Shown in pieces: positions 1-64,000 of a stretch of DNA of 64,000 bases. The notes below the pieces were generated by a model. That model worked only from the letters and a program-made list of their open reading frames with translations, had not been told where the DNA came from and ran no database searches. The stretch's first letter is position 1. Each line of letters begins with the position of its first letter. The position numbers and the translations under genes are program-made. The DNA comes from Dyella marensis (GTDB lineage Bacteria > Pseudomonadota > Gammaproteobacteria > Xanthomonadales > Rhodanobacteraceae): contig NZ_FONH01000006.1 in assembly GCF_900112865.1 (NCBI RefSeq), positions 1 to 64,000 of the forward strand, written 5' to 3'.

Positions 1-113
1 AAGGTGGCGGCAGCCGGATGAGGGTACGGGCGGAGCGGTGCGCATCATTGTTCCGCTCCGCCCGTACCCTCACCCCAACCCCTCTCCCGGCGGGAAGAGG
101 GAGCCAAGCGAGG
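1..113. repeat. Family A intergenic repeat, copy 1 (cut by window edge)
   Basis: A three-hairpin element whose first hairpin is lost at the window edge. The central hairpin has perfect 20-bp arms (19-38 and 53-72) around a 14-base loop, and a CCCCTCTCCC-type pyrimidine tract follows. The same sequence recurs at four other intergenic sites in this window. It lies upstream of the histidine kinase gene; nothing else is seen in bases 1-176. Confidence 0.85.
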
Positions 114-176
114 GCAAATCGCCGCGCCGTGACGCCACCGCTGGCAGGCATCAGATGATTCTGTAACCATCGGCTT

Positions 177-2018
177 ATGCCGCAGTCCCCGTGGAAACTT
201 ACGCCGGTCACACGACCCCGGATGCGGGATCGCGTGGCGATGCGCTGGCGGCTGGGCGGCCTGCTGTTCGCGGTGCTGGTGATCGTGGCGCTGCCCTACA
301 TGGTGACCCGCAGCGGCTCGCGCGACGCGCTGGAAGCCAACGCCCGGGTCACCCATTCCTCCGAGGTCAAGTCGCTGACCTACCGCATCGCCTACGTCAC
401 CCGCGATGGCGAGGCGGCGCTGTACCGGCTGCTGGATGGCGACGACAACCCGCAGGTGCGCGTGCGCGCCGGCCGCGCCAGCAAGGAGATTCCCGGCCTG
501 CTCGCGCAGCTGCGCGACATGACCCGCGACAACGCCGACCAGCAGGCGCGCATCGGCGCGCTCGGCAGCATGGTCAGCGGCCGCCTGGCCCTGCTCGACC
601 AGGCCATGCTGCACTACCGCCAGGGCGACGTGCGCGCCGCCAACGAGGCGCTGCGCGACTCCGGCACACTGTTCAAGATGGACGACCTGATCGACGGCAT
701 CGTGCAGAGCGAGGACGACACCCTGCTCGCGCGACGCAGCCAGGCGCGCGCGGCCTCCTCCAACAGCAGCCTGGCGCTGACCATTACCGCCACCGCGCAG
801 ATGCTGCTGCTGGCCATCGTGGTGATCGTGTCCGAGCGGCAGATCAGCCGCCGCCTGCAGGCGGAGGAGCGCGAAGGCCAGGCGGTGCAGCGCTCGCAGC
901 TGATCGTGCAGGCCGTGCGCGAACCGATCGCGCTGCTGGACAGCAAGCTGTGCACCCTGCTGGTCAACGCGGCCTTCGGCGAGCTTTACGGCATCCCGCC
1001 GTCCAACCGGCATTCGCTGCCGCTGGTCGAGATCGGCGACGGCGCCTGGCGCGACAGCGCGCTGCAGCAGCGCCTCAACGACGTGCTGCTGCTGGACCGC
1101 GAGCTGTGGGACTACGAACTGCTCCAGCGCACCGTCGACGGCGTCGACCGCCACGTGGTGATCAACGCCCGCCGCCTGCAGCAGGACGACGGCGGCGAGC
1201 CGGTGCTGCTGCTCACCGTCAGCGACGTCACCGCGCGCGCCCTGGTCGAGCAGCAGGTGAAGGAGCTGAACCGGCAGCTGGAAGGCAAGGTGGCCCAGGT
1301 CTCCGACGTCAACCGCGAGCTGGAGGCCTTCAGCTATTCGGTCTCGCACGACCTGCGCGCGCCGCTGCGCCATATCGCCGGTTTCGCCAGCAAGCTGGAA
1401 CAGCACCTGGGCGAAGGCGCCGACGACAAGTCGCAGCACTACATCGACGTGATCAGCGACGCCGCCCGCCGCATGGCCCAGCTGATCGACGACCTGCTGG
1501 TGTTCTCGCGCCTGGGCCGTGGTGCGCTGCGGCTGCAGCCGGTGGACATGCAGTCGCTGGCGGAGGAGGCGCGCGTGCTGGCCGAATCCGAAGTGCACGG
1601 CCGGCGCATCCTGTGGTCGATCGCGCCGCTGCCGATCGTGATCGGCGACGAGAACATGCTGCGCACGGTGTGGCAGAACCTGCTCGGCAATGCGGTGAAG
1701 TACACCGGCAAGGTCGAGGTGGCCCATATCGGCGTGGAGATGCGCCGCGGCGACAACGGCGACTACGAGTTCGTGGTCAGCGACGATGGCGCCGGTTTCG
1801 ACATGCAGTACTCGGGCAAGCTGTTCGGCGTGTTCCAGCGGCTGCACCGCGCTTCGGAATTCCCCGGCAACGGCATCGGCCTGGCCAATGTACGGCGCAT
1901 CGTGCAGCGCCATGGCGGCAAGGTCTGGGCCGAGGGCAGCCCGGGCGAGGGCGCGCGCTTCCACTTCACCCTGCCGGCCTCCGACCTGGCCGACGCCTTC
2001 GCGCAGGAACGGCAGTGA
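177..2018 (+). CDS. Membrane sensor histidine kinase (CHASE3-PAS-like-HisKA-HATPase)
   Basis: A 613-residue inner-membrane sensor kinase. A transmembrane segment at about residues 25-45 is followed by a helical periplasmic region of CHASE3 type (about 46-200), a second membrane helix (about 200-220), a PAS-like segment (about 245-355), a short coiled coil and the catalytic core. The phospho-acceptor is His391 in the motif SYSVSHDLRAPLR, typical of kinases related to bacteriophytochromes. The N box reads NLLGNAVKYT, the G1 box DDGAGFD and the G2 box GNGIGLA. Its stop overlaps the GTG start of the next gene, a receiver-only protein, so the two are cotranscribed and probably partners. The signal sensed is unknown. 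An alternative start lies 15 codons in (ATG at 222). Confidence 0.9.
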   Translation: MPQSPWKLTPVTRPRMRDRVAMRWRLGGLLFAVLVIVALPYMVTRSGSRDALEANARVTHSSEVKSLTYRIAYVTRDGEAALYRLLDGDDNPQVRVRAGRASKEIPGLLAQLRDMTRDNADQQARIGALGSMVSGRLALLDQAMLHYRQGDVRAANEALRDSGTLFKMDDLIDGIVQSEDDTLLARRSQARAASSNSSLALTITATAQMLLLAIVVIVSERQISRRLQAEEREGQAVQRSQLIVQAVREPIALLDSKLCTLLVNAAFGELYGIPPSNRHSLPLVEIGDGAWRDSALQQRLNDVLLLDRELWDYELLQRTVDGVDRHVVINARRLQQDDGGEPVLLLTVSDVTARALVEQQVKELNRQLEGKVAQVSDVNRELEAFSYSVSHDLRAPLRHIAGFASKLEQHLGEGADDKSQHYIDVISDAARRMAQLIDDLLVFSRLGRGALRLQPVDMQSLAEEARVLAESEVHGRRILWSIAPLPIVIGDENMLRTVWQNLLGNAVKYTGKVEVAHIGVEMRRGDNGDYEFVVSDDGAGFDMQYSGKLFGVFQRLHRASEFPGNGIGLANVRRIVQRHGGKVWAEGSPGEGARFHFTLPASDLADAFAQERQ

Positions 2019-2485
2019 GCCTGGGTACGCTCAACCGCGCGCCGCCGCCGCAGGGTTCGCTGCGCAGCATCCTGCTGGCCGAGGACAGTCCCGCCGATGC
2101 CGAGCTGGCGCTGGAGGCGCTGCGCAGCGCGCACCTGGCCAATCCGATCGTGCACGTCGAGGACGGCGTGGACTGCCTGGACTATCTGCACGGCCGCGGC
2201 GCCTGGGCCGGTCGCCCGCCGCAGGATCCGGCGGTGGTGCTGCTGGACATCAAGATGCCGCGCGTGGACGGCCTGGAAGTGCTCACCGAGATGCGCGCGG
2301 ACGAACGCCTGCGGCGCATCCCGGTGGTGGTGCTGTCGTCCTCGCGCGAGGAGAGCGACCTGGCGCGCAGCTGGGACCTGGGCGTGAATGCCTATGTGAT
2401 CAAGCCGGTCGATGTGGAACAGTTTTTCGAAGCGGTGCGCACGCTCGGCCAGTTCTGGGCGGTGCTCAACCAGGCGCCCGATTGA
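2015..2485 (+). CDS. Single-domain response regulator (Rcp1/CheY-like)
   Basis: A 156-residue receiver with no output domain. It has the acidic pair in LLAEDSP, the phospho-acceptor Asp78 in LLDIKMP, a switch Ser in VVVLSSS and the conserved Lys in VIKPVD. The GTG start overlaps the kinase stop (GTGA), the only start compatible with the receiver fold. Receivers with the insert after helix 2 (HGRGAWAGRPPQ) belong to the Rcp1-like group that commonly partners HisKA kinases of the type encoded just upstream. It probably shuttles phosphate between the upstream kinase and the downstream hybrid protein; that relay is inference from gene order. Confidence 0.9.
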   Translation: MSLGTLNRAPPPQGSLRSILLAEDSPADAELALEALRSAHLANPIVHVEDGVDCLDYLHGRGAWAGRPPQDPAVVLLDIKMPRVDGLEVLTEMRADERLRRIPVVVLSSSREESDLARSWDLGVNAYVIKPVDVEQFFEAVRTLGQFWAVLNQAPD

Positions 2486-2514
2486 GGGCGCAGCGCCGCG
2501 AAGGTATCGCTTTC

Positions 2515-4080
2515 ATGCCAGAGAAACCCAACATTCCCTTGCCATTGCCGTTCCCGCGCATCCGCGTGCTGCAGATCGAGGACAGCCAGCCCGACGCCGA
2601 GCTGGTGATCTCCGAACTGGAAGCCGACGCGATCGACTTCGATGTGCGTCTGGTCGACGACGAGACCGGCTACCTGCGCGAGCTGGAAGACTTCAAGCCG
2701 CACATCGTGCTGTCCGACCTGAGCATGCCCGGCTTCTCCGGCGAACGCGCGCTGGAGCTGCTGCGCGAGCGCGACCGCGACCTGCCTTTCATCTATGTCT
2801 CGGCCACCCTCGGCGAGGAAGCGGCGATCGCCGCGCTGCGCAACGGCGCCACCGACTACATCCTCAAGCAGAACCCCGCGCGCCTGGCCAGCGCGGTGCG
2901 CCGCGCCCTGCGCGAGCACGAGGCGCAGAAGGCGCAGCGCCGCGCCGAGGCGGAACTGATCCGCGCGCAGCGCTTCGAAAGCCTGGCCATGCTGGCCGGC
3001 GGCCTGAGCCACGACCTGCGCAATCTGCTGCAGCCGCTGCTGCTGGCCGGCGAGAGCCTGCAGGACTACCAGGACGATCCGCGCCTGGCGCGCCTGGGCA
3101 AGCTGGTGCGCGACTGCGGACGGCGCGGCCTGGACATGGTGCAGTCGATGCTTTCCTTCGCGCGCGGCGCACGCCGCGCCGAACAGGTGCGGGTGGGTGC
3201 GCTGCTGGATGCGCTCAACCTGCTGCTGCAGGGCAGCGTGCCACGCAATATCGCGCTGACCCTGGCGGTGGACGATCCGGAGCTGAGCTTCTCCGGCAAT
3301 CACACCGAGCTGCAGCAATGCCTGCTCAACCTCAGCCTCAATGCGATCCAGGCCATGCCGGGCGGCGGCGAGCTGCGCATCGAAGCAGCCGAACAGGCAC
3401 TGACGCGCGAGTTTTTCCTCGACGGCGAAAGCGCGGACGAAGGCCGCTATCTGCGCCTGAGCGTGGCCGATACCGGCTGCGGCATGGACGCGGCGACGCT
3501 GGCCCATCTGTACGAGCCGTTCTACACCACCAAGGAAGGCGGCACCGGCCTGGGCCTGCTGTCGTGCAAGCGCATCGTGGCCAGCCATGGCGGCGCGATG
3601 CGCGTGGAGAGTGCGCCGGAGCAGGGCACCTGTTTCCATCTCTACCTGCCGCTGGGCGTGCAGTTCGACGACATCCCGGAAGGCGAGGACGACGAGCGCC
3701 TGCTCGGCAATGCCGAACGCGTGCTGGTGGTGGTGGAGGAGGCCGCGCAGCTGTCGCTGCTGGTCGATACGCTGGATGCCTGGGGTTACCAGGCGCATGC
3801 GAGCCAGAGCGGCACCGCGGCGCTGCAGTGGATCGAGGCGCATGGCGTGCCGGATCTGGTGGTGATGGATGCCGACATGAATCTGTTCACCGGCGTGCGC
3901 ACGCTGGCGGCGCTGATCGAGCACGGCTACCGGCGCGCGGTGGTGCTGTTGACGCGGCCGGATGCGCCACCGGACCTGGGGGAGATGCCGGAGGTGGAGC
4001 GGCTTTATCTGGTCGACAAGCCGGTGGTGACGTTCAAGTTGTTGGGGACGTTGCGCGAGGCATTGGAAGGCGAGGGTTGA
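2515..4080 (+). CDS. Hybrid REC-HisKA-HATPase-REC histidine kinase
   Basis: A 521-residue soluble hybrid kinase with no membrane segment. An N-terminal receiver has Asp68 in IVLSDLSMP. A HisKA domain follows with His166 in GGLSHDLRNLLQPL, then an HATPase domain (NLSLNAIQAMP, DTGCGMD, GTGLGLLSCKR). The C-terminal receiver is divergent: its acidic pair reads VVVEEA rather than VDDE, but Asp in VVMDADMN and Lys in LVDKPV are kept. Kinases with the SHDLRN-L-P signature often start from an N-terminal receiver input, which fits a relay from the preceding receiver or kinase. It lies 29 bp after the receiver gene and is probably the last gene of the operon. It ends just before a family B inverted repeat. 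Confidence 0.88.
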   Translation: MPEKPNIPLPLPFPRIRVLQIEDSQPDAELVISELEADAIDFDVRLVDDETGYLRELEDFKPHIVLSDLSMPGFSGERALELLRERDRDLPFIYVSATLGEEAAIAALRNGATDYILKQNPARLASAVRRALREHEAQKAQRRAEAELIRAQRFESLAMLAGGLSHDLRNLLQPLLLAGESLQDYQDDPRLARLGKLVRDCGRRGLDMVQSMLSFARGARRAEQVRVGALLDALNLLLQGSVPRNIALTLAVDDPELSFSGNHTELQQCLLNLSLNAIQAMPGGGELRIEAAEQALTREFFLDGESADEGRYLRLSVADTGCGMDAATLAHLYEPFYTTKEGGTGLGLLSCKRIVASHGGAMRVESAPEQGTCFHLYLPLGVQFDDIPEGEDDERLLGNAERVLVVVEEAAQLSLLVDTLDAWGYQAHASQSGTAALQWIEAHGVPDLVVMDADMNLFTGVRTLAALIEHGYRRAVVLLTRPDAPPDLGEMPEVERLYLVDKPVVTFKLLGTLREALEGEG

Positions 4081-4092
4081 AAATCGGCCGGC

Positions 4093-4185
4093 GTAGGTTG
4101 GGGTGAGCCGCAGGCGAACCCCAACATGGCTACATCCGAACGCATCGCATTGTTGGGGTTCGCCTATGGCTCACCCCAACCTACC
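4093..4185. repeat. Family B REP-like inverted pair, copy 1
   Basis: Two inverted copies of a unit beginning GTAGGTTGGGGTGAGC, separated by about 25 bp. Each half is itself a small palindrome (GTTGGGGT/ACCCCAAC). The pair fills the gap between the convergent hybrid-kinase and pilR genes, where the transcript could fold into a strong stem and act as a bidirectional terminator. Confidence 0.85.
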
Positions 4186-4200
4186 GGGCGATGGCGCGGA

Positions 4201-5607
4201 TCAGTCGATCCCCAGCTTCTTCAGCTTGTAGCGCAAAGCGCGGAAGGTAATCCCCAGCTTCTTCGCCGCGGCGGTCTTGTTGTACCGCGACTCTTCCAGC
4301 GCCTTGATGATCGCCGTGCGCTCGATATTGCTGATGTAGTCGTCCAGGCCGCCGTCGGCGGTCGGTGCGGCTGCGGGTTGGGCTGGCGCGGGACTGGGGG
4401 CGGCCATTCCCGGTGGGGGTGGCGTGGCATCCGCGGCGCGCGGCAGGCGCTGGGGCAGCATCAGGTCGGCGAGGTCGATCTGCTCGCCTTCGCACATGGC
4501 CATGGCGCGCTCGAGGATGTTTTCCAGTTCGCGCACATTGCCGGGAAAGTCGTAGCTGTCCAGGGCCTGCTGTGCGGCCGGCAGCAGGCGGCCGGGATTG
4601 CCGCCGCTCTTGGCGGCGAGCTGGCGCAGGATGTAGCTGGCCAGCAGCGGCACGTCGCCGCGGCGTTCGCGCAGCGGCGGCACGCGCAGCTCGATCACGT
4701 TGATGCGGTAGAACAGGTCCTGGCGGAACTGGCCCTGCTCGACCAGCGCCGCGAGATTCTTGTGCGTGGCCGAAAGAATGCGCACGTCGACCGGGATTTC
4801 CTCGCGCGCGCCGATCGGGCGCACGGCCTTTTCCTGGATCGCGCGCAGCAGCTTCACCTGCATGTGCAGCGGCAGCTCGGCCACTTCGTCCAGGAACAGG
4901 GTGCCGCCGTTGGCGGCCTGGAACAGGCCTTCCTTGTCGCTCACCGCGCCGGTGAAGCTGCCCTTGCGGTGGCCGAAGAACTCGCTCTCCATCAGCTCGG
5001 ACGGGATCGCGCCGCAGTTCACCGGCACGAACGGGCCGGCCGCGCGGGGGCCCTGCTCGTGGATCAGGCGCGCGACCAGCTCCTTGCCCACGCCGGATTC
5101 GCCGGCGATGTACACCGGCGCCTGGTTGCGCGCGAGCTTGCCGATGGTGGCGCGCACCTGCTGCATCGCGGGCGAGTCGCCGATCAGGCGGTCCGCGGCG
5201 TTGGGCGCCTTGGCGGCGCCGCCGCCGGCGCGCTTCTCTTCGGCCAGGCGCAGCGCGGTGCGCACCAGCTGGCGCAGCATCTGGATATCCACCGGCTTGG
5301 AGACGAAATCGAAGGCGCCGGCCTTCAGCGCGCTCACCGCGGCGTCGACATTGCCGTAGGCGGTGATCATCGCCACCGGCGTGTCCGGGTGCTTGGCCGC
5401 GATCAGCTCGATCACCTCGTGGCCGTTGCCGTCGGGCAGGCGCATGTCGGTGAAGCAGAGGTCGTAGGTACGCTCTTCCAGGGCGCGTCGCGCATCCGCC
5501 ACCGTACCCACCGCATCGACCTGCAGGTCCATGCGACCCAGGGTGATGGTCAGCAGTTCGCGAATATCGCGCTCGTCGTCAATGACGAGGACGGTCTGTT
5601 GGCTCAT
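4201..5607 (-). CDS. pilR: PilR, sigma-54-dependent response regulator of type IV pili
   Basis: A 468-residue NtrC-class regulator. The receiver has Asp54 (CFTDMRLPDGNG). The AAA+ sigma-54 activator domain (about 140-380) has Walker A GESGVGKE, the sigma-54 contact loop ESEFFGHRKGSFTGA and Walker B GGTLFLDEVAEL. The C-terminal Fis-type helix-turn-helix (NKTAAAKKLGITFRALRYKL) follows a Pro/Ala-rich linker. The receiver wording (PVAMITAYGNVDAAV...KAGAFDFVSKPVD) and the C-terminus match PilR, which activates pilA transcription on phosphorylation by PilS. In relatives pilS and pilR are adjacent; here pilS lies about 13.8 kb away on the same strand and pilR sits 80 bp downstream of a sugar-operon esterase. 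No pilB or pilA is seen nearby. Confidence 0.92.
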   Translation of the reverse strand: MSQQTVLVIDDERDIRELLTITLGRMDLQVDAVGTVADARRALEERTYDLCFTDMRLPDGNGHEVIELIAAKHPDTPVAMITAYGNVDAAVSALKAGAFDFVSKPVDIQMLRQLVRTALRLAEEKRAGGGAAKAPNAADRLIGDSPAMQQVRATIGKLARNQAPVYIAGESGVGKELVARLIHEQGPRAAGPFVPVNCGAIPSELMESEFFGHRKGSFTGAVSDKEGLFQAANGGTLFLDEVAELPLHMQVKLLRAIQEKAVRPIGAREEIPVDVRILSATHKNLAALVEQGQFRQDLFYRINVIELRVPPLRERRGDVPLLASYILRQLAAKSGGNPGRLLPAAQQALDSYDFPGNVRELENILERAMAMCEGEQIDLADLMLPQRLPRAADATPPPPGMAAPSPAPAQPAAAPTADGGLDDYISNIERTAIIKALEESRYNKTAAAKKLGITFRALRYKLKKLGID

Positions 5608-5687
5608 GTCATCCAGCTGGGCGTCAGATGCGGGCTAGGATACCCGCCGCTTCCCCGAGGGGCAAAGCCTGCCGTCTTCACGCGTTT

Positions 5688-6752
5688 TCAGCGGCCCAGG
5701 CGGCGGTCGAAGAAGCGCCAGATCACCCGGTACGCGTCCTTCGATTCCGGCAGCTCCGGGTCGGAGAAGAAGGAGTGCCACATGCCCTCCCACAGGCGCA
5801 GCTCGGTGTCCACGCCGGCCCGGTCGAGCAGGGTCTGGCTGTGGATCACCGCGCTCATCGCCATGTCGCGCGTGCCGGAGATCAGCAGGGTGGGCGGGAA
5901 TTTCGCCAGCAGCGCCGGCGCATTGGCCGGAAACACCAGCGGGTCGGCGGCGCTGGCGCCCTTGAAATAGGGCAGGTCGTCCAGCTTCAGCGGCGCGCCC
6001 GGCACCGGCTTGCCGTTGAGCGGCGCGGCCAGGTACACCGAGTCGCCATCGAGATTGCTCAGCCCCGCGCAGAACATGCCGATCGCGCCGGGCACCGGCA
6101 CATGGTCGTGGATCAGCCGGGCCACCACTTCGCCGGTGAGCACGCCGCCGGCGGAGCAGCCGTAAATGCCTACGTCCGCAGGTTTGTACTGCTTGAGCAG
6201 CTCGCGATAGACCGCCACCACGTCGTCGGTGGCGGCGGGGAACACCTGCTCGGGGCCCTGGCGGTAATCGACGGTAATCACCTTCACGCGCCCCACGCCG
6301 GCGATGGGAATGGCCTCGACCAGCCCGCCGCTGTGCGCACCCCACAGGAAGGCGCCGCCGTGCAGGTTGATCAGCACGCGCTGCCGGTTCGCCGGCGCGA
6401 CGCCCTGCGCCGGCAGCACCACGTCGACTTTCACGCCGGCGATGGTGTCGGCGGCGATCTTCACGGGATAGAGCTTCTGCATCCGCGCGGCGCGGTCGCT
6501 GTTCATGCGGTCGTAGAACGCGCGGCTCTGCTCGATCGGGGCCGTGATCGGCGGTGCCTTGTCACCTTCGGTGAGCATCTTCGGGAAAAATGCGCGCGAT
6601 TCCGGCGAGGCGAAATGCGAGTACGGCACGCTGGCGCTGCCGAGGTCCACGCTGCCGTCGGGCCTGAAGCCCGCCGCGGACTGGGCGCAGGCGAGACCGG
6701 CGGCGCCCAGCAGCAAGGACGCGGCGAGGCAGGCAAGGCGGAAGCTGCGCAT
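5688..6752 (-). CDS. Secreted alpha/beta-hydrolase (HSL/family IV esterase-like)
   Basis: A 354-residue protein with a signal peptide (cleavage near ACAQS). The hormone-sensitive-lipase hallmarks are present: HGGAF (131-133, oxyanion hole), the nucleophile Ser200 in GCSAGG, and probable Asp and His in SGTRDMA and EGMWHSFF. I chose the start because AAGGA lies 9 nt before it; an in-frame ATG 27 nt upstream overlaps the trehalase stop (ATGA) but would put nine residues before the signal peptide. It is the last gene of the sugar operon. It may remove acetyl or other acyl groups from the sugar substrate before hydrolysis; that role is inference and the substrate is unknown. A weak hairpin (GCTTCCCCGAGGGG) lies between it and pilR. 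Confidence 0.82.
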   Translation of the reverse strand: MRSFRLACLAASLLLGAAGLACAQSAAGFRPDGSVDLGSASVPYSHFASPESRAFFPKMLTEGDKAPPITAPIEQSRAFYDRMNSDRAARMQKLYPVKIAADTIAGVKVDVVLPAQGVAPANRQRVLINLHGGAFLWGAHSGGLVEAIPIAGVGRVKVITVDYRQGPEQVFPAATDDVVAVYRELLKQYKPADVGIYGCSAGGVLTGEVVARLIHDHVPVPGAIGMFCAGLSNLDGDSVYLAAPLNGKPVPGAPLKLDDLPYFKGASAADPLVFPANAPALLAKFPPTLLISGTRDMAMSAVIHSQTLLDRAGVDTELRLWEGMWHSFFSDPELPESKDAYRVIWRFFDRRLGR

Positions 6753-6775
6753 GGCGAGAGGTCCTTGGCGTGGGC

Positions 6776-8458
6776 TCATTTCGCGGTTTCGGGGACGCGC
6801 GGCGTCGGCGCGGGCTCGGCCTTGTTCCGCTGCAGGATCTCCTGCAGCTTCAGATACACGCCATTGGTCCAGCCGAAGCCGATCACGTTCTCGCTGTAGC
6901 CGGCGCTGACGCGCACGTCGGCATTGCCCTTGGCCATGTTGTACTTCTCGCGGATGGTGCCGTCGTCGGCGAGGCCGCGGTCCACCGTGGCGGTGAAATT
7001 GCCGGCGAGGCGGCGCGCGTCGTCGTGGAAGCCGTAGTCCTCCAGGCCCTTGATCGCCAGCCAGTTGGTCGGCGCCCAGCCGAACGGATCGTTCCACTGC
7101 ACGCCGCTGGGCTGGTTGTCCATCGACAGGCCGCCGCGACGCTCGAACACCGCCAGCTTGCCGCGCACCGCCGCCGCCTGCTGCGGCGAGGCGGCGCCGG
7201 CCCACAGCGGATAGAAGGTGTTGATGTAGGGCGTGGGCGAGGGCTTGCCGGCGACGAAGTCGTAGTCGCGATACATGCCGTCGCCGGCGCGCCACAGGTA
7301 TTTGTCCATGGCCTGCTTGCGCGCGGCGGCGGCGTCGGTCCAGCGTTTCGCCTCGTCGCTCTTGCCCAGCTTCGTGGCGAAATCGGCCAGGTCCAGCTCG
7401 TAGCGATAGAGCAGGCTGTTGAGGTCTACCGAGGCGTAGTGATGCGTCGAACCGCCGAACGGGCCGAAGTGGAAATTGGTGTCGTAGCCCGATTCGCGCA
7501 TGGCGCGATCGCCGCGATAGTAGTCGGCGGTCAGGCGGTAGCCGTCGTGCCAGTTGCCCAGGCAGACCTTGGACGCGCGCACGTCGCAGCTGTCCTTGGC
7601 GAGGCGCGCGGCCTCGGCGTCATCCGGTTGCTGCGCACCTTTCAGCAGATAGCCCGGGTCGTCCTTCGGATGCGCGCGCAGCCACTTGATCACCTTCACG
7701 TAGAAGTCGTCGCTGTTCTGCGCCTCCAGCACCGGGCCGTCGCCGAGGTCGTAGTAGCGGGCGAGCCCGGTGTCGCCGGCGCGATGTTCCTCGCGCGTCC
7801 ACACGTCGTGGTTGCGCACCGCCAGCGGGTAGGCGCCGGCCAGCCAGGCCTTGCGTTCGGCGTCGGAGGCGAAGGCGTCCGGATCGCCGAGCACGGTGGC
7901 CATCATCGCGGTGAGGAAGGGGGGCTGCGAGCGGCTGAGGTAATAGGTGCGGTTGGCATTGAGCACGGCGCCGTAGTGCTCCACCTCGAACAGCGCATTG
8001 TCCACCATGTCGCGCGCCAGCTTGCCGCGCTGGTCGGCGGCCAGGCCCAGCACGATGAAATAGCTGTCCCAGCCGTACATTTCGTTGAAGAAGCCGCCGG
8101 GGACGACGTAGGGGTGGGGGAGGTAGAGCAGGCCCTGCGCGGGCAGCTTGGTGGCGTCGATGTCGCCGAGGCGCTGGATCGCGCGCGGGAGCGGGCGGAT
8201 GTCGACGCCGCAGCGCTTGCCGATGTCGGCCAGCGTGGATGGCACCTTCATCTCGGCCGGCACGTAGAGCACCGGGTGACCGGCGATCTTCGGGTCGGTG
8301 AGGGCGTTGCACTGGTCCTGCGAGCGGGTCAGCGTGGTCCAGGCCTGGTCGATGTAGGCGCGGGTTTTGGCGGGGTCGGGCGTTGCTGCCTGCGTGGCCG
8401 CGGCTGTGAAGATGGCCGCGAACAGAACGGCACGGAGCAAGTGGGGAGAGCGGGTCAT
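6776..8458 (-). CDS. Periplasmic trehalase-type glycoside hydrolase family 37
   Basis: A 560-residue GH37 protein with a signal peptide (TRSPHLLRAVLFAAIFTAAAT). Both trehalase signatures are recognisable: PGGFFNEMYGWDSYF and QWNDPFGWAP. The general acid Asp probably lies in RESGYDTNF and the base Glu in REKYNMAKG. GH37 enzymes hydrolyse trehalose to two glucose molecules; the signal peptide places this in the periplasm, as in E. coli TreA. I chose the start from a GAGGA sequence 8 nt upstream and the signal peptide; a start 15 codons earlier is open but lacks both. It lies between a secreted GH65 and an esterase. Trehalose is the expected substrate, but related alpha-1,1 or alpha-1,2 glucosides cannot be excluded. 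Confidence 0.9.
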   Translation of the reverse strand: MTRSPHLLRAVLFAAIFTAAATQAATPDPAKTRAYIDQAWTTLTRSQDQCNALTDPKIAGHPVLYVPAEMKVPSTLADIGKRCGVDIRPLPRAIQRLGDIDATKLPAQGLLYLPHPYVVPGGFFNEMYGWDSYFIVLGLAADQRGKLARDMVDNALFEVEHYGAVLNANRTYYLSRSQPPFLTAMMATVLGDPDAFASDAERKAWLAGAYPLAVRNHDVWTREEHRAGDTGLARYYDLGDGPVLEAQNSDDFYVKVIKWLRAHPKDDPGYLLKGAQQPDDAEAARLAKDSCDVRASKVCLGNWHDGYRLTADYYRGDRAMRESGYDTNFHFGPFGGSTHHYASVDLNSLLYRYELDLADFATKLGKSDEAKRWTDAAAARKQAMDKYLWRAGDGMYRDYDFVAGKPSPTPYINTFYPLWAGAASPQQAAAVRGKLAVFERRGGLSMDNQPSGVQWNDPFGWAPTNWLAIKGLEDYGFHDDARRLAGNFTATVDRGLADDGTIREKYNMAKGNADVRVSAGYSENVIGFGWTNGVYLKLQEILQRNKAEPAPTPRVPETAK

Positions 8459-8511
8459 GGGTGGGGTCCTCGCTTCGAGATTGCCTGTGTCCTCAGTCTT
8501 CAAACTTGAAC

Positions 8512-8654
8512 CCTTCTCCCTCCGGGAGAAGGTGGCGGCAGCCGGATGAGGGTACGGCCGGAGCGGTGCACATCACTGTTGCGCTCCGCCCGTACCCTCA
8601 CCCCAACCCCTCTCTCCCACAGGGACTACCTTCGGGTCGCCGAGGGGAGAGGGG
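8512..8654. repeat. Family A intergenic repeat, copy 2
   Basis: A full element between the secreted GH65 and GH37 genes of one operon. It has hairpin 1 (8512-8532, CCTTCTCCC/GGGAGAAGG), the central long hairpin, and a 3' pyrimidine-purine hairpin that is interrupted here by about 20 extra bases. It ends exactly at the stop codon of the GH65 gene and could attenuate or stabilise the operon mRNA. Confidence 0.85.
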
Positions 8655-10928
8655 CTAGTTCGCCCGCTCCGTACGGGTGAGCTTCGCCTTGCCATCCGCA
8701 CCATGCTCGATGCGGATGTCATATTGCTTGCCGCGGTAATGCACACCCTGCAGCTTCAGCGATTTCCACGCCGGCGGCAGCACCGGCGCATACGCCTCGC
8801 TCAAGCCGTTGTCATCGATGCGCAGTCCGCTCAGCCCATACACGAAACTCTGCACGAAGCCAGCCGAAGTGGAGAGGATGTAACCGGCGTTGTTCGCCAC
8901 GGTCTCGGTACGCACATTGAACGGCGGCTTGAGAAAGCCGGCCAGGTTGCGATGGATCCACTCGCCCGCGGTCTTGCCGTCGCCAAGCTCGGCGGCGCCC
9001 ACCGCAAGCATCACCATCATCATTTCGTTCGGATCGTCGCCGTGCACCTTCAGCTCATGCAGCTGGAAGTCGAAGTTGTTGCGGCGGATCTGCGGGGTCA
9101 TCGGCAGGTCCAGGTTGGGATACATCAGCCAGATCAGCGACGAGCCCATCCAGGTGATCTTGTCGTGCGGCACCGAGGCGTCGAAGTCGAGATGGCGCTG
9201 ATTGGCCTCGTCGAACGGGATATACATCTTGGCGACGATCTCGCCCCACTTCGGATCCGCCGCCTCGCCCACCTGCTTCGCCGCCTCCTGTGCGATGCGC
9301 AGCGCCTTGCTCGCCGCGGCATTGGTGAAGGAGTCGTTCGGCACGTCGTTGTAGGCCTCGTCGGGCGAGGTGACGTGGTGGATCTCGTAGCGGTCGTGCG
9401 CCTTGTCGTAGGTGACGCGGCTGACCCAGAACCCGGCCACCTCGCGGATCACCGGCCAGCCGTACTGCTTCAGCCAGGCCTCGTCGCCGGTGGCCTGGTA
9501 GTACTGCCACTGGGCGATCGCCACGTCGGCGTTGACGTGGATCTCGCGGTACACGTCGTAGGCGAAGTGCGGCGTGTAGTCCTTGCCGGTCTCCGGGTCC
9601 GCTTCCCACGGATACATGGTGCCGCTGACGCCGTACTGCCTGGCGCGCTCGCGCGCCGGCTGCATGGTGCGGTGGCGGAACATCACGATCGGCTTGGCGC
9701 GCTCCGGATGCAGCAGGAGCAGGGCGGGGAACACCCAGGAGTCGCTGTCCCAGAACGCATGGCCGGCATAGCCCGGGGTCAGCGCGCAGGCGCCCATCGG
9801 CCAGGCGGTGCCGGTAGTGGAATTGGCCAGCAGGTAATAAAGGTCCGAATGCACGGCCTTCTGCACGGCCGGGTCGCCATCGACCACGATGTCCGACTTC
9901 CACAGCTCGTGCCACGCGGCCTTGTGCGCCGCCAGCAGCTGGTCGAAACCGGTGGCGCGCGCCTGCTTCGCCAGCGCCAGGGTGGTCTTGGCGTCGCCGC
10001 CCCAGCCCTGGCGCGACAGCGCGGCGTACTTGGTGAATGCGTAGGTGCGGCCCTTCTGCACGCGTGCCGTGACATTGAGCGAGATGCGGAACGGGGTCTT
10101 CTCCAGTTTCACGTCTTCGACTTTCAAGCCGGCCGGCAGGCTGACCGCGATGGCCTCGGCCATGTCCAGGCCCTGCTCGGCGCGGCCATCCAGCCACAGC
10201 GTGAGGTCCTTGGCATCGCCGTCATTGGCGACGATGCGCGTCACGCCGTGGTACCACACGGCGGCGCGGTCGGGCGTGGGCACGGGCTTGTTGTTGAGGT
10301 TCTGGCCGCTGGCGATCACCGACTCGATCATCTGGTCGCCGCTGAGCTTGCCGATCGGAAAGCGCGGGGCATGCTCGGACCACAGGCGGATCGGAAAGGT
10401 CAGCTGCACGCTGCCGTCGAACTGCGGCGTGATCGACAAGCGCGTCGCGGCGAGGTGGTGCGCATCCTGGCTGACGAACGTGGTGACCTTCACATCGGTG
10501 GACTTGTTGGCATAGACGAAGCGGTAGCGCGTGGCCAGCGTGGCGTCGCGCAGGTCGAGCGTCTGTGCGTAGTCGATGAAGATCTCCTTGCCCAGGCGGG
10601 TGGCGTTGAGCCAGCCGCCGCCGGGGTTGTAGTCGATCTCGCTCCAGCCCGGTATAGCCGCGGGGCGCGCGATATCGTCCTTGGCGTAGTCCATGAAGGC
10701 GACCATGTAGCCCATCGCCGGCTCGGTGCCGCGGGGCGAGGTCATGTTGGAGAAATAGCCGTTGGCGAGATAGCCGGGGAAGTAGCTGTCGAAGTCGGCC
10801 GAGCTGCCGGTGAGCACGAAGCTCGGATCGCTCCCGGCATCCTGCGCGGCGGCGGGGCCGGCGATGGCGAGCAGGAGCAGGCCGGCAAGGCCGGCGCGGC
10901 GAAAGCGATCTTTCATGGCTGGACCCAT
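8655..10928 (-). CDS. Secreted GH65 alpha-glucoside hydrolase (acid trehalase/kojibiose hydrolase-like)
   Basis: A 757-residue protein with a signal peptide ending at PAAAQ. The GH65 (alpha/alpha)6 barrel is recognised from FWDSDSWVFPALLLLHPE, MYPWEAD and the acid-loop HHVTSPDEAYND, where Glu is the presumed general acid. The phosphorylase signature that begins His-Asp-Ser in the cytosolic GH65 of this locus is absent; the corresponding region reads GDDPNEMMM. That favours a hydrolase over a phosphorylase, as in fungal acid trehalase and bacterial kojibiose hydrolases. Export also argues against a phosphorylase, since periplasm lacks useful phosphate-sugar capture. AAGGA lies 7 nt before the chosen ATG; an ATG directly before it is also possible. 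It starts 19 bp after the MFS gene. Exact linkage specificity is not determined. Confidence 0.85.
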   Translation of the reverse strand: MGPAMKDRFRRAGLAGLLLLAIAGPAAAQDAGSDPSFVLTGSSADFDSYFPGYLANGYFSNMTSPRGTEPAMGYMVAFMDYAKDDIARPAAIPGWSEIDYNPGGGWLNATRLGKEIFIDYAQTLDLRDATLATRYRFVYANKSTDVKVTTFVSQDAHHLAATRLSITPQFDGSVQLTFPIRLWSEHAPRFPIGKLSGDQMIESVIASGQNLNNKPVPTPDRAAVWYHGVTRIVANDGDAKDLTLWLDGRAEQGLDMAEAIAVSLPAGLKVEDVKLEKTPFRISLNVTARVQKGRTYAFTKYAALSRQGWGGDAKTTLALAKQARATGFDQLLAAHKAAWHELWKSDIVVDGDPAVQKAVHSDLYYLLANSTTGTAWPMGACALTPGYAGHAFWDSDSWVFPALLLLHPERAKPIVMFRHRTMQPARERARQYGVSGTMYPWEADPETGKDYTPHFAYDVYREIHVNADVAIAQWQYYQATGDEAWLKQYGWPVIREVAGFWVSRVTYDKAHDRYEIHHVTSPDEAYNDVPNDSFTNAAASKALRIAQEAAKQVGEAADPKWGEIVAKMYIPFDEANQRHLDFDASVPHDKITWMGSSLIWLMYPNLDLPMTPQIRRNNFDFQLHELKVHGDDPNEMMMVMLAVGAAELGDGKTAGEWIHRNLAGFLKPPFNVRTETVANNAGYILSTSAGFVQSFVYGLSGLRIDDNGLSEAYAPVLPPAWKSLKLQGVHYRGKQYDIRIEHGADGKAKLTRTERAN

Positions 10929-10947
10929 CATCGATTCCTTGCAGGCG

Positions 10948-12210
10948 TCATTCCGGCGCCAGGTCGGAGGGCGGGGGCAGGCTGCCCACGCGATCCGCCT
11001 CGCGCTTGAAGAAGAACAGGGCCACCAGCACCAGGCTCATCGGCACCAGCGAGAAATAGAACGCATGGATGCCGCCGAAGCTGGCGAACACCACCGCGGT
11101 GATGCGCGAGCCCAGCGTGCCGCCCAGCGCGGAGAAGATCACGATCAGGCCGGTCATCGACGCATGCAGCGGCTTGGGCAGCGAGCTGAGCGCCACCGAA
11201 TTGATCACCGGATAGATCGGCGCCATCAGCAGGCCGATCAGCGGCAGCAGATAGGCGGCCAGCGGCGCGCCGAACCAGCCGGCGTCGGCGCGCGGCACGC
11301 TGTGCTGCGCCAGCGGCAGGACCAGCAGCACCAGCACGCCCATGCCGATCACGCAAAGATTGAGCAAGGTATGCCAGGGCATGCGCCGCAGCACCTGGCC
11401 GGCGGCGATGCGGCCCAGCGCGGTGCAGCCGGCCAGGATGCTGGCCAGCTGGATGCTCATCGCATTGGGCAGGTGCAGGATCTCGTTGTTGAAGGTCGGC
11501 AGCCAGGTGCCGAAGCTCTGCTCGATCAGCACGTACAGGAAGGCCGAGATCAGGAACACGTTGACCAGCGGTCGCAGCATCAGCTTGAACATCGCCGCCG
11601 CCGAGCCGCCGAGCGACTCCATGCCGCCGGCATGCGCGGCCGATTCGTCCAGCTTCGAGCCGGCCAGCAGCACGAACACCAGCACGCACAGCACGGCCAG
11701 CAGCCAGTACACGCGGAACCACACCGGGTTGGCCGGATCGCCATGGTCGATGAAGGCGCTGAAGATCCAGCCGCTGAGCAGCACGCCCAGCATGAACAGG
11801 CCTTCGATCGTATTGGTGAGGCGGCCGTGCTCGGCGCGGTTGCGCGTCAGCAGGCCGATCGATGAATACACCGAGACCTTGGTCAGCGCGAAGGCGATGC
11901 CGACGCAGGTGAACAGCAGCTCGGTGGTATGAAAAGAGGGATACAGCGGCATCAGCGCGCAGGCACAGCCGACGATGGCCAGCGCGATCATCATCGCCCG
12001 GCGATAGCCGAGCAGCGGCAGGAAGGACGCGACCAGGAACGAGGTGACCGCGATCGGCAGGTCCTTGAACAGTTCCAGCAGGCTGGCCTGCGGTTTGTCG
12101 ATGCCGAAGGTGTGGATGGTCTGCAGGATCACCGTGCCGACGCTGTTGAGCAGGATCGCGAAGATCATATAGATCAGCGTCAATGCAGCGATCATGCGGA
12201 ATCGGTTCAT
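10948..12210 (-). CDS. MFS sugar transporter
   Basis: A 420-residue inner-membrane protein with about twelve hydrophobic helices and a cytoplasmic loop after helix 6 (residues about 195-215, rich in charged and Gly/Ser residues). The helix 2-3 region reads GYRRAMM and the loop 8-9 region GRIAAGQVLRRMPW, both MFS-like. Position between the TonB receptor and the secreted GH65 makes it the probable inner-membrane importer of the disaccharide or of released glucose. Its substrate cannot be read from sequence. The upstream SD is weak, and a strong terminator hairpin lies between it and the receptor gene, so its expression is probably lower than that of the receptor. Confidence 0.85.
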   Translation of the reverse strand: MNRFRMIAALTLIYMIFAILLNSVGTVILQTIHTFGIDKPQASLLELFKDLPIAVTSFLVASFLPLLGYRRAMMIALAIVGCACALMPLYPSFHTTELLFTCVGIAFALTKVSVYSSIGLLTRNRAEHGRLTNTIEGLFMLGVLLSGWIFSAFIDHGDPANPVWFRVYWLLAVLCVLVFVLLAGSKLDESAAHAGGMESLGGSAAAMFKLMLRPLVNVFLISAFLYVLIEQSFGTWLPTFNNEILHLPNAMSIQLASILAGCTALGRIAAGQVLRRMPWHTLLNLCVIGMGVLVLLVLPLAQHSVPRADAGWFGAPLAAYLLPLIGLLMAPIYPVINSVALSSLPKPLHASMTGLIVIFSALGGTLGSRITAVVFASFGGIHAFYFSLVPMSLVLVALFFFKREADRVGSLPPPSDLAPE

Positions 12211-12254
12211 GGCCACTCGCTTGCGGGTCGGTGGATGCATCCAGCGATGCAGTT

Positions 12255-12295
12255 CAAAAAACCGGCGGCCCGGGCTGTCGCGTGCCCGGACCGCC
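12255..12295 (-). terminator. Rho-independent terminator/attenuator after the TonB receptor gene
   Basis: On the minus strand GGCGGTCCGGGC pairs with GCCCGGGCCGCC over an 8-base loop (one G-U pair), followed at once by GG and six T. It stands 20 bp after the receptor stop and before the cotranscribed MFS gene, so it probably trims most transcripts after the receptor. Confidence 0.85.
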
Positions 12296-12314
12296 TTAGG
12301 GAAAAACCTGCTGC

Positions 12315-14858
12315 TTAGAAGTTGTACTTCACCTGGAAATTGACCTCGCGCCCTTCCAGCGGACGGGCCAGGATCACACCGTTGGAACCTGCCGCCGAAC
12401 CGAAGATACGCGAGTTGCTTTCGGTCAGGCCCAGCTCGTTGGTCATGTTGGTGCCCTGCAGGCGCAGTTCCCAGTGGTCCTGCACATTCGCCACCACGCC
12501 GAAGTCGAGCGTGTCGTAGGAACCCAGCTGCTGCAGGCCGGACAGGTCCTGGGTGTGCGCGCCGACGTGGGTATAGGTCACGAAGGCGGTGACATCGCCC
12601 CACGGGAACAGGAAGCGGTAGCTCGGCGTGAACATGTAGCGCACCTTCGGCTGGCGCTGCAGCTGCTTGCCGTTGATGAACGCGCAACCGTTGCCCGCCA
12701 CCTGGTTGACGTAGGGGATGCAGGCCGAATAGTGCGAGTAGTGGCCGTCGAGATAATTGGCCACCACCGCCAGCTTCAGGTTGTCGATCGGCATCACCGC
12801 GCCGCTGAGGTTGATGCCCTTGGAGTCGGAGCCGTACAGCAGCGGCGAGCCGACCGGCGCGCCGGCCGCATTGGTCGGCTGGTACGGCAGGCCGTTGAAC
12901 TGGCGGTGATACACGCTGATGTCGGCGTACAGCAGCTTGGACTGGTATTTGAAGCCGGCCTCGAAGTTCTGCACCTTCTGCAGCGGCGGCGTGTTGCCGG
13001 TGGTGTTGCCGCGCAGCGCGTTGTCGAAGTCGCCGAAGTGCACGCCCTTGTTGACGCGGCCGTACACGCTCATGTTGTCGGCCAGCGCGTAGTTCGCGCC
13101 GACCGTCCAGGAGGTGTGGGTCTTGTCGTACTTGGTGGTGGCGAAGGTGCCGTCGCACACCGGCACGGCGTTGTCATAGAGCGTCGCGTTGTTGCCGTCC
13201 AGGTTGACGTTGTGCAGGTTGCACACGTGCACGGTGGAGTCCTGGTTCTCCAGGCGGGCCGACACGTCGAAGATCCAGCGGTCGATCTTCCACACGTCGG
13301 AAAGATAGAACGCCTTGTTGGTGGAGGTGCCGTTCTCGGCGATGTTGTACGCGCCGTAGTCGAGGAAGCCCTGGTAGTCGGTGACCTGGTCGCCATTGGC
13401 GGCGACGACCTTGATCGGGCGCGCGTTCGGCGTGTTGGTCATCAGCATCTGGTTACCCAGCGCCCACTTGTCGTTCATCGTGTAGTGCGCCAGGTACAGG
13501 CCGGCGGTAAGCGTGTTGCCCTCGAACAGTTCCTTGCTGAGGCGGAAGTCGTTGTTGATGTTCTTCAGGCGCTTGTGGATGTACCACCAGCCCTGGTGGA
13601 TCACGCTCTGGTTCGGGTCGACCACGCCGCCGCCGTTGATGTAGCTGGCGGTGGCGCCAGGGGTCAGCTTCAGGCCGCCCAGGTCGGTGGAATTGTTATA
13701 GAGCACGTTGTCGAGCGTGTCTGGATTGGAGCCGGAGAACAGGGCATTGGTATCCATGTCGCCCTGGTCGATCAGGAACTTGTCGGAGATGCTCCAGCCG
13801 CCGTCGAGGTCATAGTCGAAGTTGCCGCCGAAGAAGCGCATCTTCGCGCCGCGGCCGTTGGCCAGGTTGGCGCTGGTGCCGCCGCCCGGATAGCCCGGCA
13901 GGTTGACGTGCTGGATGTACTTGCTGTTGTAGGTGTCGGTGAGCGGATCGAAGCCCGGGTACGCCGAGAAATTGTCGCTGCCGCGCTGGAGCAGCGGGAT
14001 CGGCGTGATGAACTGGTTGCGGTCGTTGAGCACGCGGGTCCACAGCACCAGCGAGCCTTTCTCCATGGTGTGCGACAAGGTGGCGGTGAACTGGCCGCCC
14101 TTGTCGGCGGCGAACTGCGGATCGCGCACGCCGTCGGACTTGCGCCAGAAACCGCCCACGCTGCCGAACCAGTCGTCGGCGACCTTGAAGCCGAGGAAGC
14201 CGTCGGTGCGCCACAGGCCTTCGTTGCCGTAGGTGACGCCGATGCTGCCGGACGGCTTGGCCGTGCCCTGCTTGAGCATGAAGTTGGCGGTGGCGCCGAT
14301 CTGGCCGTCGCCGAACACCACGGACGGGCCGCCCTGCAGGATTTCCACGCGCTCGACGGTGTCGTCGAGGCGGAACATCGAGGTGGTTTCCATGAACGAC
14401 AGCGTGGGCATGCCGTACAGCGGCGAGCCCATGATCTGCGTGGTGAAGTAGGGCGCGTCGCCGCCGCCCGGGAAGCCGGCGATCTCGATATTGGCGCCGG
14501 TCTGGCCGCCGGTGGATTCCGGCCACAGGCCGGGCGAGATCTTCAGCAGGTCCGCGGTGCTCTTCGGGTTGGCCTGCTTGATCGCCTCGGCATCGGCCGC
14601 GGTGATCGAATAGGCCGCGTCGATCTTGCGGATGCCGCCGATGGTCGGCGTACCGGTGACCACCACCTGTTCCAGCGTCTTGGTGTCTTTCTTGCCCTGC
14701 GGCGGCGCGGGCGGCAGCGGCGCGGGCGGCGCCGGGTTCTGCTGCGCGGCGGCCGGCGCGCTGTTCTGCGTCGTGTCCTGGGCCTGCGCCGTGCCGAGCA
14801 TAAGTGCCGTGGCGATGGCCGCGGCGAGCAACTGTCGAGTGATGCCTTGGCGATGCAT
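12315..14858 (-). CDS. TonB-dependent outer-membrane receptor of the sugar locus
   Basis: An 847-residue receptor with a signal peptide (LLAAAIATALMLGTAQAQ), a Pro/Ala-rich spacer (about residues 40-62), a plug starting at LEQVVVTGTP, and a 22-strand barrel ending in VNFQVKYNF with terminal Phe. GGAGG lies 7 nt before the ATG; a TTG six bases earlier is not needed. It starts 32 bp after the phosphorylase-mutase gene and is the second gene of the LacI-faced operon. It should carry the alpha-glucoside (trehalose, kojibiose or a larger oligosaccharide) across the outer membrane. The substrate assignment comes only from its neighbours. Confidence 0.9.
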   Translation of the reverse strand: MHRQGITRQLLAAAIATALMLGTAQAQDTTQNSAPAAAQQNPAPPAPLPPAPPQGKKDTKTLEQVVVTGTPTIGGIRKIDAAYSITAADAEAIKQANPKSTADLLKISPGLWPESTGGQTGANIEIAGFPGGGDAPYFTTQIMGSPLYGMPTLSFMETTSMFRLDDTVERVEILQGGPSVVFGDGQIGATANFMLKQGTAKPSGSIGVTYGNEGLWRTDGFLGFKVADDWFGSVGGFWRKSDGVRDPQFAADKGGQFTATLSHTMEKGSLVLWTRVLNDRNQFITPIPLLQRGSDNFSAYPGFDPLTDTYNSKYIQHVNLPGYPGGGTSANLANGRGAKMRFFGGNFDYDLDGGWSISDKFLIDQGDMDTNALFSGSNPDTLDNVLYNNSTDLGGLKLTPGATASYINGGGVVDPNQSVIHQGWWYIHKRLKNINNDFRLSKELFEGNTLTAGLYLAHYTMNDKWALGNQMLMTNTPNARPIKVVAANGDQVTDYQGFLDYGAYNIAENGTSTNKAFYLSDVWKIDRWIFDVSARLENQDSTVHVCNLHNVNLDGNNATLYDNAVPVCDGTFATTKYDKTHTSWTVGANYALADNMSVYGRVNKGVHFGDFDNALRGNTTGNTPPLQKVQNFEAGFKYQSKLLYADISVYHRQFNGLPYQPTNAAGAPVGSPLLYGSDSKGINLSGAVMPIDNLKLAVVANYLDGHYSHYSACIPYVNQVAGNGCAFINGKQLQRQPKVRYMFTPSYRFLFPWGDVTAFVTYTHVGAHTQDLSGLQQLGSYDTLDFGVVANVQDHWELRLQGTNMTNELGLTESNSRIFGSAAGSNGVILARPLEGREVNFQVKYNF

Positions 14859-14890
14859 GGTCAAACCTCCCCACCCATGATGTCGGGCTT

Positions 14891-17800
14891 TTATGTGGCG
14901 ATATCGCTGGCCGCTTCCCCTGAGGCGGCGCGCGACGCTTCTTCACTGCTGATGAAATCCTCGATGCGGAACGCGCTCAGTCCGGGCAGCACGGTCTCGG
15001 CCTGGGCCAGCGCGGACGGCTGGCCGATGCCGACGGCGGCCATGCCGGCGGCGTGGATGCTGGCGACACCCGCGGCGGCGTCTTCCACGCCCAGGCAGGC
15101 GGCGGGCGCTACGCCCAGTCCGGCGGCCGCGGCCAGGAAGATCTCCGGGTCGGGCTTGGAGCGCTGGATATGCGCGGCGTCCACGATGTAGTCGAACAGA
15201 TGGGCCACGCCGAGCCGCTCCAGCAGCAGCGGCGCATTGCGGCTGGCCGAGGCCAGGCCGACCTTGAGGCCGGCCGCGCGCACCGCGGCGATCGCCGCGC
15301 GCGCGCCGGGCAGCAGCTGGTCCGGCCCGAAGCGCTGGATCTGTTCGCGGTAGTAGTCGTTCTTGCGCTCGCCGAGGGCGAGTTTTTCCTCGGCGCTGTA
15401 CGCGCGGCCGGCGCGTTCGAGCAGGATGTCCAGCGAACCCATGCGATCCACGCCCTTGAGGCGCTCGCCGATCGAGGCATCGAACGGCAGGCCCGTTTCC
15501 TGTGCCAAGCGCCGCCACGCGGCGTCGTGCACCACGGCGGTGTCGGCGATCACGCCGTCGAGATCGAAGATCACCGCCTGCAGCGCCGGCTGCGGCGCGC
15601 GGCGGTTGGGAATGGCGTCGGCGCGCGGCAGGCGCAGCGTCTGGCCGGCATGGATGGTGTGTTCGCGGCCGTCGTGGCGAAACGCCAGCGTGTCGCCGCG
15701 CAGCAGCGTGTAGCGCACGCCGGATGCATCCACTTCCACGCGCAGCTGCGCGCGGCCCCAGCGCAGGCCGAAGCGATAGCCGTGCCACGCGGCGGGCAGG
15801 CGCGGCGCCAGCGCCGGCTGGCCATCGATCGTGCGGAAACCGCCGAAGCCCCATACCAGCCCCAGCCAGCTGCCCGCCATCGCTGCCATGTGCACGCCGT
15901 GCGCGGCGTTGCCGTGCGAGTCGTCCAGGTCCACCCGCAGGCTGTCCTGGAAATAGCGCCAGGCCTTGGCGGCCAGGCCCACTTCCGCGGCGATCACGCC
16001 GAAGGTGGAGGCGGACAGGGTGGAGTCGTGCACGGTGACGCTTTCGTAGTAGTCGAAGTTGCGCCGCTTGGCCGCGCGCTCCACGCCGTCGCCGGCCAGC
16101 ATCAGGGCGAGCAGGGTGTCGGCCTGCTTGCACACCTGATGGCGATAGATGGTCAGCGGATGCAGGCGCAGCAGCAGCGGATGCTTGCCGTCGCCGGGCT
16201 TGGCCGCGAGGTGATCGGGCAGGCGCGGACGGTCGAGGAAGCCGTCGTCCTGCGGGAACACGCCCAGGCGCGGATCTTCCGGCAGGTACATCGCCTCGGC
16301 GGCGCGGCGCCATTGCGCGACTTCGTCCTCGCCCAGGCCGATGCGCGCGCACAGCGCGCCATATTCCACCGGCGCGGCGCCGGCCATCCACAGCGCGGTG
16401 GCGGCCGCGTCGCGCAGGTGCCGCTGCGCCATGCGGTTGGTGTAGTGGTTGTTGTCGACCAGGGCGGAGTATTCGTCCGGCCCGGTCACTTCGTGGATGC
16501 AGAAGGCGTCGCCGCGACGCGCATTGAAGTGGCCGATGTCCAGCCACACGCGTGCGGTCTCGAACAGGATCTCGGCGCCGTGGTCGCGCAGGAAATCGGT
16601 GTCGCCGCTGGCGTCCACGTACAGGCTGATCGCCCAGGCGATCGCCGCATTGATGTGGTACTGCGCCGAGCCGCCGGGATAGTAGGCCGAGCACTCGTCG
16701 CCGCTGATCGTGCGCCAGGCGTACAGCGCGCCGCGCGGATGATTGAGTTCGCGCGCATGCCGGCGCGAGCGGTCGAGGATGCGGTGGCGGTACAGCAGCA
16801 TGCCGCGCGCCAGCTCCGGCGCGACCGTGGCGAGCACCGGCAGGATGAAGGCCTCGGCATCCCAGAAGTAGTGGCCTTCGTAGCCCTCGCCGGTGAGGCC
16901 TTTCGCCGCCGCGCTGCCCTGGCCGTCGCGGCAGCTGGACTGGAACAGGTGGAACAGGTTGAAGCGCAGCGCCTGCTCAGTGGCGGCGTCGCCGTCGATG
17001 GCGAGGTCGGCGCCGTCCCACAGCGGAGCCAGTGCCTGGCGCTGGCGTTCCAGCAGGCCGGCGTAGCGCAAGTGGGCGGCGGCCTCGAGGATGCCGCGGG
17101 TGCGCGCGAGCAGCGCGTCGTCCGCATCGTCGCCGTGCGGCTCGGTCCAGGCATAGGCGACGTATTTCTCCAACGTCACCGCCTGGCCCGGCGTCAGCAT
17201 GCCGGTGTAGCTGTGCACCACGCCGTGCTGGGCGAGGTTGGCGAAGTGGCAGTCGAGGCCGCCGTCCTGCGCGCGATGCGCCTGCGCGCAGGCGAGGCGG
17301 ATGCCGCTGTGCGTAGTCTGCTGGCGCACCCAGGCGAAGTCCGGTTCGGCCGCGGCGTCGACGGTGTGCAGGCCGCCGTCCAGGCGCGTGCCGATGCGCG
17401 GATCGTCGCCCTGTTCGGCGGCGTCGCGCGCGGTGCTGATCGCGGATTCCAGGGTGACCGGGCCGGTGTAGTCCACCGAGCGCACGCGATAGCGCAGCGC
17501 CAGCAGGCCGGGTTCGTCCAGGCTTACGATGCGCTCGGCTTCGATCTCCAGCGTTTCGCCGGCCGGCGAACGCCAGCGCAGGAAGCGGCGGTAGCAGCCT
17601 TCGCGCAGATCGAGCCGGCGCTCGAAATCCAGCCATTCGCCCTCGGCCAGGCGCACCGGCACGTCGCCCAGGCGCAACTGGATGCGGGTGGCGTCGGCCA
17701 CCGGGATGCGCGTGTCGGTGTGCGCGGCGAAGCCGGGAAAGCGCTCGTGGTACTCGATCGGAGTGCGTTCCCACGCTGCCGACAGGAAGCTCGCCTGGCT

Positions 17801-18001
17801 GGGGCTGTCGCCTTCTTCCAGGCCGCCGCGCACGCCCAGGGCGCCATTGGCCAGGGCGAACAGGCTTTCGTCCTGCGCGAAGCCGGCCGGGTCGGTGCCG
17901 CGGCGGATCAGGGTCCAGGGATCGGTCATGCCCGTGCCCACCCCGGAGGTGGGCACGACATCGACGGCCGCGGCGGGCGCGGAGGCAAGGCGGTCGAGCA
18001 T
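14891..18001 (-). CDS. GH65 disaccharide phosphorylase fused to beta-phosphoglucomutase
   Basis: A 1036-residue cytosolic fusion. Residues about 25-790 are a GH65 phosphorylase (YYPGGSAQYH, EVTGPDEYSALVDNNHYTN with the general-acid Glu, HQVCKQADTL, and the phosphate-binding motif VHDSTLSAST). Residues about 810-1020 are a HAD beta-phosphoglucomutase (FDLDGVIADT with the nucleophile Asp, GLASASRN, RSKPDPEIF, GVEDAAAG). Together they would convert an alpha-glucosyl disaccharide plus phosphate to glucose and beta-glucose 1-phosphate, then glucose 6-phosphate. Kojibiose, trehalose, maltose and nigerose are all possible substrates. The chosen ATG has GGGGA 4 nt upstream; the farthest upstream ATG lies inside the operator and is unlikely. 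MTDPWTLIRR at 17929, the usual family start, is an alternative. It is first in the operon. Confidence 0.88.
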   Translation of the reverse strand: MLDRLASAPAAAVDVVPTSGVGTGMTDPWTLIRRGTDPAGFAQDESLFALANGALGVRGGLEEGDSPSQASFLSAAWERTPIEYHERFPGFAAHTDTRIPVADATRIQLRLGDVPVRLAEGEWLDFERRLDLREGCYRRFLRWRSPAGETLEIEAERIVSLDEPGLLALRYRVRSVDYTGPVTLESAISTARDAAEQGDDPRIGTRLDGGLHTVDAAAEPDFAWVRQQTTHSGIRLACAQAHRAQDGGLDCHFANLAQHGVVHSYTGMLTPGQAVTLEKYVAYAWTEPHGDDADDALLARTRGILEAAAHLRYAGLLERQRQALAPLWDGADLAIDGDAATEQALRFNLFHLFQSSCRDGQGSAAAKGLTGEGYEGHYFWDAEAFILPVLATVAPELARGMLLYRHRILDRSRRHARELNHPRGALYAWRTISGDECSAYYPGGSAQYHINAAIAWAISLYVDASGDTDFLRDHGAEILFETARVWLDIGHFNARRGDAFCIHEVTGPDEYSALVDNNHYTNRMAQRHLRDAAATALWMAGAAPVEYGALCARIGLGEDEVAQWRRAAEAMYLPEDPRLGVFPQDDGFLDRPRLPDHLAAKPGDGKHPLLLRLHPLTIYRHQVCKQADTLLALMLAGDGVERAAKRRNFDYYESVTVHDSTLSASTFGVIAAEVGLAAKAWRYFQDSLRVDLDDSHGNAAHGVHMAAMAGSWLGLVWGFGGFRTIDGQPALAPRLPAAWHGYRFGLRWGRAQLRVEVDASGVRYTLLRGDTLAFRHDGREHTIHAGQTLRLPRADAIPNRRAPQPALQAVIFDLDGVIADTAVVHDAAWRRLAQETGLPFDASIGERLKGVDRMGSLDILLERAGRAYSAEEKLALGERKNDYYREQIQRFGPDQLLPGARAAIAAVRAAGLKVGLASASRNAPLLLERLGVAHLFDYIVDAAHIQRSKPDPEIFLAAAAGLGVAPAACLGVEDAAAGVASIHAAGMAAVGIGQPSALAQAETVLPGLSAFRIEDFISSEEASRAASGEAASDIAT

Positions 18002-18076
18002 GTATTCCCCGGCAATCTTGTGATTGTTCTCGGCGGGGGCGCTCGGGCGCCTGCCGGTCCATTGGGGGCGGAGCTT

Positions 18077-18122
18077 CGCAGCAAATGATATCGATATCAA
18101 GATATCGATATCATTTGCTGCG
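18077..18122. promoter_or_regulatory. LacI-family operator: 46-bp palindrome with two tandem cores
   Basis: Perfect 22-bp inverted arms separated by AA. Inside it are two 12-bp cores, each GATATCGATATC with the central CG typical of LacI-family operators, centred 14 bp apart. It lies in the divergent region between the phosphorylase-mutase gene (76 bp away) and lacI (180 bp away), so the LacI encoded here should bind it and control both directions. Two overlapping dimer sites at this spacing are unusual. Confidence 0.88.
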
Positions 18123-18279
18123 GCGCAGAATCACGCGGCTTTGAGCCGGGCTGCCGCAGGCTCGCCGGCGCTACAGCGGGCAGGCCTGACGGGGGCGGCG
18201 TCTCGGCCATCTGTTGGACGCATGGGGCGCAAATCGACACACTGCGCGTTGCTGCGGATGCATCCCCAGGAGCACAGCA

Positions 18280-18306
18280 ATGGAACTGGCCGAGGCCCGG
18301 TCTTGA
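18280..18306 (+). CDS. Eight-codon upstream ORF coupled to lacI
   Basis: Starts ATG-GAA-CTG with AGGAG placed 7 nt upstream, encodes MELAEARS and stops at a TGA that overlaps the TTG start of lacI (TTGA). The SD is better than lacI's own. It may couple translation into lacI, or it may be the true beginning of lacI separated from the rest by a one-base frameshift. Both are inference. Confidence 0.4.
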   Translation: MELAEARS

Positions 18307-19313
18307 GTCGCAAACGAAAACCCGCCCGACCCGGGGCGCCGGCCAACCTCACCATGGCGGACCTGGCCAAGCTGGCCGGGGTATCCAAGATCACCGTCTC
18401 GCGCGCGCTCAGCGACAGTCCGCTGGTCAACCAGGAGACCCGCGAGCGCATCCAGGACCTGGCGCGCGAGCAGGGCTACAAGCTCAACGTCAGCGCGCGC
18501 AACCTGCGCCTGCGCCGCAGCCATACGGTGGCGGTGATCGTGGAGATGAAGCCCAGCAACGACCGCACCATGTTCGATCCGTATCCGCTGATGCTGCTGG
18601 GCGGCATCTCGCAGGAGCTCACCGCGGCCGGCTACAGCGTGCTGCTGACCACCCGCCAGGGCGCCAGCGCCGCGGCGGTGCAGGCGGCCGACGGCATGAT
18701 CCTGCTCGGCCAGGGCGTGCGGCAGGACGCGGTGCGCCGCTTCGACAAGCTGGGCCTGCCGATGGTGGTGTGGGGCGCGCAGGGCGATCACGACGACCAC
18801 GTGGTCGTCGGCAGCGACAACCGTCAGGGCGGGCGCGCGGTGGCCGCTCATTTCATCGGACTGGGACGGCGCAATCCGGTGTTCGTCGGCAACCCCGGGC
18901 ATCCGGAAATCTTCGAGCGCCTGAGCGGCTTCGTGGATGCGCTGGCCGAGCACGGCGTGAAGCCGCTGCTGATCCGCCGCGACGAATTCACCCTCGCCTC
19001 CGGCATGGACGCGGTGCAGTCGCTGGCCGCGCGCCACGTGAGCTTCGACGCGTTGTTCGCCTGCAGCGACCTGCTGGCGATGGGCGCGGTGCGCGCGCTG
19101 GAGGAACTGGGCCGCCGCGTGCCGCGCGACGTATCGGTGGTGGGCTACGACGACATGCCACTGGCGGCCAGCTTCCAGCCGCCGCTCAGCTCAGTGCGCC
19201 AGGACTGGCAGGAGGGCGGCAGCCTGCTGGCACGCAAGATGCTGGCGATGATCCGCGACGAGGCGGCGCAGTCCGAAGTGCTGCCGGTGAATCTGATCGT
19301 CCGCGCGACGTAG
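18303..19313 (+). CDS. LacI-family transcriptional regulator of the sugar locus
   Basis: A 336-residue regulator. The N-terminal helix-turn-helix reads MADLAKLAGVSKITVSRALSD and the hinge YKLNVSARNLRLRRS; the periplasmic-binding-protein-like sensor domain follows (DGMILLGQGV, VVGSDNRQGG, FACSDLLAMGAVRAL, SVVGYDDMPLAAS). I chose TTG because it places the helix-turn-helix at the usual distance, is preceded by GAGG at 7 nt and gives the normal family length. It is divergent from the sugar operon and separated from it by the double palindrome. The effector is probably the disaccharide or a derived glucose phosphate. Its stop codon lies inside the family B palindrome shared with pilS. Confidence 0.9.
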   Translation: MSRKRKPARPGAPANLTMADLAKLAGVSKITVSRALSDSPLVNQETRERIQDLAREQGYKLNVSARNLRLRRSHTVAVIVEMKPSNDRTMFDPYPLMLLGGISQELTAAGYSVLLTTRQGASAAAVQAADGMILLGQGVRQDAVRRFDKLGLPMVVWGAQGDHDDHVVVGSDNRQGGRAVAAHFIGLGRRNPVFVGNPGHPEIFERLSGFVDALAEHGVKPLLIRRDEFTLASGMDAVQSLAARHVSFDALFACSDLLAMGAVRALEELGRRVPRDVSVVGYDDMPLAASFQPPLSSVRQDWQEGGSLLARKMLAMIRDEAAQSEVLPVNLIVRAT

Positions 19314-19459
19314 CGCCGTAGGTTGGGGTGAGCGCAGCGAACCCCAACGAACCTCGCACGCCACCTCACGCTTAATGGGCTGATTGACTGGATGCAGGGT
19401 GCGGCAATCGGATACGTCCGTTGGGGTTCGCTGCGCTCACCCCAACCTACGGCGCTACG
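19309..19459. repeat. Family B inverted pair, copy 2: 41-bp perfect arms covering two stop codons
   Basis: Arms 19309-19349 and 19419-19459 are perfect reverse complements (41 bp) around a 69-bp spacer. The left arm contains the lacI stop TAG and the right arm, by symmetry, the pilS stop. It is the longest and most exact family B copy here and should terminate transcription from both sides. Confidence 0.92.
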
Positions 19460-21113
19460 GCGCTGCGATGGCATCGCTGCCCGGCACCCGCGCGGGCGGC
19501 GTCAGCACCAGGCGGAAGCAGCTGCCGCCGCCGGCGACGCGTACGTATTCCAGCGAGGACTGGTTGGCCTCGGCCATCTGGCGCGCCAGGTACAGGCCGA
19601 GTCCGGTGCCGTATTCGTGCGTCGTATAGAACGGTTCGAAAATCTGCGCGGCGACCTTCGGCGCGATGCCCGGGCCGCGATCGATCACTTCAAGAATCGG
19701 CACGCCATGCTCGCCATGGCGCGCCACCACCATCACCCGCGCCGGTTCGCCCGGCATGCGCCCATAGCGCAGCGCGTTCTGCACCAGGTTCCACACCACT
19801 TGCTGCAGCTGCTGCGGGTCGGCCACCGCGGCGACCGGTTCGCTGCCGTTGCTGATCACCCGCAGGGTGTCGTTGCCCAGGTCGTTGCCCTGGCGGTATT
19901 CGTCGACGAAGTTCTCGGCCCAGCGACCCAGGTCCAGCGTCTCCGGGCGCGAGCGCTCGCGCCGCGACAGCTGCAGGATGTTTTCGATGATGTCGTTCAG
20001 GCGCACGCAGTGGTTGTTGATGATCTCCACCATGCGCAGGTCGGTGCCGCCGAGGTCGCGCGATTCGGCCAGCAGCTGGGCCGAGTAGCGGATCGCCGCC
20101 AGCGGGTTGCGGATCTCGTGCGCGATCGAGGCGGACAGGCGGCCCAGCGAGCTGAGCGTCAGTTCTTCCGCGCGGCGCGAGACCAGCGAGGTGTCGTCGA
20201 GGAAGATCAGCACCAGGGCGTCGTCGTTCGGCGCCAGGCGGCTGAAGCGCGGGACCACTTCCGGCACGCCGTCGGCCAGCTGGGTGGCGGTTTCGTCGAG
20301 CTTGCCCGAGGTGGTCCAGTGGTACAGGCGACGCGACAGCTCGGGCGCGACGCGGCCGAGGTCGCGCTGGTCCGCACTGGGATTGCCCAGCAGCATCCAC
20401 GCCGATTCGTTGATCTGGTGGATGTGGTTGGCGTCGTCGACCAGCATCACGCCGGTCTTCATGCGGCGGATGATCAGCTCGTTGACCTGGGCCAGGTTGG
20501 CCAGGTCGATGCTGCGCTGCTCGGCCAGCGCCTCGCTGGCGCGCAGCTGGCGGCTCAGCACGTAGCACAGCATGGTGATGGCGAAGTAGGCCAGGCCGAA
20601 CAGCCCGGCCTCCAGCAGCTGGCGGTCGGCCACGCTGGCATCGCCCTGCGGGTTCAGCAGCGAGTGCCCGAGCATCCCTAAGGTGGCCAGCGCGGCGAAG
20701 AACAGCGCCAGGCGCAGCGGCAGCAGCAGCGCGCCGGCGGCCAGGTTCACCGCCAGCATCATGGCGATGCCGATGCGCGCGTCCTGCATGGCGCCGGTGG
20801 CCAGCACCGCGGCGACGATGTCGATCACCAGCGAGGCGGAGGTGACCAGCCGGGTCCACGGCATGGTGCGCCGGGTCAGCGCGGCGACCGCGATGGCGAA
20901 GCCCAGGAAGCACAGCGCGACCAGGCGCGCGGTGTCCGTGTCGTTCAGGTGCGGCCAGCCCAGCGCGGGCGGGCTGAAGGCCAGGCCGGCATAGACCAGC
21001 GCCTGCGCCAGCCGGAAATAGTTGAGGAAGAACAGCTCGTGGCGCACGGCCTCGGTGGCGGCGCGGGAGGGGGCGAAGGCGGGCGGCGCGGTATGGGGCA
21101 CGGGGCCTGGCAC
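19455..21113 (-). CDS. pilS: PilS, sensor histidine kinase of type IV pili
   Basis: A 552-residue kinase with about six N-terminal membrane helices (residues about 28-195), a PAS-like domain (about 215-320) and a HisKA/HATPase core. The phospho-acceptor is His332 in [22 protein letters not shown]; the N box is [10 protein letters not shown] and the ATP-lid motifs DRGPGIA and [16 protein letters not shown]. The [16 protein letters not shown] opening and [11 protein letters not shown] wording are PilS-like. It phosphorylates PilR in response to pilin levels in the membrane. The GTG start is uncertain; a second GTG lies four codons on. A -10-like TATACT stands just upstream. It is next to sucC, as in relatives, but pilR does not follow it. 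Confidence 0.88.
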
Positions 21114-21136
21114 TCTCGGCGGTCGGGTCGGCCGGC

Positions 21137-21142
21137 AGTATA
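21137..21142 (-). promoter_or_regulatory. Possible -10 element of the pilS promoter
   Basis: TATACT on the minus strand, 24 bp before the GTG start of pilS. No convincing -35 hexamer lies 16-18 bp upstream, so this is only a candidate. Confidence 0.35.
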
Positions 21143-21181
21143 GGTGCGACTTGCATCAATCCTCAGTTCTCGCGCCTAAGT

Positions 21182-21299
21182 CCTTCTCCCTCCGGGAGAA
21201 GGTGGCGGCAGCCGGATGAGGGTGCGGGCGGAGCGGTGCACATCACGCTTGCGCTCCGCCCGCACCCTCACCCCAACCCCTCTCCCGAGGGGAGAGGGG
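21182..21299. repeat. Family A intergenic repeat, copy 3
   Basis: A compact full-length copy (118 bp) with all three hairpins: CCTTCTCCC/GGGAGAAGG, the long central stem, and CCCCTCTCC/GGAGAGGGG. It occupies the divergent region between pilS and sucC. The remaining 200 bp before sucC hold a GAGACTTGTCTC palindrome near 21368 and no clear promoter hexamers. Confidence 0.9.
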
Positions 21300-21505
21300 C
21301 TTTACATTGCCATCCCGCCCGCCTTCCGCGAAAATACCGGGCCGTATTGCGCGGTTTTCGCCATCTCGAGACTTGTCTCAGGCATGGCAGCGCACTGCAT
21401 CCTGGCAGCGCCTGCATTCGACGCCGTCGCCGTCCGTCCCCCTCAAGCCCGTCCGGTCCTCCCCGCACGGGTGCCATGTTTTCCCCCGTTCGCTCGAGGT
21501 ATCGA

Positions 21506-22666
21506 ATGAATTTCCACGAGTACCAGGCCAAAGAACTGTTCGCGAAGTACGGCATCGCCGTGCCCCCGGGCAAGGTCGCCAACTCTCCCGATGCCGCTGT
21601 CGACGCCGCCAAGCACCTTGGTGGTTCGCAGTGGATGGTCAAAGCTCAGATCCACGCAGGCGGCCGCGGCAAGGCCGGCGGCGTGAAGTTCTGCAAGAGC
21701 CTCGATGACGTGCGCGCAGCGGCCAAGGGCATGCTGGGCACCAACATGGAGACCTACCAGTCCGCCGGCCGTGCGCTGCCGGTGAACCTGGTGCTGGTCA
21801 CCGACGCCACCAATATCGCCAAGGAGCTGTACCTGTCGATCCTGGTGGACCGCGACACCAAGTCCGTGTCCTTCATCGCCTCCAAGCACGGCGGCGTGGA
21901 CATCGAGCAGGTCGCCAAGGACACCCCGGAAGACATCCACACCATCGTGGTGGACTTCGTCGAGGGCCTGCAGCCGTACCAGTGCCGCCAGCTCGGCTTC
22001 GCCATGGACCTCAACGCCAAGCAGGTCGGCCAGCTGACCAAGATCATGCTGGGCCTGTACCAGCTGTTCAACGAGAAGGACCTGGCCCTGGTCGAGCTCA
22101 ACCCGCTCGCCATCCTCGAGGACGGCAACCTGGCCGCGCTCGACGGCAAGGTCAATTCCGACGACAACGCCGAGTTCCGCCACGCCGACCTGGCCGCCAT
22201 GCGCGACCTGAGCCAGGAAGACGCGGCCGAGGCGGCTGCCGTGCAGCACAACCTCAACTACGTGACCATGGACGGCACCATCGGCTGCATGGTCAACGGC
22301 GCGGGCCTGGCCATGGCCACCATGGACGTGATCAAGCTGGCGGGCGGCGAGCCGGCCAACTTCCTCGACGTCGGCGGCGGCGCCACCAAGGAACGCGTGA
22401 CCGAGGCGTTCAAGCTGATCACCTCCTCCGACAAGGTGAAGGCCATCCTGGTCAACATCTTCGGCGGCATCGTTCGTTGCGACATGATCGCCGAGGGCAT
22501 CATCGCGGCCGTGAAGGAAGTGGGCCTGAAAATCCCCGTGGTGGTGCGCCTGCAAGGCACCAACGTGGAGCTGGGCCGCGAGCTGCTGGCCAACTCCGGC
22601 CTGGCGATCACGCCGGCCGACGATCTCAACGACGCGGCGCAGAAAGCCGTGGCCGCCGCGAAGTGA
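21506..22666 (+). CDS. sucC: Succinyl-CoA synthetase (ADP-forming) beta subunit
   Basis: A 386-residue protein (E. coli SucC 388) starting [17 protein letters not shown]. The ATP-grasp domain (about 1-235) has [13 protein letters not shown], and the C-terminal flavodoxin-like domain carries [10 protein letters not shown] and VVVRLQGTN. With SucD it makes ATP and succinate from succinyl-CoA in the TCA cycle. GAGG lies 6 nt before the ATG. It is cotranscribed with sucD, 13 bp downstream. Confidence 0.98.
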
Positions 22667-22679
22667 GGAGCAATCGAGC

Positions 22680-23555
22680 ATGAGCGTTCTCGTCAACAAG
22701 AACACCAAGGTGGTCGTGCAGGGCTTCACCGGCCAGCAGGGCACCTTCCACGCGCAGCAGGCGCTGGACTACGGCACCAAGGTCGTCGGCGGCGTCACCC
22801 CGGGCAAGGGCGGCAGCGAGCACATCGGCCTGCCGGTCTTCAACAGCGTGGCCGAAGCGGTCGACGATACCGGCGCCGACGCGTCGGTGATCTTCGTGCC
22901 GCCGCCGTTCGCGGCCGACTCGATCCTCGAGGCGATCGACGCGGGCATCAAGGTCATCGTGGCGATCACCGAGGGCATCCCGGTGCTGGACATGCTGCGC
23001 GTCAAGAACGTGCTGGCGCAGCATCCGGAAACCGTGCTGATCGGCCCGAACTGCCCCGGCATCATCACCCCGGGCGAGTGCAAGATCGGCATCATGCCGG
23101 GCCATATCCACAAGCCGGGCAAGGTCGGCATCGTGTCGCGCTCCGGCACGCTGACCTATGAAGCCGTGTTCCAGACCACCAACGAAGGCCTGGGCCAGTC
23201 CACCTGCATCGGCATCGGCGGCGACCCGATCAACGGCCTGAACTTCATCGACTGCCTGAAGCTGTTCCAGGACGACCCGCAGACCGAAGGCATCATCATG
23301 GTCGGCGAGATCGGCGGCAGCGCCGAGGAAGACGCCGCCGAGTTCATCGGCGAGTACGTGACCAAGCCGGTGGTGTCCTTCATCGCCGGCGCCTCGGCTC
23401 CGGCCGGCAAGCGCATGGGCCACGCCGGCGCGATCATCTCCGGCGGCAAGGGCACGGCCGCGGCGAAGTTCGCCGCGCTGGAGAAGGCGGGCGTCACCAC
23501 GGTGAAGTCCCCGGCCGACCTGGGCAAGACCCTGGCGGGCCTGCTGAAGAAGTAA
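22680..23555 (+). CDS. sucD: Succinyl-CoA synthetase alpha subunit
   Basis: A 291-residue protein starting [21 protein letters not shown]. The N-terminal CoA-binding Rossmann fold contains [10 protein letters not shown]; the C-terminal catalytic part has the active-site His in [14 protein letters not shown], which is transiently phosphorylated. AGGAG stands 9 nt upstream. A strong terminator follows, closing the sucCD operon. Confidence 0.98.
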
Positions 23556-23579
23556 GCCTTCCGGTTCCCGGAAGTCCGG

Positions 23580-23615
23580 AGAAGGCCGCGGCGATCCCGC
23601 GGCCTTCTTCGTTTT
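23580..23615 (+). terminator. Rho-independent terminator of sucCD
   Basis: GAAGGCCGCGG and CCGCGGCCTTC form an 11-bp stem over a 5-base loop, extended by one A-T pair and followed by TTCGTTTT. It begins 25 bp after the sucD stop. Confidence 0.9.
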
Positions 23616-23663
23616 GCGACAGCGCTTGCGACGATTCCGCGACAGCCCCGGCCGCGACAGGAT

Positions 23664-23693
23664 TTGACTAAACGTTTGGTTCGGGTCTACACA
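23664..23693 (+). promoter_or_regulatory. Candidate promoter and palindrome before the chaperone-usher operon
   Basis: TTGACT matches the -35 consensus at five of six positions; a weak -10 (TACACA) lies 18 bp on. Immediately downstream of the -35, ACTAAACGTTTGGT (23668-23680 region) is a near-palindrome around AAACGTTT, of the size bound by TetR-type repressors. It is about 90 bp before the first pilin gene. No TetR gene is in the window. Confidence 0.45.
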
Positions 23694-23783
23694 TAGCGCC
23701 GCGCACGCCCGGGACGGCGGTCAGGCATCGGTCGGTACGGCCCGGACAGCACTCGCATCGCTCACGAACCTCAGGGGGTCGCC

Positions 23784-24299
23784 ATGAAGCGTTGGCAGCA
23801 GCTGTGTTCCGCCTTGATCCTCGCCGGGGCCGCTTCCACGGCGCCCGCCGCCATCTACAACAACGGCACCGCGACGGCGACCTTCACCGTCTCGCTCACG
23901 CTGCAGGCCAATTGCAGCATCACCGCCAATCCGCTCGCCTTCGGCACCACCGGCGTGCTGGGCACGGCGATCAACCAGCAGACCACCGTGGCGGTGACCT
24001 GCACCAACACCACGCCCTACAACGTCGGGCTGGATGCGGGCGGAGTGAGCGGGTCCACCGTTTCCGCCCGCCTGATGGCCGGCACCACCACCGGCAATAC
24101 CGGCACGACGGTCGGCTTCCAGCTCTACCAGGACTCCGGCCACGGCACGGTCTGGGGCAATACGCAGGGTACGGACACCGTCGCGGGCACCGGCAACGGC
24201 TCGGCCCAGTCGATCAACGTCTACGGCCAGGTGCCCGTCCAGGCCACGCCGAAGCCGGACACCTACCAGGCCACCGTCACCGCCACGGTCTATTTCTGA
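23784..24299 (+). CDS. SCPU-domain pilin, major subunit (CsuA/B-like)
   Basis: A 171-residue secreted protein with a signal peptide ending at TAPAA. The SCPU (spore coat U) fold is seen from FTVSLTLQANCSI, LAFGTTGVLG, VAVTCTNTTPYNVGL, VGFQLYQDS and the C-terminal donor-like strand TVTATVYF. SCPU proteins are pilins of archaic chaperone-usher (Csu-type) pili, in which each subunit is completed by the neighbour's N-terminal strand; the two Cys should form a disulfide. It is the first gene of an operon with chaperone, usher and a second SCPU protein. Confidence 0.9.
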   Translation: MKRWQQLCSALILAGAASTAPAAIYNNGTATATFTVSLTLQANCSITANPLAFGTTGVLGTAINQQTTVAVTCTNTTPYNVGLDAGGVSGSTVSARLMAGTTTGNTGTTVGFQLYQDSGHGTVWGNTQGTDTVAGTGNGSAQSINVYGQVPVQATPKPDTYQATVTATVYF

Positions 24300-24303
24300 G
24301 GCC

Positions 24304-25023
24304 ATGCGACGCCTGGCGGCGGTCGCGCTGGCTCTGGGCTGCGCGCTGGCGGCGCGCGCCTCCTCGTTGCAGATCTCGCCGGTGCTGGTGGAATTGATGC
24401 CGGGGCAGGGCGCCTCGGCGATGACCCTGCGCAATCCCGGCAAGGAGCCGATCTACGGCCAGGTGCGGGTGTTCCGCTGGGACCAGTCGGCGGACAACGA
24501 CCAGCTGGAACCGAGCGACGAACTGGTGGCCAGCCCGCCGCTGATCCGCATCGAGCCGCAGGGCGAGCAGCTGGTGCGGCTGGTGCGCCGCGACGCCGCC
24601 GCGGTGACGGCGGAGCGCAACTACCGCGTGCTGGTCGACGAGGTGCCCAGTCTGGATGCGGCGTCCGGCAACGGCGTCAACATCCGCCTGCGCTATTCGG
24701 TGCCGGTGTTCGTCGAGCCGCCCGGCCCGCCGGGCCTGCCGCAGCTGAGCTGGGAACTGCGCCGCGCCGGGACGCAATGGCAGCTGCGCGTGAGCAATAC
24801 CGGCCACCGCCGCGCCCAGCTCGCCGCCGTGCAGGTGATCGGCGCCGACGGCGTCGCCCATGAGATCAACCGAGGCTTGCTGGGCTACGCGCTGGCGGGG
24901 AGGACGCGGCAATGGACGATCGCGCTGGACGAAGACATCGCGGCCCACGGGCCGCTGAAGCTACGCGCCAACCTCAACGCCCAGCCCATCGAGACGGTGC
25001 TGAGCGTTCCCGCGCGGCCATGA
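24304..25023 (+). CDS. Periplasmic pilus-assembly chaperone (CsuC/PapD-like)
   Basis: A 239-residue protein with a signal peptide (LAAVALALGCALAARA). The first immunoglobulin-like domain has LQISPVLVELMPGQ and the hallmark NYRVLVDEVP and IRLRYSVPVFVEP of FGL/archaic chaperones; domain 2 starts near residue 145. It binds pilins by donor-strand complementation and carries them to the usher. It starts 4 bp after the pilin gene and is followed by the usher after 3 bp, so the operon is tight. Confidence 0.92.
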   Translation: MRRLAAVALALGCALAARASSLQISPVLVELMPGQGASAMTLRNPGKEPIYGQVRVFRWDQSADNDQLEPSDELVASPPLIRIEPQGEQLVRLVRRDAAAVTAERNYRVLVDEVPSLDAASGNGVNIRLRYSVPVFVEPPGPPGLPQLSWELRRAGTQWQLRVSNTGHRRAQLAAVQVIGADGVAHEINRGLLGYALAGRTRQWTIALDEDIAAHGPLKLRANLNAQPIETVLSVPARP

Positions 25024-25026
25024 CGC

Positions 25027-27393
25027 ATGGCCCGCGCGCGCTGCCCCGCTGCGACGGCGCCAGGCGATGAGCGGCGGGCCGGCCTGGGCCGCTGCCTGCT
25101 GCTGTGCGCGCTGGCCGCGGCGCTGCCGGCACGTGCCGACGAGCTGGCGATCCCGGCCGCGCTGGACATGGCGCAGCCGCAGGAGGTCTTTCTCGAGGTG
25201 ATCCTCAACGGCCAGCCCAGCGGACGGATCCTGCGCTTCCGCGCCACCGGCGGCCGGCTCGCCTGCGACGCCGCCGAGCTGGCCACGCTGGGGCTGGATC
25301 CGGCGCGCCTGGGCGGTACCGGCGAGGCGCGCCTGGACGAGCTGCCCGGCCTGTCCTATCGCTACGACGCGGCCGCGCAGCGGGTGGAGCTTAGCGTCGA
25401 CGACAGCCTGCGCCTGCCGTTCCTCGCCGACGCGCGGCAGCTCGCGCGCACGGCGCCGGCGCAGAGCGGGCGCGGCCTGGTGCTCAACTACGATGCCTAT
25501 GCGCAGAGCGGTGCCGGTTCGCGTTTCGCGCTGTGGTCGCAGCTGCGCTACTTCGCGCCGTCGGGCGTGTTCGACCACACCGGCACCTGGTACGACGGCG
25601 ACGGCCAGCACCGCTATGTGCGCTATGACACCGCGTGGACGCGCTCGGACCCGGCCAGCATGCGCGTGCTGCAGATCGGCGACGGCATCACCTCGGCGCT
25701 GAACTGGTCGCGCCCCGTGCGCTTCGCCGGCGTGCAGTGGCGCAGCGATTTCGGCCTGCGCCCGGACCTGATCACCTTCCCGCTGCCGTCCCTCGGCGGC
25801 TCCGCCGCGGTGCCCTCGGCGGTGGACCTGTACGTCAACAACGTGCGGCGCGCCAGCGTGGACGTGCCCAGCGGCCCGTTCGTGCTCAACCAGGCGCCCG
25901 GCATCACCGGCGCCGGCCAGGCCACCCTGGTCACGCGCGATGCGCTGGGTCGCACGGTGACCACCGCGCTGCCGCTGTACATCGATGCGCGCATGCTGGC
26001 CACGGGACTGGACAGCTATGGCGTGGAAGCCGGCTTCGTGCGGCGGCGCTATGGGCTGGCCTCGTTCGATTACGCCGGCCATCCGTCGGCGAGCGGCTCC
26101 TGGCGGCACGGCCTGGGCGATGCGCTGACCGTGGAGCTGCACGGCGAGGCCAGCGCCGGCCTGGCCAATGCCGGCGGCGGCGCCCTGGTGCGGCTGGGCC
26201 AGGCCGGCGTGCTGAGCGGTTCGCTGGCGCTGAGCGGCGGCCGCGAGTCGGGACGCCAGGCCAGCCTCGGCTACCAGTGGATCCGTCCCGAGCTGGCGCT
26301 CGACGCGGAACTGACCGAACGCAGCAGCGGCTATGCCGATCTCGCCGCACGCGAAGGCGCGCCCGCGCCGCGGCGGCTGGCGCGGTTCACCGTCTCGGTG
26401 CCGTTCGCGCCCGGCCATAACCTCGCGCTGAGTTACATCGGCCTGCGTTCGCCCGGGGCGCCCGCTTCGCGCATCGGTGCGCTGACCTGGTTCTACGCGA
26501 TGACGCGTCGGATCTCGCTCAACCTCAGCGCCTACCGCGACTTCGCGCGGTCTTCCGCCAGCGGCGCCTTCCTCACCCTCAACCTGGCGCTGGACGATCG
26601 CATCACCGCCAGCGCGCTCGGCGGCAGCCAGGGCGGCCAGCCGTATCGCAACCTGCAGGCGCTGCGCCCGGCCGACTACGGCGGCGGCTGGGGCTGGGGC
26701 GTGCAGGACGGGCGCAGCGGCGACCTGCGCTTCCGCCAGGCGCAGCTGCAATACCTCGGCAGCGCCGGCCAGCTCACCGCGCTGGTGCAGGACACCGACG
26801 GCCATCGCAGCGCTTCGCTGGATGCCTACGGCGCGCTGGTGTGGATGGACGGCAGCCTGCAGCCCGCACGGCGCATCTACGACGGCTTCGCGCTGGTCTC
26901 GACCGACGGCGTGGCGGACGTGCCGGTGCTGCACGAAAACCGTCCGATCGGCCGCACCGATGCGGGCGGCCACCTGCTGGTGCCGGATCTCAACGCCTAT
27001 CAGTCCAATCAGCTGTCGATCGACAGCCTGGCGCTGCCGGCGGACACGCGGGTGGACATCGTCGCCCAGGAGGTCGTGCCGCAGGCGCGCTCGGGCGTGC
27101 TGGCGCGCTTCCCGCTGTCGCGTTATGCGGCGGCCTCGATCGCGCTGGCGGACGAAGCCGGGCAGCCGCTGCCACCGGGCACGCGCGTGCGTCTCGCCGA
27201 CGGCGCTGCCGACACCGTGGTGGGCTATGACGGGCTTACCTTCGTCAGCGGCCTGCGCGAACACAACCGGCTCGAACTCGAAGGCGACGGCTGGCATTGC
27301 AGCGTCGCGTTCGACTACCGCCGCCCGGCCGACGGCTCGCTGCCGCGGATCGGCCCGCTGACTTGCCCCAGGCGCACGGAGGCGGCGCGATGA
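25027..27393 (+). CDS. Outer-membrane usher of archaic chaperone-usher pili (CsuD/FimD-like)
   Basis: A 788-residue usher with a signal peptide (LLLCALAAALPARADE). The N-terminal chaperone-binding domain (about 40-150) contains LEVILNGQPSG; the barrel and plug have TFPLPSLGGSAAVPSAVDLYVN and GPFVLNQAPGITGAGQATLVTRDALGR; the C-terminal domains contain VPVLHENRPIGRTDAGGHLLVPDL. It catalyses pilin polymerisation and secretion. Its stop overlaps the ATG of the next pilin gene (ATGA). Confidence 0.95.
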   Translation: MARARCPAATAPGDERRAGLGRCLLLCALAAALPARADELAIPAALDMAQPQEVFLEVILNGQPSGRILRFRATGGRLACDAAELATLGLDPARLGGTGEARLDELPGLSYRYDAAAQRVELSVDDSLRLPFLADARQLARTAPAQSGRGLVLNYDAYAQSGAGSRFALWSQLRYFAPSGVFDHTGTWYDGDGQHRYVRYDTAWTRSDPASMRVLQIGDGITSALNWSRPVRFAGVQWRSDFGLRPDLITFPLPSLGGSAAVPSAVDLYVNNVRRASVDVPSGPFVLNQAPGITGAGQATLVTRDALGRTVTTALPLYIDARMLATGLDSYGVEAGFVRRRYGLASFDYAGHPSASGSWRHGLGDALTVELHGEASAGLANAGGGALVRLGQAGVLSGSLALSGGRESGRQASLGYQWIRPELALDAELTERSSGYADLAAREGAPAPRRLARFTVSVPFAPGHNLALSYIGLRSPGAPASRIGALTWFYAMTRRISLNLSAYRDFARSSASGAFLTLNLALDDRITASALGGSQGGQPYRNLQALRPADYGGGWGWGVQDGRSGDLRFRQAQLQYLGSAGQLTALVQDTDGHRSASLDAYGALVWMDGSLQPARRIYDGFALVSTDGVADVPVLHENRPIGRTDAGGHLLVPDLNAYQSNQLSIDSLALPADTRVDIVAQEVVPQARSGVLARFPLSRYAAASIALADEAGQPLPPGTRVRLADGAADTVVGYDGLTFVSGLREHNRLELEGDGWHCSVAFDYRRPADGSLPRIGPLTCPRRTEAAR

Positions 27394-28343
27394 TCCGCTG
27401 GCTCGCCCTGCTGCTGTTGGCCGGCGCGCTCGCCTGGTGCGGCCCGGCGCAGGCGCAGACCTGCACCGCCACGCCCAGCAATCTCGATTTCGGCAACGTC
27501 AACCCGATCGCCGGCGCCGCCGTGGCGCGCAGCGGCACTATCAACATCACCTGCAACTGGACGCTGATCTCGCTGCAGCCCAATGCGCAGGTCTGCCTTA
27601 ACCTGAGCACCGCCACGACGCGTGCGCTGGCCAATGGCGCGAACACCATCCAGTACAACCTCTACCAGGACGCCGGCAACACGCAGCTCTGGGGTTCCAC
27701 CAGCAGCGGCAACACGCCGATCTCGGTGTCCATCGCCAAGCCGCTGATCGGCACCACGGGCAATGCCACGGTGAACTTCTACGGGCAGATCACCGCCGGG
27801 CAGACCACCATCCCCACCAGCGGCAACGCCAGCACGGTGTACAGCCAGAGCTTCAACGCGGAGACGGTGCTGGCCTATGGCTACTATCTGCTGGTGGCGC
27901 CCAGCTGCGCCTCGCTGGCTTCGGCCGGCAGCTTTCCTTTCACGGTCAGCGCGACGGTGACCAACAACTGCACGATCGGCGCGACCAACCTCAGCTTCGG
28001 CACCGCCGGCGTGATCGGCGCGGGCATCAATGCGCTGAGCAGCCTCAGCGTGACCTGTACCAACGGCGACGCCTGGCGCATCTCGCTCAACGGCGGCGGC
28101 AGCGGCGACGTGGCGGCGCGGGTGATGCAGCGCACCGGCGGAGGAGGTTCGGTCGGCTACCAGCTGTACACCGACGGCGCGCGTTCCCAGCCATGGGGCG
28201 ACGGCAGCGGCGGCACCACGCGCGTCACCGGCACGGGCACCGGCCTGGCGCAGGCGGTGACGGTCTACGGCCGCGTGCCGTCGCAGGCGACGCCGATGCC
28301 GGGGAATTACAGCGATACGGTGATGGCGACGATCGAGTTCTGA
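27390..28343 (+). CDS. Two-domain SCPU protein, probable pilus tip adhesin (CsuE-like)
   Basis: A 317-residue secreted protein with a signal peptide ending at AQAQ and two SCPU domains: the first around CTATPSNLDFGNVNPI and CNWTLI, the second around NNCTIGATNLSFGTAG, SVTCTNGDAWRISL, VGYQLYTDG and TVMATIEF. The length and two-domain layout match CsuE, the tip adhesin of Csu pili, whose N-terminal domain binds surfaces. GGAGG lies 7 nt before the ATG, which overlaps the usher stop. It ends the operon. Confidence 0.85.
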   Translation: MIRWLALLLLAGALAWCGPAQAQTCTATPSNLDFGNVNPIAGAAVARSGTINITCNWTLISLQPNAQVCLNLSTATTRALANGANTIQYNLYQDAGNTQLWGSTSSGNTPISVSIAKPLIGTTGNATVNFYGQITAGQTTIPTSGNASTVYSQSFNAETVLAYGYYLLVAPSCASLASAGSFPFTVSATVTNNCTIGATNLSFGTAGVIGAGINALSSLSVTCTNGDAWRISLNGGGSGDVAARVMQRTGGGGSVGYQLYTDGARSQPWGDGSGGTTRVTGTGTGLAQAVTVYGRVPSQATPMPGNYSDTVMATIEF

Positions 28344-28349
28344 GCGCGA

Positions 28350-28598
28350 TCAGAAGATCACTTCCCAGTACGCGGGTTGGGGCTTGAACTTGACGGCCGG
28401 CGGACGCCGGTCGTCGTTCGGCTGCACGCGGTACGGTGCATCGAAAGTGCAGCTGACGGCCGGCGGCGCCGGTTCGCGGTCGCGCCGGTCGACGCGGCAG
28501 CTCTCCTTGATGGTGAGGCTGACCTCGAGGGGGGCGGTGGCGACGGCGGCGTGAGCGGTGAGCGGCAGCAGGGCGGCGAGCAGGAGCGGACGGTACAT
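28350..28598 (-). CDS. Miniature SCPU-like secreted protein
   Basis: An 82-residue protein with a signal peptide (LLLAALLPLTAHAAVA), encoded convergently 6 bp after the tip-adhesin gene. Three segments match the adjacent pilins: VSLTIKESCRV beside VSLTLQANCSI, AVSCTFDAPYRV beside AVTCTNTTPYNV, and a C-terminus ending WEVIF beside TVYF and TIEF. About 90 residues between the second Cys and the C-terminal strand are missing. It may be a reduced pilin acting as a cap or anchor, or a decaying pilin gene; function unknown. No good SD is visible, so translation is uncertain. Confidence 0.6.
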   Translation of the reverse strand: MYRPLLLAALLPLTAHAAVATAPLEVSLTIKESCRVDRRDREPAPPAVSCTFDAPYRVQPNDDRRPPAVKFKPQPAYWEVIF

Positions 28599-28654
28599 GC
28601 GACGGGGGAGTGGGCGGGCTTCCCCTTCCTAGTCGACCGGCTCGCCGCTTTTCT

Positions 28655-29557
28655 TTAATCGCGCTGACGCAAGGCCTTGGCGGCGCCGGCCAGCAGGGCG
28701 CCGGTCAGGCGTTCCAGCGTGGTCGAACGCACCGACCAGTGCTGCCAGTACAGCGGCACGTCCAGCCAGCGCCCCGGCGCGATCGCCTGCACGATGCCCT
28801 CGCGCAGCGGCTTGTGCAGCATCGATTCGGGCGCCATGCACCAGCCCAGGTCCAGCCCGGCGGCGTCGACGAAGCCGGTGGAGGAGGGCAGGTAATGCGT
28901 CGGCGGATCGAGCCGCGCACGGGTGATCTTGCGCACGAAGCGCCGCTGCAGCGCGTCCTTGCGGTTGAACACCACCATCGGCGCGCGACCCAGCGCGGCG
29001 GCGTCCAGGCCATGGGCGAAGTGCCGCGCGACGAAGGCCGGCGAGGCGATCGGCAGATAGCGCATCGCACCGAGCGGGCGCACCGTGCAGCCCTGCACCG
29101 GGTGCGCATCGGCGGTGATCGCGCCGAGCACGCTGCCGTCGCGCAGCAGGTCCAGCGAATGGTCCTGGTCTTCCACCCGCACGTCGAACAGCAGGCCATG
29201 CCGGCCGTGCAGCATGGCCAGCGCACCGAGGAACCAGGTGGCCAGCGAGTCGGCATTCACCGCGATCGCCAGCGTGGTCGGCGCCTGCTCCGCCGCGCGC
29301 TCCACCGCGAAGGCCTGCAGCGTTTCCGCTTCCAGCAGTTGCATCTGCTGCACGCTGCGCAGCAGTTGCTCGCCTGCCGCGGTGGCGCGGCAGGGCGCCT
29401 GGCGCAGGATCAGCACCTGGCCAAGCCGGTCCTCCAGCGCTTTGATGCGCTGGGAGATCGCCGAAGGCGTCACCGACAGGCGCCGCGCGGCGCCTTCGAA
29501 GCTGCCTTCGCCGAGCACGGCGGCGAAGGCGGAGAGCTGGGGGTTGAGCAGGGTCAT
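28655..29557 (-). CDS. argP: LysR-family regulator ArgP (IciA)
   Basis: A 300-residue LysR regulator. The N-terminal winged helix is LSAFAAVLGEGSFEGAARRLSVTPSAISQRIKALE-like (about residues 4-60); the effector domain follows with VNADSLATWFLGAL and a C-terminal GRWLDVPLYWQHW, both typical of ArgP. ArgP activates the arginine/lysine exporter gene argO, which is divergent here. I chose the second ATG, because the first (29590) lies within the inverted-repeat site and gives an atypical 11-residue extension. Confidence 0.9.
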   Translation of the reverse strand: MTLLNPQLSAFAAVLGEGSFEGAARRLSVTPSAISQRIKALEDRLGQVLILRQAPCRATAAGEQLLRSVQQMQLLEAETLQAFAVERAAEQAPTTLAIAVNADSLATWFLGALAMLHGRHGLLFDVRVEDQDHSLDLLRDGSVLGAITADAHPVQGCTVRPLGAMRYLPIASPAFVARHFAHGLDAAALGRAPMVVFNRKDALQRRFVRKITRARLDPPTHYLPSSTGFVDAAGLDLGWCMAPESMLHKPLREGIVQAIAPGRWLDVPLYWQHWSVRSTTLERLTGALLAGAAKALRQRD

Positions 29558-29581
29558 GGCGGCGCCCGCGATGAAGAAAAT

Positions 29582-29596
29582 CTTATCCATGATAAG
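29582..29596. promoter_or_regulatory. LysR-type binding site between argP and argO
   Basis: CTTATC-CAT-GATAAG, a perfect 6-bp inverted repeat containing a T-N11-A pattern, 25 bp before the argP start. This is the usual form of a LysR autoregulatory site. Family A repeat DNA separates it from argO. Confidence 0.6.
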
Positions 29597-29661
29597 TCGA
29601 TTTAGTTTTGCTTAAAGACGGATGTGTCGCATCCTGGATGGACTCAGTCTTCGAGCATGAA

Positions 29662-29828
29662 TCCTTCTCCCTCCGGGAGAAGGTGGCGGCAGCCGGATGA
29701 GGGTTCGGGCGGAGCGGAGCACATCACGCTTGCGCTCCGCCCGTACCCTCACCCCTACCCCTCTCCCGGAGGGAGAGGGGGTCACCTCACGTTTTCAATT
29801 GGAACCCCTCTCCCGGAGGGAGAGGGGC
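29662..29828. repeat. Family A intergenic repeat, copy 4, with duplicated 3' hairpin
   Basis: All three hairpins of family A are present, then about 25 bp later a second copy of the 3' hairpin (CCCCTCTCCC/GGGAGAGGGG). It fills about half of the 327-bp divergent region between argP and argO. The left flank (CTCAGTCTTC) is also shared with copy 2. Confidence 0.88.
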
Positions 29829-29884
29829 TTCACGCTGCTGCACGTCGCGCGCTTCCCCTTCATCGAAATCCAGCAGGTAACCCC

Positions 29885-30502
29885 GTGCAGACTTCCGCTT
29901 ACCTTGCCGGCCTCGCCGCCGGCGCGGGCCTGATCATCGCCATCGGCGCGCAGAACGCCTTCGTGCTGCGCCAGGGCCTGCAGCGCCGGCATGTCGGGCC
30001 GGTGGTGCTGGTGTGCATCGTGGCCGACATGGCGCTGATCCTGCTCGGCGTGGCCGGCATGGGTCTGCTGGTGAAGCAGATGCCCGGACTGCTGCAGGTG
30101 CTGCGCTATGCGGGCGCGGCCTTCCTGGCCGCCTATGGCGCGCTGGCGCTGCGGCGCGCGTGGAACGGGGAGAGTGGGCTGCAACCTTCGGAAGAGGGCT
30201 CGGCGGGTCGCCGCCGCGCGCTGCTGGCGTGCCTCGCCTTCACCCTGCTCAATCCGCACGTGTACCTGGACACGGTGGTGCTGCTCGGCAGCCTGTCGAC
30301 GCATTACGAAGGCGCGGGCCGCTGGTCCTTCGCCAGCGGCGCCTGCACCGCCAGCGCGCTGTGGTTTACCGCGCTGGGCTATGGCGCGCGCGCCTTGCTG
30401 CCGGTGTTCCGCAGTCCGCTGGCGTGGCGGGTGTTCGACGTGCTGATCGCCGCTTTCATGTTCGTCCTGGCGGCCGCGCTGCTGCTGCAGCCACTGGGTT
30501 GA
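29885..30502 (+). CDS. argO: LysE/ArgO-family amino-acid exporter
   Basis: A 205-residue inner-membrane protein with about six hydrophobic helices. The LysE signature GAGLIIAIGAQNAFVLRQGL is near residues 13-32 and FTLLNPHVYLDTVVLLGSL near 115-135. It exports arginine or lysine. The GTG start is supported by the family N-terminus (TSAYLAGLAAG) and a GGT-type SD. It is divergent from argP, its expected activator. Its stop lies in the first of three 14-bp tandem repeats. Confidence 0.9.
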   Translation: MQTSAYLAGLAAGAGLIIAIGAQNAFVLRQGLQRRHVGPVVLVCIVADMALILLGVAGMGLLVKQMPGLLQVLRYAGAAFLAAYGALALRRAWNGESGLQPSEEGSAGRRRALLACLAFTLLNPHVYLDTVVLLGSLSTHYEGAGRWSFASGACTASALWFTALGYGARALLPVFRSPLAWRVFDVLIAAFMFVLAAALLLQPLG

Positions 30503-30536
30503 TCAGCGTGGGTTGACCAGCGTGGGTTGATCCGCT
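30495..30536. repeat. Three 14-bp tandem repeats at the argO stop
   Basis: The unit TGGGTTGATCAGCG occurs three times in direct tandem, the second with one change and the third diverging at its last four bases. The first unit includes the argO stop codon. It looks like a local slippage expansion. Confidence 0.75.
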
Positions 30537-30593
30537 CCTGCGGGAAAGGGCTGCGAGTATCATTGGCGGCCCATTCCCCGTGGATTCCCAGGC

Positions 30594-32225
30594 ATGACCA
30601 CCCTGCGCCTCGCCCTCGCCCAGTTCGACTTTCCGGTAGGGGCGGTCGCCGCCAATGCGGCCCGCGTGGGCGACCTGCTGGCGCAGGCGCGCGACGGCGG
30701 CGCGGACCTGGTGGTGTATCCCGAGCTGACCCTGAGCGGCTATCCGCCGGAGGACCTGCTGCTGCGCCCCAGCTTCCTGGCCGCCTGCGACAGCGAGCTG
30801 AGCGCGCTGGCCGCCGCCACCAACGGCGTGGCCGCGCTGGTCGGCCATCCGCACAGCGAGGGCGAGGTCTACAACGCCGCCAGCCTGCTGCGCCAGGGAC
30901 GCGTCGAACTGACCGCGCACAAGCAGGCGCTGCCGAACTACGGCGTGTTCGACGACAAGCGCTATTTCCGCCCTGGCCACGAAACCGCGGTGGCGACCAT
31001 CGAAGGCGTGACGGTCGGCCTGCTGATCTGCGAGGACGTCTGGCAGCCCGAGCCCGCCGCGCAGGCGGCCCGCGCCGGCGCCGAGCTGATCGTGGTGATC
31101 AATGCCTCGCCCTGGGACGGCGCCAAGCAGGCCGAGCGCGAAGCCGTGCTGCGCGCCCGCGCGCAGGAAACCGGCTGCGCGCTGATCTATCTCAACCTGG
31201 TCGGCGGCCAGGACGAAGTCGTCTACGACGGCGGCAGCCTGCTGGTGAACGGCGACGGCAGCGTCGCCGCGCGTGCGCCGGCCTTCGTCGAAGCGCTGCT
31301 GTGGGCCGATTTCGACGCCGCCACGCGCACGCTGCTCGCGGACGCCTGGCCCGCCATGCAGGACGACGCGCCGGAAGCAACGCTGTACGCCGCGCTGGTG
31401 CGCGGCATCCGCGACTACATCGAGAAGAACGGCTTCGGCGGCGTGCTGCTGGGCCTGTCCGGCGGCATCGATTCCGCGCTGACCCTGGCCCTGGCGGTGG
31501 ATGCACTCGGCCCGCAACGCGTCACCGCGGTGATGATGCCCTCGCGCTACACCTCGCAGCTGTCGCTGGACGGCGCGCGCGCGCAGGCCGAGCAGCTCGG
31601 CGTCGAGTACCACATCATCTCGATCGAGCAGACCTTCCAGAGTTTCATCGAGGCGCTGACGCCGGCCTTCGCCGGCAAGCCGGCGGACCTCACCGAAGAG
31701 AACCTGCAGTCGCGCACCCGTGGCGCGATGCTGATGGCGCTGAGCAACAAGCACGGCCGCCTGCTGCTGGCCACCGGCAACAAGAGCGAGATGGCGGTGG
31801 GCTACGCCACGCTGTACGGCGACATGTGCGGAGCCTATGCGCCGCTGAAGGACGTCTACAAGACCGTGGTGTACCGCCTGTCGCGCTGGCGCAACGCGCA
31901 TGCGGAGCGCTTCGGCGGCGGCGAGGTGATCCCGCCGGCGGTGATCGAACGTCCGCCCTCGGCCGAGCTGCGCGACAACCAGACCGACCAGGATTCGCTG
32001 CCGCCGTACGACGAGCTCGATGCGATCCTGGAGCGCTTCATCGAAGGCGAGCAGTCGCAGGCGGAGATCGCCGCGCAGGGTTTCCACTGCGACACCGTGC
32101 GCCGCGTGGTGCGGCTGGTGCTGCTCAACGAGTTCAAGCGCCGGCAGTCGGCGCCGGGTCCGCGCGTGACCACGCGTGCGTTCGGGCGCGAGCGGCGTTA
32201 TCCGATTACATCCGGGTGGCGGTGA
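30594..32225 (+). CDS. nadE: Glutamine-dependent NAD+ synthetase
   Basis: A 543-residue two-domain enzyme. The nitrilase-type glutaminase domain (1-about 255) carries the Glu in YPELTLSGYPPED, Lys in KQALPNYGVFD and Cys in LLICEDVWQPE. The synthetase domain has the P-loop LGLSGGIDSALTLALA and ATGNKSEMAVGYATLYGDM. It amidates deamido-NAD with ammonia channelled from glutamine, the last step of NAD synthesis. Length and domain order are normal. No strong SD is visible. Confidence 0.97.
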   Translation: MTTLRLALAQFDFPVGAVAANAARVGDLLAQARDGGADLVVYPELTLSGYPPEDLLLRPSFLAACDSELSALAAATNGVAALVGHPHSEGEVYNAASLLRQGRVELTAHKQALPNYGVFDDKRYFRPGHETAVATIEGVTVGLLICEDVWQPEPAAQAARAGAELIVVINASPWDGAKQAEREAVLRARAQETGCALIYLNLVGGQDEVVYDGGSLLVNGDGSVAARAPAFVEALLWADFDAATRTLLADAWPAMQDDAPEATLYAALVRGIRDYIEKNGFGGVLLGLSGGIDSALTLALAVDALGPQRVTAVMMPSRYTSQLSLDGARAQAEQLGVEYHIISIEQTFQSFIEALTPAFAGKPADLTEENLQSRTRGAMLMALSNKHGRLLLATGNKSEMAVGYATLYGDMCGAYAPLKDVYKTVVYRLSRWRNAHAERFGGGEVIPPAVIERPPSAELRDNQTDQDSLPPYDELDAILERFIEGEQSQAEIAAQGFHCDTVRRVVRLVLLNEFKRRQSAPGPRVTTRAFGRERRYPITSGWR

Positions 32226-32266
32226 CGCGTTTATCCCAACTGATGTCACGGTTCGGCGCATTGCGC

Positions 32267-32296
32267 TTGACAGTGCACCGCCGTGTTTGGAACGAT
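32267..32296 (+). promoter_or_regulatory. Candidate sigma-70 promoter of the leader ORF
   Basis: A perfect -35 TTGACA and, 18 bp on, AACGAT as a weak -10. It lies about 30 bp before the 20-codon ORF, as expected for a short leader transcript. Confidence 0.5.
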
Positions 32297-32325
32297 CCGC
32301 GCCCTTCCGGAAATGGAGGTGCGCC

Positions 32326-32388
32326 ATGAATGTCATCGCCTCACGCAAGCCCGCCGTCGCCACTGCAGCGCAGATCGCCGCCTGCTGA
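32326..32388 (+). CDS. 20-codon leader-type small ORF
   Basis: ATG to TGA encoding MNVIASRKPAVATAAQIAAC, with GGAGG placed 6 nt upstream, the best SD in this region, and a TTGACA promoter candidate before it. It sits in the 318-bp gap between nadE and the GNAT gene and is followed by several RNA hairpins. The peptide is Ala-rich with a C-terminal Cys and matches nothing I recognise. It could be a leader peptide controlling the acetyltransferase gene, or a small protein. Expression is inferred. Confidence 0.5.
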   Translation: MNVIASRKPAVATAAQIAAC

Positions 32389-32441
32389 GCCGGTCCACCG
32401 GTTTCTTCTCTCGCTGGACTGTCTACCTGGTCCGTTCTGAC

Positions 32442-32523
32442 GGCCGCGCTTGCGGCCCCGCATCCGTACCCGAGCCCTAAGGTTCGGGCGATCCGGCATG
32501 TCCTGACGCTGCCCGCGTCGGGA
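32442..32523 (+). promoter_or_regulatory. Structured leader before the GNAT gene
   Basis: Three hairpins in a row: GGCCGC/GCGGCC (32442-32457), CCCGA/TCGGG (32469-32488) and TCCTGACGC/GCGTCGGGA (32501-32523, one G-U pair). The last ends 20 bp before the GNAT start and has no T-run, so any control would be on translation or through Rho. No known riboswitch class is recognised. Confidence 0.35.
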
Positions 32524-32543
32524 CGAGACTGAGTACCCCACAC

Positions 32544-33314
32544 ATGACCATGCATGACCGCACGGCGCTGAGCCGTGTCTCCGCCTATCTGCGCGCCCGC
32601 ATCGCGCTGCAGAAGGATCACCGCTGCCTCGATGCATTCCATATCACCCTCGATGCGGCCAGCAACGAGCCCGGCTGGAACTACGCCACGCCGGTGGACG
32701 ATGCGACGCCGGCCGCCGCCGACATCGCCGCGCTGGTCGATCTGTTCGAACGCAGGCAGCGCACGCCGCGCCTGGAATACCTGCACGAACTGGCGCCGGA
32801 GGTGCTGCCGCGCCTGCTCGAAGCTGGCTTCTTCCGCGAGGAGCCGCTGGCCCTGATGACCTGCACGCGCGACAGCCTGGCCGCCGACGGCGACCTCGAT
32901 GGCGTGGAGTGGCTATTGGCCGAACGCGAGCACGAACTGCACGCCGCTGCCGAGGTGCAGAACGCCGCCTACGGCGTGCCGGCCACCTGCGAGGCCGACG
33001 TGGAGCGGCTGGCCGGCGTGGTGGAACAGGGCGGCGTGGTCGCCCTGGCTCGCTGCCGCGACGGCGGCGGCGCGCTCGGCGCCGGCCTGTACTCGCCGCC
33101 GCTGGAGGGCGTCACCGAGATCGCGGCGATCGGCGTGCGCGAGGATGCGCGCGGCCGCGGCATCGGCGGCGCGGTCACCGCGCTGCTGGCCGATCATGCC
33201 TTCGTGCAGGGCGTGTGCTTCCCGTTCCTGATGACGGCATCGGGCAACGAGAACCGCGTGTACGCGCGGGCCGGGTTCCATCGCTTCGGCGAATTGATCG
33301 GCGTAACGCGGTAA
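32544..33314 (+). CDS. GNAT-family N-acetyltransferase
   Basis: A 256-residue protein whose C-terminal half is a GNAT domain: TEIAAIGVREDARGRGIGG is the acetyl-CoA-binding strand and loop, and MTASGNENRVYARAGF the final helix. The N-terminal half (about 1-125) is not recognised and may be a degenerate GNAT fold. The substrate is unknown. The start could also be the ATG two codons on. A leader ORF and hairpins precede it, and a strong bidirectional terminator follows. Confidence 0.85.
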   Translation: MTMHDRTALSRVSAYLRARIALQKDHRCLDAFHITLDAASNEPGWNYATPVDDATPAAADIAALVDLFERRQRTPRLEYLHELAPEVLPRLLEAGFFREEPLALMTCTRDSLAADGDLDGVEWLLAEREHELHAAAEVQNAAYGVPATCEADVERLAGVVEQGGVVALARCRDGGGALGAGLYSPPLEGVTEIAAIGVREDARGRGIGGAVTALLADHAFVQGVCFPFLMTASGNENRVYARAGFHRFGELIGVTR

Positions 33315-33328
33315 TGGGCCGTGCAAAC

Positions 33329-33360
33329 GAAAACGCCACGGCGCGGGCCGTGGCGTTTTC
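33329..33360. terminator. Bidirectional terminator between GNAT gene and bamD
   Basis: GAAAACGCCACGGC and its exact complement form a 14-bp stem over a 4-base loop (GCGG). The AAAA/TTTT ends supply a T-run on both strands, so it serves both convergent genes. Confidence 0.92.
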
Positions 33361-33383
33361 GGATGCGAAGCGAGTGCCTTGCG

Positions 33384-34223
33384 TCAATGGTGTCCGGAGA
33401 ACGGCACCATCTTGCGCAGCGTCGACGGGGCGTGCGGCCACTTCTCGTCGGTCAGGTAGGGGTGGTCCGGATAGTTCAGGGCCAGCACCTTGCGGGTCTG
33501 CTCGGCCAGCTGGGGCCGCTCCAGGCCGATGTAGCTGCGGGTGAGGATGGCCAGCGCGTCGCCGGTCTGCGGCGCCTGCTGGTAATGCTCGATCACGTAC
33601 TGGGCGCGGTCGGCCGAGGCGATGAAGGCCTTCCGGCGCAGGTAGAACTCGGCCACGTTGATCTCGAACTGGGCCAGCACGTTGCGCAGGTAGATCATGC
33701 GCTGGCGGGCGTCGGCCGCGTAGGCGCTGTCCGGGAAGCGGCGGGTCAGCTCGGAGAAGTCGTCGAAGGCCTGCAGGTTGTAGCCCTGGTCGCGGCGGGC
33801 CTGGGTCTCGGTGCGCTGGAACACGCGCTCGATGAAGCCGCCGGTGCGGTCGAAATTGATCAGGCCGCGCAGGTAATAGGCATAATCCACATGCTTGTGG
33901 GTCGGATACGTCTTGATGAAGCGGTTGACCGTGGAATAGGCGTCGTCCGGCTGGTTGTCCTTGTACTGCGAGTAGGCCAGGTCAAGCTGGGCCTGTTCGT
34001 TGAAGTCGCCGGACGGGAAGCGCGCGATCAGTCGCTGGTAGGCCTTGGTGGCCGCGGCGTAGTCCGCATGGACCAGGGAGTCGTGCGCGGTGGTGTACAG
34101 CTTGTCCACCGGCATCGTGTCGATGGTGTCCTTCTTGCTCCGGAACATGGAGCAGGCACTCATCGAGGCGACGACGGCGAGCACGATCAGTACTTTACAG
34201 AGCTGCAGCTTGGTTACGCGCAT
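33384..34223 (-). CDS. bamD: BamD, outer-membrane assembly lipoprotein
   Basis: A 279-residue lipoprotein. The signal peptide ends at SMSAC, with the lipidated Cys at 24. TPR repeats follow (YAAATKAYQRLIARFPSGDF, AYSTVNRFIKTYPTHKHVDYAYYLRGL, AFDDFSELTRRFPDSAYAADA, AQYVIEHYQQAP). It is an essential part of the BAM complex that folds outer-membrane beta-barrels such as the TonB receptors and usher encoded in this window. It is divergent from rluD, as in E. coli and many gammaproteobacteria. Confidence 0.96.
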   Translation of the reverse strand: MRVTKLQLCKVLIVLAVVASMSACSMFRSKKDTIDTMPVDKLYTTAHDSLVHADYAAATKAYQRLIARFPSGDFNEQAQLDLAYSQYKDNQPDDAYSTVNRFIKTYPTHKHVDYAYYLRGLINFDRTGGFIERVFQRTETQARRDQGYNLQAFDDFSELTRRFPDSAYAADARQRMIYLRNVLAQFEINVAEFYLRRKAFIASADRAQYVIEHYQQAPQTGDALAILTRSYIGLERPQLAEQTRKVLALNYPDHPYLTDEKWPHAPSTLRKMVPFSGHH

Positions 34224-34293
34224 GGGAAAGGGTTCAGATGTTTGATCGAAAAGGGATGATAGCCGAAACCACCGGAAACCCGGGCGGCCGGCC

Positions 34294-35271
34294 ATGACGA
34301 CGATCCGCCATGAGGCCACCGTGCCGCTGTCGGCAGCGGGGTGGCGCTTCGACCGGGCCTTGGCCGAGATGTTCCCGGAATACTCGCGATCGCGCCTCAC
34401 CGCCTGGGTCAAGGCCGGCGCGGTCACCCTGGACGGCGCCGTGGCGCCGCCGCGGCAGCTGCTGCGGGGCGGAGAGCAGGTGCGGCTGGAGGCCGTGCTG
34501 GAGGCCGAGGTCGAGCTGGAGCCGGAAGATATTGCGCTGGAGGTGGTCCACCAGGACGAGCACGTGCTGGTGCTGAACAAGCCCGCCGGCCTGGTGGTGC
34601 ACCCCGGCGCCGGCAACCCCGCCGGCACCATGCTGAACGCCTTGCTGCACCACGACCCGAAGCTGGCCGAGCTGCCGCGCGGCGGCATCGTGCACCGCCT
34701 GGACAAGGAGACCTCCGGCCTGATGGTGGTGGCCCGCTCGCTGCCGGCGCATACCGCCCTGGTCGAGATGCTGTCCCGCCACGACGTGGAGCGGCAGTAC
34801 GAGGCCGTGGTGCTGGGCCAGCTGGTGGCCGGCGGCACGGTGGACGCGCCGATCGGCCGCCACATGGGCGACCGCCTGCGCCAGGCCGTGCGCGACGAGG
34901 AGGACGGCAAGCACGCCGTCACCCACTACCGCCTGCGCGAACGCTTCCGCGCCCATGCGCTGCTCCAGTGCAACCTGGAGACCGGACGCACCCACCAGAT
35001 CCGCGTGCACATGGCGCATATCGGCCATGCCCTGGTCGGCGACCCGCTGTACGGCGGCGGCCTGCGCCTGCCCAAGGGCGCCACGCCGGAACTGGTGGCG
35101 GCGCTGCGCGGCTTCCGCCGCCAGGCCTTGCATGCGGAGCGGCTGGCCTTCGCCCACCCGGTCAGCGGCGAGCCGCTGTCGTTCAGCGCGGCGCGGCCGG
35201 CCGACCTGGACGAACTGGTGCGCATCCTGCGCGCCGATGCCGCCCAGGCCGATCCCTACGATGACTACTGA
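34294..35271 (+). CDS. rluD: 23S rRNA pseudouridine synthase RluD
   Basis: A 325-residue enzyme with an N-terminal S4 domain ([31 protein letters not shown] region, about 18-75) and a catalytic domain with the Asp in [18 protein letters not shown] and [28 protein letters not shown]. It forms pseudouridines in helix 69 of 23S rRNA. Its 3' end overlaps pgeF by 11 bp. Confidence 0.96.
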
Positions 35272-36001
35272 GGGCTGGCTGCGCCCGGACTGGCCGGCGC
35301 CGGCCGGCGTGCGGACGGCGGTGAGCACGCGCGAGGCGCCGGGCGCCTCGGCCGAGCCGTTCGCGCGCTTCAACCTGGGCAGCCGCTGCGGCGACGCGCC
35401 CGCGGCGGTGGCGGCCAATCGGGCGGCGCTGGAGACGATGCTGGGCCTGCCGGCGACGCCGCGCTGGCTGCGGCAGGTGCATGGGATCGCAGTGGCGGAA
35501 AGCGGCGGCGACGGCGCGGAGCCCGAAGCGGATGCCGCGGTGACCCGCACCCGCGGCGAGCCCCTGGCCATCCTCACCGCCGATTGCCTGCCGGTGCTGT
35601 TCTGCGCCGCGGACGGCAGCGAAGTGGCGGCGGCGCATGCCGGCTGGCGCGGCCTGGCCGGGGGCGTGCTGGAGGCGACGCTGCGGCATATGCGTACGCC
35701 GCCCGGCGCGGCGATGGCATGGCTGGGGCCGTGCATTGGCGCCGCCTCGTATGAAGTCGGCGCGGAAGTGCGAGAGGCCTTCGTCGCTGACGACGCCGGC
35801 GACGAGGCCTGCTTCGCGCTAACCCGCCCCGGCCACTGGCTGTGCGACCTGGCCGGCCTGGCGCGGCGGCGGCTGGCACGGGCCGGCGTGCCCGCCATCT
35901 ACGGCGGCGGTTTCGACACGCTGGCCGACCCGCGCTTCTATTCGTACCGCCGCGACGCCGCGCGCAGCGGCCGCTTCGCCACGCTGATCTGGCTCGAATA
36001 A
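35261..36001 (+). CDS. pgeF: Peptidoglycan editing factor PgeF (YfiH/DUF152)
   Basis: A 246-residue Cu/Zn-type multicopper-oxidase-fold protein. It has the metal and catalytic residues in [27 protein letters not shown] and [12 protein letters not shown]. In E. coli it removes L-Ser wrongly built into cell-wall precursors. The start overlaps the rluD end. In E. coli and other gammaproteobacteria clpB is next; here an ots cassette intervenes. Confidence 0.94.
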
Positions 36002-36003
36002 AG

Positions 36004-36121
36004 CCCCTCTCCCTCCGGGAGAGGGGTTGGGGTGAGGGTACGGGCGGAGCGCAAGAGTGATGTGCACGACTCCGGCCGTACCCTCATCCGCCTGCCGGCA
36101 CCTTCTCCCGCGAGGAGAAGG
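36004..36121. repeat. Family A intergenic repeat, copy 5 (inverted)
   Basis: The only copy in the opposite orientation. It lies between pgeF and otsA, two convergent genes, beginning three bases after the pgeF stop. The central stem has several mismatches (GGAGTCGTGC in place of GGAGCGGTGC) but all three hairpins remain. Confidence 0.88.
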
Positions 36122-36141
36122 ATTCACTAGGCTTGGGTTCG

Positions 36142-37524
36142 TTACTCGCGCAGGGCAGCGACGAAGCTCCGCCGCCACGCCGTAATATCCTGCTGCTCCA
36201 GCACGTCCATCATCGCCCGCCAGCGCTGCCGCCGTTCTTCCAGCGGCATCGCCAGCGCCAGCTCCAGCGCGTCGGCCACCTCTTCGGTATCGGCCGGATT
36301 CACCAGCAAGGCCTCGCCCAGCTCCTGCGCCGCACCGGCGAAGCGCGACAGCACCAGCACCCCCGGATCGTCCGGGTTCTGGCTCGCCACGTACTCCTTC
36401 GCCACCAGGTTCATGCCGTCTCGCATCGGCGTCACCAGCCCCACCTTGGCGTTGCGGTAATACCCGCTCAGCACGCTGTGCGGAAAGGACTTGTTGACGT
36501 AGCGGATCGGCACCCAGTCCGGCGCCGCATACATGCCGTTGATATGGCCGGCCTTGCGCTCCAGGTCGCGGCGGATCTGCCGGTATTCCGGCACCGTGCT
36601 GCGCGAAGGCGGCGCGATCTGCAGGAAGCTGACCCGGCGATGCAGGCGCGGTGCTCGCTCGAGCAGCCGCGCGTACGCGTCGAAGCGCTGCGGCAGGCCC
36701 TTCGAATAGTCCAGCCGGTCCACGCCGATGATCAGCGCGCGGCCTTCCAGGCTGCTGCGCAGGTCCTCGATCGGATCCAGCGTGCCGGCCTGCGCCGCCG
36801 CATCGGCCACGTGCTGAGTATCGATGCCGATCGGAAACACGCCGGCGCGGAAGCGGCGATGGCCCAGGCGCAGGCGATGGCCGCCGCGCAGGCGCGCGCC
36901 GGTCTCGTGCACGAAGTACTCCTCCAGCGCGCGCAGGTCGCGCGCCGTATGCAGGCCGACCAGGTCGTAGGAGGCCAGCGTTTCCAGCAGTTCGCGATGG
37001 CGCGGCAGGGCGATCAGCAGCCCTGCCGCCGGCAGCGGGGTATGCAGGAAGAAACCGATGCGATTGCGCACGCCGCGCTCGCGCAGCATCGAGGCCAGCG
37101 GGATCAGGTGGTAATCGTTCACCCAGATCACATCGTCCGGCTCGACCACGGCGGCGAGGCGGTCGGCAAAAATGCCGTTGACGCGCAGATAGCCGTCCAG
37201 ATGGCCGCGGTTGTAGTCGACCAGGTCGGGCCGGTAGTGCAGCAGCGGCCATAGCGTGCGATTGGCGAAACCATCGTAGAAATGGTCGTGGTCGCCGCGC
37301 GAGAGGTCGATGGTGGCGTAGTGCACCGGGCCGTCGTACAGGTGATGCACAGTGGCCGCGGTCTCGGCGGCGATCTTGCCGCTCCAGCCGAACCACACGC
37401 CGCCGGCCTCCTGCAGCGCCGCGCGCATGGCCGAGGCGAGGCCGCCAGTAGCGGTCTGCCTGGGCAGGGCGACGCGGTTGGAAACGACGATGAGGCGTCC
37501 GGTGCGTAGCGGTACCACGCTCAC
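36142..37524 (-). CDS. otsA: Trehalose-6-phosphate synthase
   Basis: A 460-residue GT20 glycosyltransferase starting VSVVPLRTGRLIVVSNRVALP. It has WFGWSG, the acceptor-site WVNDYHLIPLASMLRE, GFFLHTPLP, GVDRLDYSKGLPQRFDAYARLLE and TPMRDGMNLVAKEYVASQ. It joins glucose from UDP-glucose to glucose 6-phosphate. The GTG start overlaps the stop of the GH15 gene (GTGA). With otsB it gives osmo-protective trehalose. Confidence 0.97.
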   Translation of the reverse strand: MSVVPLRTGRLIVVSNRVALPRQTATGGLASAMRAALQEAGGVWFGWSGKIAAETAATVHHLYDGPVHYATIDLSRGDHDHFYDGFANRTLWPLLHYRPDLVDYNRGHLDGYLRVNGIFADRLAAVVEPDDVIWVNDYHLIPLASMLRERGVRNRIGFFLHTPLPAAGLLIALPRHRELLETLASYDLVGLHTARDLRALEEYFVHETGARLRGGHRLRLGHRRFRAGVFPIGIDTQHVADAAAQAGTLDPIEDLRSSLEGRALIIGVDRLDYSKGLPQRFDAYARLLERAPRLHRRVSFLQIAPPSRSTVPEYRQIRRDLERKAGHINGMYAAPDWVPIRYVNKSFPHSVLSGYYRNAKVGLVTPMRDGMNLVAKEYVASQNPDDPGVLVLSRFAGAAQELGEALLVNPADTEEVADALELALAMPLEERRQRWRAMMDVLEQQDITAWRRSFVAALRE

Positions 37525-39383
37525 AGCTCGTCCTCCCAGCGGCGCGACAGGCGCATCGCGGTCTGGATCAACCCGACCAGCGAATAGGTCTGCGGGAAAT
37601 TGCCCCAGTGCTCGCCGGTGCCCGGCGCGATGTCCTCCGACAGCAGGCCCAGCGGGTTCCGCTGCGCCAGCATGTGCTCGAACATCAGTCGCGCGCGCCG
37701 CTTGCGGCCGGTGGCGGCGAGTGCCTCGATGTACCAGAAAGTGCAGATGTTGAAGCTGGTCTCCGGCGCGCCGAAGTCGTCCGGCGCGATATAGCGAAAC
37801 AGGTAGTCGCCGCGGCCGAGCGCCTTGCCGATCGCATCCACGGTGGCGATGAAGCGCGGATCGCGCCCGCGCACGAAGCCGATGTCGGCCAGCAACAGCA
37901 GGCTGGCGTCCAGGTGCTCGCCGTCGTAGGCGTCGACGAAATGCCCCAGCCGCTCGTTCCAGATGCGCTTGGAGATGCGCTCGTGCAGCGCCACCGCCTC
38001 GTCGTGCCAGTAACGCGCGCGGTCCTTCAGGCCCAGCTCGGTGGCGATATGCGCCAGACGGTCGCAGGCGGCCCAGCACATTGCCGCCGAATAGGTGTGC
38101 ACGGCGGCGCGGCCGCGGAATTCCCACAGGCCGGCATCCGGTTCCTCGGCCATGCGCAGCGCCATCCGGCCCATGCTTTCCAGGCGCTGGAAGGTGCGCG
38201 CGTCGCCGCGGTTCTCCAGGCGCTGGTCGAAGAACAGCTGCGCCGAGGCCAGCACCACCGAGCCGTACACGTCGTTCTGGCGCTGGCGCCAGGCGTCGTT
38301 GCCGATGCGCACCGGCCCCATCCCGCGGTAGCCGTCCAGCCCCGCCGCCTCGCGCTCGGGCAGTTCGCGCTCGAAGGTGATGCCGAACACCGGGCCGACC
38401 TCGTGGTCGCCTTCGGCGGAGAAAATATTGAACACGTAGCGGATGTATTCCTCCATGCTGCGCGTCGCGCCCAGCCGGTTGAGCGCGCGCACCACGAAGG
38501 CGGCGTCGCGCAGCCAGCAATAGCGGTAGTCCCAGTTGCGGCGGGTGCCCGGCGCCTCCGGAATCGAGGTGGTCAGCGCGGCGATGATGGCGCCGGTGGC
38601 TTCGTACTGGCATAGCTTGAGCGTGATCGCCGCGCGGATCACCGGCTCCTGCCATTCATAGGGAATGGACAGGTAGCGCACCCAGTCGCGCCAGTAGGCG
38701 ATGGTGTATTCCAGCGAACTGTGGATGAAGTCGGCGGGGCTGGTGACCAGCGTCTCGTCCGGGCCGAACACCAGGTGCGCGGGCCGGTCGAGATGGAAGA
38801 ACAGCCCGCGCTCGATCAGCGGCACCGCCACGTCGGTGGTCAGGCGCTGGATCACGTCGCTGAGCAGGAAGCGCAGGTGATTGCTGCCGGAGGTGGTCTC
38901 GGGCGCGCGTGCGCCGTAGTCGCACAAGGGGCGCAGCAGGATGCGGATGCGCGGCTTGCCCTGGATCGGCCGGATGCGCCGGGCCAGCATCACCGGATGG
39001 TAGAAGCGCCCGCGCGAGCGGTGGCGCGGCGCGAAATCGGTGATCTCGATGGCATTGTCGTGGCGGTCGTACAGGCGCGTGACCAGCACCGCGGTGTTGG
39101 GCAGGTATTCCTGCTCGGCGCGCTCGACATGTTCCAGCTCGATGATCCAGTCGCCGCCCTCGCGCTGCGGCGAGAGCAGGGCGCAGAAGCTGGCGTCGCT
39201 GTCGAAGCGCGGCAGGCAGCACCAGACGATGCGCGCCATGCCGTCGATCAGCGCGGCAATGCTGCCGTTGCCGATCACTCCCAGGGCCAGGGTCTGCGCA
39301 TTGGCCCGGGTGTTGCTGTCGCCAGGCCCGGTGTCGTCGGGCCTGGCGCGTGATTCAGGCATTCCCTCCAAGGGCATGGGCAT
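37521..39383 (-). CDS. GH15 glucoamylase/trehalase-like protein of the ots operon
   Basis: A 620-residue protein with no signal peptide. The N-terminal beta-sandwich (about 25-240) precedes an (alpha/alpha)6 GH15 catalytic domain with RRNWDYRYCWLRDAAFVV, the probable acid Glu in GLWEFRG and the base Glu in GTGEHWGNFPQTYSLVGLI. Family members include glucoamylases and trehalases (mycobacterial). It lies between otsB and otsA with overlaps on both sides, so it is made with the trehalose-synthesis enzymes; it may limit or recycle trehalose or trim a glucan. I used the first ATG (GGAG at 9 nt); ATGs at 39377 and 39362 are also possible. Confidence 0.9.
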   Translation of the reverse strand: MPMPLEGMPESRARPDDTGPGDSNTRANAQTLALGVIGNGSIAALIDGMARIVWCCLPRFDSDASFCALLSPQREGGDWIIELEHVERAEQEYLPNTAVLVTRLYDRHDNAIEITDFAPRHRSRGRFYHPVMLARRIRPIQGKPRIRILLRPLCDYGARAPETTSGSNHLRFLLSDVIQRLTTDVAVPLIERGLFFHLDRPAHLVFGPDETLVTSPADFIHSSLEYTIAYWRDWVRYLSIPYEWQEPVIRAAITLKLCQYEATGAIIAALTTSIPEAPGTRRNWDYRYCWLRDAAFVVRALNRLGATRSMEEYIRYVFNIFSAEGDHEVGPVFGITFERELPEREAAGLDGYRGMGPVRIGNDAWRQRQNDVYGSVVLASAQLFFDQRLENRGDARTFQRLESMGRMALRMAEEPDAGLWEFRGRAAVHTYSAAMCWAACDRLAHIATELGLKDRARYWHDEAVALHERISKRIWNERLGHFVDAYDGEHLDASLLLLADIGFVRGRDPRFIATVDAIGKALGRGDYLFRYIAPDDFGAPETSFNICTFWYIEALAATGRKRRARLMFEHMLAQRNPLGLLSEDIAPGTGEHWGNFPQTYSLVGLIQTAMRLSRRWEDEL

Positions 39384-40185
39384 AGGGTTCGACTCCTTGT
39401 TTCAGCACGTTCAAGACACGTTGCAGCCAGGCCTGTGCGGAGGACGGGCCCGGCAGGGTGTATTGGGCGAGCGTGGGTTCGCGTTCGCCGACGCGCACGC
39501 TGATCCCGTTTTCCAGGTTGGTGGCGGCGAAGCCGTGTTCGTCGGTGAGGTCGTCGCCCAGGTACACCGGCAGGCGGCCGGCGAACGGCGCGCGTTCGAG
39601 CAGCTCGGTCACCGCCTTGCCCTTGTCCATGCCGGCGGGCTTGAGCTCCAGCACCAGGTTGCCGGCCTGCAGCTCGTAGCCGGGCAGGCCCGGCAGCAGC
39701 GCCAGCACGGCCTCGCGCAGCGCTTCATAGTGGACTGGCGCCGCACGGCAATGCAGGGCGACGGCGAGGCTCTTGTTCTCCACCAGCACGCCGGGATGTT
39801 CGCGTGCGATCGATTCGGCCGCGTGCAGCACCAGGGCGCGGCGGCTGGCGCTGATGCGCGTCTCGCGCTGCTCGCCGTCGGCATGGCGCAGCTGCAGCCC
39901 GTGCAGGCCGGCCATCGCCCACGGCGGCGCGCCGAACAGCGCATCGAGTCCGGCCAGGCTGCGTCCACTGACCAGCGCGAGCGCGCCTTCCAGATGGGCG
40001 TAGAGTTCGGCCAGCAGTGCGTACAGCTCGGGCTCGACGCGCACGTCGTCGGGGCGATCGGCGAACTCGAGCAGGGTGCCATCGACATCGAGGAACAGAG
40101 CCCAGCGATCGCCGGTACCGGGCAAGGGCGGTGCCGGAAGTGGCGTGATGGCGGACATGCGGGGGAAGGCAGGGGAAAAAGACAT
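39355..40185 (-). CDS. otsB: Trehalose-6-phosphate phosphatase
   Basis: A 276-residue HAD phosphatase. The nucleophile Asp is in WALFLDVDGTLLEFADRPD; ALVSGRSLAGLD, LVLELKPAGMDKGKAV and VYLGDDLTDEHGF are the other HAD and TPP motifs. It releases trehalose from trehalose 6-phosphate. I chose the ATG at MSFSPAFPR; one nine codons later is possible. It is first in the otsB-GH15-otsA operon. Confidence 0.95.
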   Translation of the reverse strand: MSFSPAFPRMSAITPLPAPPLPGTGDRWALFLDVDGTLLEFADRPDDVRVEPELYALLAELYAHLEGALALVSGRSLAGLDALFGAPPWAMAGLHGLQLRHADGEQRETRISASRRALVLHAAESIAREHPGVLVENKSLAVALHCRAAPVHYEALREAVLALLPGLPGYELQAGNLVLELKPAGMDKGKAVTELLERAPFAGRLPVYLGDDLTDEHGFAATNLENGISVRVGEREPTLAQYTLPGPSSAQAWLQRVLNVLKQGVEPYAHALGGNA

Positions 40186-40246
40186 CAGATCGAGCCTAAC
40201 AGGGCGAATGTGAAGATCAGCTTTGGATGAGTCCGCAGCGCCCGTC

Positions 40247-40319
40247 GTAGGTTGGGGTGAGCGCAGCGAACCCCAACACCGCGGCAACGTTGGGGTTCGC
40301 TGCGCTCACGCCGACCTAC
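40247..40319. repeat. Family B REP-like inverted pair, copy 3
   Basis: Two inverted units with only a 15-bp spacer, between divergent otsB and clpB. Its last base is also the first base of the clpB heat-shock promoter -35 element. Confidence 0.88.
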
Positions 40320-40346
40320 TTGAATCGCTCGGCGTGGACCGCATCT
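40319..40346 (+). promoter_or_regulatory. Sigma-32 (RpoH) heat-shock promoter of clpB
   Basis: CTTGAA is a perfect -35 match; after 14 bp comes CCGCATCT, matching the -10 consensus CCCCATnT at all but one defined position. It is 55 bp before the clpB start. Family and context (ClpB is RpoH-dependent) make it convincing. Confidence 0.8.
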
Positions 40347-40400
40347 CACCGGCAGTGAGCGGCCTCGGGGGCCGTCAGAAAATCTTGCGGGGACATATTT

Positions 40401-42989
<2,589 letters not shown>

Positions 42990-42994
42990 CGAAC

Positions 42995-43161
42995 GTAGGT
43001 TGGGGTGAGCCGCAGGCGACTGCGAAGGCAGGACGCCGTAGCGAACATCCGCGTAGCGGATGGCCCGAAGGGTGGGCTGCTGATGCAGCCCATAACCCCA
43101 ACCATGCGATGCGTTTGGCGGCACGATGTTGGGGTTCGCCTGTGGCCCACCCCAACCTACG
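42995..43161. repeat. Family B inverted pair, copy 4, with a longer degenerate centre
   Basis: The outer units (GTAGGTTGGGGTGAGCC and its complement) flank about 110 bp with partial inner units and a GGGCTGC/GCAGCCC hairpin. It fills the gap between convergent clpB and the phospholipase gene, beginning six bases after the clpB stop. Confidence 0.8.
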
Positions 43162-45174
43162 TCACCGCGGCTCGCTCTGACTCGGCAACCCATCCTCCAC
43201 ATGCCCCGCCAACCGCCGCCAGAATCCGCCCAGCTCCGCCACCGTCACGCTCAAGTCATACCAGTTGGCATTCCTATCCAGCGCCCACGTGTCATGGACC
43301 GTCGCGCCCGCGGCCACCGAATAGATCCGCACATCGCCGCTCACATATGCATTGCTGACCGTGACCGTGCAGCCCGCGCCACCTGTATTGGCGATGGCCA
43401 GATGCAAGCGGCGAAGAGCGCCGTCGTACGTCGCCGTCACCTCCGGCGCCGCCCCCATTCCCGTCGCCACGCTGCCGCGCCACTGGCGCAGGAATCCGTT
43501 CGGCCCATGCGCCTCCAGGTCATACACACCCTGCGTATAGCGCGCCGCACTCCAGTAATCGGACAACTGCTTGCCCGCTTCCACCGTATAGCGCCACGGC
43601 CCGTCGCTGCGATTGGCCGCATACACCTGGAACACCGCGCCGGCCGCGCCGTCGTTATGGAAGTCGATCCAATACCGCCCTGTCGTCGCATCGACACGGC
43701 CATCCGCACGCAGCGTGTACGGCAGCGCGCGCGCCGGCCGCGTGCCGGCTTCCTGCACCGGCATCGCCTGCAGCGCGGGAATGCCCGGCGCCGGCAGGCT
43801 CTTGCACTGCAGGTCCGCGGCGGCGGTATAGCCGGTGGTGGAGGGCAGGCCCGGCCAGCCGTGGTTGCTGCCGCTGAAATCGAACGCGCTGAGCAGGTCG
43901 CCGCATACCGCGCGGCGCCAGGCGCTGATGTTCGGCTCCATCACGCCGAAGCGCTTTTCCAGGAAACGCAGTACCGAGGTGTGGTCGAACACCTCCGAGC
44001 ACACCCAGCCGCCGCGCGTCCACGGTGACACCACCAGCAGCGGCACGCGGAAACCCAGGCCGATCGGCAGGCCGTTGCTGATCTCGCCGGTCACGCTCAC
44101 CGTGGACAGGCCGTCGTTGGCCGAGGCCGGCGGCGTCGGCGGCGGCACGTGGTCGAAGAAGCCGCCGTTCTCGTCGTAGTTGAGGATGAAGACGGTCTTG
44201 GCCCACACCGCCGGGTTGGCGGCCAGCGCGGCGAGCAGGCGCGCGCTCAGGTCCTCGCCGTAGGCCGGCTTGAAGCTGGCGTGCTCGGACAGATAGTCGG
44301 CGGCGACGATCCACGACACCTGCGGCAGCGTGTCGTTGGCGATGTCCTGGGCGAAGGCGGCGACCATGTCCGGCACGGTGGCCATGCCCTTGTCGTGCAG
44401 CGGCGTGCCGGGCCTGGCCTGCTTGAACGGCTTGAACCAGGCCAGCGCGTTGTCGTCGAAGTTGTTGCTTTCCTGGTAGACCTTCCAGCTCACGCCGGCC
44501 TGTTCCAGGCGCTCGGCATAGGTGGTCCAGGTAAAACCGCCGCCCGGCTCGGTATTGTCCAGCACCGCCGCCTGGCCGACCGACAAGCCGTTGCTGCCGC
44601 TCATCGCATGCAGCCGGTTGGGGTTGGTCTGGGTCAGCGTGGCGGCGAAATAGTGGTCGCAGATGGTGAAGGCGTCGGCCAGCGCGTAATAGAACGGCAG
44701 GTCGGCGCGCTCGAAATGGCCCATGCCCAGGCCCGCCTCGCGTGCGGTGTTCCACGCGTCGAAGCGGCCCTTGTTGAAGATCGCCGTGTCCACCGGGTAA
44801 TTCATCGCCGGCGCGCTGGCGCAGATCGCGCTGGTGGTCGTGGTGTTCATGCGGAACGGCAGCAGATAGCCGTCCGCGTTGCCGCTATACGGTTGCTGCC
44901 ACACGTTGCGCGCCCCGCCGGGCAGCGGTGCCGGCACGCGGTCGCCGAAACCGCGCACGCCGCGCAGGCCGCCGTAGTAGTGATCGAAGGAGCGGTTCTC
45001 CTGCATGAAGATCACCACGTGCTTGACGTCGGTGAGATCGCCGGCCCCGCCCGTGGCAGGCGCCGCCAGCGCCTGGCGCAGCGGTTCGGGAAGCAGGGAG
45101 ATGGCGGCCAGGCCACCGGCGGAGGCGGTGGCCATCTGCAGAAAGCGGCGGCGTCGGCGGTCGATGTCGCTCAT
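43162..45174 (-). CDS. Tat-exported phospholipase C/acid phosphatase-type enzyme
   Basis: A 670-residue phosphoesterase-family protein (PF04185). The Tat signal is DRRRRRFLQMATASAGG. The catalytic start VVIFMQENRSFDHYYGGLRGVRGF, NYDENGGFFDHVPPP and SPWTRGGWV are typical of bacterial non-haemolytic or haemolytic phospholipase C. Two C-terminal repeats of DUF756 type follow (about 495-660). It would hydrolyse phosphatidylcholine or sphingomyelin outside the inner membrane. The start is fixed by the Tat signal; the preceding ORF extension lacks it. The substrate is not proven. Confidence 0.9.
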   Translation of the reverse strand: MSDIDRRRRRFLQMATASAGGLAAISLLPEPLRQALAAPATGGAGDLTDVKHVVIFMQENRSFDHYYGGLRGVRGFGDRVPAPLPGGARNVWQQPYSGNADGYLLPFRMNTTTTSAICASAPAMNYPVDTAIFNKGRFDAWNTAREAGLGMGHFERADLPFYYALADAFTICDHYFAATLTQTNPNRLHAMSGSNGLSVGQAAVLDNTEPGGGFTWTTYAERLEQAGVSWKVYQESNNFDDNALAWFKPFKQARPGTPLHDKGMATVPDMVAAFAQDIANDTLPQVSWIVAADYLSEHASFKPAYGEDLSARLLAALAANPAVWAKTVFILNYDENGGFFDHVPPPTPPASANDGLSTVSVTGEISNGLPIGLGFRVPLLVVSPWTRGGWVCSEVFDHTSVLRFLEKRFGVMEPNISAWRRAVCGDLLSAFDFSGSNHGWPGLPSTTGYTAAADLQCKSLPAPGIPALQAMPVQEAGTRPARALPYTLRADGRVDATTGRYWIDFHNDGAAGAVFQVYAANRSDGPWRYTVEAGKQLSDYWSAARYTQGVYDLEAHGPNGFLRQWRGSVATGMGAAPEVTATYDGALRRLHLAIANTGGAGCTVTVSNAYVSGDVRIYSVAAGATVHDTWALDRNANWYDLSVTVAELGGFWRRLAGHVEDGLPSQSEPR

Positions 45175-45345
45175 GTCGGGGCTTGGCTTGTCGCGCCTGG
45201 GGCAGGCTGCGCATAGCAGAACGCAGCCGTGTTGCAGGCCCTTGCCATTCATGCGTCAGTGCGGCGACACCGCGTGAAAGCGTGGTGATGCGCACCCATA
45301 CGCGGGCGGCTGGTCCCTTTGCGCGCTGCTGCTAAGATGCCCCGG

Positions 45346-45545
45346 CCTGAGGTGACCGCCGGCTCGGCCGGCGGTTGAAACGGGAATCCGGTGCGCCGCC
45401 TTCGCGGCTATTCCGGAGCTGCCCCCGCAACGGTAGGCGAGACACGACCGGCGACAAGCCACTGTGCTGCGAAGCATGGGAAGGCGCCGGTCGGGAAGGC
45501 TTCCAGCCTTCGCTCGCGAGCCCGGAGACCGGCCTCGAGGTGAAC
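45346..45545 (+). ncRNA. Cobalamin riboswitch (aptamer)
   Basis: The conserved cobalamin-aptamer blocks appear in order: GGGAATCCGGTG (45382-45393), the B12 box GCTGCCCCCGCAACGGTA (45419-45436), GCCACTG (45468-45474), GGGAAGGCG (45478-45486) and GAGCCCGGAGACCGGCC (45517-45533). GACCGCC/GGCGGT (about 45353-45375) gives a closing stem. It lies in the 490-bp gap before btuB and should repress the operon when adenosylcobalamin is abundant. A -10-like TAAGAT lies at 45333. Confidence 0.95.
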
Positions 45546-45563
45546 CGGACATGCGGTGGGCGT

Positions 45564-45659
45564 GCTCCTGGCGAGCGCGCCTCCATGCGTCCGTCCAGAG
45601 CTCCTTGCCGCTTGTCCTGCATTCAAGCGATCCCGCGCGGGCAGGCGCGGGCCAGGAGC
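45564..45659 (+). promoter_or_regulatory. Riboswitch expression platform: anti-SD pairing with the btuB SD
   Basis: GCTCCTGGC (45564-45572) is an exact 9-bp complement of GCCAGGAGC (45651-45659), which contains the AGGAG ribosome-binding site of btuB. The pairing would hide the SD, so the riboswitch probably acts on translation start. A second hairpin, CCCGCG/CGCGGG (45632-45650), lies next to the SD. No terminator T-run is seen. Confidence 0.65.
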
Positions 45660-45664
45660 CACCC

Positions 45665-47521
45665 GTGTCATTGCATGTCCCGTCCTTGCGCCGGTCCGCG
45701 TTCGCGGCCGCGTTGTTCCTCGTGTTTGCTTCCACCGCCGCGCTGGCCGACGAGCCCGCGCAGGACCTGAAGAACGTGGTGGTCACCGCCACGCGTACCG
45801 AACAGACCGAGGCCGGGACGCTCGCCGCCGTCACCGTGATCGACCGTGCCGAGATCGAGCGCCTGCAGCCGCAGTCGGTGACGGACCTGCTGCAAGGCAC
45901 GCCCGGCCTGTCGATGGCCAACAACGGCGGCCCCGGCAAGTCCACCTCGCTGTTCCTGCGCGGCACCGAGGCCGATCACGTGCTGGTGCTGGTGGACGGG
46001 GTGAAGATCGGCTCGGCCACGCTCGGCCAGCCGTCGATCCAGAACATCCCGGTAGAGCAGATCGAGCGCATCGAGATCGTGCGCGGCCCGTTCTCCAGCC
46101 TCTATGGTTCGGAAGCGCTGGGCGGCGTGATCCAGATCTTTACGCGGCGCCCGAGCGGCGCCTTCGAACCGAGCCTGGAACTGGGCTATGGCAGCAACGA
46201 CAGCTTCCGCGGCGCCGCCGGCCTGGCCGGCAAGGTCGGCGAGGGCTGGTACGCGGTGCAGGCCACACACGAAGACACCGACGGCATCAATGCCTGCCGC
46301 GGCAAGCCGTCGCCGCGCGGCGCGGGCTGCTTCGTCAACGAGCCGGACCGCGACGGTTTCCGCGACAGCTCCGTCGCGCTGAAGGGCGGCTACCGCTTCA
46401 ACGACGCCTGGGATGCCGACGCGCAGTGGCTGCGCAGCTGGGGCTACAACGCTTACGACGGCTCGACCAGCAACCAGTCCGATGTGGTGCAGCAGGTCTA
46501 CGGCGCCCGCGCCCATTGGCGGCCGAGCCAGACCTTCACCCTGACCGTGAGCGCTGGCCAGAGCGCCGACCTCAGCGACAACTACCTCAACGGCCGCTAC
46601 ACCAGCACCTTCAATACGCATCGCGACCTGGGCTCGGTGCAGGGCGACCTGAATGTCGGTGGCGGCCTGTGGAGCCTGGGCTATGACTGGCAGCGCGACC
46701 GCGTGGACAGCAACACCAGCTACGCCCGCGACCAGCGCCTCAACCGCGGCGTGTTCGCGCAATGGCAGCAGAGTTTCGGCACGCAGTCGCTGCAGGCCAG
46801 CCTGCGCCACGACGACAACCAGCAGTTCGGCGGCAAGACCACCGGCAGCCTGCTGTGGGGCTGGGATTTCGCGCCCGCCATGCGCCTGACCGCCAGCGCC
46901 GGCTCCGCCTACAAGGCGCCGACCTTCAACGAGCTGTACTACCCCGGCTACGGCAATACCGCACTGCGTCCGGAAAGCTCGCGCAGCTACGAGCTGGGCC
47001 TGCGCGGCACGCCGTCGTGGGGCCTATGGTCGCTCAACGCCTTCGAGAACCGCATCCGCGACCTGATCGCCTATGACGCCTCGCTCGGCCTGCCCGGCAA
47101 TGTCGACCGCGCGCGCATCCGCGGCGCGGAAGCGGTGGCCTCGACCACGCTGGACGGCTGGATCCTGCGCGGCACCGCCACCTGGCTGGACCCGCGCAAC
47201 CGCAGCGAGACCTATCGCGACAAACTGCTGCCGCGCCGTGCTCCGCGCAGCGCGCGTCTCGATGCCGATCGCGGCTTCGGCGACTTCAGCATCGGCGCCA
47301 GCGTGTATGCCGCCGGCCATCGCTACGACGACCTGGCCAACGGCTACCGCCTCGGCGGCTATGCGCTGACCGACCTGCGCCTGGCCTACGCGCTCGACCG
47401 CGACTGGAAGCTGCAGCTGAGCCTGCGCAACGCCTTCGACAAGCACTACGAGACCGCGGCCTATTACAACCAGCCCGGCCGCACCGCGATGCTCAGCGTG
47501 AGCTACCGGCCCGCGCAGTGA
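45665..47521 (+). CDS. btuB: TonB-dependent cobalamin receptor BtuB
   Basis: A 618-residue outer-membrane receptor, close to E. coli BtuB (614). The signal peptide ends at AALADEP. The TonB box and plug read NVVVTATRTEQTEAG, SVTDLLQGTPGLSMANNGGPGKSTSLFLRGTEADHVLVLVDGVKIG and VRGPFSSLYGSEALGGVIQI; the barrel ends in MLSVSYRPAQ. GTG is the start, with AGGAG 6 nt upstream. It imports B12 and is first in the riboswitch-controlled cob operon. Confidence 0.96.
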   Translation: MSLHVPSLRRSAFAAALFLVFASTAALADEPAQDLKNVVVTATRTEQTEAGTLAAVTVIDRAEIERLQPQSVTDLLQGTPGLSMANNGGPGKSTSLFLRGTEADHVLVLVDGVKIGSATLGQPSIQNIPVEQIERIEIVRGPFSSLYGSEALGGVIQIFTRRPSGAFEPSLELGYGSNDSFRGAAGLAGKVGEGWYAVQATHEDTDGINACRGKPSPRGAGCFVNEPDRDGFRDSSVALKGGYRFNDAWDADAQWLRSWGYNAYDGSTSNQSDVVQQVYGARAHWRPSQTFTLTVSAGQSADLSDNYLNGRYTSTFNTHRDLGSVQGDLNVGGGLWSLGYDWQRDRVDSNTSYARDQRLNRGVFAQWQQSFGTQSLQASLRHDDNQQFGGKTTGSLLWGWDFAPAMRLTASAGSAYKAPTFNELYYPGYGNTALRPESSRSYELGLRGTPSWGLWSLNAFENRIRDLIAYDASLGLPGNVDRARIRGAEAVASTTLDGWILRGTATWLDPRNRSETYRDKLLPRRAPRSARLDADRGFGDFSIGASVYAAGHRYDDLANGYRLGGYALTDLRLAYALDRDWKLQLSLRNAFDKHYETAAYYNQPGRTAMLSVSYRPAQ

Positions 47522-47547
47522 ATCCCTTCCGCCCAGAGGACCGCACC

Positions 47548-48123
47548 ATGTCCGCCGTCAAGCCAGGCTTCCCCGTACCGCTCGCCATCGTGTTCGCCGC
47601 GGCGATGATCGCCACGCGCTTCCATCACTTCGGCACCGCGCTGCATCTGCCCGATGCCTCGATGGCGCTGTTCTTCCTGGGCGGGCTGTGGCTTCGGCGG
47701 CATCTGGCCTTCGCCGCGTCCATGGCGCTGGCGGTGCTGCTGGACTGGATCTCGGTGTCGTATGCGGGCGTCAGCGCTTTCTGCGTGACGCCGGCTTACT
47801 CGTTCCTGCTGCCGGCCTATGCGGTGCTGTGGTACGCGGGAAGGCTGTGGTCCGCGCGGATGGCGCCGACGCCGGCGGCCCTGACCGGCGCGTTCGCGCT
47901 GGCCCTGCTGGCGTCGACGCTGTCCTTCGCCATCTCCAATGGCGCGTTCTACTGGCTGGGCGGGCGCTACGCGAATCCGCACCTGGCCGAGTACGTCGCG
48001 CGCCTGTGGCAGTGGGGGCCGTTGTTCGTGCGTACCACGCTGACCTATGTGGCGGTGGCCTTGGTCGCCTATGCCGTGTTGTTGCGCGCGGCGGCTACGC
48101 GCCGCGCGGGAGCGAAGGCATGA
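47548..48123 (+). CDS. btuM: BtuM-like cobalamin transporter (solitary S-component type)
   Basis: A 191-residue membrane protein with about six hydrophobic helices. It has a single Cys, at position 79, in GVSAFCVTPAYSFLLPAYAVLW. BtuM of Thiobacillus denitrificans, a predicted inner-membrane B12 transporter without ECF module, coordinates cobalt by Cys80, so length, topology and Cys position agree. It sits between btuB and cobO in a B12-riboswitch operon and no btuCDF is in the window. AGAGGA lies 7 nt before the ATG; the ATG at 47518 is less likely. Confidence 0.75.
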   Translation: MSAVKPGFPVPLAIVFAAAMIATRFHHFGTALHLPDASMALFFLGGLWLRRHLAFAASMALAVLLDWISVSYAGVSAFCVTPAYSFLLPAYAVLWYAGRLWSARMAPTPAALTGAFALALLASTLSFAISNGAFYWLGGRYANPHLAEYVARLWQWGPLFVRTTLTYVAVALVAYAVLLRAAATRRAGAKA

Positions 48124-48737
48124 GCGAGCAGACGCCGACGCCGGAAGAACTGCGCCACCGCGAACGCATGCAGCGCAAGAAGGCGCTGGTCGACCGCAAG
48201 ATCGCCCGCGCCACCGTCGACCGCGGCGTGCTGGTGGTGAACACCGGCAACGGCAAGGGCAAGAGCTCGTCGGGCTTCGGCATGCTGGCGCGTTCGCTCG
48301 GTCACGGCTTCCACTGCGGCGTGGTGCAGTTCATCAAGGGTAGTTTTTCCACCGGCGAGGAGGCGTTCTTCCGCCGCTTTCCCGAGCAGGTCGATTACCA
48401 CGTGATGGGCGAGGGTTTCACCTGGGAGACGCAGGACAAGGCGCGCGATATCGCGGCGGCGCAGGCCGCCTGGCATATCGCCGCGCGGATGCTGACCGAC
48501 GCGCGCTATCGCCTGGTGCTGCTGGACGAGCTCAACATCGCCCTGGTCAAGCAGTACGTCATGCTGGAGCAGGTGCTGCCCGCGCTGGCCGCGCGCCCGG
48601 CGGACCAGCACGTGGTGGTGACTGGCCGTGGCGCGCCCGATGCGCTGGTGGCGATGGCCGATACGGTGACCGAGATGCGCGTGGTCAAGCACGCATTCGA
48701 GGCGGGCATCCGCGCGCAGCAGGGGATCGAGCTGTGA
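48120..48737 (+). CDS. cobO: Cob(I)yrinic acid a,c-diamide adenosyltransferase
   Basis: A 205-residue CobA/CobO-type enzyme. It has the P-loop [25 protein letters not shown] and [15 protein letters not shown]. It transfers the adenosyl group from ATP to cobalt, giving adenosyl-corrinoid. ATGA overlap with the btuM-like gene. Confidence 0.96.
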
Positions 48738-50029
48738 GCGGCGTGCGGCATGCGCCGGCGCTGCTGGTATCCGCACCTGCGTCCGGCCAGGGCAAGACTT
48801 CGTTCACCGCCGCGCTGGCGCGGGCGCATGCGCGGCAGGGCCGGCGCGTGCGGGTGTTCAAGACCGGGCCGGACTTTCTCGATCCGATGGTGCTGGCGCG
48901 CGCCAGCGGCGCGCCGGTGTACCAGCTCGACCTGTGGATGAACGGCGAAGCCGATGTCCGCGCCCGACTGTACGAGGCGGCGGGCGAGGCGGAGCTGATC
49001 CTGATCGAAGGCGTAATGGGGCTGTTCGACGGCGGCACCTCCAGCGCCGACCTGGCGCAGCGCCTGGGCCTGCCGGTGCTGGCGGTGATCGACGGTTCGG
49101 CGATGGCGCAGACCTTCGGTGCGGTGGCGATGGGCTTGGCGCGGTATCGCGAAGGCTTGCGCGTGCATGGCGTGGCGGCCAATCGCATCGGCGGCGCGTA
49201 TCACGCGAAGCTGCTGGCGGAGAGCTTGCCGACGGGGCTGCGCTGGTTCGGTGCGTTGCCGCGCGATCCGGCGCTGGCCTTGCCGGAACGGCATCTGGGC
49301 CTGGTGGCGGCGGGCGAACTGGCCGATCTGGAGCAGCGCCTCGACGCGCTGGCCGATGCGCTGGAAAAACACGCGGAACTGGCTTTGCCGCCGCCGGTCG
49401 CGTTCAGTGCGGCGGATGCGCCGGTGGTGCCGCGCATGCTGCAGGGCCGGCGCATCGCCATCGCGCGCGACGACGCCTTCTGCTTCCTGTATCCGGCGAA
49501 CCTGGACCTGCTGCGGCAGGCCGGCGCGGAACTGCGCTGGTTCTCGCCGCTGGCCGGCGAGGCCTTGCCGGAGTGCGATGCCGCGTGGCTGCCGGGCGGT
49601 TATCCCGAACTGCATCTGCCGCGCCTGGCCGCGCGCACCGATCTGCACGCCGCGCTGCGCGCGCACGTCGACGCCGGCAAGCCGCTGCTGGCCGAATGCG
49701 GCGGCATGCTCAGCCTGCTCGACGCGCTGGCCACGCGCGAAGGCGATGCATACACGATGGCCGGACTGCTGCCGGGCTGGGCGGTGGTGCGCGAGCGGTT
49801 GGCCGGGCTGGGCATGCAGTCGGTCGAGCTGCCCGAGGGCCGGCTGCGCGGTCACACCTTCCACTACGCGCACGCCGAAGTGGCGCAGCCGCCGCTGGTG
49901 CGCGCCGCCAATCCGGATGGCGGTCCCGCGAACGAAGCGGTGTACCGGCGCGCTCGCCTGACTGCGAGCTTCGTGCACTTCTATTTCCCGTCCGCGCCGG
50001 AGGCGGCCTTGCGCCTGTTCCTGCCATGA
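48734..50029 (+). CDS. cobB: Cobyrinate a,c-diamide synthase
   Basis: A 431-residue CbiA/CobB amidotransferase. The N-terminal ATPase domain starts [21 protein letters not shown] and has [12 protein letters not shown]; the glutaminase domain has the nucleophile Cys in [15 protein letters not shown] and the His in [10 protein letters not shown]. It amidates side chains a and c of cobyrinic acid. GTG start overlaps cobO. Confidence 0.95.
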
Positions 50030-50931
50030 CCGCGTTCGCGTTCACCCTGGCGTTGCTGCTGGATGCGCTGCTCGGCGAGCCGCGCCGCGCGCATCCGCTG
50101 GTGGCGTTCGGAGCATGGGCGCGGGCGATCGAACAGCGGTGGTATCGGGATGCGCGCGATGCCGGTGCGGTGGCGTGGTGCGCGGCAGTGTTGCCGCCGG
50201 TGGCGGTTGCATGGGGCGCGGGGTGGCTGCTTCCGGCGCGGTGGGGTGTCGTGTTCGGTGCGCTGATGCTCTATCTCGCGGTAGGCCTGCGCAGCCTGGG
50301 CGAGCACGCCTTGCCGGTGGCGGATGCGCTGGAGCACGGCGAGCTCGATGCGGCACGCAGCGCGGTGGGACGCATGGTGAGCCGCGATACCGCCATGCTG
50401 GACGAAGGCCAGGTCGCCGCGGCCGCTACCGAGTCGGTGCTGGAGAACGGCAGCGATGCCGTGTTCGGCGCGCTGTTCTGGTTCCTGCTGCTCGGTGCGC
50501 CGGGCGCGGTCTTGTATCGCCTGGCCAATACGCTGGATGCGATGTGGGGTTATCGCAGCGCACGCTATGGACGCTTCGGCTGGGCGGCGGCGCGCATCGA
50601 CGATGCGTTGAACTTCGTGCCGGCGCGGCTGACGGCGGCGACGTATGCGCTGTTGGGCGATGCGCAGCGCGCGTGGCGTTGCTGGCGCCGGCAGGCGCCG
50701 GCGTGGGACAGCCCGAATGCCGGGCCGGTGATGGCTGCCGGTGCCGGCGCGCTCGGTGTGCAGCTTGGCGGCGCCGCACCTTACGACGGCGTGTGGGAGG
50801 AGCGTCCGGTCCTGGGCGAGGGCGATGCGCCGGATGCCGGGTCGATCCGCCGTGCCATGCGTCTGGTGCGACGGGGCGCGGTCGTGTGGCTGGCGGCGAT
50901 CTGGTTGATCGAGGGATATCGTCATGCTTGA
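50026..50931 (+). CDS. cbiB: Adenosylcobinamide-phosphate synthase CbiB
   Basis: A 301-residue inner-membrane protein of the CbiB/CobD family, with [53 protein letters not shown] in part and [31 protein letters not shown] in part. It attaches aminopropanol phosphate to cobyric acid. ATG overlaps the cobB stop and the end overlaps cobD by 8 bp. Confidence 0.95.
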
Positions 50932-51934
50932 ACACGGCGGACGCCTGCTGCGCGCGGCGCACGAGTACGGCATGCCTCCCGAGGCTTGGCTCGATCTCTC
51001 CACTGGAGTGAGCCCGTTCGCCTGGCCCGTGCCGCCGTTGCCGGCGGCGGCGTGGCATCGGTTGCCGGAGGACGACGATGGCCTGATCGAGGTGGCGCGT
51101 GCCTACTACAGACATGCCTCGCTGCTGCCGGTGGCCGGTTCGCAGGCCGCCATCCAGGCCTTGCCCGCATTGCGCCATCGCGCGCGCGTGGGCGTGCTCG
51201 ATCCGGGCTACGCCGAACATCCGCAGGCGTGGCAACGCGCCGGACACAAAGTCGAGCGCGCCGCCGCCGATGCCTTGTTCTCTCGCGCGGCCCGTTACGA
51301 CGTGATCGTGCTCATCCATCCCAATAACCCTGGCGGCGAACGATTCGAACTCGACGCCCTGCTGGCGCTGCACGCCTCGCTGGCCCGCCGCGGCGGCTGG
51401 CTGGTGGTGGACGAGGCCTTTATCGATGCCACACCCGGCGACAGCCTGTGCGAGGCGCATGCGCTGCCCGGCCTGATCGTGCTGCGTTCGGTGGGCAAGT
51501 TCTTCGGCCTGGCCGGTGCGCGCGCCGGTTTCGTCTGCGCCGAACCCGCCTTGCTGGTAGCGCTGCGCGAGCGCCTGGGACCGTGGACCTTGAGCGGTCC
51601 GACACGCCAGGTGCTGAAGCTGGCGCTCGCCGACACCGCCTGGCAGGCCGCCCAGCGCGAGCGCCTGCACGCGACGAGCGCGCGCCTGTCCGCGCTGCTC
51701 GCACGGCACGGGCTGGCGCCCGCTGCCGGTTGCGCCTTCTTCCAATGGCGCCGCGACGAACGCGCCACGGCGATGCAGCGCGCGCTGGCCCGCCAGGGCG
51801 TGCTGGTGCGCCGCTTCGAGCAGCCCCACAGCATCCGCTTCGGCCTGCCCGGCGACGAGGCGGCATTCGCGCGACTGGACGCGGCGCTGGCAAGCTGGCG
51901 CACAGTCGAGACGAAGCGGGAGACAACGCCATGA
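50924..51934 (+). CDS. cobD: Threonine-phosphate decarboxylase (CobD/CobC type)
   Basis: A 336-residue PLP enzyme of the aminotransferase class I/II fold. It has [39 protein letters not shown] and the PLP Lys in [17 protein letters not shown]. It makes (R)-1-aminopropan-2-ol phosphate for CbiB, next to it. Called CobC in the Pseudomonas denitrificans system. Confidence 0.93.
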
Positions 51935-53406
51935 GCGCACGGGTGCTGATGGTGCAGGGCTGCACTTCCGACGCCGGCAAGAGCACGCTGGTCGCCGCGC
52001 TGTGCCGCTGGCTGCATCGCCACGGCGTGGCGGTGGCGCCGTTCAAGCCACAGAACATGGCGTTGAACTCGGCCGTCACCGAAGACGGCGGCGAGATCGG
52101 TCGTGCCCAGGCAGTACAGGCGCAGGCCGCCGGCGTGCCGCCGCATACCGATTTCAATCCGGTGCTGTTGAAGCCGCAGAGCGATATCGGCGCTCAGGTG
52201 ATCGTGCACGGTCACGCCGTCGGCAACATGGATGCGCGCGACTACCACGCGTACAAGCGGGTGGCGATGGACGCCGTGCTGGTCTCGCATGCGCGCCTGG
52301 TCGAGCGCTATCGCGCGGTGGTGGTGGAAGGCGCCGGCAGCCCCGCCGAGATCAACCTGCGCGACCGCGACATCGCCAACATGGGCTACGCCGAGGCGGT
52401 GGACTGCCCGGTGCTGCTGGTCGCCGACATCGACCGCGGCGGGGTGTTCGCGCATCTGGTCGGCACGCTGGCCCTGCTGTCGCCCGGCGAACGGGCACGC
52501 GTGGCCGGCTTCGTGATCAATCGCTTCCGCGGCGACATCGCCTTGCTGCAGCCGGGCCTGGACTGGCTGCAGCGCGAGACCGGCAAGCCGGTGCTCGGCG
52601 TGCTGCCGTATCTGCACGGCTTGCATCTGGAGGCCGAAGACGCATTGCCGCGCGACGCCGGCCGCCGTGAGGACGCGCTGCTGCGCGTCGCCGTGCCGGC
52701 GCTGCCGCGGATCAGCAACCACACCGATTTCGACGCGCTGCGTGCGCATCCGCAACTGGACGTGCGCCTGGTGGGACCGGGCGAGGCGCCGCCGCCGTGC
52801 GACCTGATCGTGCTGCCGGGCTCCAAGGCCACGCGTGCCGACCTGGCCTGGCTGCGCGAGCAGGGGTGGGCGGAAGCCATCGCGCGGCACCTGCGTTATG
52901 GCGGCAAGCTGATCGGCATCTGCGGCGGCTTCCAGATGCTCGGTCGCGCGGTCCACGATCCGCTGGGCATCGAAGGCGAGCCGGGCTCCAGCACGGGCCT
53001 GGGCTGGCTGGCGATGGAAACCGTGCTGGAACCGGAGAAGCAGCTGCGTCGCGTGCGCGGCCGGCTTGCGCTGGAGCAGGCGGACGTCGCCGGCTACGAG
53101 ATCCATTGCGGACGCAGCTCCGGCCCGGCGCTCGCCGTGCCGGCCTGCCTGCTCGACGGCGATCGCCTGGACGGCGCGATTTCCGCGGACGGACAAGTAC
53201 TCGGCACCTACCTGCACGGCGTGTTCGACCAGCCCGCCGCACTGCAGGCGCTGCTGCGCTGGGCGGGCCTGCGCGAGCCGGCGGCGGTCGATGTGCGCGC
53301 CTTGCGCGAAGCGAGCCTGGAGCGCCTGGCGGACATGGTGGAAGCGCATCTGGATACCGCGCGCCTCGCACAGCTGCTGGGAGTGGATCGCGCATGCGCA
53401 GCCTGA
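51931..53406 (+). CDS. cobQ: Cobyric acid synthase
   Basis: A 491-residue amidotransferase. The N-terminal ATPase domain has [35 protein letters not shown] and [15 protein letters not shown]; the glutaminase domain has [11 protein letters not shown] with the Cys, and the His in GYEIHCGRS. It amidates side chains b, d, e and g. ATGA overlap with cobD; GGGAG is 8 nt upstream. Confidence 0.97.
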
Positions 53407-53915
53407 TCCTCGGTGGCGCCCGTTCGGGCAAGAGCGCGCTGGCCGAGCGCCTGGCCGCCGAATCCGGGCTGGAGGTGGTCTATCTCGCCACCGCGCAGGC
53501 ACGGGATGCCGAGATGGCGGCGCGCATCGCCCATCACCGCGCGCGCCGCCCGGCGCGCTGGCATGAGGTGGAAGAGCCGCTGGCGCTGGCCGATGCGCTG
53601 CGCGCCCATGCGCGCGCCGAGCGCTGCCTGCTGGTGGATTGCCTCACGCTGTGGCTGAGCAATCTGCTGGGCGACGCCGACGGCGAGCGCTTCGCGCGCG
53701 AACGCCAGGCGCTGCTGGAGGTCTTGCCCGGCCTGCCCGGCACGATCCTGCTGGTCAGTAATGAAGTCGGCCTCGGCGTGGTGCCGATGGGCGAACTGAG
53801 CCGCCGCTTCGTCGATGAAGCCGGCCGTCTGCATCAAGCGCTCGCCGGCGTGTGCGAGCGCGTGCTGTTCGTCGCGGCCGGCCTGCCGCTGGCCCTCAAA
53901 GGAAAGCTTGCATGA
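53394..53915 (+). CDS. cobU: Bifunctional adenosylcobinamide kinase/guanylyltransferase
   Basis: A 173-residue CobU/CobP protein. The P-loop is [43 protein letters not shown] contains the guanylylated His; [13 protein letters not shown] and [13 protein letters not shown] follow. It activates cobinamide to GDP-cobinamide. It overlaps cobQ by 13 bp. Confidence 0.96.
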
Positions 53916-54967
53916 GTGTGGCTACGATCGACTGGGTACATGCGCCGTGCCGTACGCCGCGTGCGGATCTCGCCGCGGCCGCGCGCGAGCGGCAGGCGCA
54001 GCTGACCAAGCCGCCCGGTTCGCTGGGTGCGCTCGAAGCGGCGGCGGTGCGACTGGCCGGCCTGCAGGGAGTGCTCAAGCCGTCGCTGGAACGGGTATGG
54101 ATCAGCGTGTTCGCCGCCGATCATGGCGTTGCCGCCGAGGGCATCTCGGCTTTCCCGCAGGCGGTGACCGGCGAGATGGTGCGCAACTTCGCGCGTGGCG
54201 GCGCGGCGATCAGCGTACTGGCGCGCGAACTGGGCGCTTCGCTCGAAGTGGTGCATCTGGGCACTGTCAACGACCCGGGCGAACTGCCGGGCGTGCGGCG
54301 CGAGTGGATCGCCGCGCAGACCGCGAACTTCGCACGCGGCGAGGCGATGACGCCGTCGCAGCTCGCGCTCGCCTTGCGCGCGGGAGCGGAGAGTGCGCGC
54401 TGCGCCGACGGCGCCGGTGCGCAGCTCTTCATCGGCGGCGAGATGGGCATCGGCAATACCACCGCCGCCACGGCGCTGGCCTGCGCACTGCTCGGCGCGG
54501 CGCCCGAGGCGCTGGCCGGTGCGGGCACCGGACTGGACGGCAGCGGTATCGCGCGCAAGGCCGCGACGGTGGCGCAGGCGCTGGCGCTGCATGGTGCGGC
54601 GGACTCGCCGCTGGCCTGGCTGCGCTGCATCGGCGGCTTCGAGCTTGCCGCCCTGGTCGGTGCCTATATCGCCGCGGCGCAGCGCGGGCTGCCCGTCCTG
54701 GTGGATGGTTTTATCGCCAGCGCGGCCGCCTTGGCGGCGGTGCGGCTGCAGCCGGACTGCCGCGCCTGGATGCTGTTCTCGCACCGCTCACAGGAGCAAG
54801 GCCACGCGCGGCTGCTCGAGGCACTGGGTGCCGAGCCGCTGCTCGACCTGCAACTGCGCCTGGGCGAAGCCAGCGGCGCCGCGGTCGCGGTACCGCTGCT
54901 GCGCCTGGCCTGCGCGCTGCACGCGGGCATGGCGACGTTCGCCGAAGCGGGAGTGTCGGCGGCATGA
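53912..54967 (+). CDS. cobT: Nicotinate-nucleotide-dimethylbenzimidazole phosphoribosyltransferase
   Basis: A 351-residue CobT. It has [37 protein letters not shown] in part, [15 protein letters not shown] and the catalytic-Glu region GVSAFPQ-like plus [18 protein letters not shown]. It makes alpha-ribazole phosphate. ATGA overlap with cobU; AAGG lies upstream. Confidence 0.97.
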
Positions 54968-55521
54968 GCGCGGCGATCGACCTGCTGCGCCATGGCGATA
55001 CCGGGCAGCGCAGTTATCGCGGCCAGCTGGACGATCCGCTGAGCGCGCTGGGCTGGGCCCAACTGCGCGCGGCGGTGGCGGAACGCCGCTGGGACCTGGT
55101 CGTGTCTTCCTCGCTGCGCCGCTGCGCGGACTTCGCGCGCGAGCTGGCGGCGGCGCGCGGGCTGCCGCTGCGCATCGATCCGCGCCTGGCCGAATATCAC
55201 TTCGGCGCGTGGCAGGGTGTGCCGATCGAAACGCTGGCCGAGACCCAAGGCGAGGCGCTGGCGAATTTCTGGGCGGATCCGGTGGCGCATCCGCCGCCGG
55301 AAGCGGAGACGTTCGCGCAGTTCCATGTGCGGCTCGGCGCGGCGCTGGACGATGTCGCGGCCGAGGCGCGCGGGCGCGACGTGCTGGTGGTGACGCACGG
55401 CGGCGCGATCCGGCTCCTGCGCTGCCGGGCGGAAGGACGCGGCTACGGCGACATGGCCAATATCGAAGTGCCGCATGCCTCGCTGCATCGATTGCGGTGG
55501 CAGGCGAAGGTCGGCGCGTGA
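54964..55521 (+). CDS. cobC: Alpha-ribazole phosphatase (histidine phosphatase family)
   Basis: A 185-residue phosphoglycerate-mutase-like phosphatase. The catalytic LLRHGDTGQ is at residues 7-15, and the second His is in [11 protein letters not shown]. The pathway position (between cobT and cobS) indicates alpha-ribazole-5'-phosphate or adenosylcobalamin-5'-phosphate as substrate. ATGA overlap with cobT. Confidence 0.92.
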
Positions 55522-56237
55522 TGCGCGGCCTGCTGGTGGCGATCGGCTTTCTCACGCGCATTCCGGTGCCTGCGGCGGTGTTCGACGATGCGGGTGCGCG
55601 CATGCGTTCGCTGCCCTGGTATCCGCTGGTGGGATGGATGCTCGGCGGCTTGCTTTACCTGCTGGCCTGGGCGATCCATGGCTGGCCACCGCTGCTGTCC
55701 GCCGCGCTGACGCTCGCAGCCTGGGTGGCGCTGACCGGCGCGTTGCATCTGGATGGCCTGGCCGACAGCGCCGATGCCTGGGTGGGCGGCATCGGCGATC
55801 GCGTGCGCACGCTGGCGATCATGAAGGATCCGAACTGCGGCCCGATGGGCGTGACCGCGGTGGTGCTGACCTTGCTGTTGAAGTTCGCCGCGCTGGCGAG
55901 CGCGCCGGCGTGGCCGGGCGTATGGCTGGCGCCGCTGCTGGGACGTGCCGCGTTGGTGGCGGCGTTTCTGTTCGTGCCTTACGTGCGTGCGGGCGGCATG
56001 GGCGAAGGCCTGGCCGCTTCGTCGCGCGCGGTGAATACGGCCGTGCTGGCGACGGTCGCCGTCGGTTGCCTGTTTGCGGGGCTGCGGGGCGCGGCATCGC
56101 TGATGGTCGCGATGGCGCTGTTCGTCGCATGGCGGCGCGCCTGTCTGCAGCGCCTCGGCGGCATGACCGGCGACACCTGCGGCGCACTGGCGGAGCTGAC
56201 CGAAGCCGCGGTACTGATCGCCGCGGCAACGGCGTAG
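55521..56237 (+). CDS. cobS: Adenosylcobinamide-GDP ribazoletransferase
   Basis: A 238-residue inner-membrane protein with several hydrophobic helices. It has IGFLTRIPVP, LHLDGLADSADAWVGG and MKDPNCGPMGVTAVV, typical of CobS/CobV. It joins alpha-ribazole to GDP-cobinamide, the last step. The ATG overlaps the cobC stop (TGATG). Its own stop TAG is formed by the first bases of a family B repeat. Confidence 0.95.
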   Translation: MRGLLVAIGFLTRIPVPAAVFDDAGARMRSLPWYPLVGWMLGGLLYLLAWAIHGWPPLLSAALTLAAWVALTGALHLDGLADSADAWVGGIGDRVRTLAIMKDPNCGPMGVTAVVLTLLLKFAALASAPAWPGVWLAPLLGRAALVAAFLFVPYVRAGGMGEGLAASSRAVNTAVLATVAVGCLFAGLRGAASLMVAMALFVAWRRACLQRLGGMTGDTCGALAELTEAAVLIAAATA

Positions 56238-56323
56238 GTTGGGGTGAGCGCAGCGAACCCCAACGGGCGCTAGGGCATGGCGATACGCCTGTTGGGGTTC
56301 GCTGCGCTCACCCCAACCTACGC
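56232..56323. repeat. Family B REP-like inverted pair, copy 5
   Basis: Two inverted units with a spacer of about 25 bp between convergent cobS and the TonB receptor gene. The left unit's TAG is the cobS stop codon. It probably ends the long cob transcript. Confidence 0.9.
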
Positions 56324-56330
56324 CGATCCT

Positions 56331-58766
56331 TTACCAGCGATACGCCAGCTTGCCGTACACGTACGCACCGTTGAACCCGAACGGCGAGAACACCGAATAG
56401 GGCAGGGTGCCGTTGTTGTCGTTGGCGGGGATCACCCGGTCCGGATAGGTGTTGAACACGTTGTCCGCGCCCAGGGTGAAGGTCCAGCGGTCGAGGTTGT
56501 AGTTCACCGCCAGGTCGAGCAGCCACTTGCTGGAGAAGGTCTGGTCCAGCGCCGCGGTCGTCGAGTTGTAGGAGACGAAGCTGCCGTAGCGGGTGAGCGC
56601 GCCGCTGACGCTCCAGCGGTCGACGCTGTACAGGCCGCTGAGAATCAGCTTGCTGCGCGGGGTGGTGTCGGCGAGCAGGCCGTACTGGTCGCGGCGGTCG
56701 ATGCGCTTGAGGTTCAGGCCCAGCGCGTTGAGCGCGGCGGGATTGGTCTTGACGTCGGTGACCTTGTTCTTGTTGTAGTTGTAGCTCAGCGTGGCCTGCA
56801 GCGTGCCGGCTTGCCCCAGGTCGAACAGATAGCTGCCGACCAGGTCCACGCCGCGCGTGCGCGTGTTCACCGCATTGGTGAAGTAGGCGATGCCGCTGTA
56901 GTTGAGATCGGTGACGCCATTGGCGACCAGGTAGTTGTGCACCGCCGCCGAGTTGGTGGCCAGGTTGCTGGACAGCACGATGCGGTTGTCGATGGTGATC
57001 TGGTACACGTCGATGCTGAGGTTGAGCGGGTCGATCGGGTTCCACACCGCGCCGGCGGTGAAGTTGCGCGACTTCTCAGGCTTCAGCGGCTCGCCGCCCA
57101 GCAAGGTGGCGACCTTGCTGGTGGAAGGCACGATGCCGGTGTTGTAGATGCCCTGCGGCAGGCCCAGCGAATTGCCCGCGCCGAAGAACAGCGAGGAGAT
57201 GTACGAGTAGTTCTGCTGCGCCAGCGAGGGCGCGCGGAAGCCGGTGGAGGCGCTGCCGCGCAGGGCGAAGCGGTCGGTGAAGTCGTAGCGCAGCGCCAGC
57301 GCGCCCGACGTGGTGGTGCCGAAGTCGTTGTAGTCCTCGTGGCGCACGGCCAGCGAGGTGCCGAGCTTGTCGGTGAGGTTGGTTTCCAGGCTCACGTACT
57401 CGGCCACGTCATGGCGCGAATGCGAGCCGGCATTCGCCGGCTGGAAGCCGCCGAAGCCCTGCGCGCCGCCGGACGTGCCCGAGGTGCCGGTGTAGTACGA
57501 GGCCACGTCGCCGGCATCGATCTTGTAGGTCTGCCGCAGGTATTCGGCGCCGAACGCCAGCGTCACCGGATTAGGCAGCCAGCTGGTGGAGAACTCCTTG
57601 GCGATGTCCACGTCGAGCGCCTGCTGCGAAGCGGACAGGATGCCGTCGTGGAAGCTGGTGGGGCTGGAGCCGAAGTCGTGCAGGTAGGCGCGGTTGACGC
57701 TGTTGTTGGTGGCATAGGACACGCGGTTGCCGCCGTAGTTGGCGCTGACGTCCCAGCGCCAGCCGCCGCCGGTCTTGCCGCGTATGCCGACCACCAGCGA
57801 CTGGTCCAGCGAATCGGAGTTCTCCAGCGGCAGGTAGCCGTTGGGATAGATCGACGGCACCGAGTTGCTGTTGGCCAGGTTGCGGAAGAACGCCGGCGAG
57901 GTGCTGTCGCGCTTGCCGATATGGCCGAACGCGTACAGCTCCGCCGATTCGCCGAGCTTGTACTGGCCGTTGAGGAACAGGTTGTGATCGCCCACTTCCG
58001 GATCGCCGTAGCGCTGGGTGGTACCTTCCCAGGCGCGGGTGCGGTTGGGGCCGGCGCGGTTGCTGTAGTCCTGGTGGCCGTCCTGCAGGGTGAAGCGCAG
58101 CCAGCCCTGGTCGTTGTTCAGCGGCAGGCCGAAGCTGGCCGAACCCTTCCATTGCCGGCCGTCGCCGGCCGAGTACTGGCCGCCGCTCAGTTCCACCGCG
58201 CCGCCGTCGGCGCCGCCCTTGAGCACGATGTTGATCACGCCGGCGATGGCATCGGAGCCGTACTGCGCCGAGGCGCCGTCGCGCAGCACTTCGATGTGGT
58301 CGATCGCCGCCATCGGGATGGTGTTGAGGTCCACCGCCTGCGAGCCGCGGCCCAGCACGCCGTTGGTCAGCAGGATCGCGCCGGGATGCCAGCGCTTGCC
58401 GTTCACCAGCACCAGCACCTGGTCGGGCGAAAGGCCGCGCAACTGGGCGGGGCGCTGCGAATCGGCGGTGTCGGCCGCGGCCGGGCGCGGGAAGGTGAGC
58501 GAGGGAATGATGCGCGACAGCGCGGTGGACAGCTCGGTGGTGCCGCTCTGCTGCAGGACCTTGGCCGAGACCACGTCGATCGGCGTGAGCGAGCTGCTCT
58601 CCGTGCGGTTGTCGGCGCGCGTGCCGGTGACGATCACCGTGCTCAGGTTCTTGGCCTTGTCGGGGGCCGGTGTGGGCGTGGCGTTCTGGCCGCTGTCCTG
58701 GGCGGCGGCGCCGGCGGACAGGGCCAGCAGCAGGGCGGAGGCGAGCGTGCGGTAGCGCAGATGCAT
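56331..58766 (-). CDS. TonB-dependent receptor of unknown substrate
   Basis: An 811-residue receptor. The signal peptide ends at AGAAAQ; a Pro/Thr-rich spacer is followed by STVIVTGTRADNRT, the plug with LRGLSPDQVLVLVNGKRWHPGA and VLRDGASAQYGSDAIAGVINIV, and a barrel ending YVYGKLAYRW with terminal Trp. GAGG lies 9 nt before the chosen ATG; the ATG seven codons upstream lacks an SD. It is convergent to the cob operon but has no riboswitch, so a link with B12 is not shown. A promoter with two palindromes stands upstream. Confidence 0.9.
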   Translation of the reverse strand: MHLRYRTLASALLLALSAGAAAQDSGQNATPTPAPDKAKNLSTVIVTGTRADNRTESSSLTPIDVVSAKVLQQSGTTELSTALSRIIPSLTFPRPAAADTADSQRPAQLRGLSPDQVLVLVNGKRWHPGAILLTNGVLGRGSQAVDLNTIPMAAIDHIEVLRDGASAQYGSDAIAGVINIVLKGGADGGAVELSGGQYSAGDGRQWKGSASFGLPLNNDQGWLRFTLQDGHQDYSNRAGPNRTRAWEGTTQRYGDPEVGDHNLFLNGQYKLGESAELYAFGHIGKRDSTSPAFFRNLANSNSVPSIYPNGYLPLENSDSLDQSLVVGIRGKTGGGWRWDVSANYGGNRVSYATNNSVNRAYLHDFGSSPTSFHDGILSASQQALDVDIAKEFSTSWLPNPVTLAFGAEYLRQTYKIDAGDVASYYTGTSGTSGGAQGFGGFQPANAGSHSRHDVAEYVSLETNLTDKLGTSLAVRHEDYNDFGTTTSGALALRYDFTDRFALRGSASTGFRAPSLAQQNYSYISSLFFGAGNSLGLPQGIYNTGIVPSTSKVATLLGGEPLKPEKSRNFTAGAVWNPIDPLNLSIDVYQITIDNRIVLSSNLATNSAAVHNYLVANGVTDLNYSGIAYFTNAVNTRTRGVDLVGSYLFDLGQAGTLQATLSYNYNKNKVTDVKTNPAALNALGLNLKRIDRRDQYGLLADTTPRSKLILSGLYSVDRWSVSGALTRYGSFVSYNSTTAALDQTFSSKWLLDLAVNYNLDRWTFTLGADNVFNTYPDRVIPANDNNGTLPYSVFSPFGFNGAYVYGKLAYRW

Positions 58767-58822
58767 CTGAACTTCCCTCTTCGTCATGATTTGTTGCGAT
58801 GCGTCAATGCAGGCTAGACCCC

Positions 58823-58854
58823 GCGTCGACGCTTCGTCAATAGCCGTCTAGACG
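58823..58854 (-). promoter_or_regulatory. Candidate promoter flanked by two palindromes
   Basis: Two perfect 10-bp palindromes, GCGTCGACGC (58823-58832) and CGTCTAGACG (58845-58854), are centred 22 bp apart, two helix turns. Between them on the minus strand is TTGACG, a good -35. A -10 candidate (TCTAGC) follows 16 bp on. The layout suggests an operator pair over the receptor promoter. Confidence 0.45.
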
Positions 58855-59016
58855 TCCATCTCTCCGCGCGCTCCTCGTGGCGGGGCGGCGGAAAGGCGTC
58901 GTCGCCTCCCCCCTGCCGGCCAGCATGCCCGTGCGGGCCGGACATTGAAATCCCGCGATCCGACTCGATAATGGCGAGCTGCCGGTCCTCGCGCCGGCCC
59001 GGAACACGGAGCCACC

Positions 59017-59310
59017 ATGCCTATCTATGAATTCGAATGCGGCGGCTGCGGCCATCGTTTCGACCGCCTGCAGAAGATGTCCGACGCCGACCCCAGCGCC
59101 TGCCCCCAGTGCGCGGCGGACGGCACCGTCCAGCGCCGCCTGAGCGCGCCCCAGTTCCGCCTGGCCGGCGGCGGCTGGTACGAGACCGACTTCAAGAAGG
59201 ACGGCGACAAGAAGCGCAACCTGGCCGGCGACAACGCCGCCGCGCCAGCTCCGGCTCCGGCGGCGGCTCCGGCGCCGGCCCCCGCGCCGGCTCCCGCCAG
59301 CGGCGACTGA
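59017..59310 (+). CDS. FmdB-type zinc-ribbon protein
   Basis: A 97-residue protein starting MPIYEFECGGCGHRFDRLQK, with the second Cys pair in CPQC; this is the FmdB/CxxC-ribbon family. The C-terminal quarter is an Ala-Pro repeat tail. Function unknown; related genes are found upstream of aspS in many proteobacteria. Good position relative to aspS. Confidence 0.93.
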   Translation: MPIYEFECGGCGHRFDRLQKMSDADPSACPQCAADGTVQRRLSAPQFRLAGGGWYETDFKKDGDKKRNLAGDNAAAPAPAPAAAPAPAPAPAPASGD

Positions 59311-59418
59311 ACCGGCGGCAATGGCTCGAAATTTCCGGCGCTCGAATCGCAAAATATTCAAGCGCGGTTGCCTTCCCTGCGATAGCGTGGCGCCACCTTC
59401 AACACTGGGCGGTATCCA

Positions 59419-59970
59419 ATGAGCGCTATCGGCAAGGGGATGTGGGCGGCGATCGCGATCGCCGCGGGAATGGCTTCCATGGCGGCGCCGACCGCGCACG
59501 CCCAATGGGACCAGGGTTCGATCAATTGCTCCAGCAACGACGGGCGCTTCGTCCGCTGCCGCACGCCGTGGCCGGCCTCGCAGCTGTCCAGGCAGCTCTC
59601 GGATACGCGCTGTGTCTATGGCCAGACCTGGGGCAACGACCGCGGCAGCGTCTGGGTCGACCGCGGTTGCCGCGCCAATTTCGAGCCGGCGCGCGGCGGT
59701 GGCTGGGGCGGCGGCTGGGGTGGCGACCGTCCCGGCTGGGGTGACGATCGCCCGGGCTGGGGCGACGATTCGGCCCAGGTGCGCTGCGACAGCAATGGCA
59801 ACCGCCGCCAGTACTGCCCGATCGACCTGGGGCGCGGCGGCCGGGTCCGCCTGGTGCGCCGCCTGTCCGATTCGCCCTGCCGCGAAGGCGACACCTGGGG
59901 CTGGGATCGCCGCGGCGTGTGGGTGGACGAAGGCTGCCGCGCGATCTTCCAGATCGACCGCCGCTGGTAA
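59419..59970 (+). CDS. Secreted DUF3011 protein with internal duplication
   Basis: A 183-residue protein with a signal peptide ending at PTAHAQ. Two DUF3011 modules (about 30-90 and 120-183) share the pattern CxSNxGRxxxC, RQLSDTRC/RRLSDSPC, G-x-TWG-x-DRxx-VWVD-x-GCRA. Each has about four Cys. A Gly/Trp/Asp linker (GWGGGWGGDRPGWGDDRPGWG) joins them. Probable envelope protein; function unknown. Confidence 0.88.
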   Translation: MSAIGKGMWAAIAIAAGMASMAAPTAHAQWDQGSINCSSNDGRFVRCRTPWPASQLSRQLSDTRCVYGQTWGNDRGSVWVDRGCRANFEPARGGGWGGGWGGDRPGWGDDRPGWGDDSAQVRCDSNGNRRQYCPIDLGRGGRVRLVRRLSDSPCREGDTWGWDRRGVWVDEGCRAIFQIDRRW

Positions 59971-59987
59971 GCCGGCGGCGTCGGTCG

Positions 59988-60081
59988 GCGTAGGTTGGGG
60001 TGAGCGCAGCGAACCCCAACAAGCGTCCCGCTGCACCGTAACGCCCGTTGGGGTTCGCCTTCGGCTCACCCCAACCTACGC
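59988..60081. repeat. Family B REP-like inverted pair, copy 6
   Basis: Two inverted units with a spacer of about 30 bp, 18 bp after the DUF3011 stop. It separates that gene from aspS, which is transcribed in the same direction, so here it does not lie between convergent genes. Confidence 0.88.
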
Positions 60082-60158
60082 CCCTCGTTGAGGGGCTGCT
60101 ACCATTCCGGGTCCTTTTCACGTCTCACGCCGCCAAGGCGGCCCGGAGTTCCAAGCGC

Positions 60159-61928
60159 ATGCGCACGCATTACTGCGGCCTCATCGACGAGGCCCTGGTC
60201 GGCCAGACTGTCACCCTGTGCGGCTGGGTCAACACCATCCGCCTGCAGAGCCACGTCGCCTTCGTGGACCTGCGCGACCACGAGGGCATCGCCCAGGTGG
60301 TGGTGGAGAAGGACAACGCCGATGCGTTCGCGGTGGCCGGCGAGATCGGCTACGAGTACTGCCTGCGCGTCACCGGCACCGTGCGCAAGCGCCTGGCGGC
60401 CAACGACAAGCTCAAGACCGGCACGGTCGAGCTGCTCGCCGACAAGGTGGAGATTCTCAACGCCGCCCGTGACCTGCCGTTCGCGCTGCACGAGAACCCG
60501 AACGAGGACATGCGGATGACCTACCGCTACCTCGACCTGCGCCGCCCCGAGATGCAGCGCATGATGCGCACCCGCATCAAGCTGGTGCAGGCGCTGCGCC
60601 GTTACCTCGACGCGCGCGGCTTCCAGGACATCGAGACGCCGATCCTGACCAAGGCCACGCCGGAAGGCGCGCGCGATTACCTGGTGCCCAGCCGCGTGCA
60701 TCCGGGCCAGTTCTACGCGCTGCCGCAGTCGCCGCAGCTGTTCAAGCAGATCCTGATGATGGCCGGCTTCGACCGCTACTACCAGATCGCCCGCTGCTTC
60801 CGCGACGAAGACCTGCGCGCCGACCGCCAGCCGGAATTCACCCAGCTCGACCTGGAATTCGCCTTCGTCGAAGAACCGGACGTGCAGGACTTCGTGGAAG
60901 CACTGATCCGCCACGTGTTCAAGGAAGTGCAGGGCGTCGAGCTGGACGCCGCCTTCCCGCGCATGACCTGGGCCGAGGCCATGCGCCGCTTCGGCTCGGA
61001 CAAGCCGGACCTGCGCATCGCGCTGGAACTGGTCGATGTGGCCGACGCGCTCAAGCACGTCGAATTCAAGGTGTTCGCCGAGCCGGCCAACGATCCGGCC
61101 GGCCGCGTCGCCGCGCTGCGCCTGCCGGACGGCGCCACGCTGAGCCGCAAGGAGATCGACCAGCTCACCGAATACGTGGCCAGGTACGGCGCCAAGGGCC
61201 TGGCCTGGCTGAAGGTGGACGACCTGGCCAAGGGTCGCGAGGGCGTCAATTCGCCGGTGGCGAAGTTCCTCGACGATGCGGCGCTCGATGCGCTGCTCAA
61301 GGCCACCGGCGCGCAGAGCGGCGACATGGTCTTCGTCGGCGCCGGCAAGTGGAAGACCGTCACTGACTTCATGGGCGCGCTGCGCCTGAAGCTCGGCAAG
61401 GACCGCGGCCTGGTGGAAAACAGCTGGAAGCCGCTGTGGGTCACCGACTTCCCGATGTTCGAGTACGACGAGGAAGCGCAACGCTTCGTCGCGCTCCACC
61501 ATCCGTTCACCGCGCCGAAGGTGGACGATATCGCCGACCTGCGCGCCAATGCGGCGATCGCGGTGAGCCGCGGCTACGACATGGTGCTCAACGGCGCCGA
61601 GATCGGCGGCGGCTCGATCCGTATCCATCGTCCGGACATGCAGAGCGCGGTGTTCGAGCTGCTCGGCATCGGCGCGGAAGAGGCCGAGGCGAAGTTCGGC
61701 TTCCTGCTCAAGGCGCTGAAGTTCGGCGCGCCGCCGCACGGCGGCCTGGCCTTCGGCATCGACCGCATCGCGGCGCTGATGGCCGGCACGGAGTCGATCC
61801 GCGACGTGATCGCCTTCCCCAAGACCACCAGCGCGCAGGACCTGATGACCGATGCGCCCTCGCTGGTGCCGGACGCACAGCTGAAAGAGCTGCACGTGAA
61901 GGTGGCGGCGGAGCCGTCGAACGGTTGA
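60159..61928 (+). CDS. aspS: Aspartyl-tRNA synthetase
   Basis: A 589-residue class II synthetase (E. coli 590). It has the OB-fold anticodon domain (1-about 110), motif 2 [20 protein letters not shown] in part, the bacterial GAD insertion (about 285-420) and motif 3 [13 protein letters not shown]. The start [18 protein letters not shown] matches the family. It is cotranscribed loosely with yebC/ruvC in relatives. Confidence 0.98.
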
Positions 61929-62031
61929 GCGTTCGCGCGGTCCCACAGTGGATGTGTGATGGACGGGTCAGCGCAGCCGCGCCGATCCGTCCTATCGTTG
62001 CTTGCTTTGTTCCGGACCCGCGCTGTCGCCG

Positions 62032-62688
62032 ATGACCGATCACGTAATCCTGCTGCACGGCCTGTGGATGCGCGGCTTCGCGCTGCTGATGCTGCATCGC
62101 CGCCTGATGGAAGCGGGTTTCCGCGTGCATCGCTTCGACTACATGAGCGTGGCGGCGACGCAGGAGCAGACCGTTGCCCGCCTGCACGCGCGCATGCGCG
62201 AGGCGGCGCCGGAGGGCGGGGCGGTGCACCTGGTCGGCCACAGCCTGGGCGGCCTGCTCGCCCTGCGCGCCTGCCTGGACGACCGCGACCTGCCGGCGGG
62301 ACGCATCGTCTGCCTGGGCTCCCCGCTCAAGGGCAGCGCGACGGCGCGCTCCTTCGCCAGCCTGGGCGGGCGCGGCGGCGGCGTGCTGCTGGGGCATAAC
62401 CGCGCCTTGCTGGAAAACGGCTTCGAGCAGTGGACCGGCACGCGTGAGGTGGGCGTGATCGCCGGCCGCACCCCGTTCGGCCTGGGCCACGTGCTGGGCC
62501 AGCTGGACGGCGAGCACGACGGCACCGTGGCGGTCGACGAGACGCGCCTGCCCGGCATTGCCGATCATTGCGTGGTGGAAGCCAACCACACCGGCCTGCT
62601 GTTTTCGGTGGAGACCGGGCGCCTGATCGCCGGCTTCCTGCGCGAGGGGCGCTTCGGACGCGACATGGCGGGTCGCGAAACGGCCTGA
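62032..62688 (+). CDS. Alpha/beta-hydrolase
   Basis: A 218-residue cytosolic alpha/beta-hydrolase. It has the oxyanion segment VILLHGLWMRGF and the nucleophile Ser in LVGHSLGGLLAL; a probable Asp is in LDGEHDGTVAV and His in VEANHTGLLFS. It resembles lipase- and acyltransferase-like hydrolases of the triacylglycerol-lipase group (PF05057/PGAP1-like). Substrate unknown. It lies between aspS and yebC. Confidence 0.88.
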   Translation: MTDHVILLHGLWMRGFALLMLHRRLMEAGFRVHRFDYMSVAATQEQTVARLHARMREAAPEGGAVHLVGHSLGGLLALRACLDDRDLPAGRIVCLGSPLKGSATARSFASLGGRGGGVLLGHNRALLENGFEQWTGTREVGVIAGRTPFGLGHVLGQLDGEHDGTVAVDETRLPGIADHCVVEANHTGLLFSVETGRLIAGFLREGRFGRDMAGRETA

Positions 62689-62802
62689 GAAGCCGCGCCA
62701 CGGCGGGCTTTGCGCGGCATCGCGGGACGCCCGGTTGCCAGTCCGCCATGCGGAAGGGATAAAATTCGCGCTTTCCGCACGCAGCACGCCAGGGAACACG
62801 CC

Positions 62803-63543
62803 ATGGGTAGAGGCCCGTCCATCGAAGGTCGCAAGAACGCCGAAGACGCCAAGCGCGCCAAGGTGTTCACCAAGCTGATCCGCGAGATCACCATCGCCAC
62901 CCGCGGCGGCGCGCCCGACCCGGCGGCCAATCCGCGCCTGCGCGCGGCGGTCGACAAGGCGCTGGCGGCCAACATGACCAAGGACACCATCGAGCGCGCG
63001 ATCAAGCGCGGCTCCGGTGCCGAGGGCGGCGCCGACATGCACGAGGTGCGCTATGAAGGCTACGGCCCCGCCGGCACCGCGCTGATCATCGACTGCGTCA
63101 CCGACAACCAGACCCGCACCGTCGCCGACGTGCGCGCCGCGCTCAACAAGAACGGCGGCAACATGGGCACCTCCAACTCGGTGGCGTTCCAGTTCACCCG
63201 CGTGGGCCAGGTGCTGGTGCATACCGGCGGCGACGCCGAGGTCGAGGCGAAGCTGGAGGAATCGGCGATCGAGCACAACGCCGAGGACATCGTGATCGAG
63301 AACGGCATCGGCAGCGTGCTGCTGGCGGCCGACCCGATCGCGGTGGAAGCCATGCGCAAGGCGCTGGTCGCGGCCGGCTTCGAGGTCGACGGTTCCGACG
63401 TGGTGATGCGCCCGAACGGCCCGCTGGTCACCCCGTCCGGCGAAGCGCTGGAGCAGTTCGAGAAACTGCTGGAGCGCCTGAACGGCCTGGACGACGTCGA
63501 CGAGGTCTATCACAACGCCGTGCTGCCGGCCGGGGATGCGTAA
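62803..63543 (+). CDS. YebC/PmpR-family transcriptional or translational regulator
   Basis: A 246-residue YebC protein. The N-terminus MGRGPSIEGRKNAEDAKRAK is the variant seen in Xanthomonadales in place of MAGHSKWANIQHRK; KVFTKLIREITIA, GYGPAGTALIIDCVTDN and NGGNMGTSNSVAFQF follow. YebC proteins bind DNA or ribosomes; recent work links them to poly-Pro translation. It precedes ruvC, as in E. coli. Confidence 0.96.
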   Translation: MGRGPSIEGRKNAEDAKRAKVFTKLIREITIATRGGAPDPAANPRLRAAVDKALAANMTKDTIERAIKRGSGAEGGADMHEVRYEGYGPAGTALIIDCVTDNQTRTVADVRAALNKNGGNMGTSNSVAFQFTRVGQVLVHTGGDAEVEAKLEESAIEHNAEDIVIENGIGSVLLAADPIAVEAMRKALVAAGFEVDGSDVVMRPNGPLVTPSGEALEQFEKLLERLNGLDDVDEVYHNAVLPAGDA

Positions 63544-63594
63544 GGCCCATCCGGGCTTTATGCAACCACGCCTTGCTTCGGTAGCGCCGCGGTC

Positions 63595-64000
63595 ATGACA
63601 CGCATCATCGGCATCGATCCCGGCAGCCAGCGCACCGGCATAGGCATCATCGACGTGGATGGCACGGGCAAGCTTGCGCATGTTTTCCACGGCGCGCTGG
63701 CAGTGGCCGGCGAGGCCAGTTTCCCGTTGCGCCTGAAACGCATCTTTGACGAGCTGTGTGACATCATCGCCGAGCATCGGCCGGAGGAATGCGGCATCGA
63801 ACGCGTATTCATGGCGCGCAACGCCGATTCGGCGCTGAAGCTTGGGCAGGCAAGGGGTGCCGCGATCTGCGCGGTGGTCAGCCGGGGAATCGCGGTGCAC
63901 GAATATGCGGCGACGGAAGTGAAGCAATCGGTGGTCGGCAGCGGCCGTGGCGACAAGACCCAGGTGCAGCACATGATCGGCGTATTGCTCGGCCTGAAGG
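63595..64000 (+). CDS. ruvC: Holliday-junction resolvase RuvC (cut by window end)
   Basis: The first 135 codons of RuvC; the gene runs past the window end. The catalytic Asp is in [16 protein letters not shown] (residue 7) and Glu in [23 protein letters not shown]. RuvC cleaves Holliday junctions in the RuvABC complex. It lies 51 bp after yebC. Confidence 0.97.

What the first reader, a model, noticed from the sequence alone, without database searches (positions are those of the whole stretch)
4201..21113. The pilS-pilR pair is split by a 13.8-kb sugar-utilisation locus
PilS and PilR are normally adjacent and cotranscribed, and sucCD beside pilS is the usual order in Xanthomonadales. Here both genes are complete and on the same strand, but an intact lacI, TonB receptor, MFS, two secreted hydrolases, an esterase and a phosphorylase-mutase fusion lie between them. 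The simplest reading is insertion of a sugar cassette into the pilSR operon.
Basis: partly seen in the sequence, partly recalled or inferred. Interest (0 to 1): 0.7.

Follow-up and report, generated by a model that had tools for sequence, protein, structure and literature searches.

The report
Trehalose-type sugar operon between pilS and pilR
In this Dyella-like bacterium and many of its relatives, a self-contained sugar-use operon sits between the two genes of a pilus control pair, just upstream of the second gene's own promoter-like element, while other close relatives have that same spot empty.

Summary
In detail: pilS (19455-21113) and pilR (4201-5607) are intact and lie 13,847 nt apart, with lacI and six sugar-operon genes between. 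"Insertion into the pilSR operon" is partly right. Outgroups mostly have the pair adjacent, so the sugar genes came later. But it is not peculiar to this genome: of 150 family genomes with both genes placed, 61 are split on one strand, all 61 with the same GH65-mutase gene in the gap; 72 are adjacent. Presence and absence change at least 14 times on an rpoB tree of 76 genomes. One adjacent relative clearly, and two more probably, keep scraps of lacI or the esterase, so adjacency there is a loss. pilR has its own conserved promoter-like element (50 of 53 filled loci); the cassette ends a median 19 nt before it. Two genomes of another family carry the cassette free-standing. It looks like a LacI-controlled trehalose-type locus whose tandem operator occurs nowhere else in the genome. 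No terminator-like site was found between esterase and pilR (42 loci), so sugar-driven read-through into pilR is possible but unproven. A fixed, repeatedly filled and emptied site: a new variant of a known kind.

The parts
4201..5607 (-). pilR: sigma-54 response regulator, intact
   Evidence: Pfam Response_reg, Sigma54_activat, HTH_8; next relatives in own genome 37-42% identity over parts
5637..5667 (-). conserved promoter-like element of pilR (CTTTGC, 19 nt, TATCCT), about 29 nt before the ATG
   Evidence: pattern in 50 of 53 filled loci, 0 in 200 shuffles; also in 6 of 38 other rows; rows printed
5688..6752 (-). esterase/lipase (GCSAG-type hormone-sensitive lipase family), signal-like N-terminus by eye; last cassette gene, 80 nt before pilR
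   Evidence: Pfam Abhydrolase_3, NCBIfam NF058650 505.9 bits over cut-off 410, PDB PMGL2; searches used one codon less
6776..8458 (-). GH37 trehalase-family hydrolase, signal-like N-terminus by eye
   Evidence: Pfam Trehalase E 8.1e-98; below the NCBIfam trehalase cut-offs
8655..10916 (-). GH65 hydrolase, kojibiose-hydrolase-like, signal-like N-terminus by eye
   Evidence: Pfam GH65; best NCBIfam KJHdlse 339.8 bits, below cut-off 800; PDB 7fe3
10948..12210 (-). MFS transporter
   Evidence: Pfam MFS_1
12264..12295 (-). terminator-like stem-loop after the TonB receptor gene
   Evidence: 12-pair stem plus T run (13 such sites found in the region against 8.4 in shuffles); terminator-like in 15 of 48 relatives' TBDR-MFS gaps against 2 of 200 random segments
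12315..14858 (-). TonB-dependent receptor
   Evidence: Pfam Plug and TonB_dep_Rec_b-barrel
14891..18001 (-). GH65 phosphorylase fused to beta-phosphoglucomutase; motif partly trehalose-phosphorylase-like
   Evidence: Pfam GH65 N/m/C and HAD; TIGR01990 bPGM 229.6 bits over cut-off 189.4; specificity positions read by hand
18086..18113 (.). tandem LacI-type operator (two near-identical 14-nt palindromes)
   Evidence: only place in the genome at up to 1 mismatch
18300..19313 (+). lacI-family regulator, divergent from the GH65 fusion, convergent with pilS
   Evidence: Pfam LacI, Peripla_BP_3
19455..21113 (-). pilS: sensor kinase with PilS six-helix domain, intact
   Evidence: Pfam 6TM_PilS, HisKA, HATPase_c
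21506..23555 (+). sucC-sucD, conserved neighbours of pilS
   Evidence: same order in most relatives' loci that reach that far

Best explanation
The short spacer between pilS and the pilR promoter is a fixed site that holds, in many genomes of this family, a self-contained LacI-controlled alpha-glucoside (probably trehalose) utilisation operon. Shown: the pair is adjacent in most outgroups; the cassette lies between the pilS stop and the pilR promoter-like element; it is at this site in 11 genus codes; it was lost by deletion in at least one relative and probably in two more; presence and absence switch many times. Inferred: it entered long ago, then was passed on partly by descent and partly by exchange between relatives through the flanking genes (no mobility gene seen), and it persists because it leaves pilS, the pilR promoter and pilR untouched. 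The operon would work by TonB-dependent uptake, secreted or periplasmic hydrolysis (GH37, GH65, esterase), MFS import and phosphorolysis to beta-glucose-1-phosphate, turned into glucose-6-phosphate by the fused mutase, under LacI at the tandem operator. PilR would be made from its own promoter, perhaps with some read-through from the sugar operon.
For: 61 of 61 split genomes carry the GH65 fusion in the gap; of 72 adjacent ones 61 lack it and 11 have it elsewhere (150 of 197 surveyed genomes had both positions listed). Named records: of the best 80 pilS loci, 51 filled, 21 adjacent, 6 contig ends, 2 other. Scraps in adjacent genomes: lacI in G001 (score 50, shuffled maximum 30), esterase in G114 (39 against 34), weaker in G076 (37 against 36). 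Promoter-like element in 50 of 53 filled loci. Last cassette gene to CTTTGC: median 19 nt, IQR 15-27, n 48. At least 14 changes on rpoB, 76 genomes. Free-standing copies at other places in the family and in two genomes of family f2. Operator found once in the genome.
Against: No donor, insertion sequence or target duplication was seen; the way of entry is unproven. Three genomes of g5 and g26 have pilS and pilR far apart or on opposite strands without the cassette, so separation can have other causes. No long exchanged tract shows in pilS or pilR. Nine compact adjacent genomes in four genera share a junction type of their own, which neither simple loss nor simple gain explains. Cassette trees agree with rpoB in 0.65-0.68 of quartets (lacI, GH65 fusion) against 0.80-0.81 for pilS/pilR. 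In one search chance protein hits reach E 5e-4, close to the 2.7e-4 of the G114 scrap. The 47 uncounted genomes are mostly distant ones, so proportions are not for the whole family. The sugar rests on motifs.
Confidence: 0.7

Rival explanations
1. One ancient insertion in the ancestor of the core clade, strictly vertical since then, with a dozen or so independent losses.
For: The GH65 fusion groups mainly by genus; scraps point to loss in one to three relatives; in every filled locus mapped that reaches pilR, the last cassette gene reads into pilR; state needs fewer changes than any of 500 shuffles.
Against: Nine compact adjacent genomes in g1, g10, g14 and g19 share a different junction and show no scrap (some too short to test); losses would have to rebuild the same compact junction repeatedly. 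Cassette quartets agree less with rpoB than pilS/pilR do.
Confidence: 0.2
2. A hot spot: a free-standing cassette was inserted independently many times at the same place.
For: Free-standing copies exist; in G117 and G139 the GH65HAD-TBDR block is inverted and its GH65HAD groups with g9 free-standing copies; in f3 genome G049 other genes lie between pilS and pilR.
Against: 61 of 61 split genomes hold the same cassette type, with similar end-to-promoter spacing and the same orientation of the last genes; genus-wise grouping of the cassette.
Confidence: 0.2
3. The arrangement is selected because pilR became the last cistron of a sugar-controlled operon: inducing the operon raises PilR and so links feeding to pili.
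For: Esterase stop to pilR ATG is 63-95 nt in 37 of 42 loci, and 0 of 42 have a terminator-like site there; the LacI operator marks this operon alone.
Against: pilR keeps its own promoter-like element; a terminator-like site after TBDR may stop most operon transcripts; many relatives do without the cassette; the esterase is fragmentary in some filled loci; close spacing may only reflect compact genomes.
Confidence: 0.25
4. The separated order is ancestral and adjacency is derived, or the gene here is another NtrC-type regulator.
For: Within genus g1 the separated order does look older (G001 scrap).
Against: Adjacency in outgroup genera and in several other families; no closer pilR relative in the genome.
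Confidence: 0.04

Closest known systems
PilS-PilR two-component system of type IV pili (recalled from Pseudomonas and Xanthomonas)
   Same: Domain make-up of both proteins; sucCD beside pilS in most family loci seen
   Different: Genes split by the cassette in 61 of 150 placed family genomes; pilR has its own promoter-like element
Trehalose phosphorylase of GH65
   Same: GH65 domains; R, I, P, P at positions 392, 394, 416, 585 as in the TRIGPP motif of the confirmed enzyme TbGP (PMC8537180: abstract, Results and legends read)
   Different: Position 64 reads E and 402 reads A (hand-read across gaps); fused to a beta-phosphoglucomutase; activity untested
Kojibiose hydrolase (GH65)
   Same: Best NCBIfam model for the second GH65, and PDB 7fe3 its best chain
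   Different: Well below the cut-off, 339.8 of 800 bits
Chromosomal integration hot spots without mobility genes, flanked by core genes (recalled; the one paper search returned none)
   Same: Same flanks, variable presence, no integrase seen
   Different: One cassette type in 61 of 61, rather than varied cargo

Membership tests
PilS-PilR two-component system | PilS: six-helix PilS membrane domain, HisKA and HATPase | tested here: met
   PF25323, PF00512, PF02518
PilS-PilR two-component system | PilR: receiver, sigma-54 AAA+ domain, Fis-type HTH | tested here: met
PilS-PilR two-component system | genes adjacent | tested here: not met
   13,847 nt apart; this is a habit of order, not of function
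PilS-PilR two-component system | controls pilA | not testable with these tools
   needs expression data
GH65 trehalose phosphorylase | three GH65 domains | tested here: met
   PF03636, PF03632, PF03633
GH65 trehalose phosphorylase | six specificity positions of the trehalose group | tested here: inconclusive
   4 of 6 agree with TRIGPP; 64 and 402 do not; read by hand
GH65 trehalose phosphorylase | activity on trehalose | not testable with these tools
   no assay
Integration hot spot between core genes | same flanks filled in some and empty in other relatives | tested here: met
   61 filled, 72 empty of 150
Integration hot spot between core genes | varied unrelated cargo | tested here: not met
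   GH65 fusion in 61 of 61; gene content varies only in part
Integration hot spot between core genes | tRNA site or integrase | tested here: not met
   window only, ORFs scanned

The most novel reading that the evidence does not exclude
In the filled genomes pilR has swapped its upstream partner: it is the last cistron behind a LacI-controlled trehalose operon, so sugar supply tunes PilR dose, while filled and empty alleles of this junction have been kept side by side across several genera with two distinct junction haplotypes.
Probability: 0.22. Interest if true: 0.68.

Novelty: new variant of a known kind. Interest (0 to 1): 0.45.

Why it matters
It shows that a kinase-regulator pair can be held 3-25 kb apart in many relatives with both genes kept, probably because the regulator has its own promoter. 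That warns against relying on gene adjacency alone to pair kinases with regulators. The site also gives natural pairs of filled and empty strains with which to ask whether an inserted metabolic operon alters the control of pili.

Tried and rejected
Long allele replacement carrying empty sites between genera: identity windows along pilS and pilR showed no long tract. In g19 the two junction types differ clearly only in the first 30-60 nt of pilR; in g14 lower identity runs to about 180 nt, but its two compact genomes are the deepest branch there on pilR. Scraps in all empty sites: G001 and G114 stood out; G076 barely passed its shuffled maximum (37 against 36), but matches the esterase end in place; G099 scored z 3.3 but only equalled its shuffled maximum, at inconsistent places. 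Five sites were too short to test. Composition as evidence of recent entry: no clear anomaly. Inverted repeat in the pilR promoter spacer: slight excess (4.36 against 3.79 pairs), not pursued. The junction-type patterns were written after seeing the rows, so those counts describe and do not test. Papers: of eight searches, 26, 27, 49 and 80 bear on pilS-pilR; their listings and abstract starts showed nothing on a pair split by sugar genes in this family. Only PMC8537180 was opened (abstract, Results, legends and tables). Structure prediction was not used.
Full report
WHAT IS THERE. The window holds, from pilR to pilS: pilR 4201-5607, esterase 5688-6752, GH37 6776-8458, GH65 8655-10916, MFS 10948-12210, TonB receptor 12315-14858 and GH65-beta-phosphoglucomutase fusion 14891-18001 on minus, lacI 18300-19313 on plus, pilS 19455-21113 on minus, then sucC and sucD on plus. 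Start codons were chosen by me from the look of the N-termini.

IS IT REALLY pilS AND pilR. PilS has the Pfam six-helix PilS domain; PilR has the receiver, sigma-54 and Fis-HTH domains. In the own genome the next relatives of pilR have 37-42% identity over parts of it. pilR was found in 56 of 61 and pilS in 57 of 61 genomes of a first sample, and in 183 and 188 of 197 genomes of the family sample, one each except two pilS matches in G213.

HOW COMMON IS THE SPLIT. The listings of the family sample are cut at the lower end; with rows added, 150 of 197 genomes had both positions. Of these, 61 are split by 3.2-24.9 kb on one strand, 72 are adjacent (64-355 nt between matches), 4 lie at 0.7-1.9 kb, 10 are on different contigs, 1 is far apart and 2 are on opposite strands. 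The last three, of g5 and g26, lack the fusion: separation without the cassette exists too. The GH65 fusion (85 of 197 genomes at E<=1e-150) lies in the gap in 61 of 61 split genomes, in three of them (G117, G139, G159) on the other strand. Of the 72 adjacent genomes 61 lack it and 11 carry it elsewhere. Split genomes fall in 11 genus codes. The 47 genomes left out are mostly distant ones.

NAMED RECORDS. A pilS search of named genomes kept the best 80 of 165 loci, with 10 kb on each side at most. I called 51 filled (lacI or the GH65 fusion beside pilS and no adjacent pilR; pilR itself was in reach in only one), 21 adjacent, 6 ended by the contig and 2 other. These genomes probably overlap with the unnamed sample. 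Filled ones include Dyella japonica, Dyella jiangningensis, Fulvimonas soli, Rhodanobacter thiooxydans and Rhodanobacter lindaniclasticus; adjacent ones include Dyella subtropica, Dyella silvae, Rhodanobacter panaciterrae, Rhodanobacter fulvus, Frateuria terrea and all six Luteibacter-labelled records. The nearest named record to the window's pilS is Dyella sp. SG609 (99%), so the window is most likely from a Dyella.

WHICH STATE IS OLDER. Genera outside the core clade (g2, g11, g12, g24, g25, g15, g9 and others) are adjacent in most placed genomes, and so are several other families of the order. On an rpoB tree rooted on g24, filled genomes lie in the core clade and in g13, with empty ones scattered among them (parts of this tree are weakly supported). 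The fewest state changes are 14 on rpoB (76 genomes), 15 on pilR (82) and 16 on pilS (79); 500 shuffles need 22-25 on average and at least 17, 16 and 18. So the state is clustered on the tree, but it changes often. Such counts cannot tell gain from loss.

SIGNS OF LOSS. In the adjacent genome G001, of the same genus as the window, the end of lacI is still readable next to pilS (protein match E 2.7e-5; DNA score 50, shuffled mean 22.8, maximum 30 of 40). In G114 an in-place piece of the esterase end remains before pilR (protein E 2.7e-4 where unrelated chance hits reach 4.7e-4; DNA score 39, shuffled maximum 34). In G076 the same is likely but weaker (37 against a maximum of 36). In the split genome G022 only the GH65 fusion was found between pilS and pilR, with an esterase-like tail seen by eye. 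No convincing scrap was found in the other empty sites tested; five were too short.

TWO JUNCTIONS. Upstream of pilR, 50 of 53 filled loci have CTTTGC, 18-20 nt, TATNCT, ending 28-32 nt before the ATG; 200 shuffles gave none. The loci are related, so these are not 53 independent cases, and four of the 53 (G032, G080, G185, G205) have pilS on another contig. Read as TTGCCC-17-TATCCT the element resembles a sigma-70 promoter; that reading is mine, and the simple promoter scan did not list it. Of 38 other rows (including G020 with a broken contig and G009, G030, G034 with distant genes) 6 have it, among them G001, G114 and G076. Nine adjacent genomes in g1, g10, g14 and g19 have instead a box TAGTA(A/C)CCT or AAGTAACCT, and eight of them a PilR that begins MSAQ, MTAQ or MTVQ (counts by patterns written afterwards). 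I read this as an old filled allele and an old empty allele whose flanks have been mixed by recombination; other histories are not excluded, and one search shows no long exchanged tract.

WHERE EXACTLY IT SITS. The last cassette gene stops a median 19 nt before the CTTTGC box (IQR 15-27, range -64 to 277, n 48; the three negative values presumably come from esterase frames in which my walk met no stop). Esterase stop to pilR ATG is 63-95 nt in 37 of 42 loci, 125-224 in five, and none of the 42 has a terminator-like site there. In the window a terminator-like stem lies after the TonB receptor; 15 of 48 relatives have one in that gap, against 2 of 200 random segments.

THE CASSETTE. The core is lacI, GH65 fusion, TonB receptor, MFS and usually the esterase; one or two GH65 hydrolases and GH37 come and go, and a TPR-2OG-oxygenase gene was identified in two loci. 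Copies with no pilS or pilR in the stretch fetched occur in g9, g12, g13, g15, g22, g24 and g25 (a weak 29% kinase match in G082 and G190 is not pilS) and in two genomes of family f2, there with an esterase. So the esterase belongs to the sugar unit, not to pilR. Quartet agreement of trees on filled genomes (chance one third): pilS-pilR 0.85; rpoB with pilS or pilR 0.80-0.81; rpoB with GH37 0.72-0.73, esterase 0.69, lacI 0.67-0.68, GH65 fusion 0.65, MFS 0.64-0.65, TonB receptor 0.57-0.59, GH65 hydrolase 0.53-0.55; lacI with the fusion 0.80-0.82. The GH65 fusion groups mostly by genus, with exceptions (g22 in two groups; G117 and G139 with g9). I read this as descent with some exchange; paralogous GH65 hydrolases lower the value of that gene.

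WHAT IT PROBABLY DOES. The fusion matches maltose and kojibiose phosphorylases and beta-phosphoglucomutases in the PDB. At the six positions used by De Beul and colleagues (PMC8537180) I read E, R, I, A, P, P from the alignment to kojibiose phosphorylase, with the help of the maltose phosphorylase alignment where the first is gapped: four agree with the TRIGPP of a confirmed trehalose phosphorylase, two do not. With GH37 beside it, trehalose is the likeliest sugar; kojibiose or another alpha-glucoside remains open. The regulator site is a tandem palindrome; its 10-mer GATATCGATA occurs in 53 of 61 lacI-fusion intergenic stretches, free-standing copies included, and the site occurs only here in the genome.

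VERDICT. This is an old, repeatedly filled and emptied site for one sugar operon, placed so that it spares the pilR promoter. Coupling of sugar supply to PilR is an attractive, untested possibility. Interest 0.45.

Noticed in passing
L109/L110 (G117), L111/L126 (G139): In filled genomes G117 and G139 the GH65 fusion and TonB receptor are inverted and lie on the other side of lacI; their fusion groups with free-standing g9 copies. In G139 the gap also holds melibiase-like (GH36), GH125 and GH127 genes.
   Followed up: partly
L020:5285-7105 (-) and L111:6164-8215 (-): An extra gene in two of the filled gaps encodes TPR repeats fused to a 2OG-Fe(II) oxygenase domain.
   Followed up: no
L041:3100-12100 (G049); L042 (G058): In family f3 pilS and pilR are also apart; in G049 a hybrid histidine kinase and chaperone-usher pilus genes lie between them. 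The content in G058 was not annotated.
   Followed up: partly
L040:2833-7304 (G046): In G046 a pilin gene lies between pilR and pilS.
   Followed up: no
L100 and L212 (G080): In G080 the cassette runs into pilR on one contig, but pilS with sucCD lies on another, with no clear cassette gene downstream of it (only a partial 33% lacI-like match): a further rearrangement or misassembly.
   Followed up: partly
L114 (G131) and L116 (G206): Free-standing cassettes of two different genus codes (g25, g24) are nearly identical in the GH65 fusion (branch lengths 0.000 and 0.001), on contigs of about 14 kb: recent transfer or a binning error.
   Followed up: no
L034:2112-3706 (G017): pilS of G017 matches in two overlapping pieces in different frames, so it may be broken or hold a sequencing error.
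   Followed up: no
window 24304-27393: A chaperone-usher pair (PapD, usher) follows sucCD in the window.
   Followed up: no
window 5637-5667 and equivalents: The spacer between the two pilR promoter boxes shows a slight excess of inverted repeats (4.36 against 3.79 pairs); it might be an operator or chance in GC-rich DNA.
   Followed up: partly
L103 (G116), L128 (G205), L095 (G170), L105 (G177): The esterase is fragmentary or frame-split in these filled loci, although its remains still sit just before pilR.
   Followed up: no
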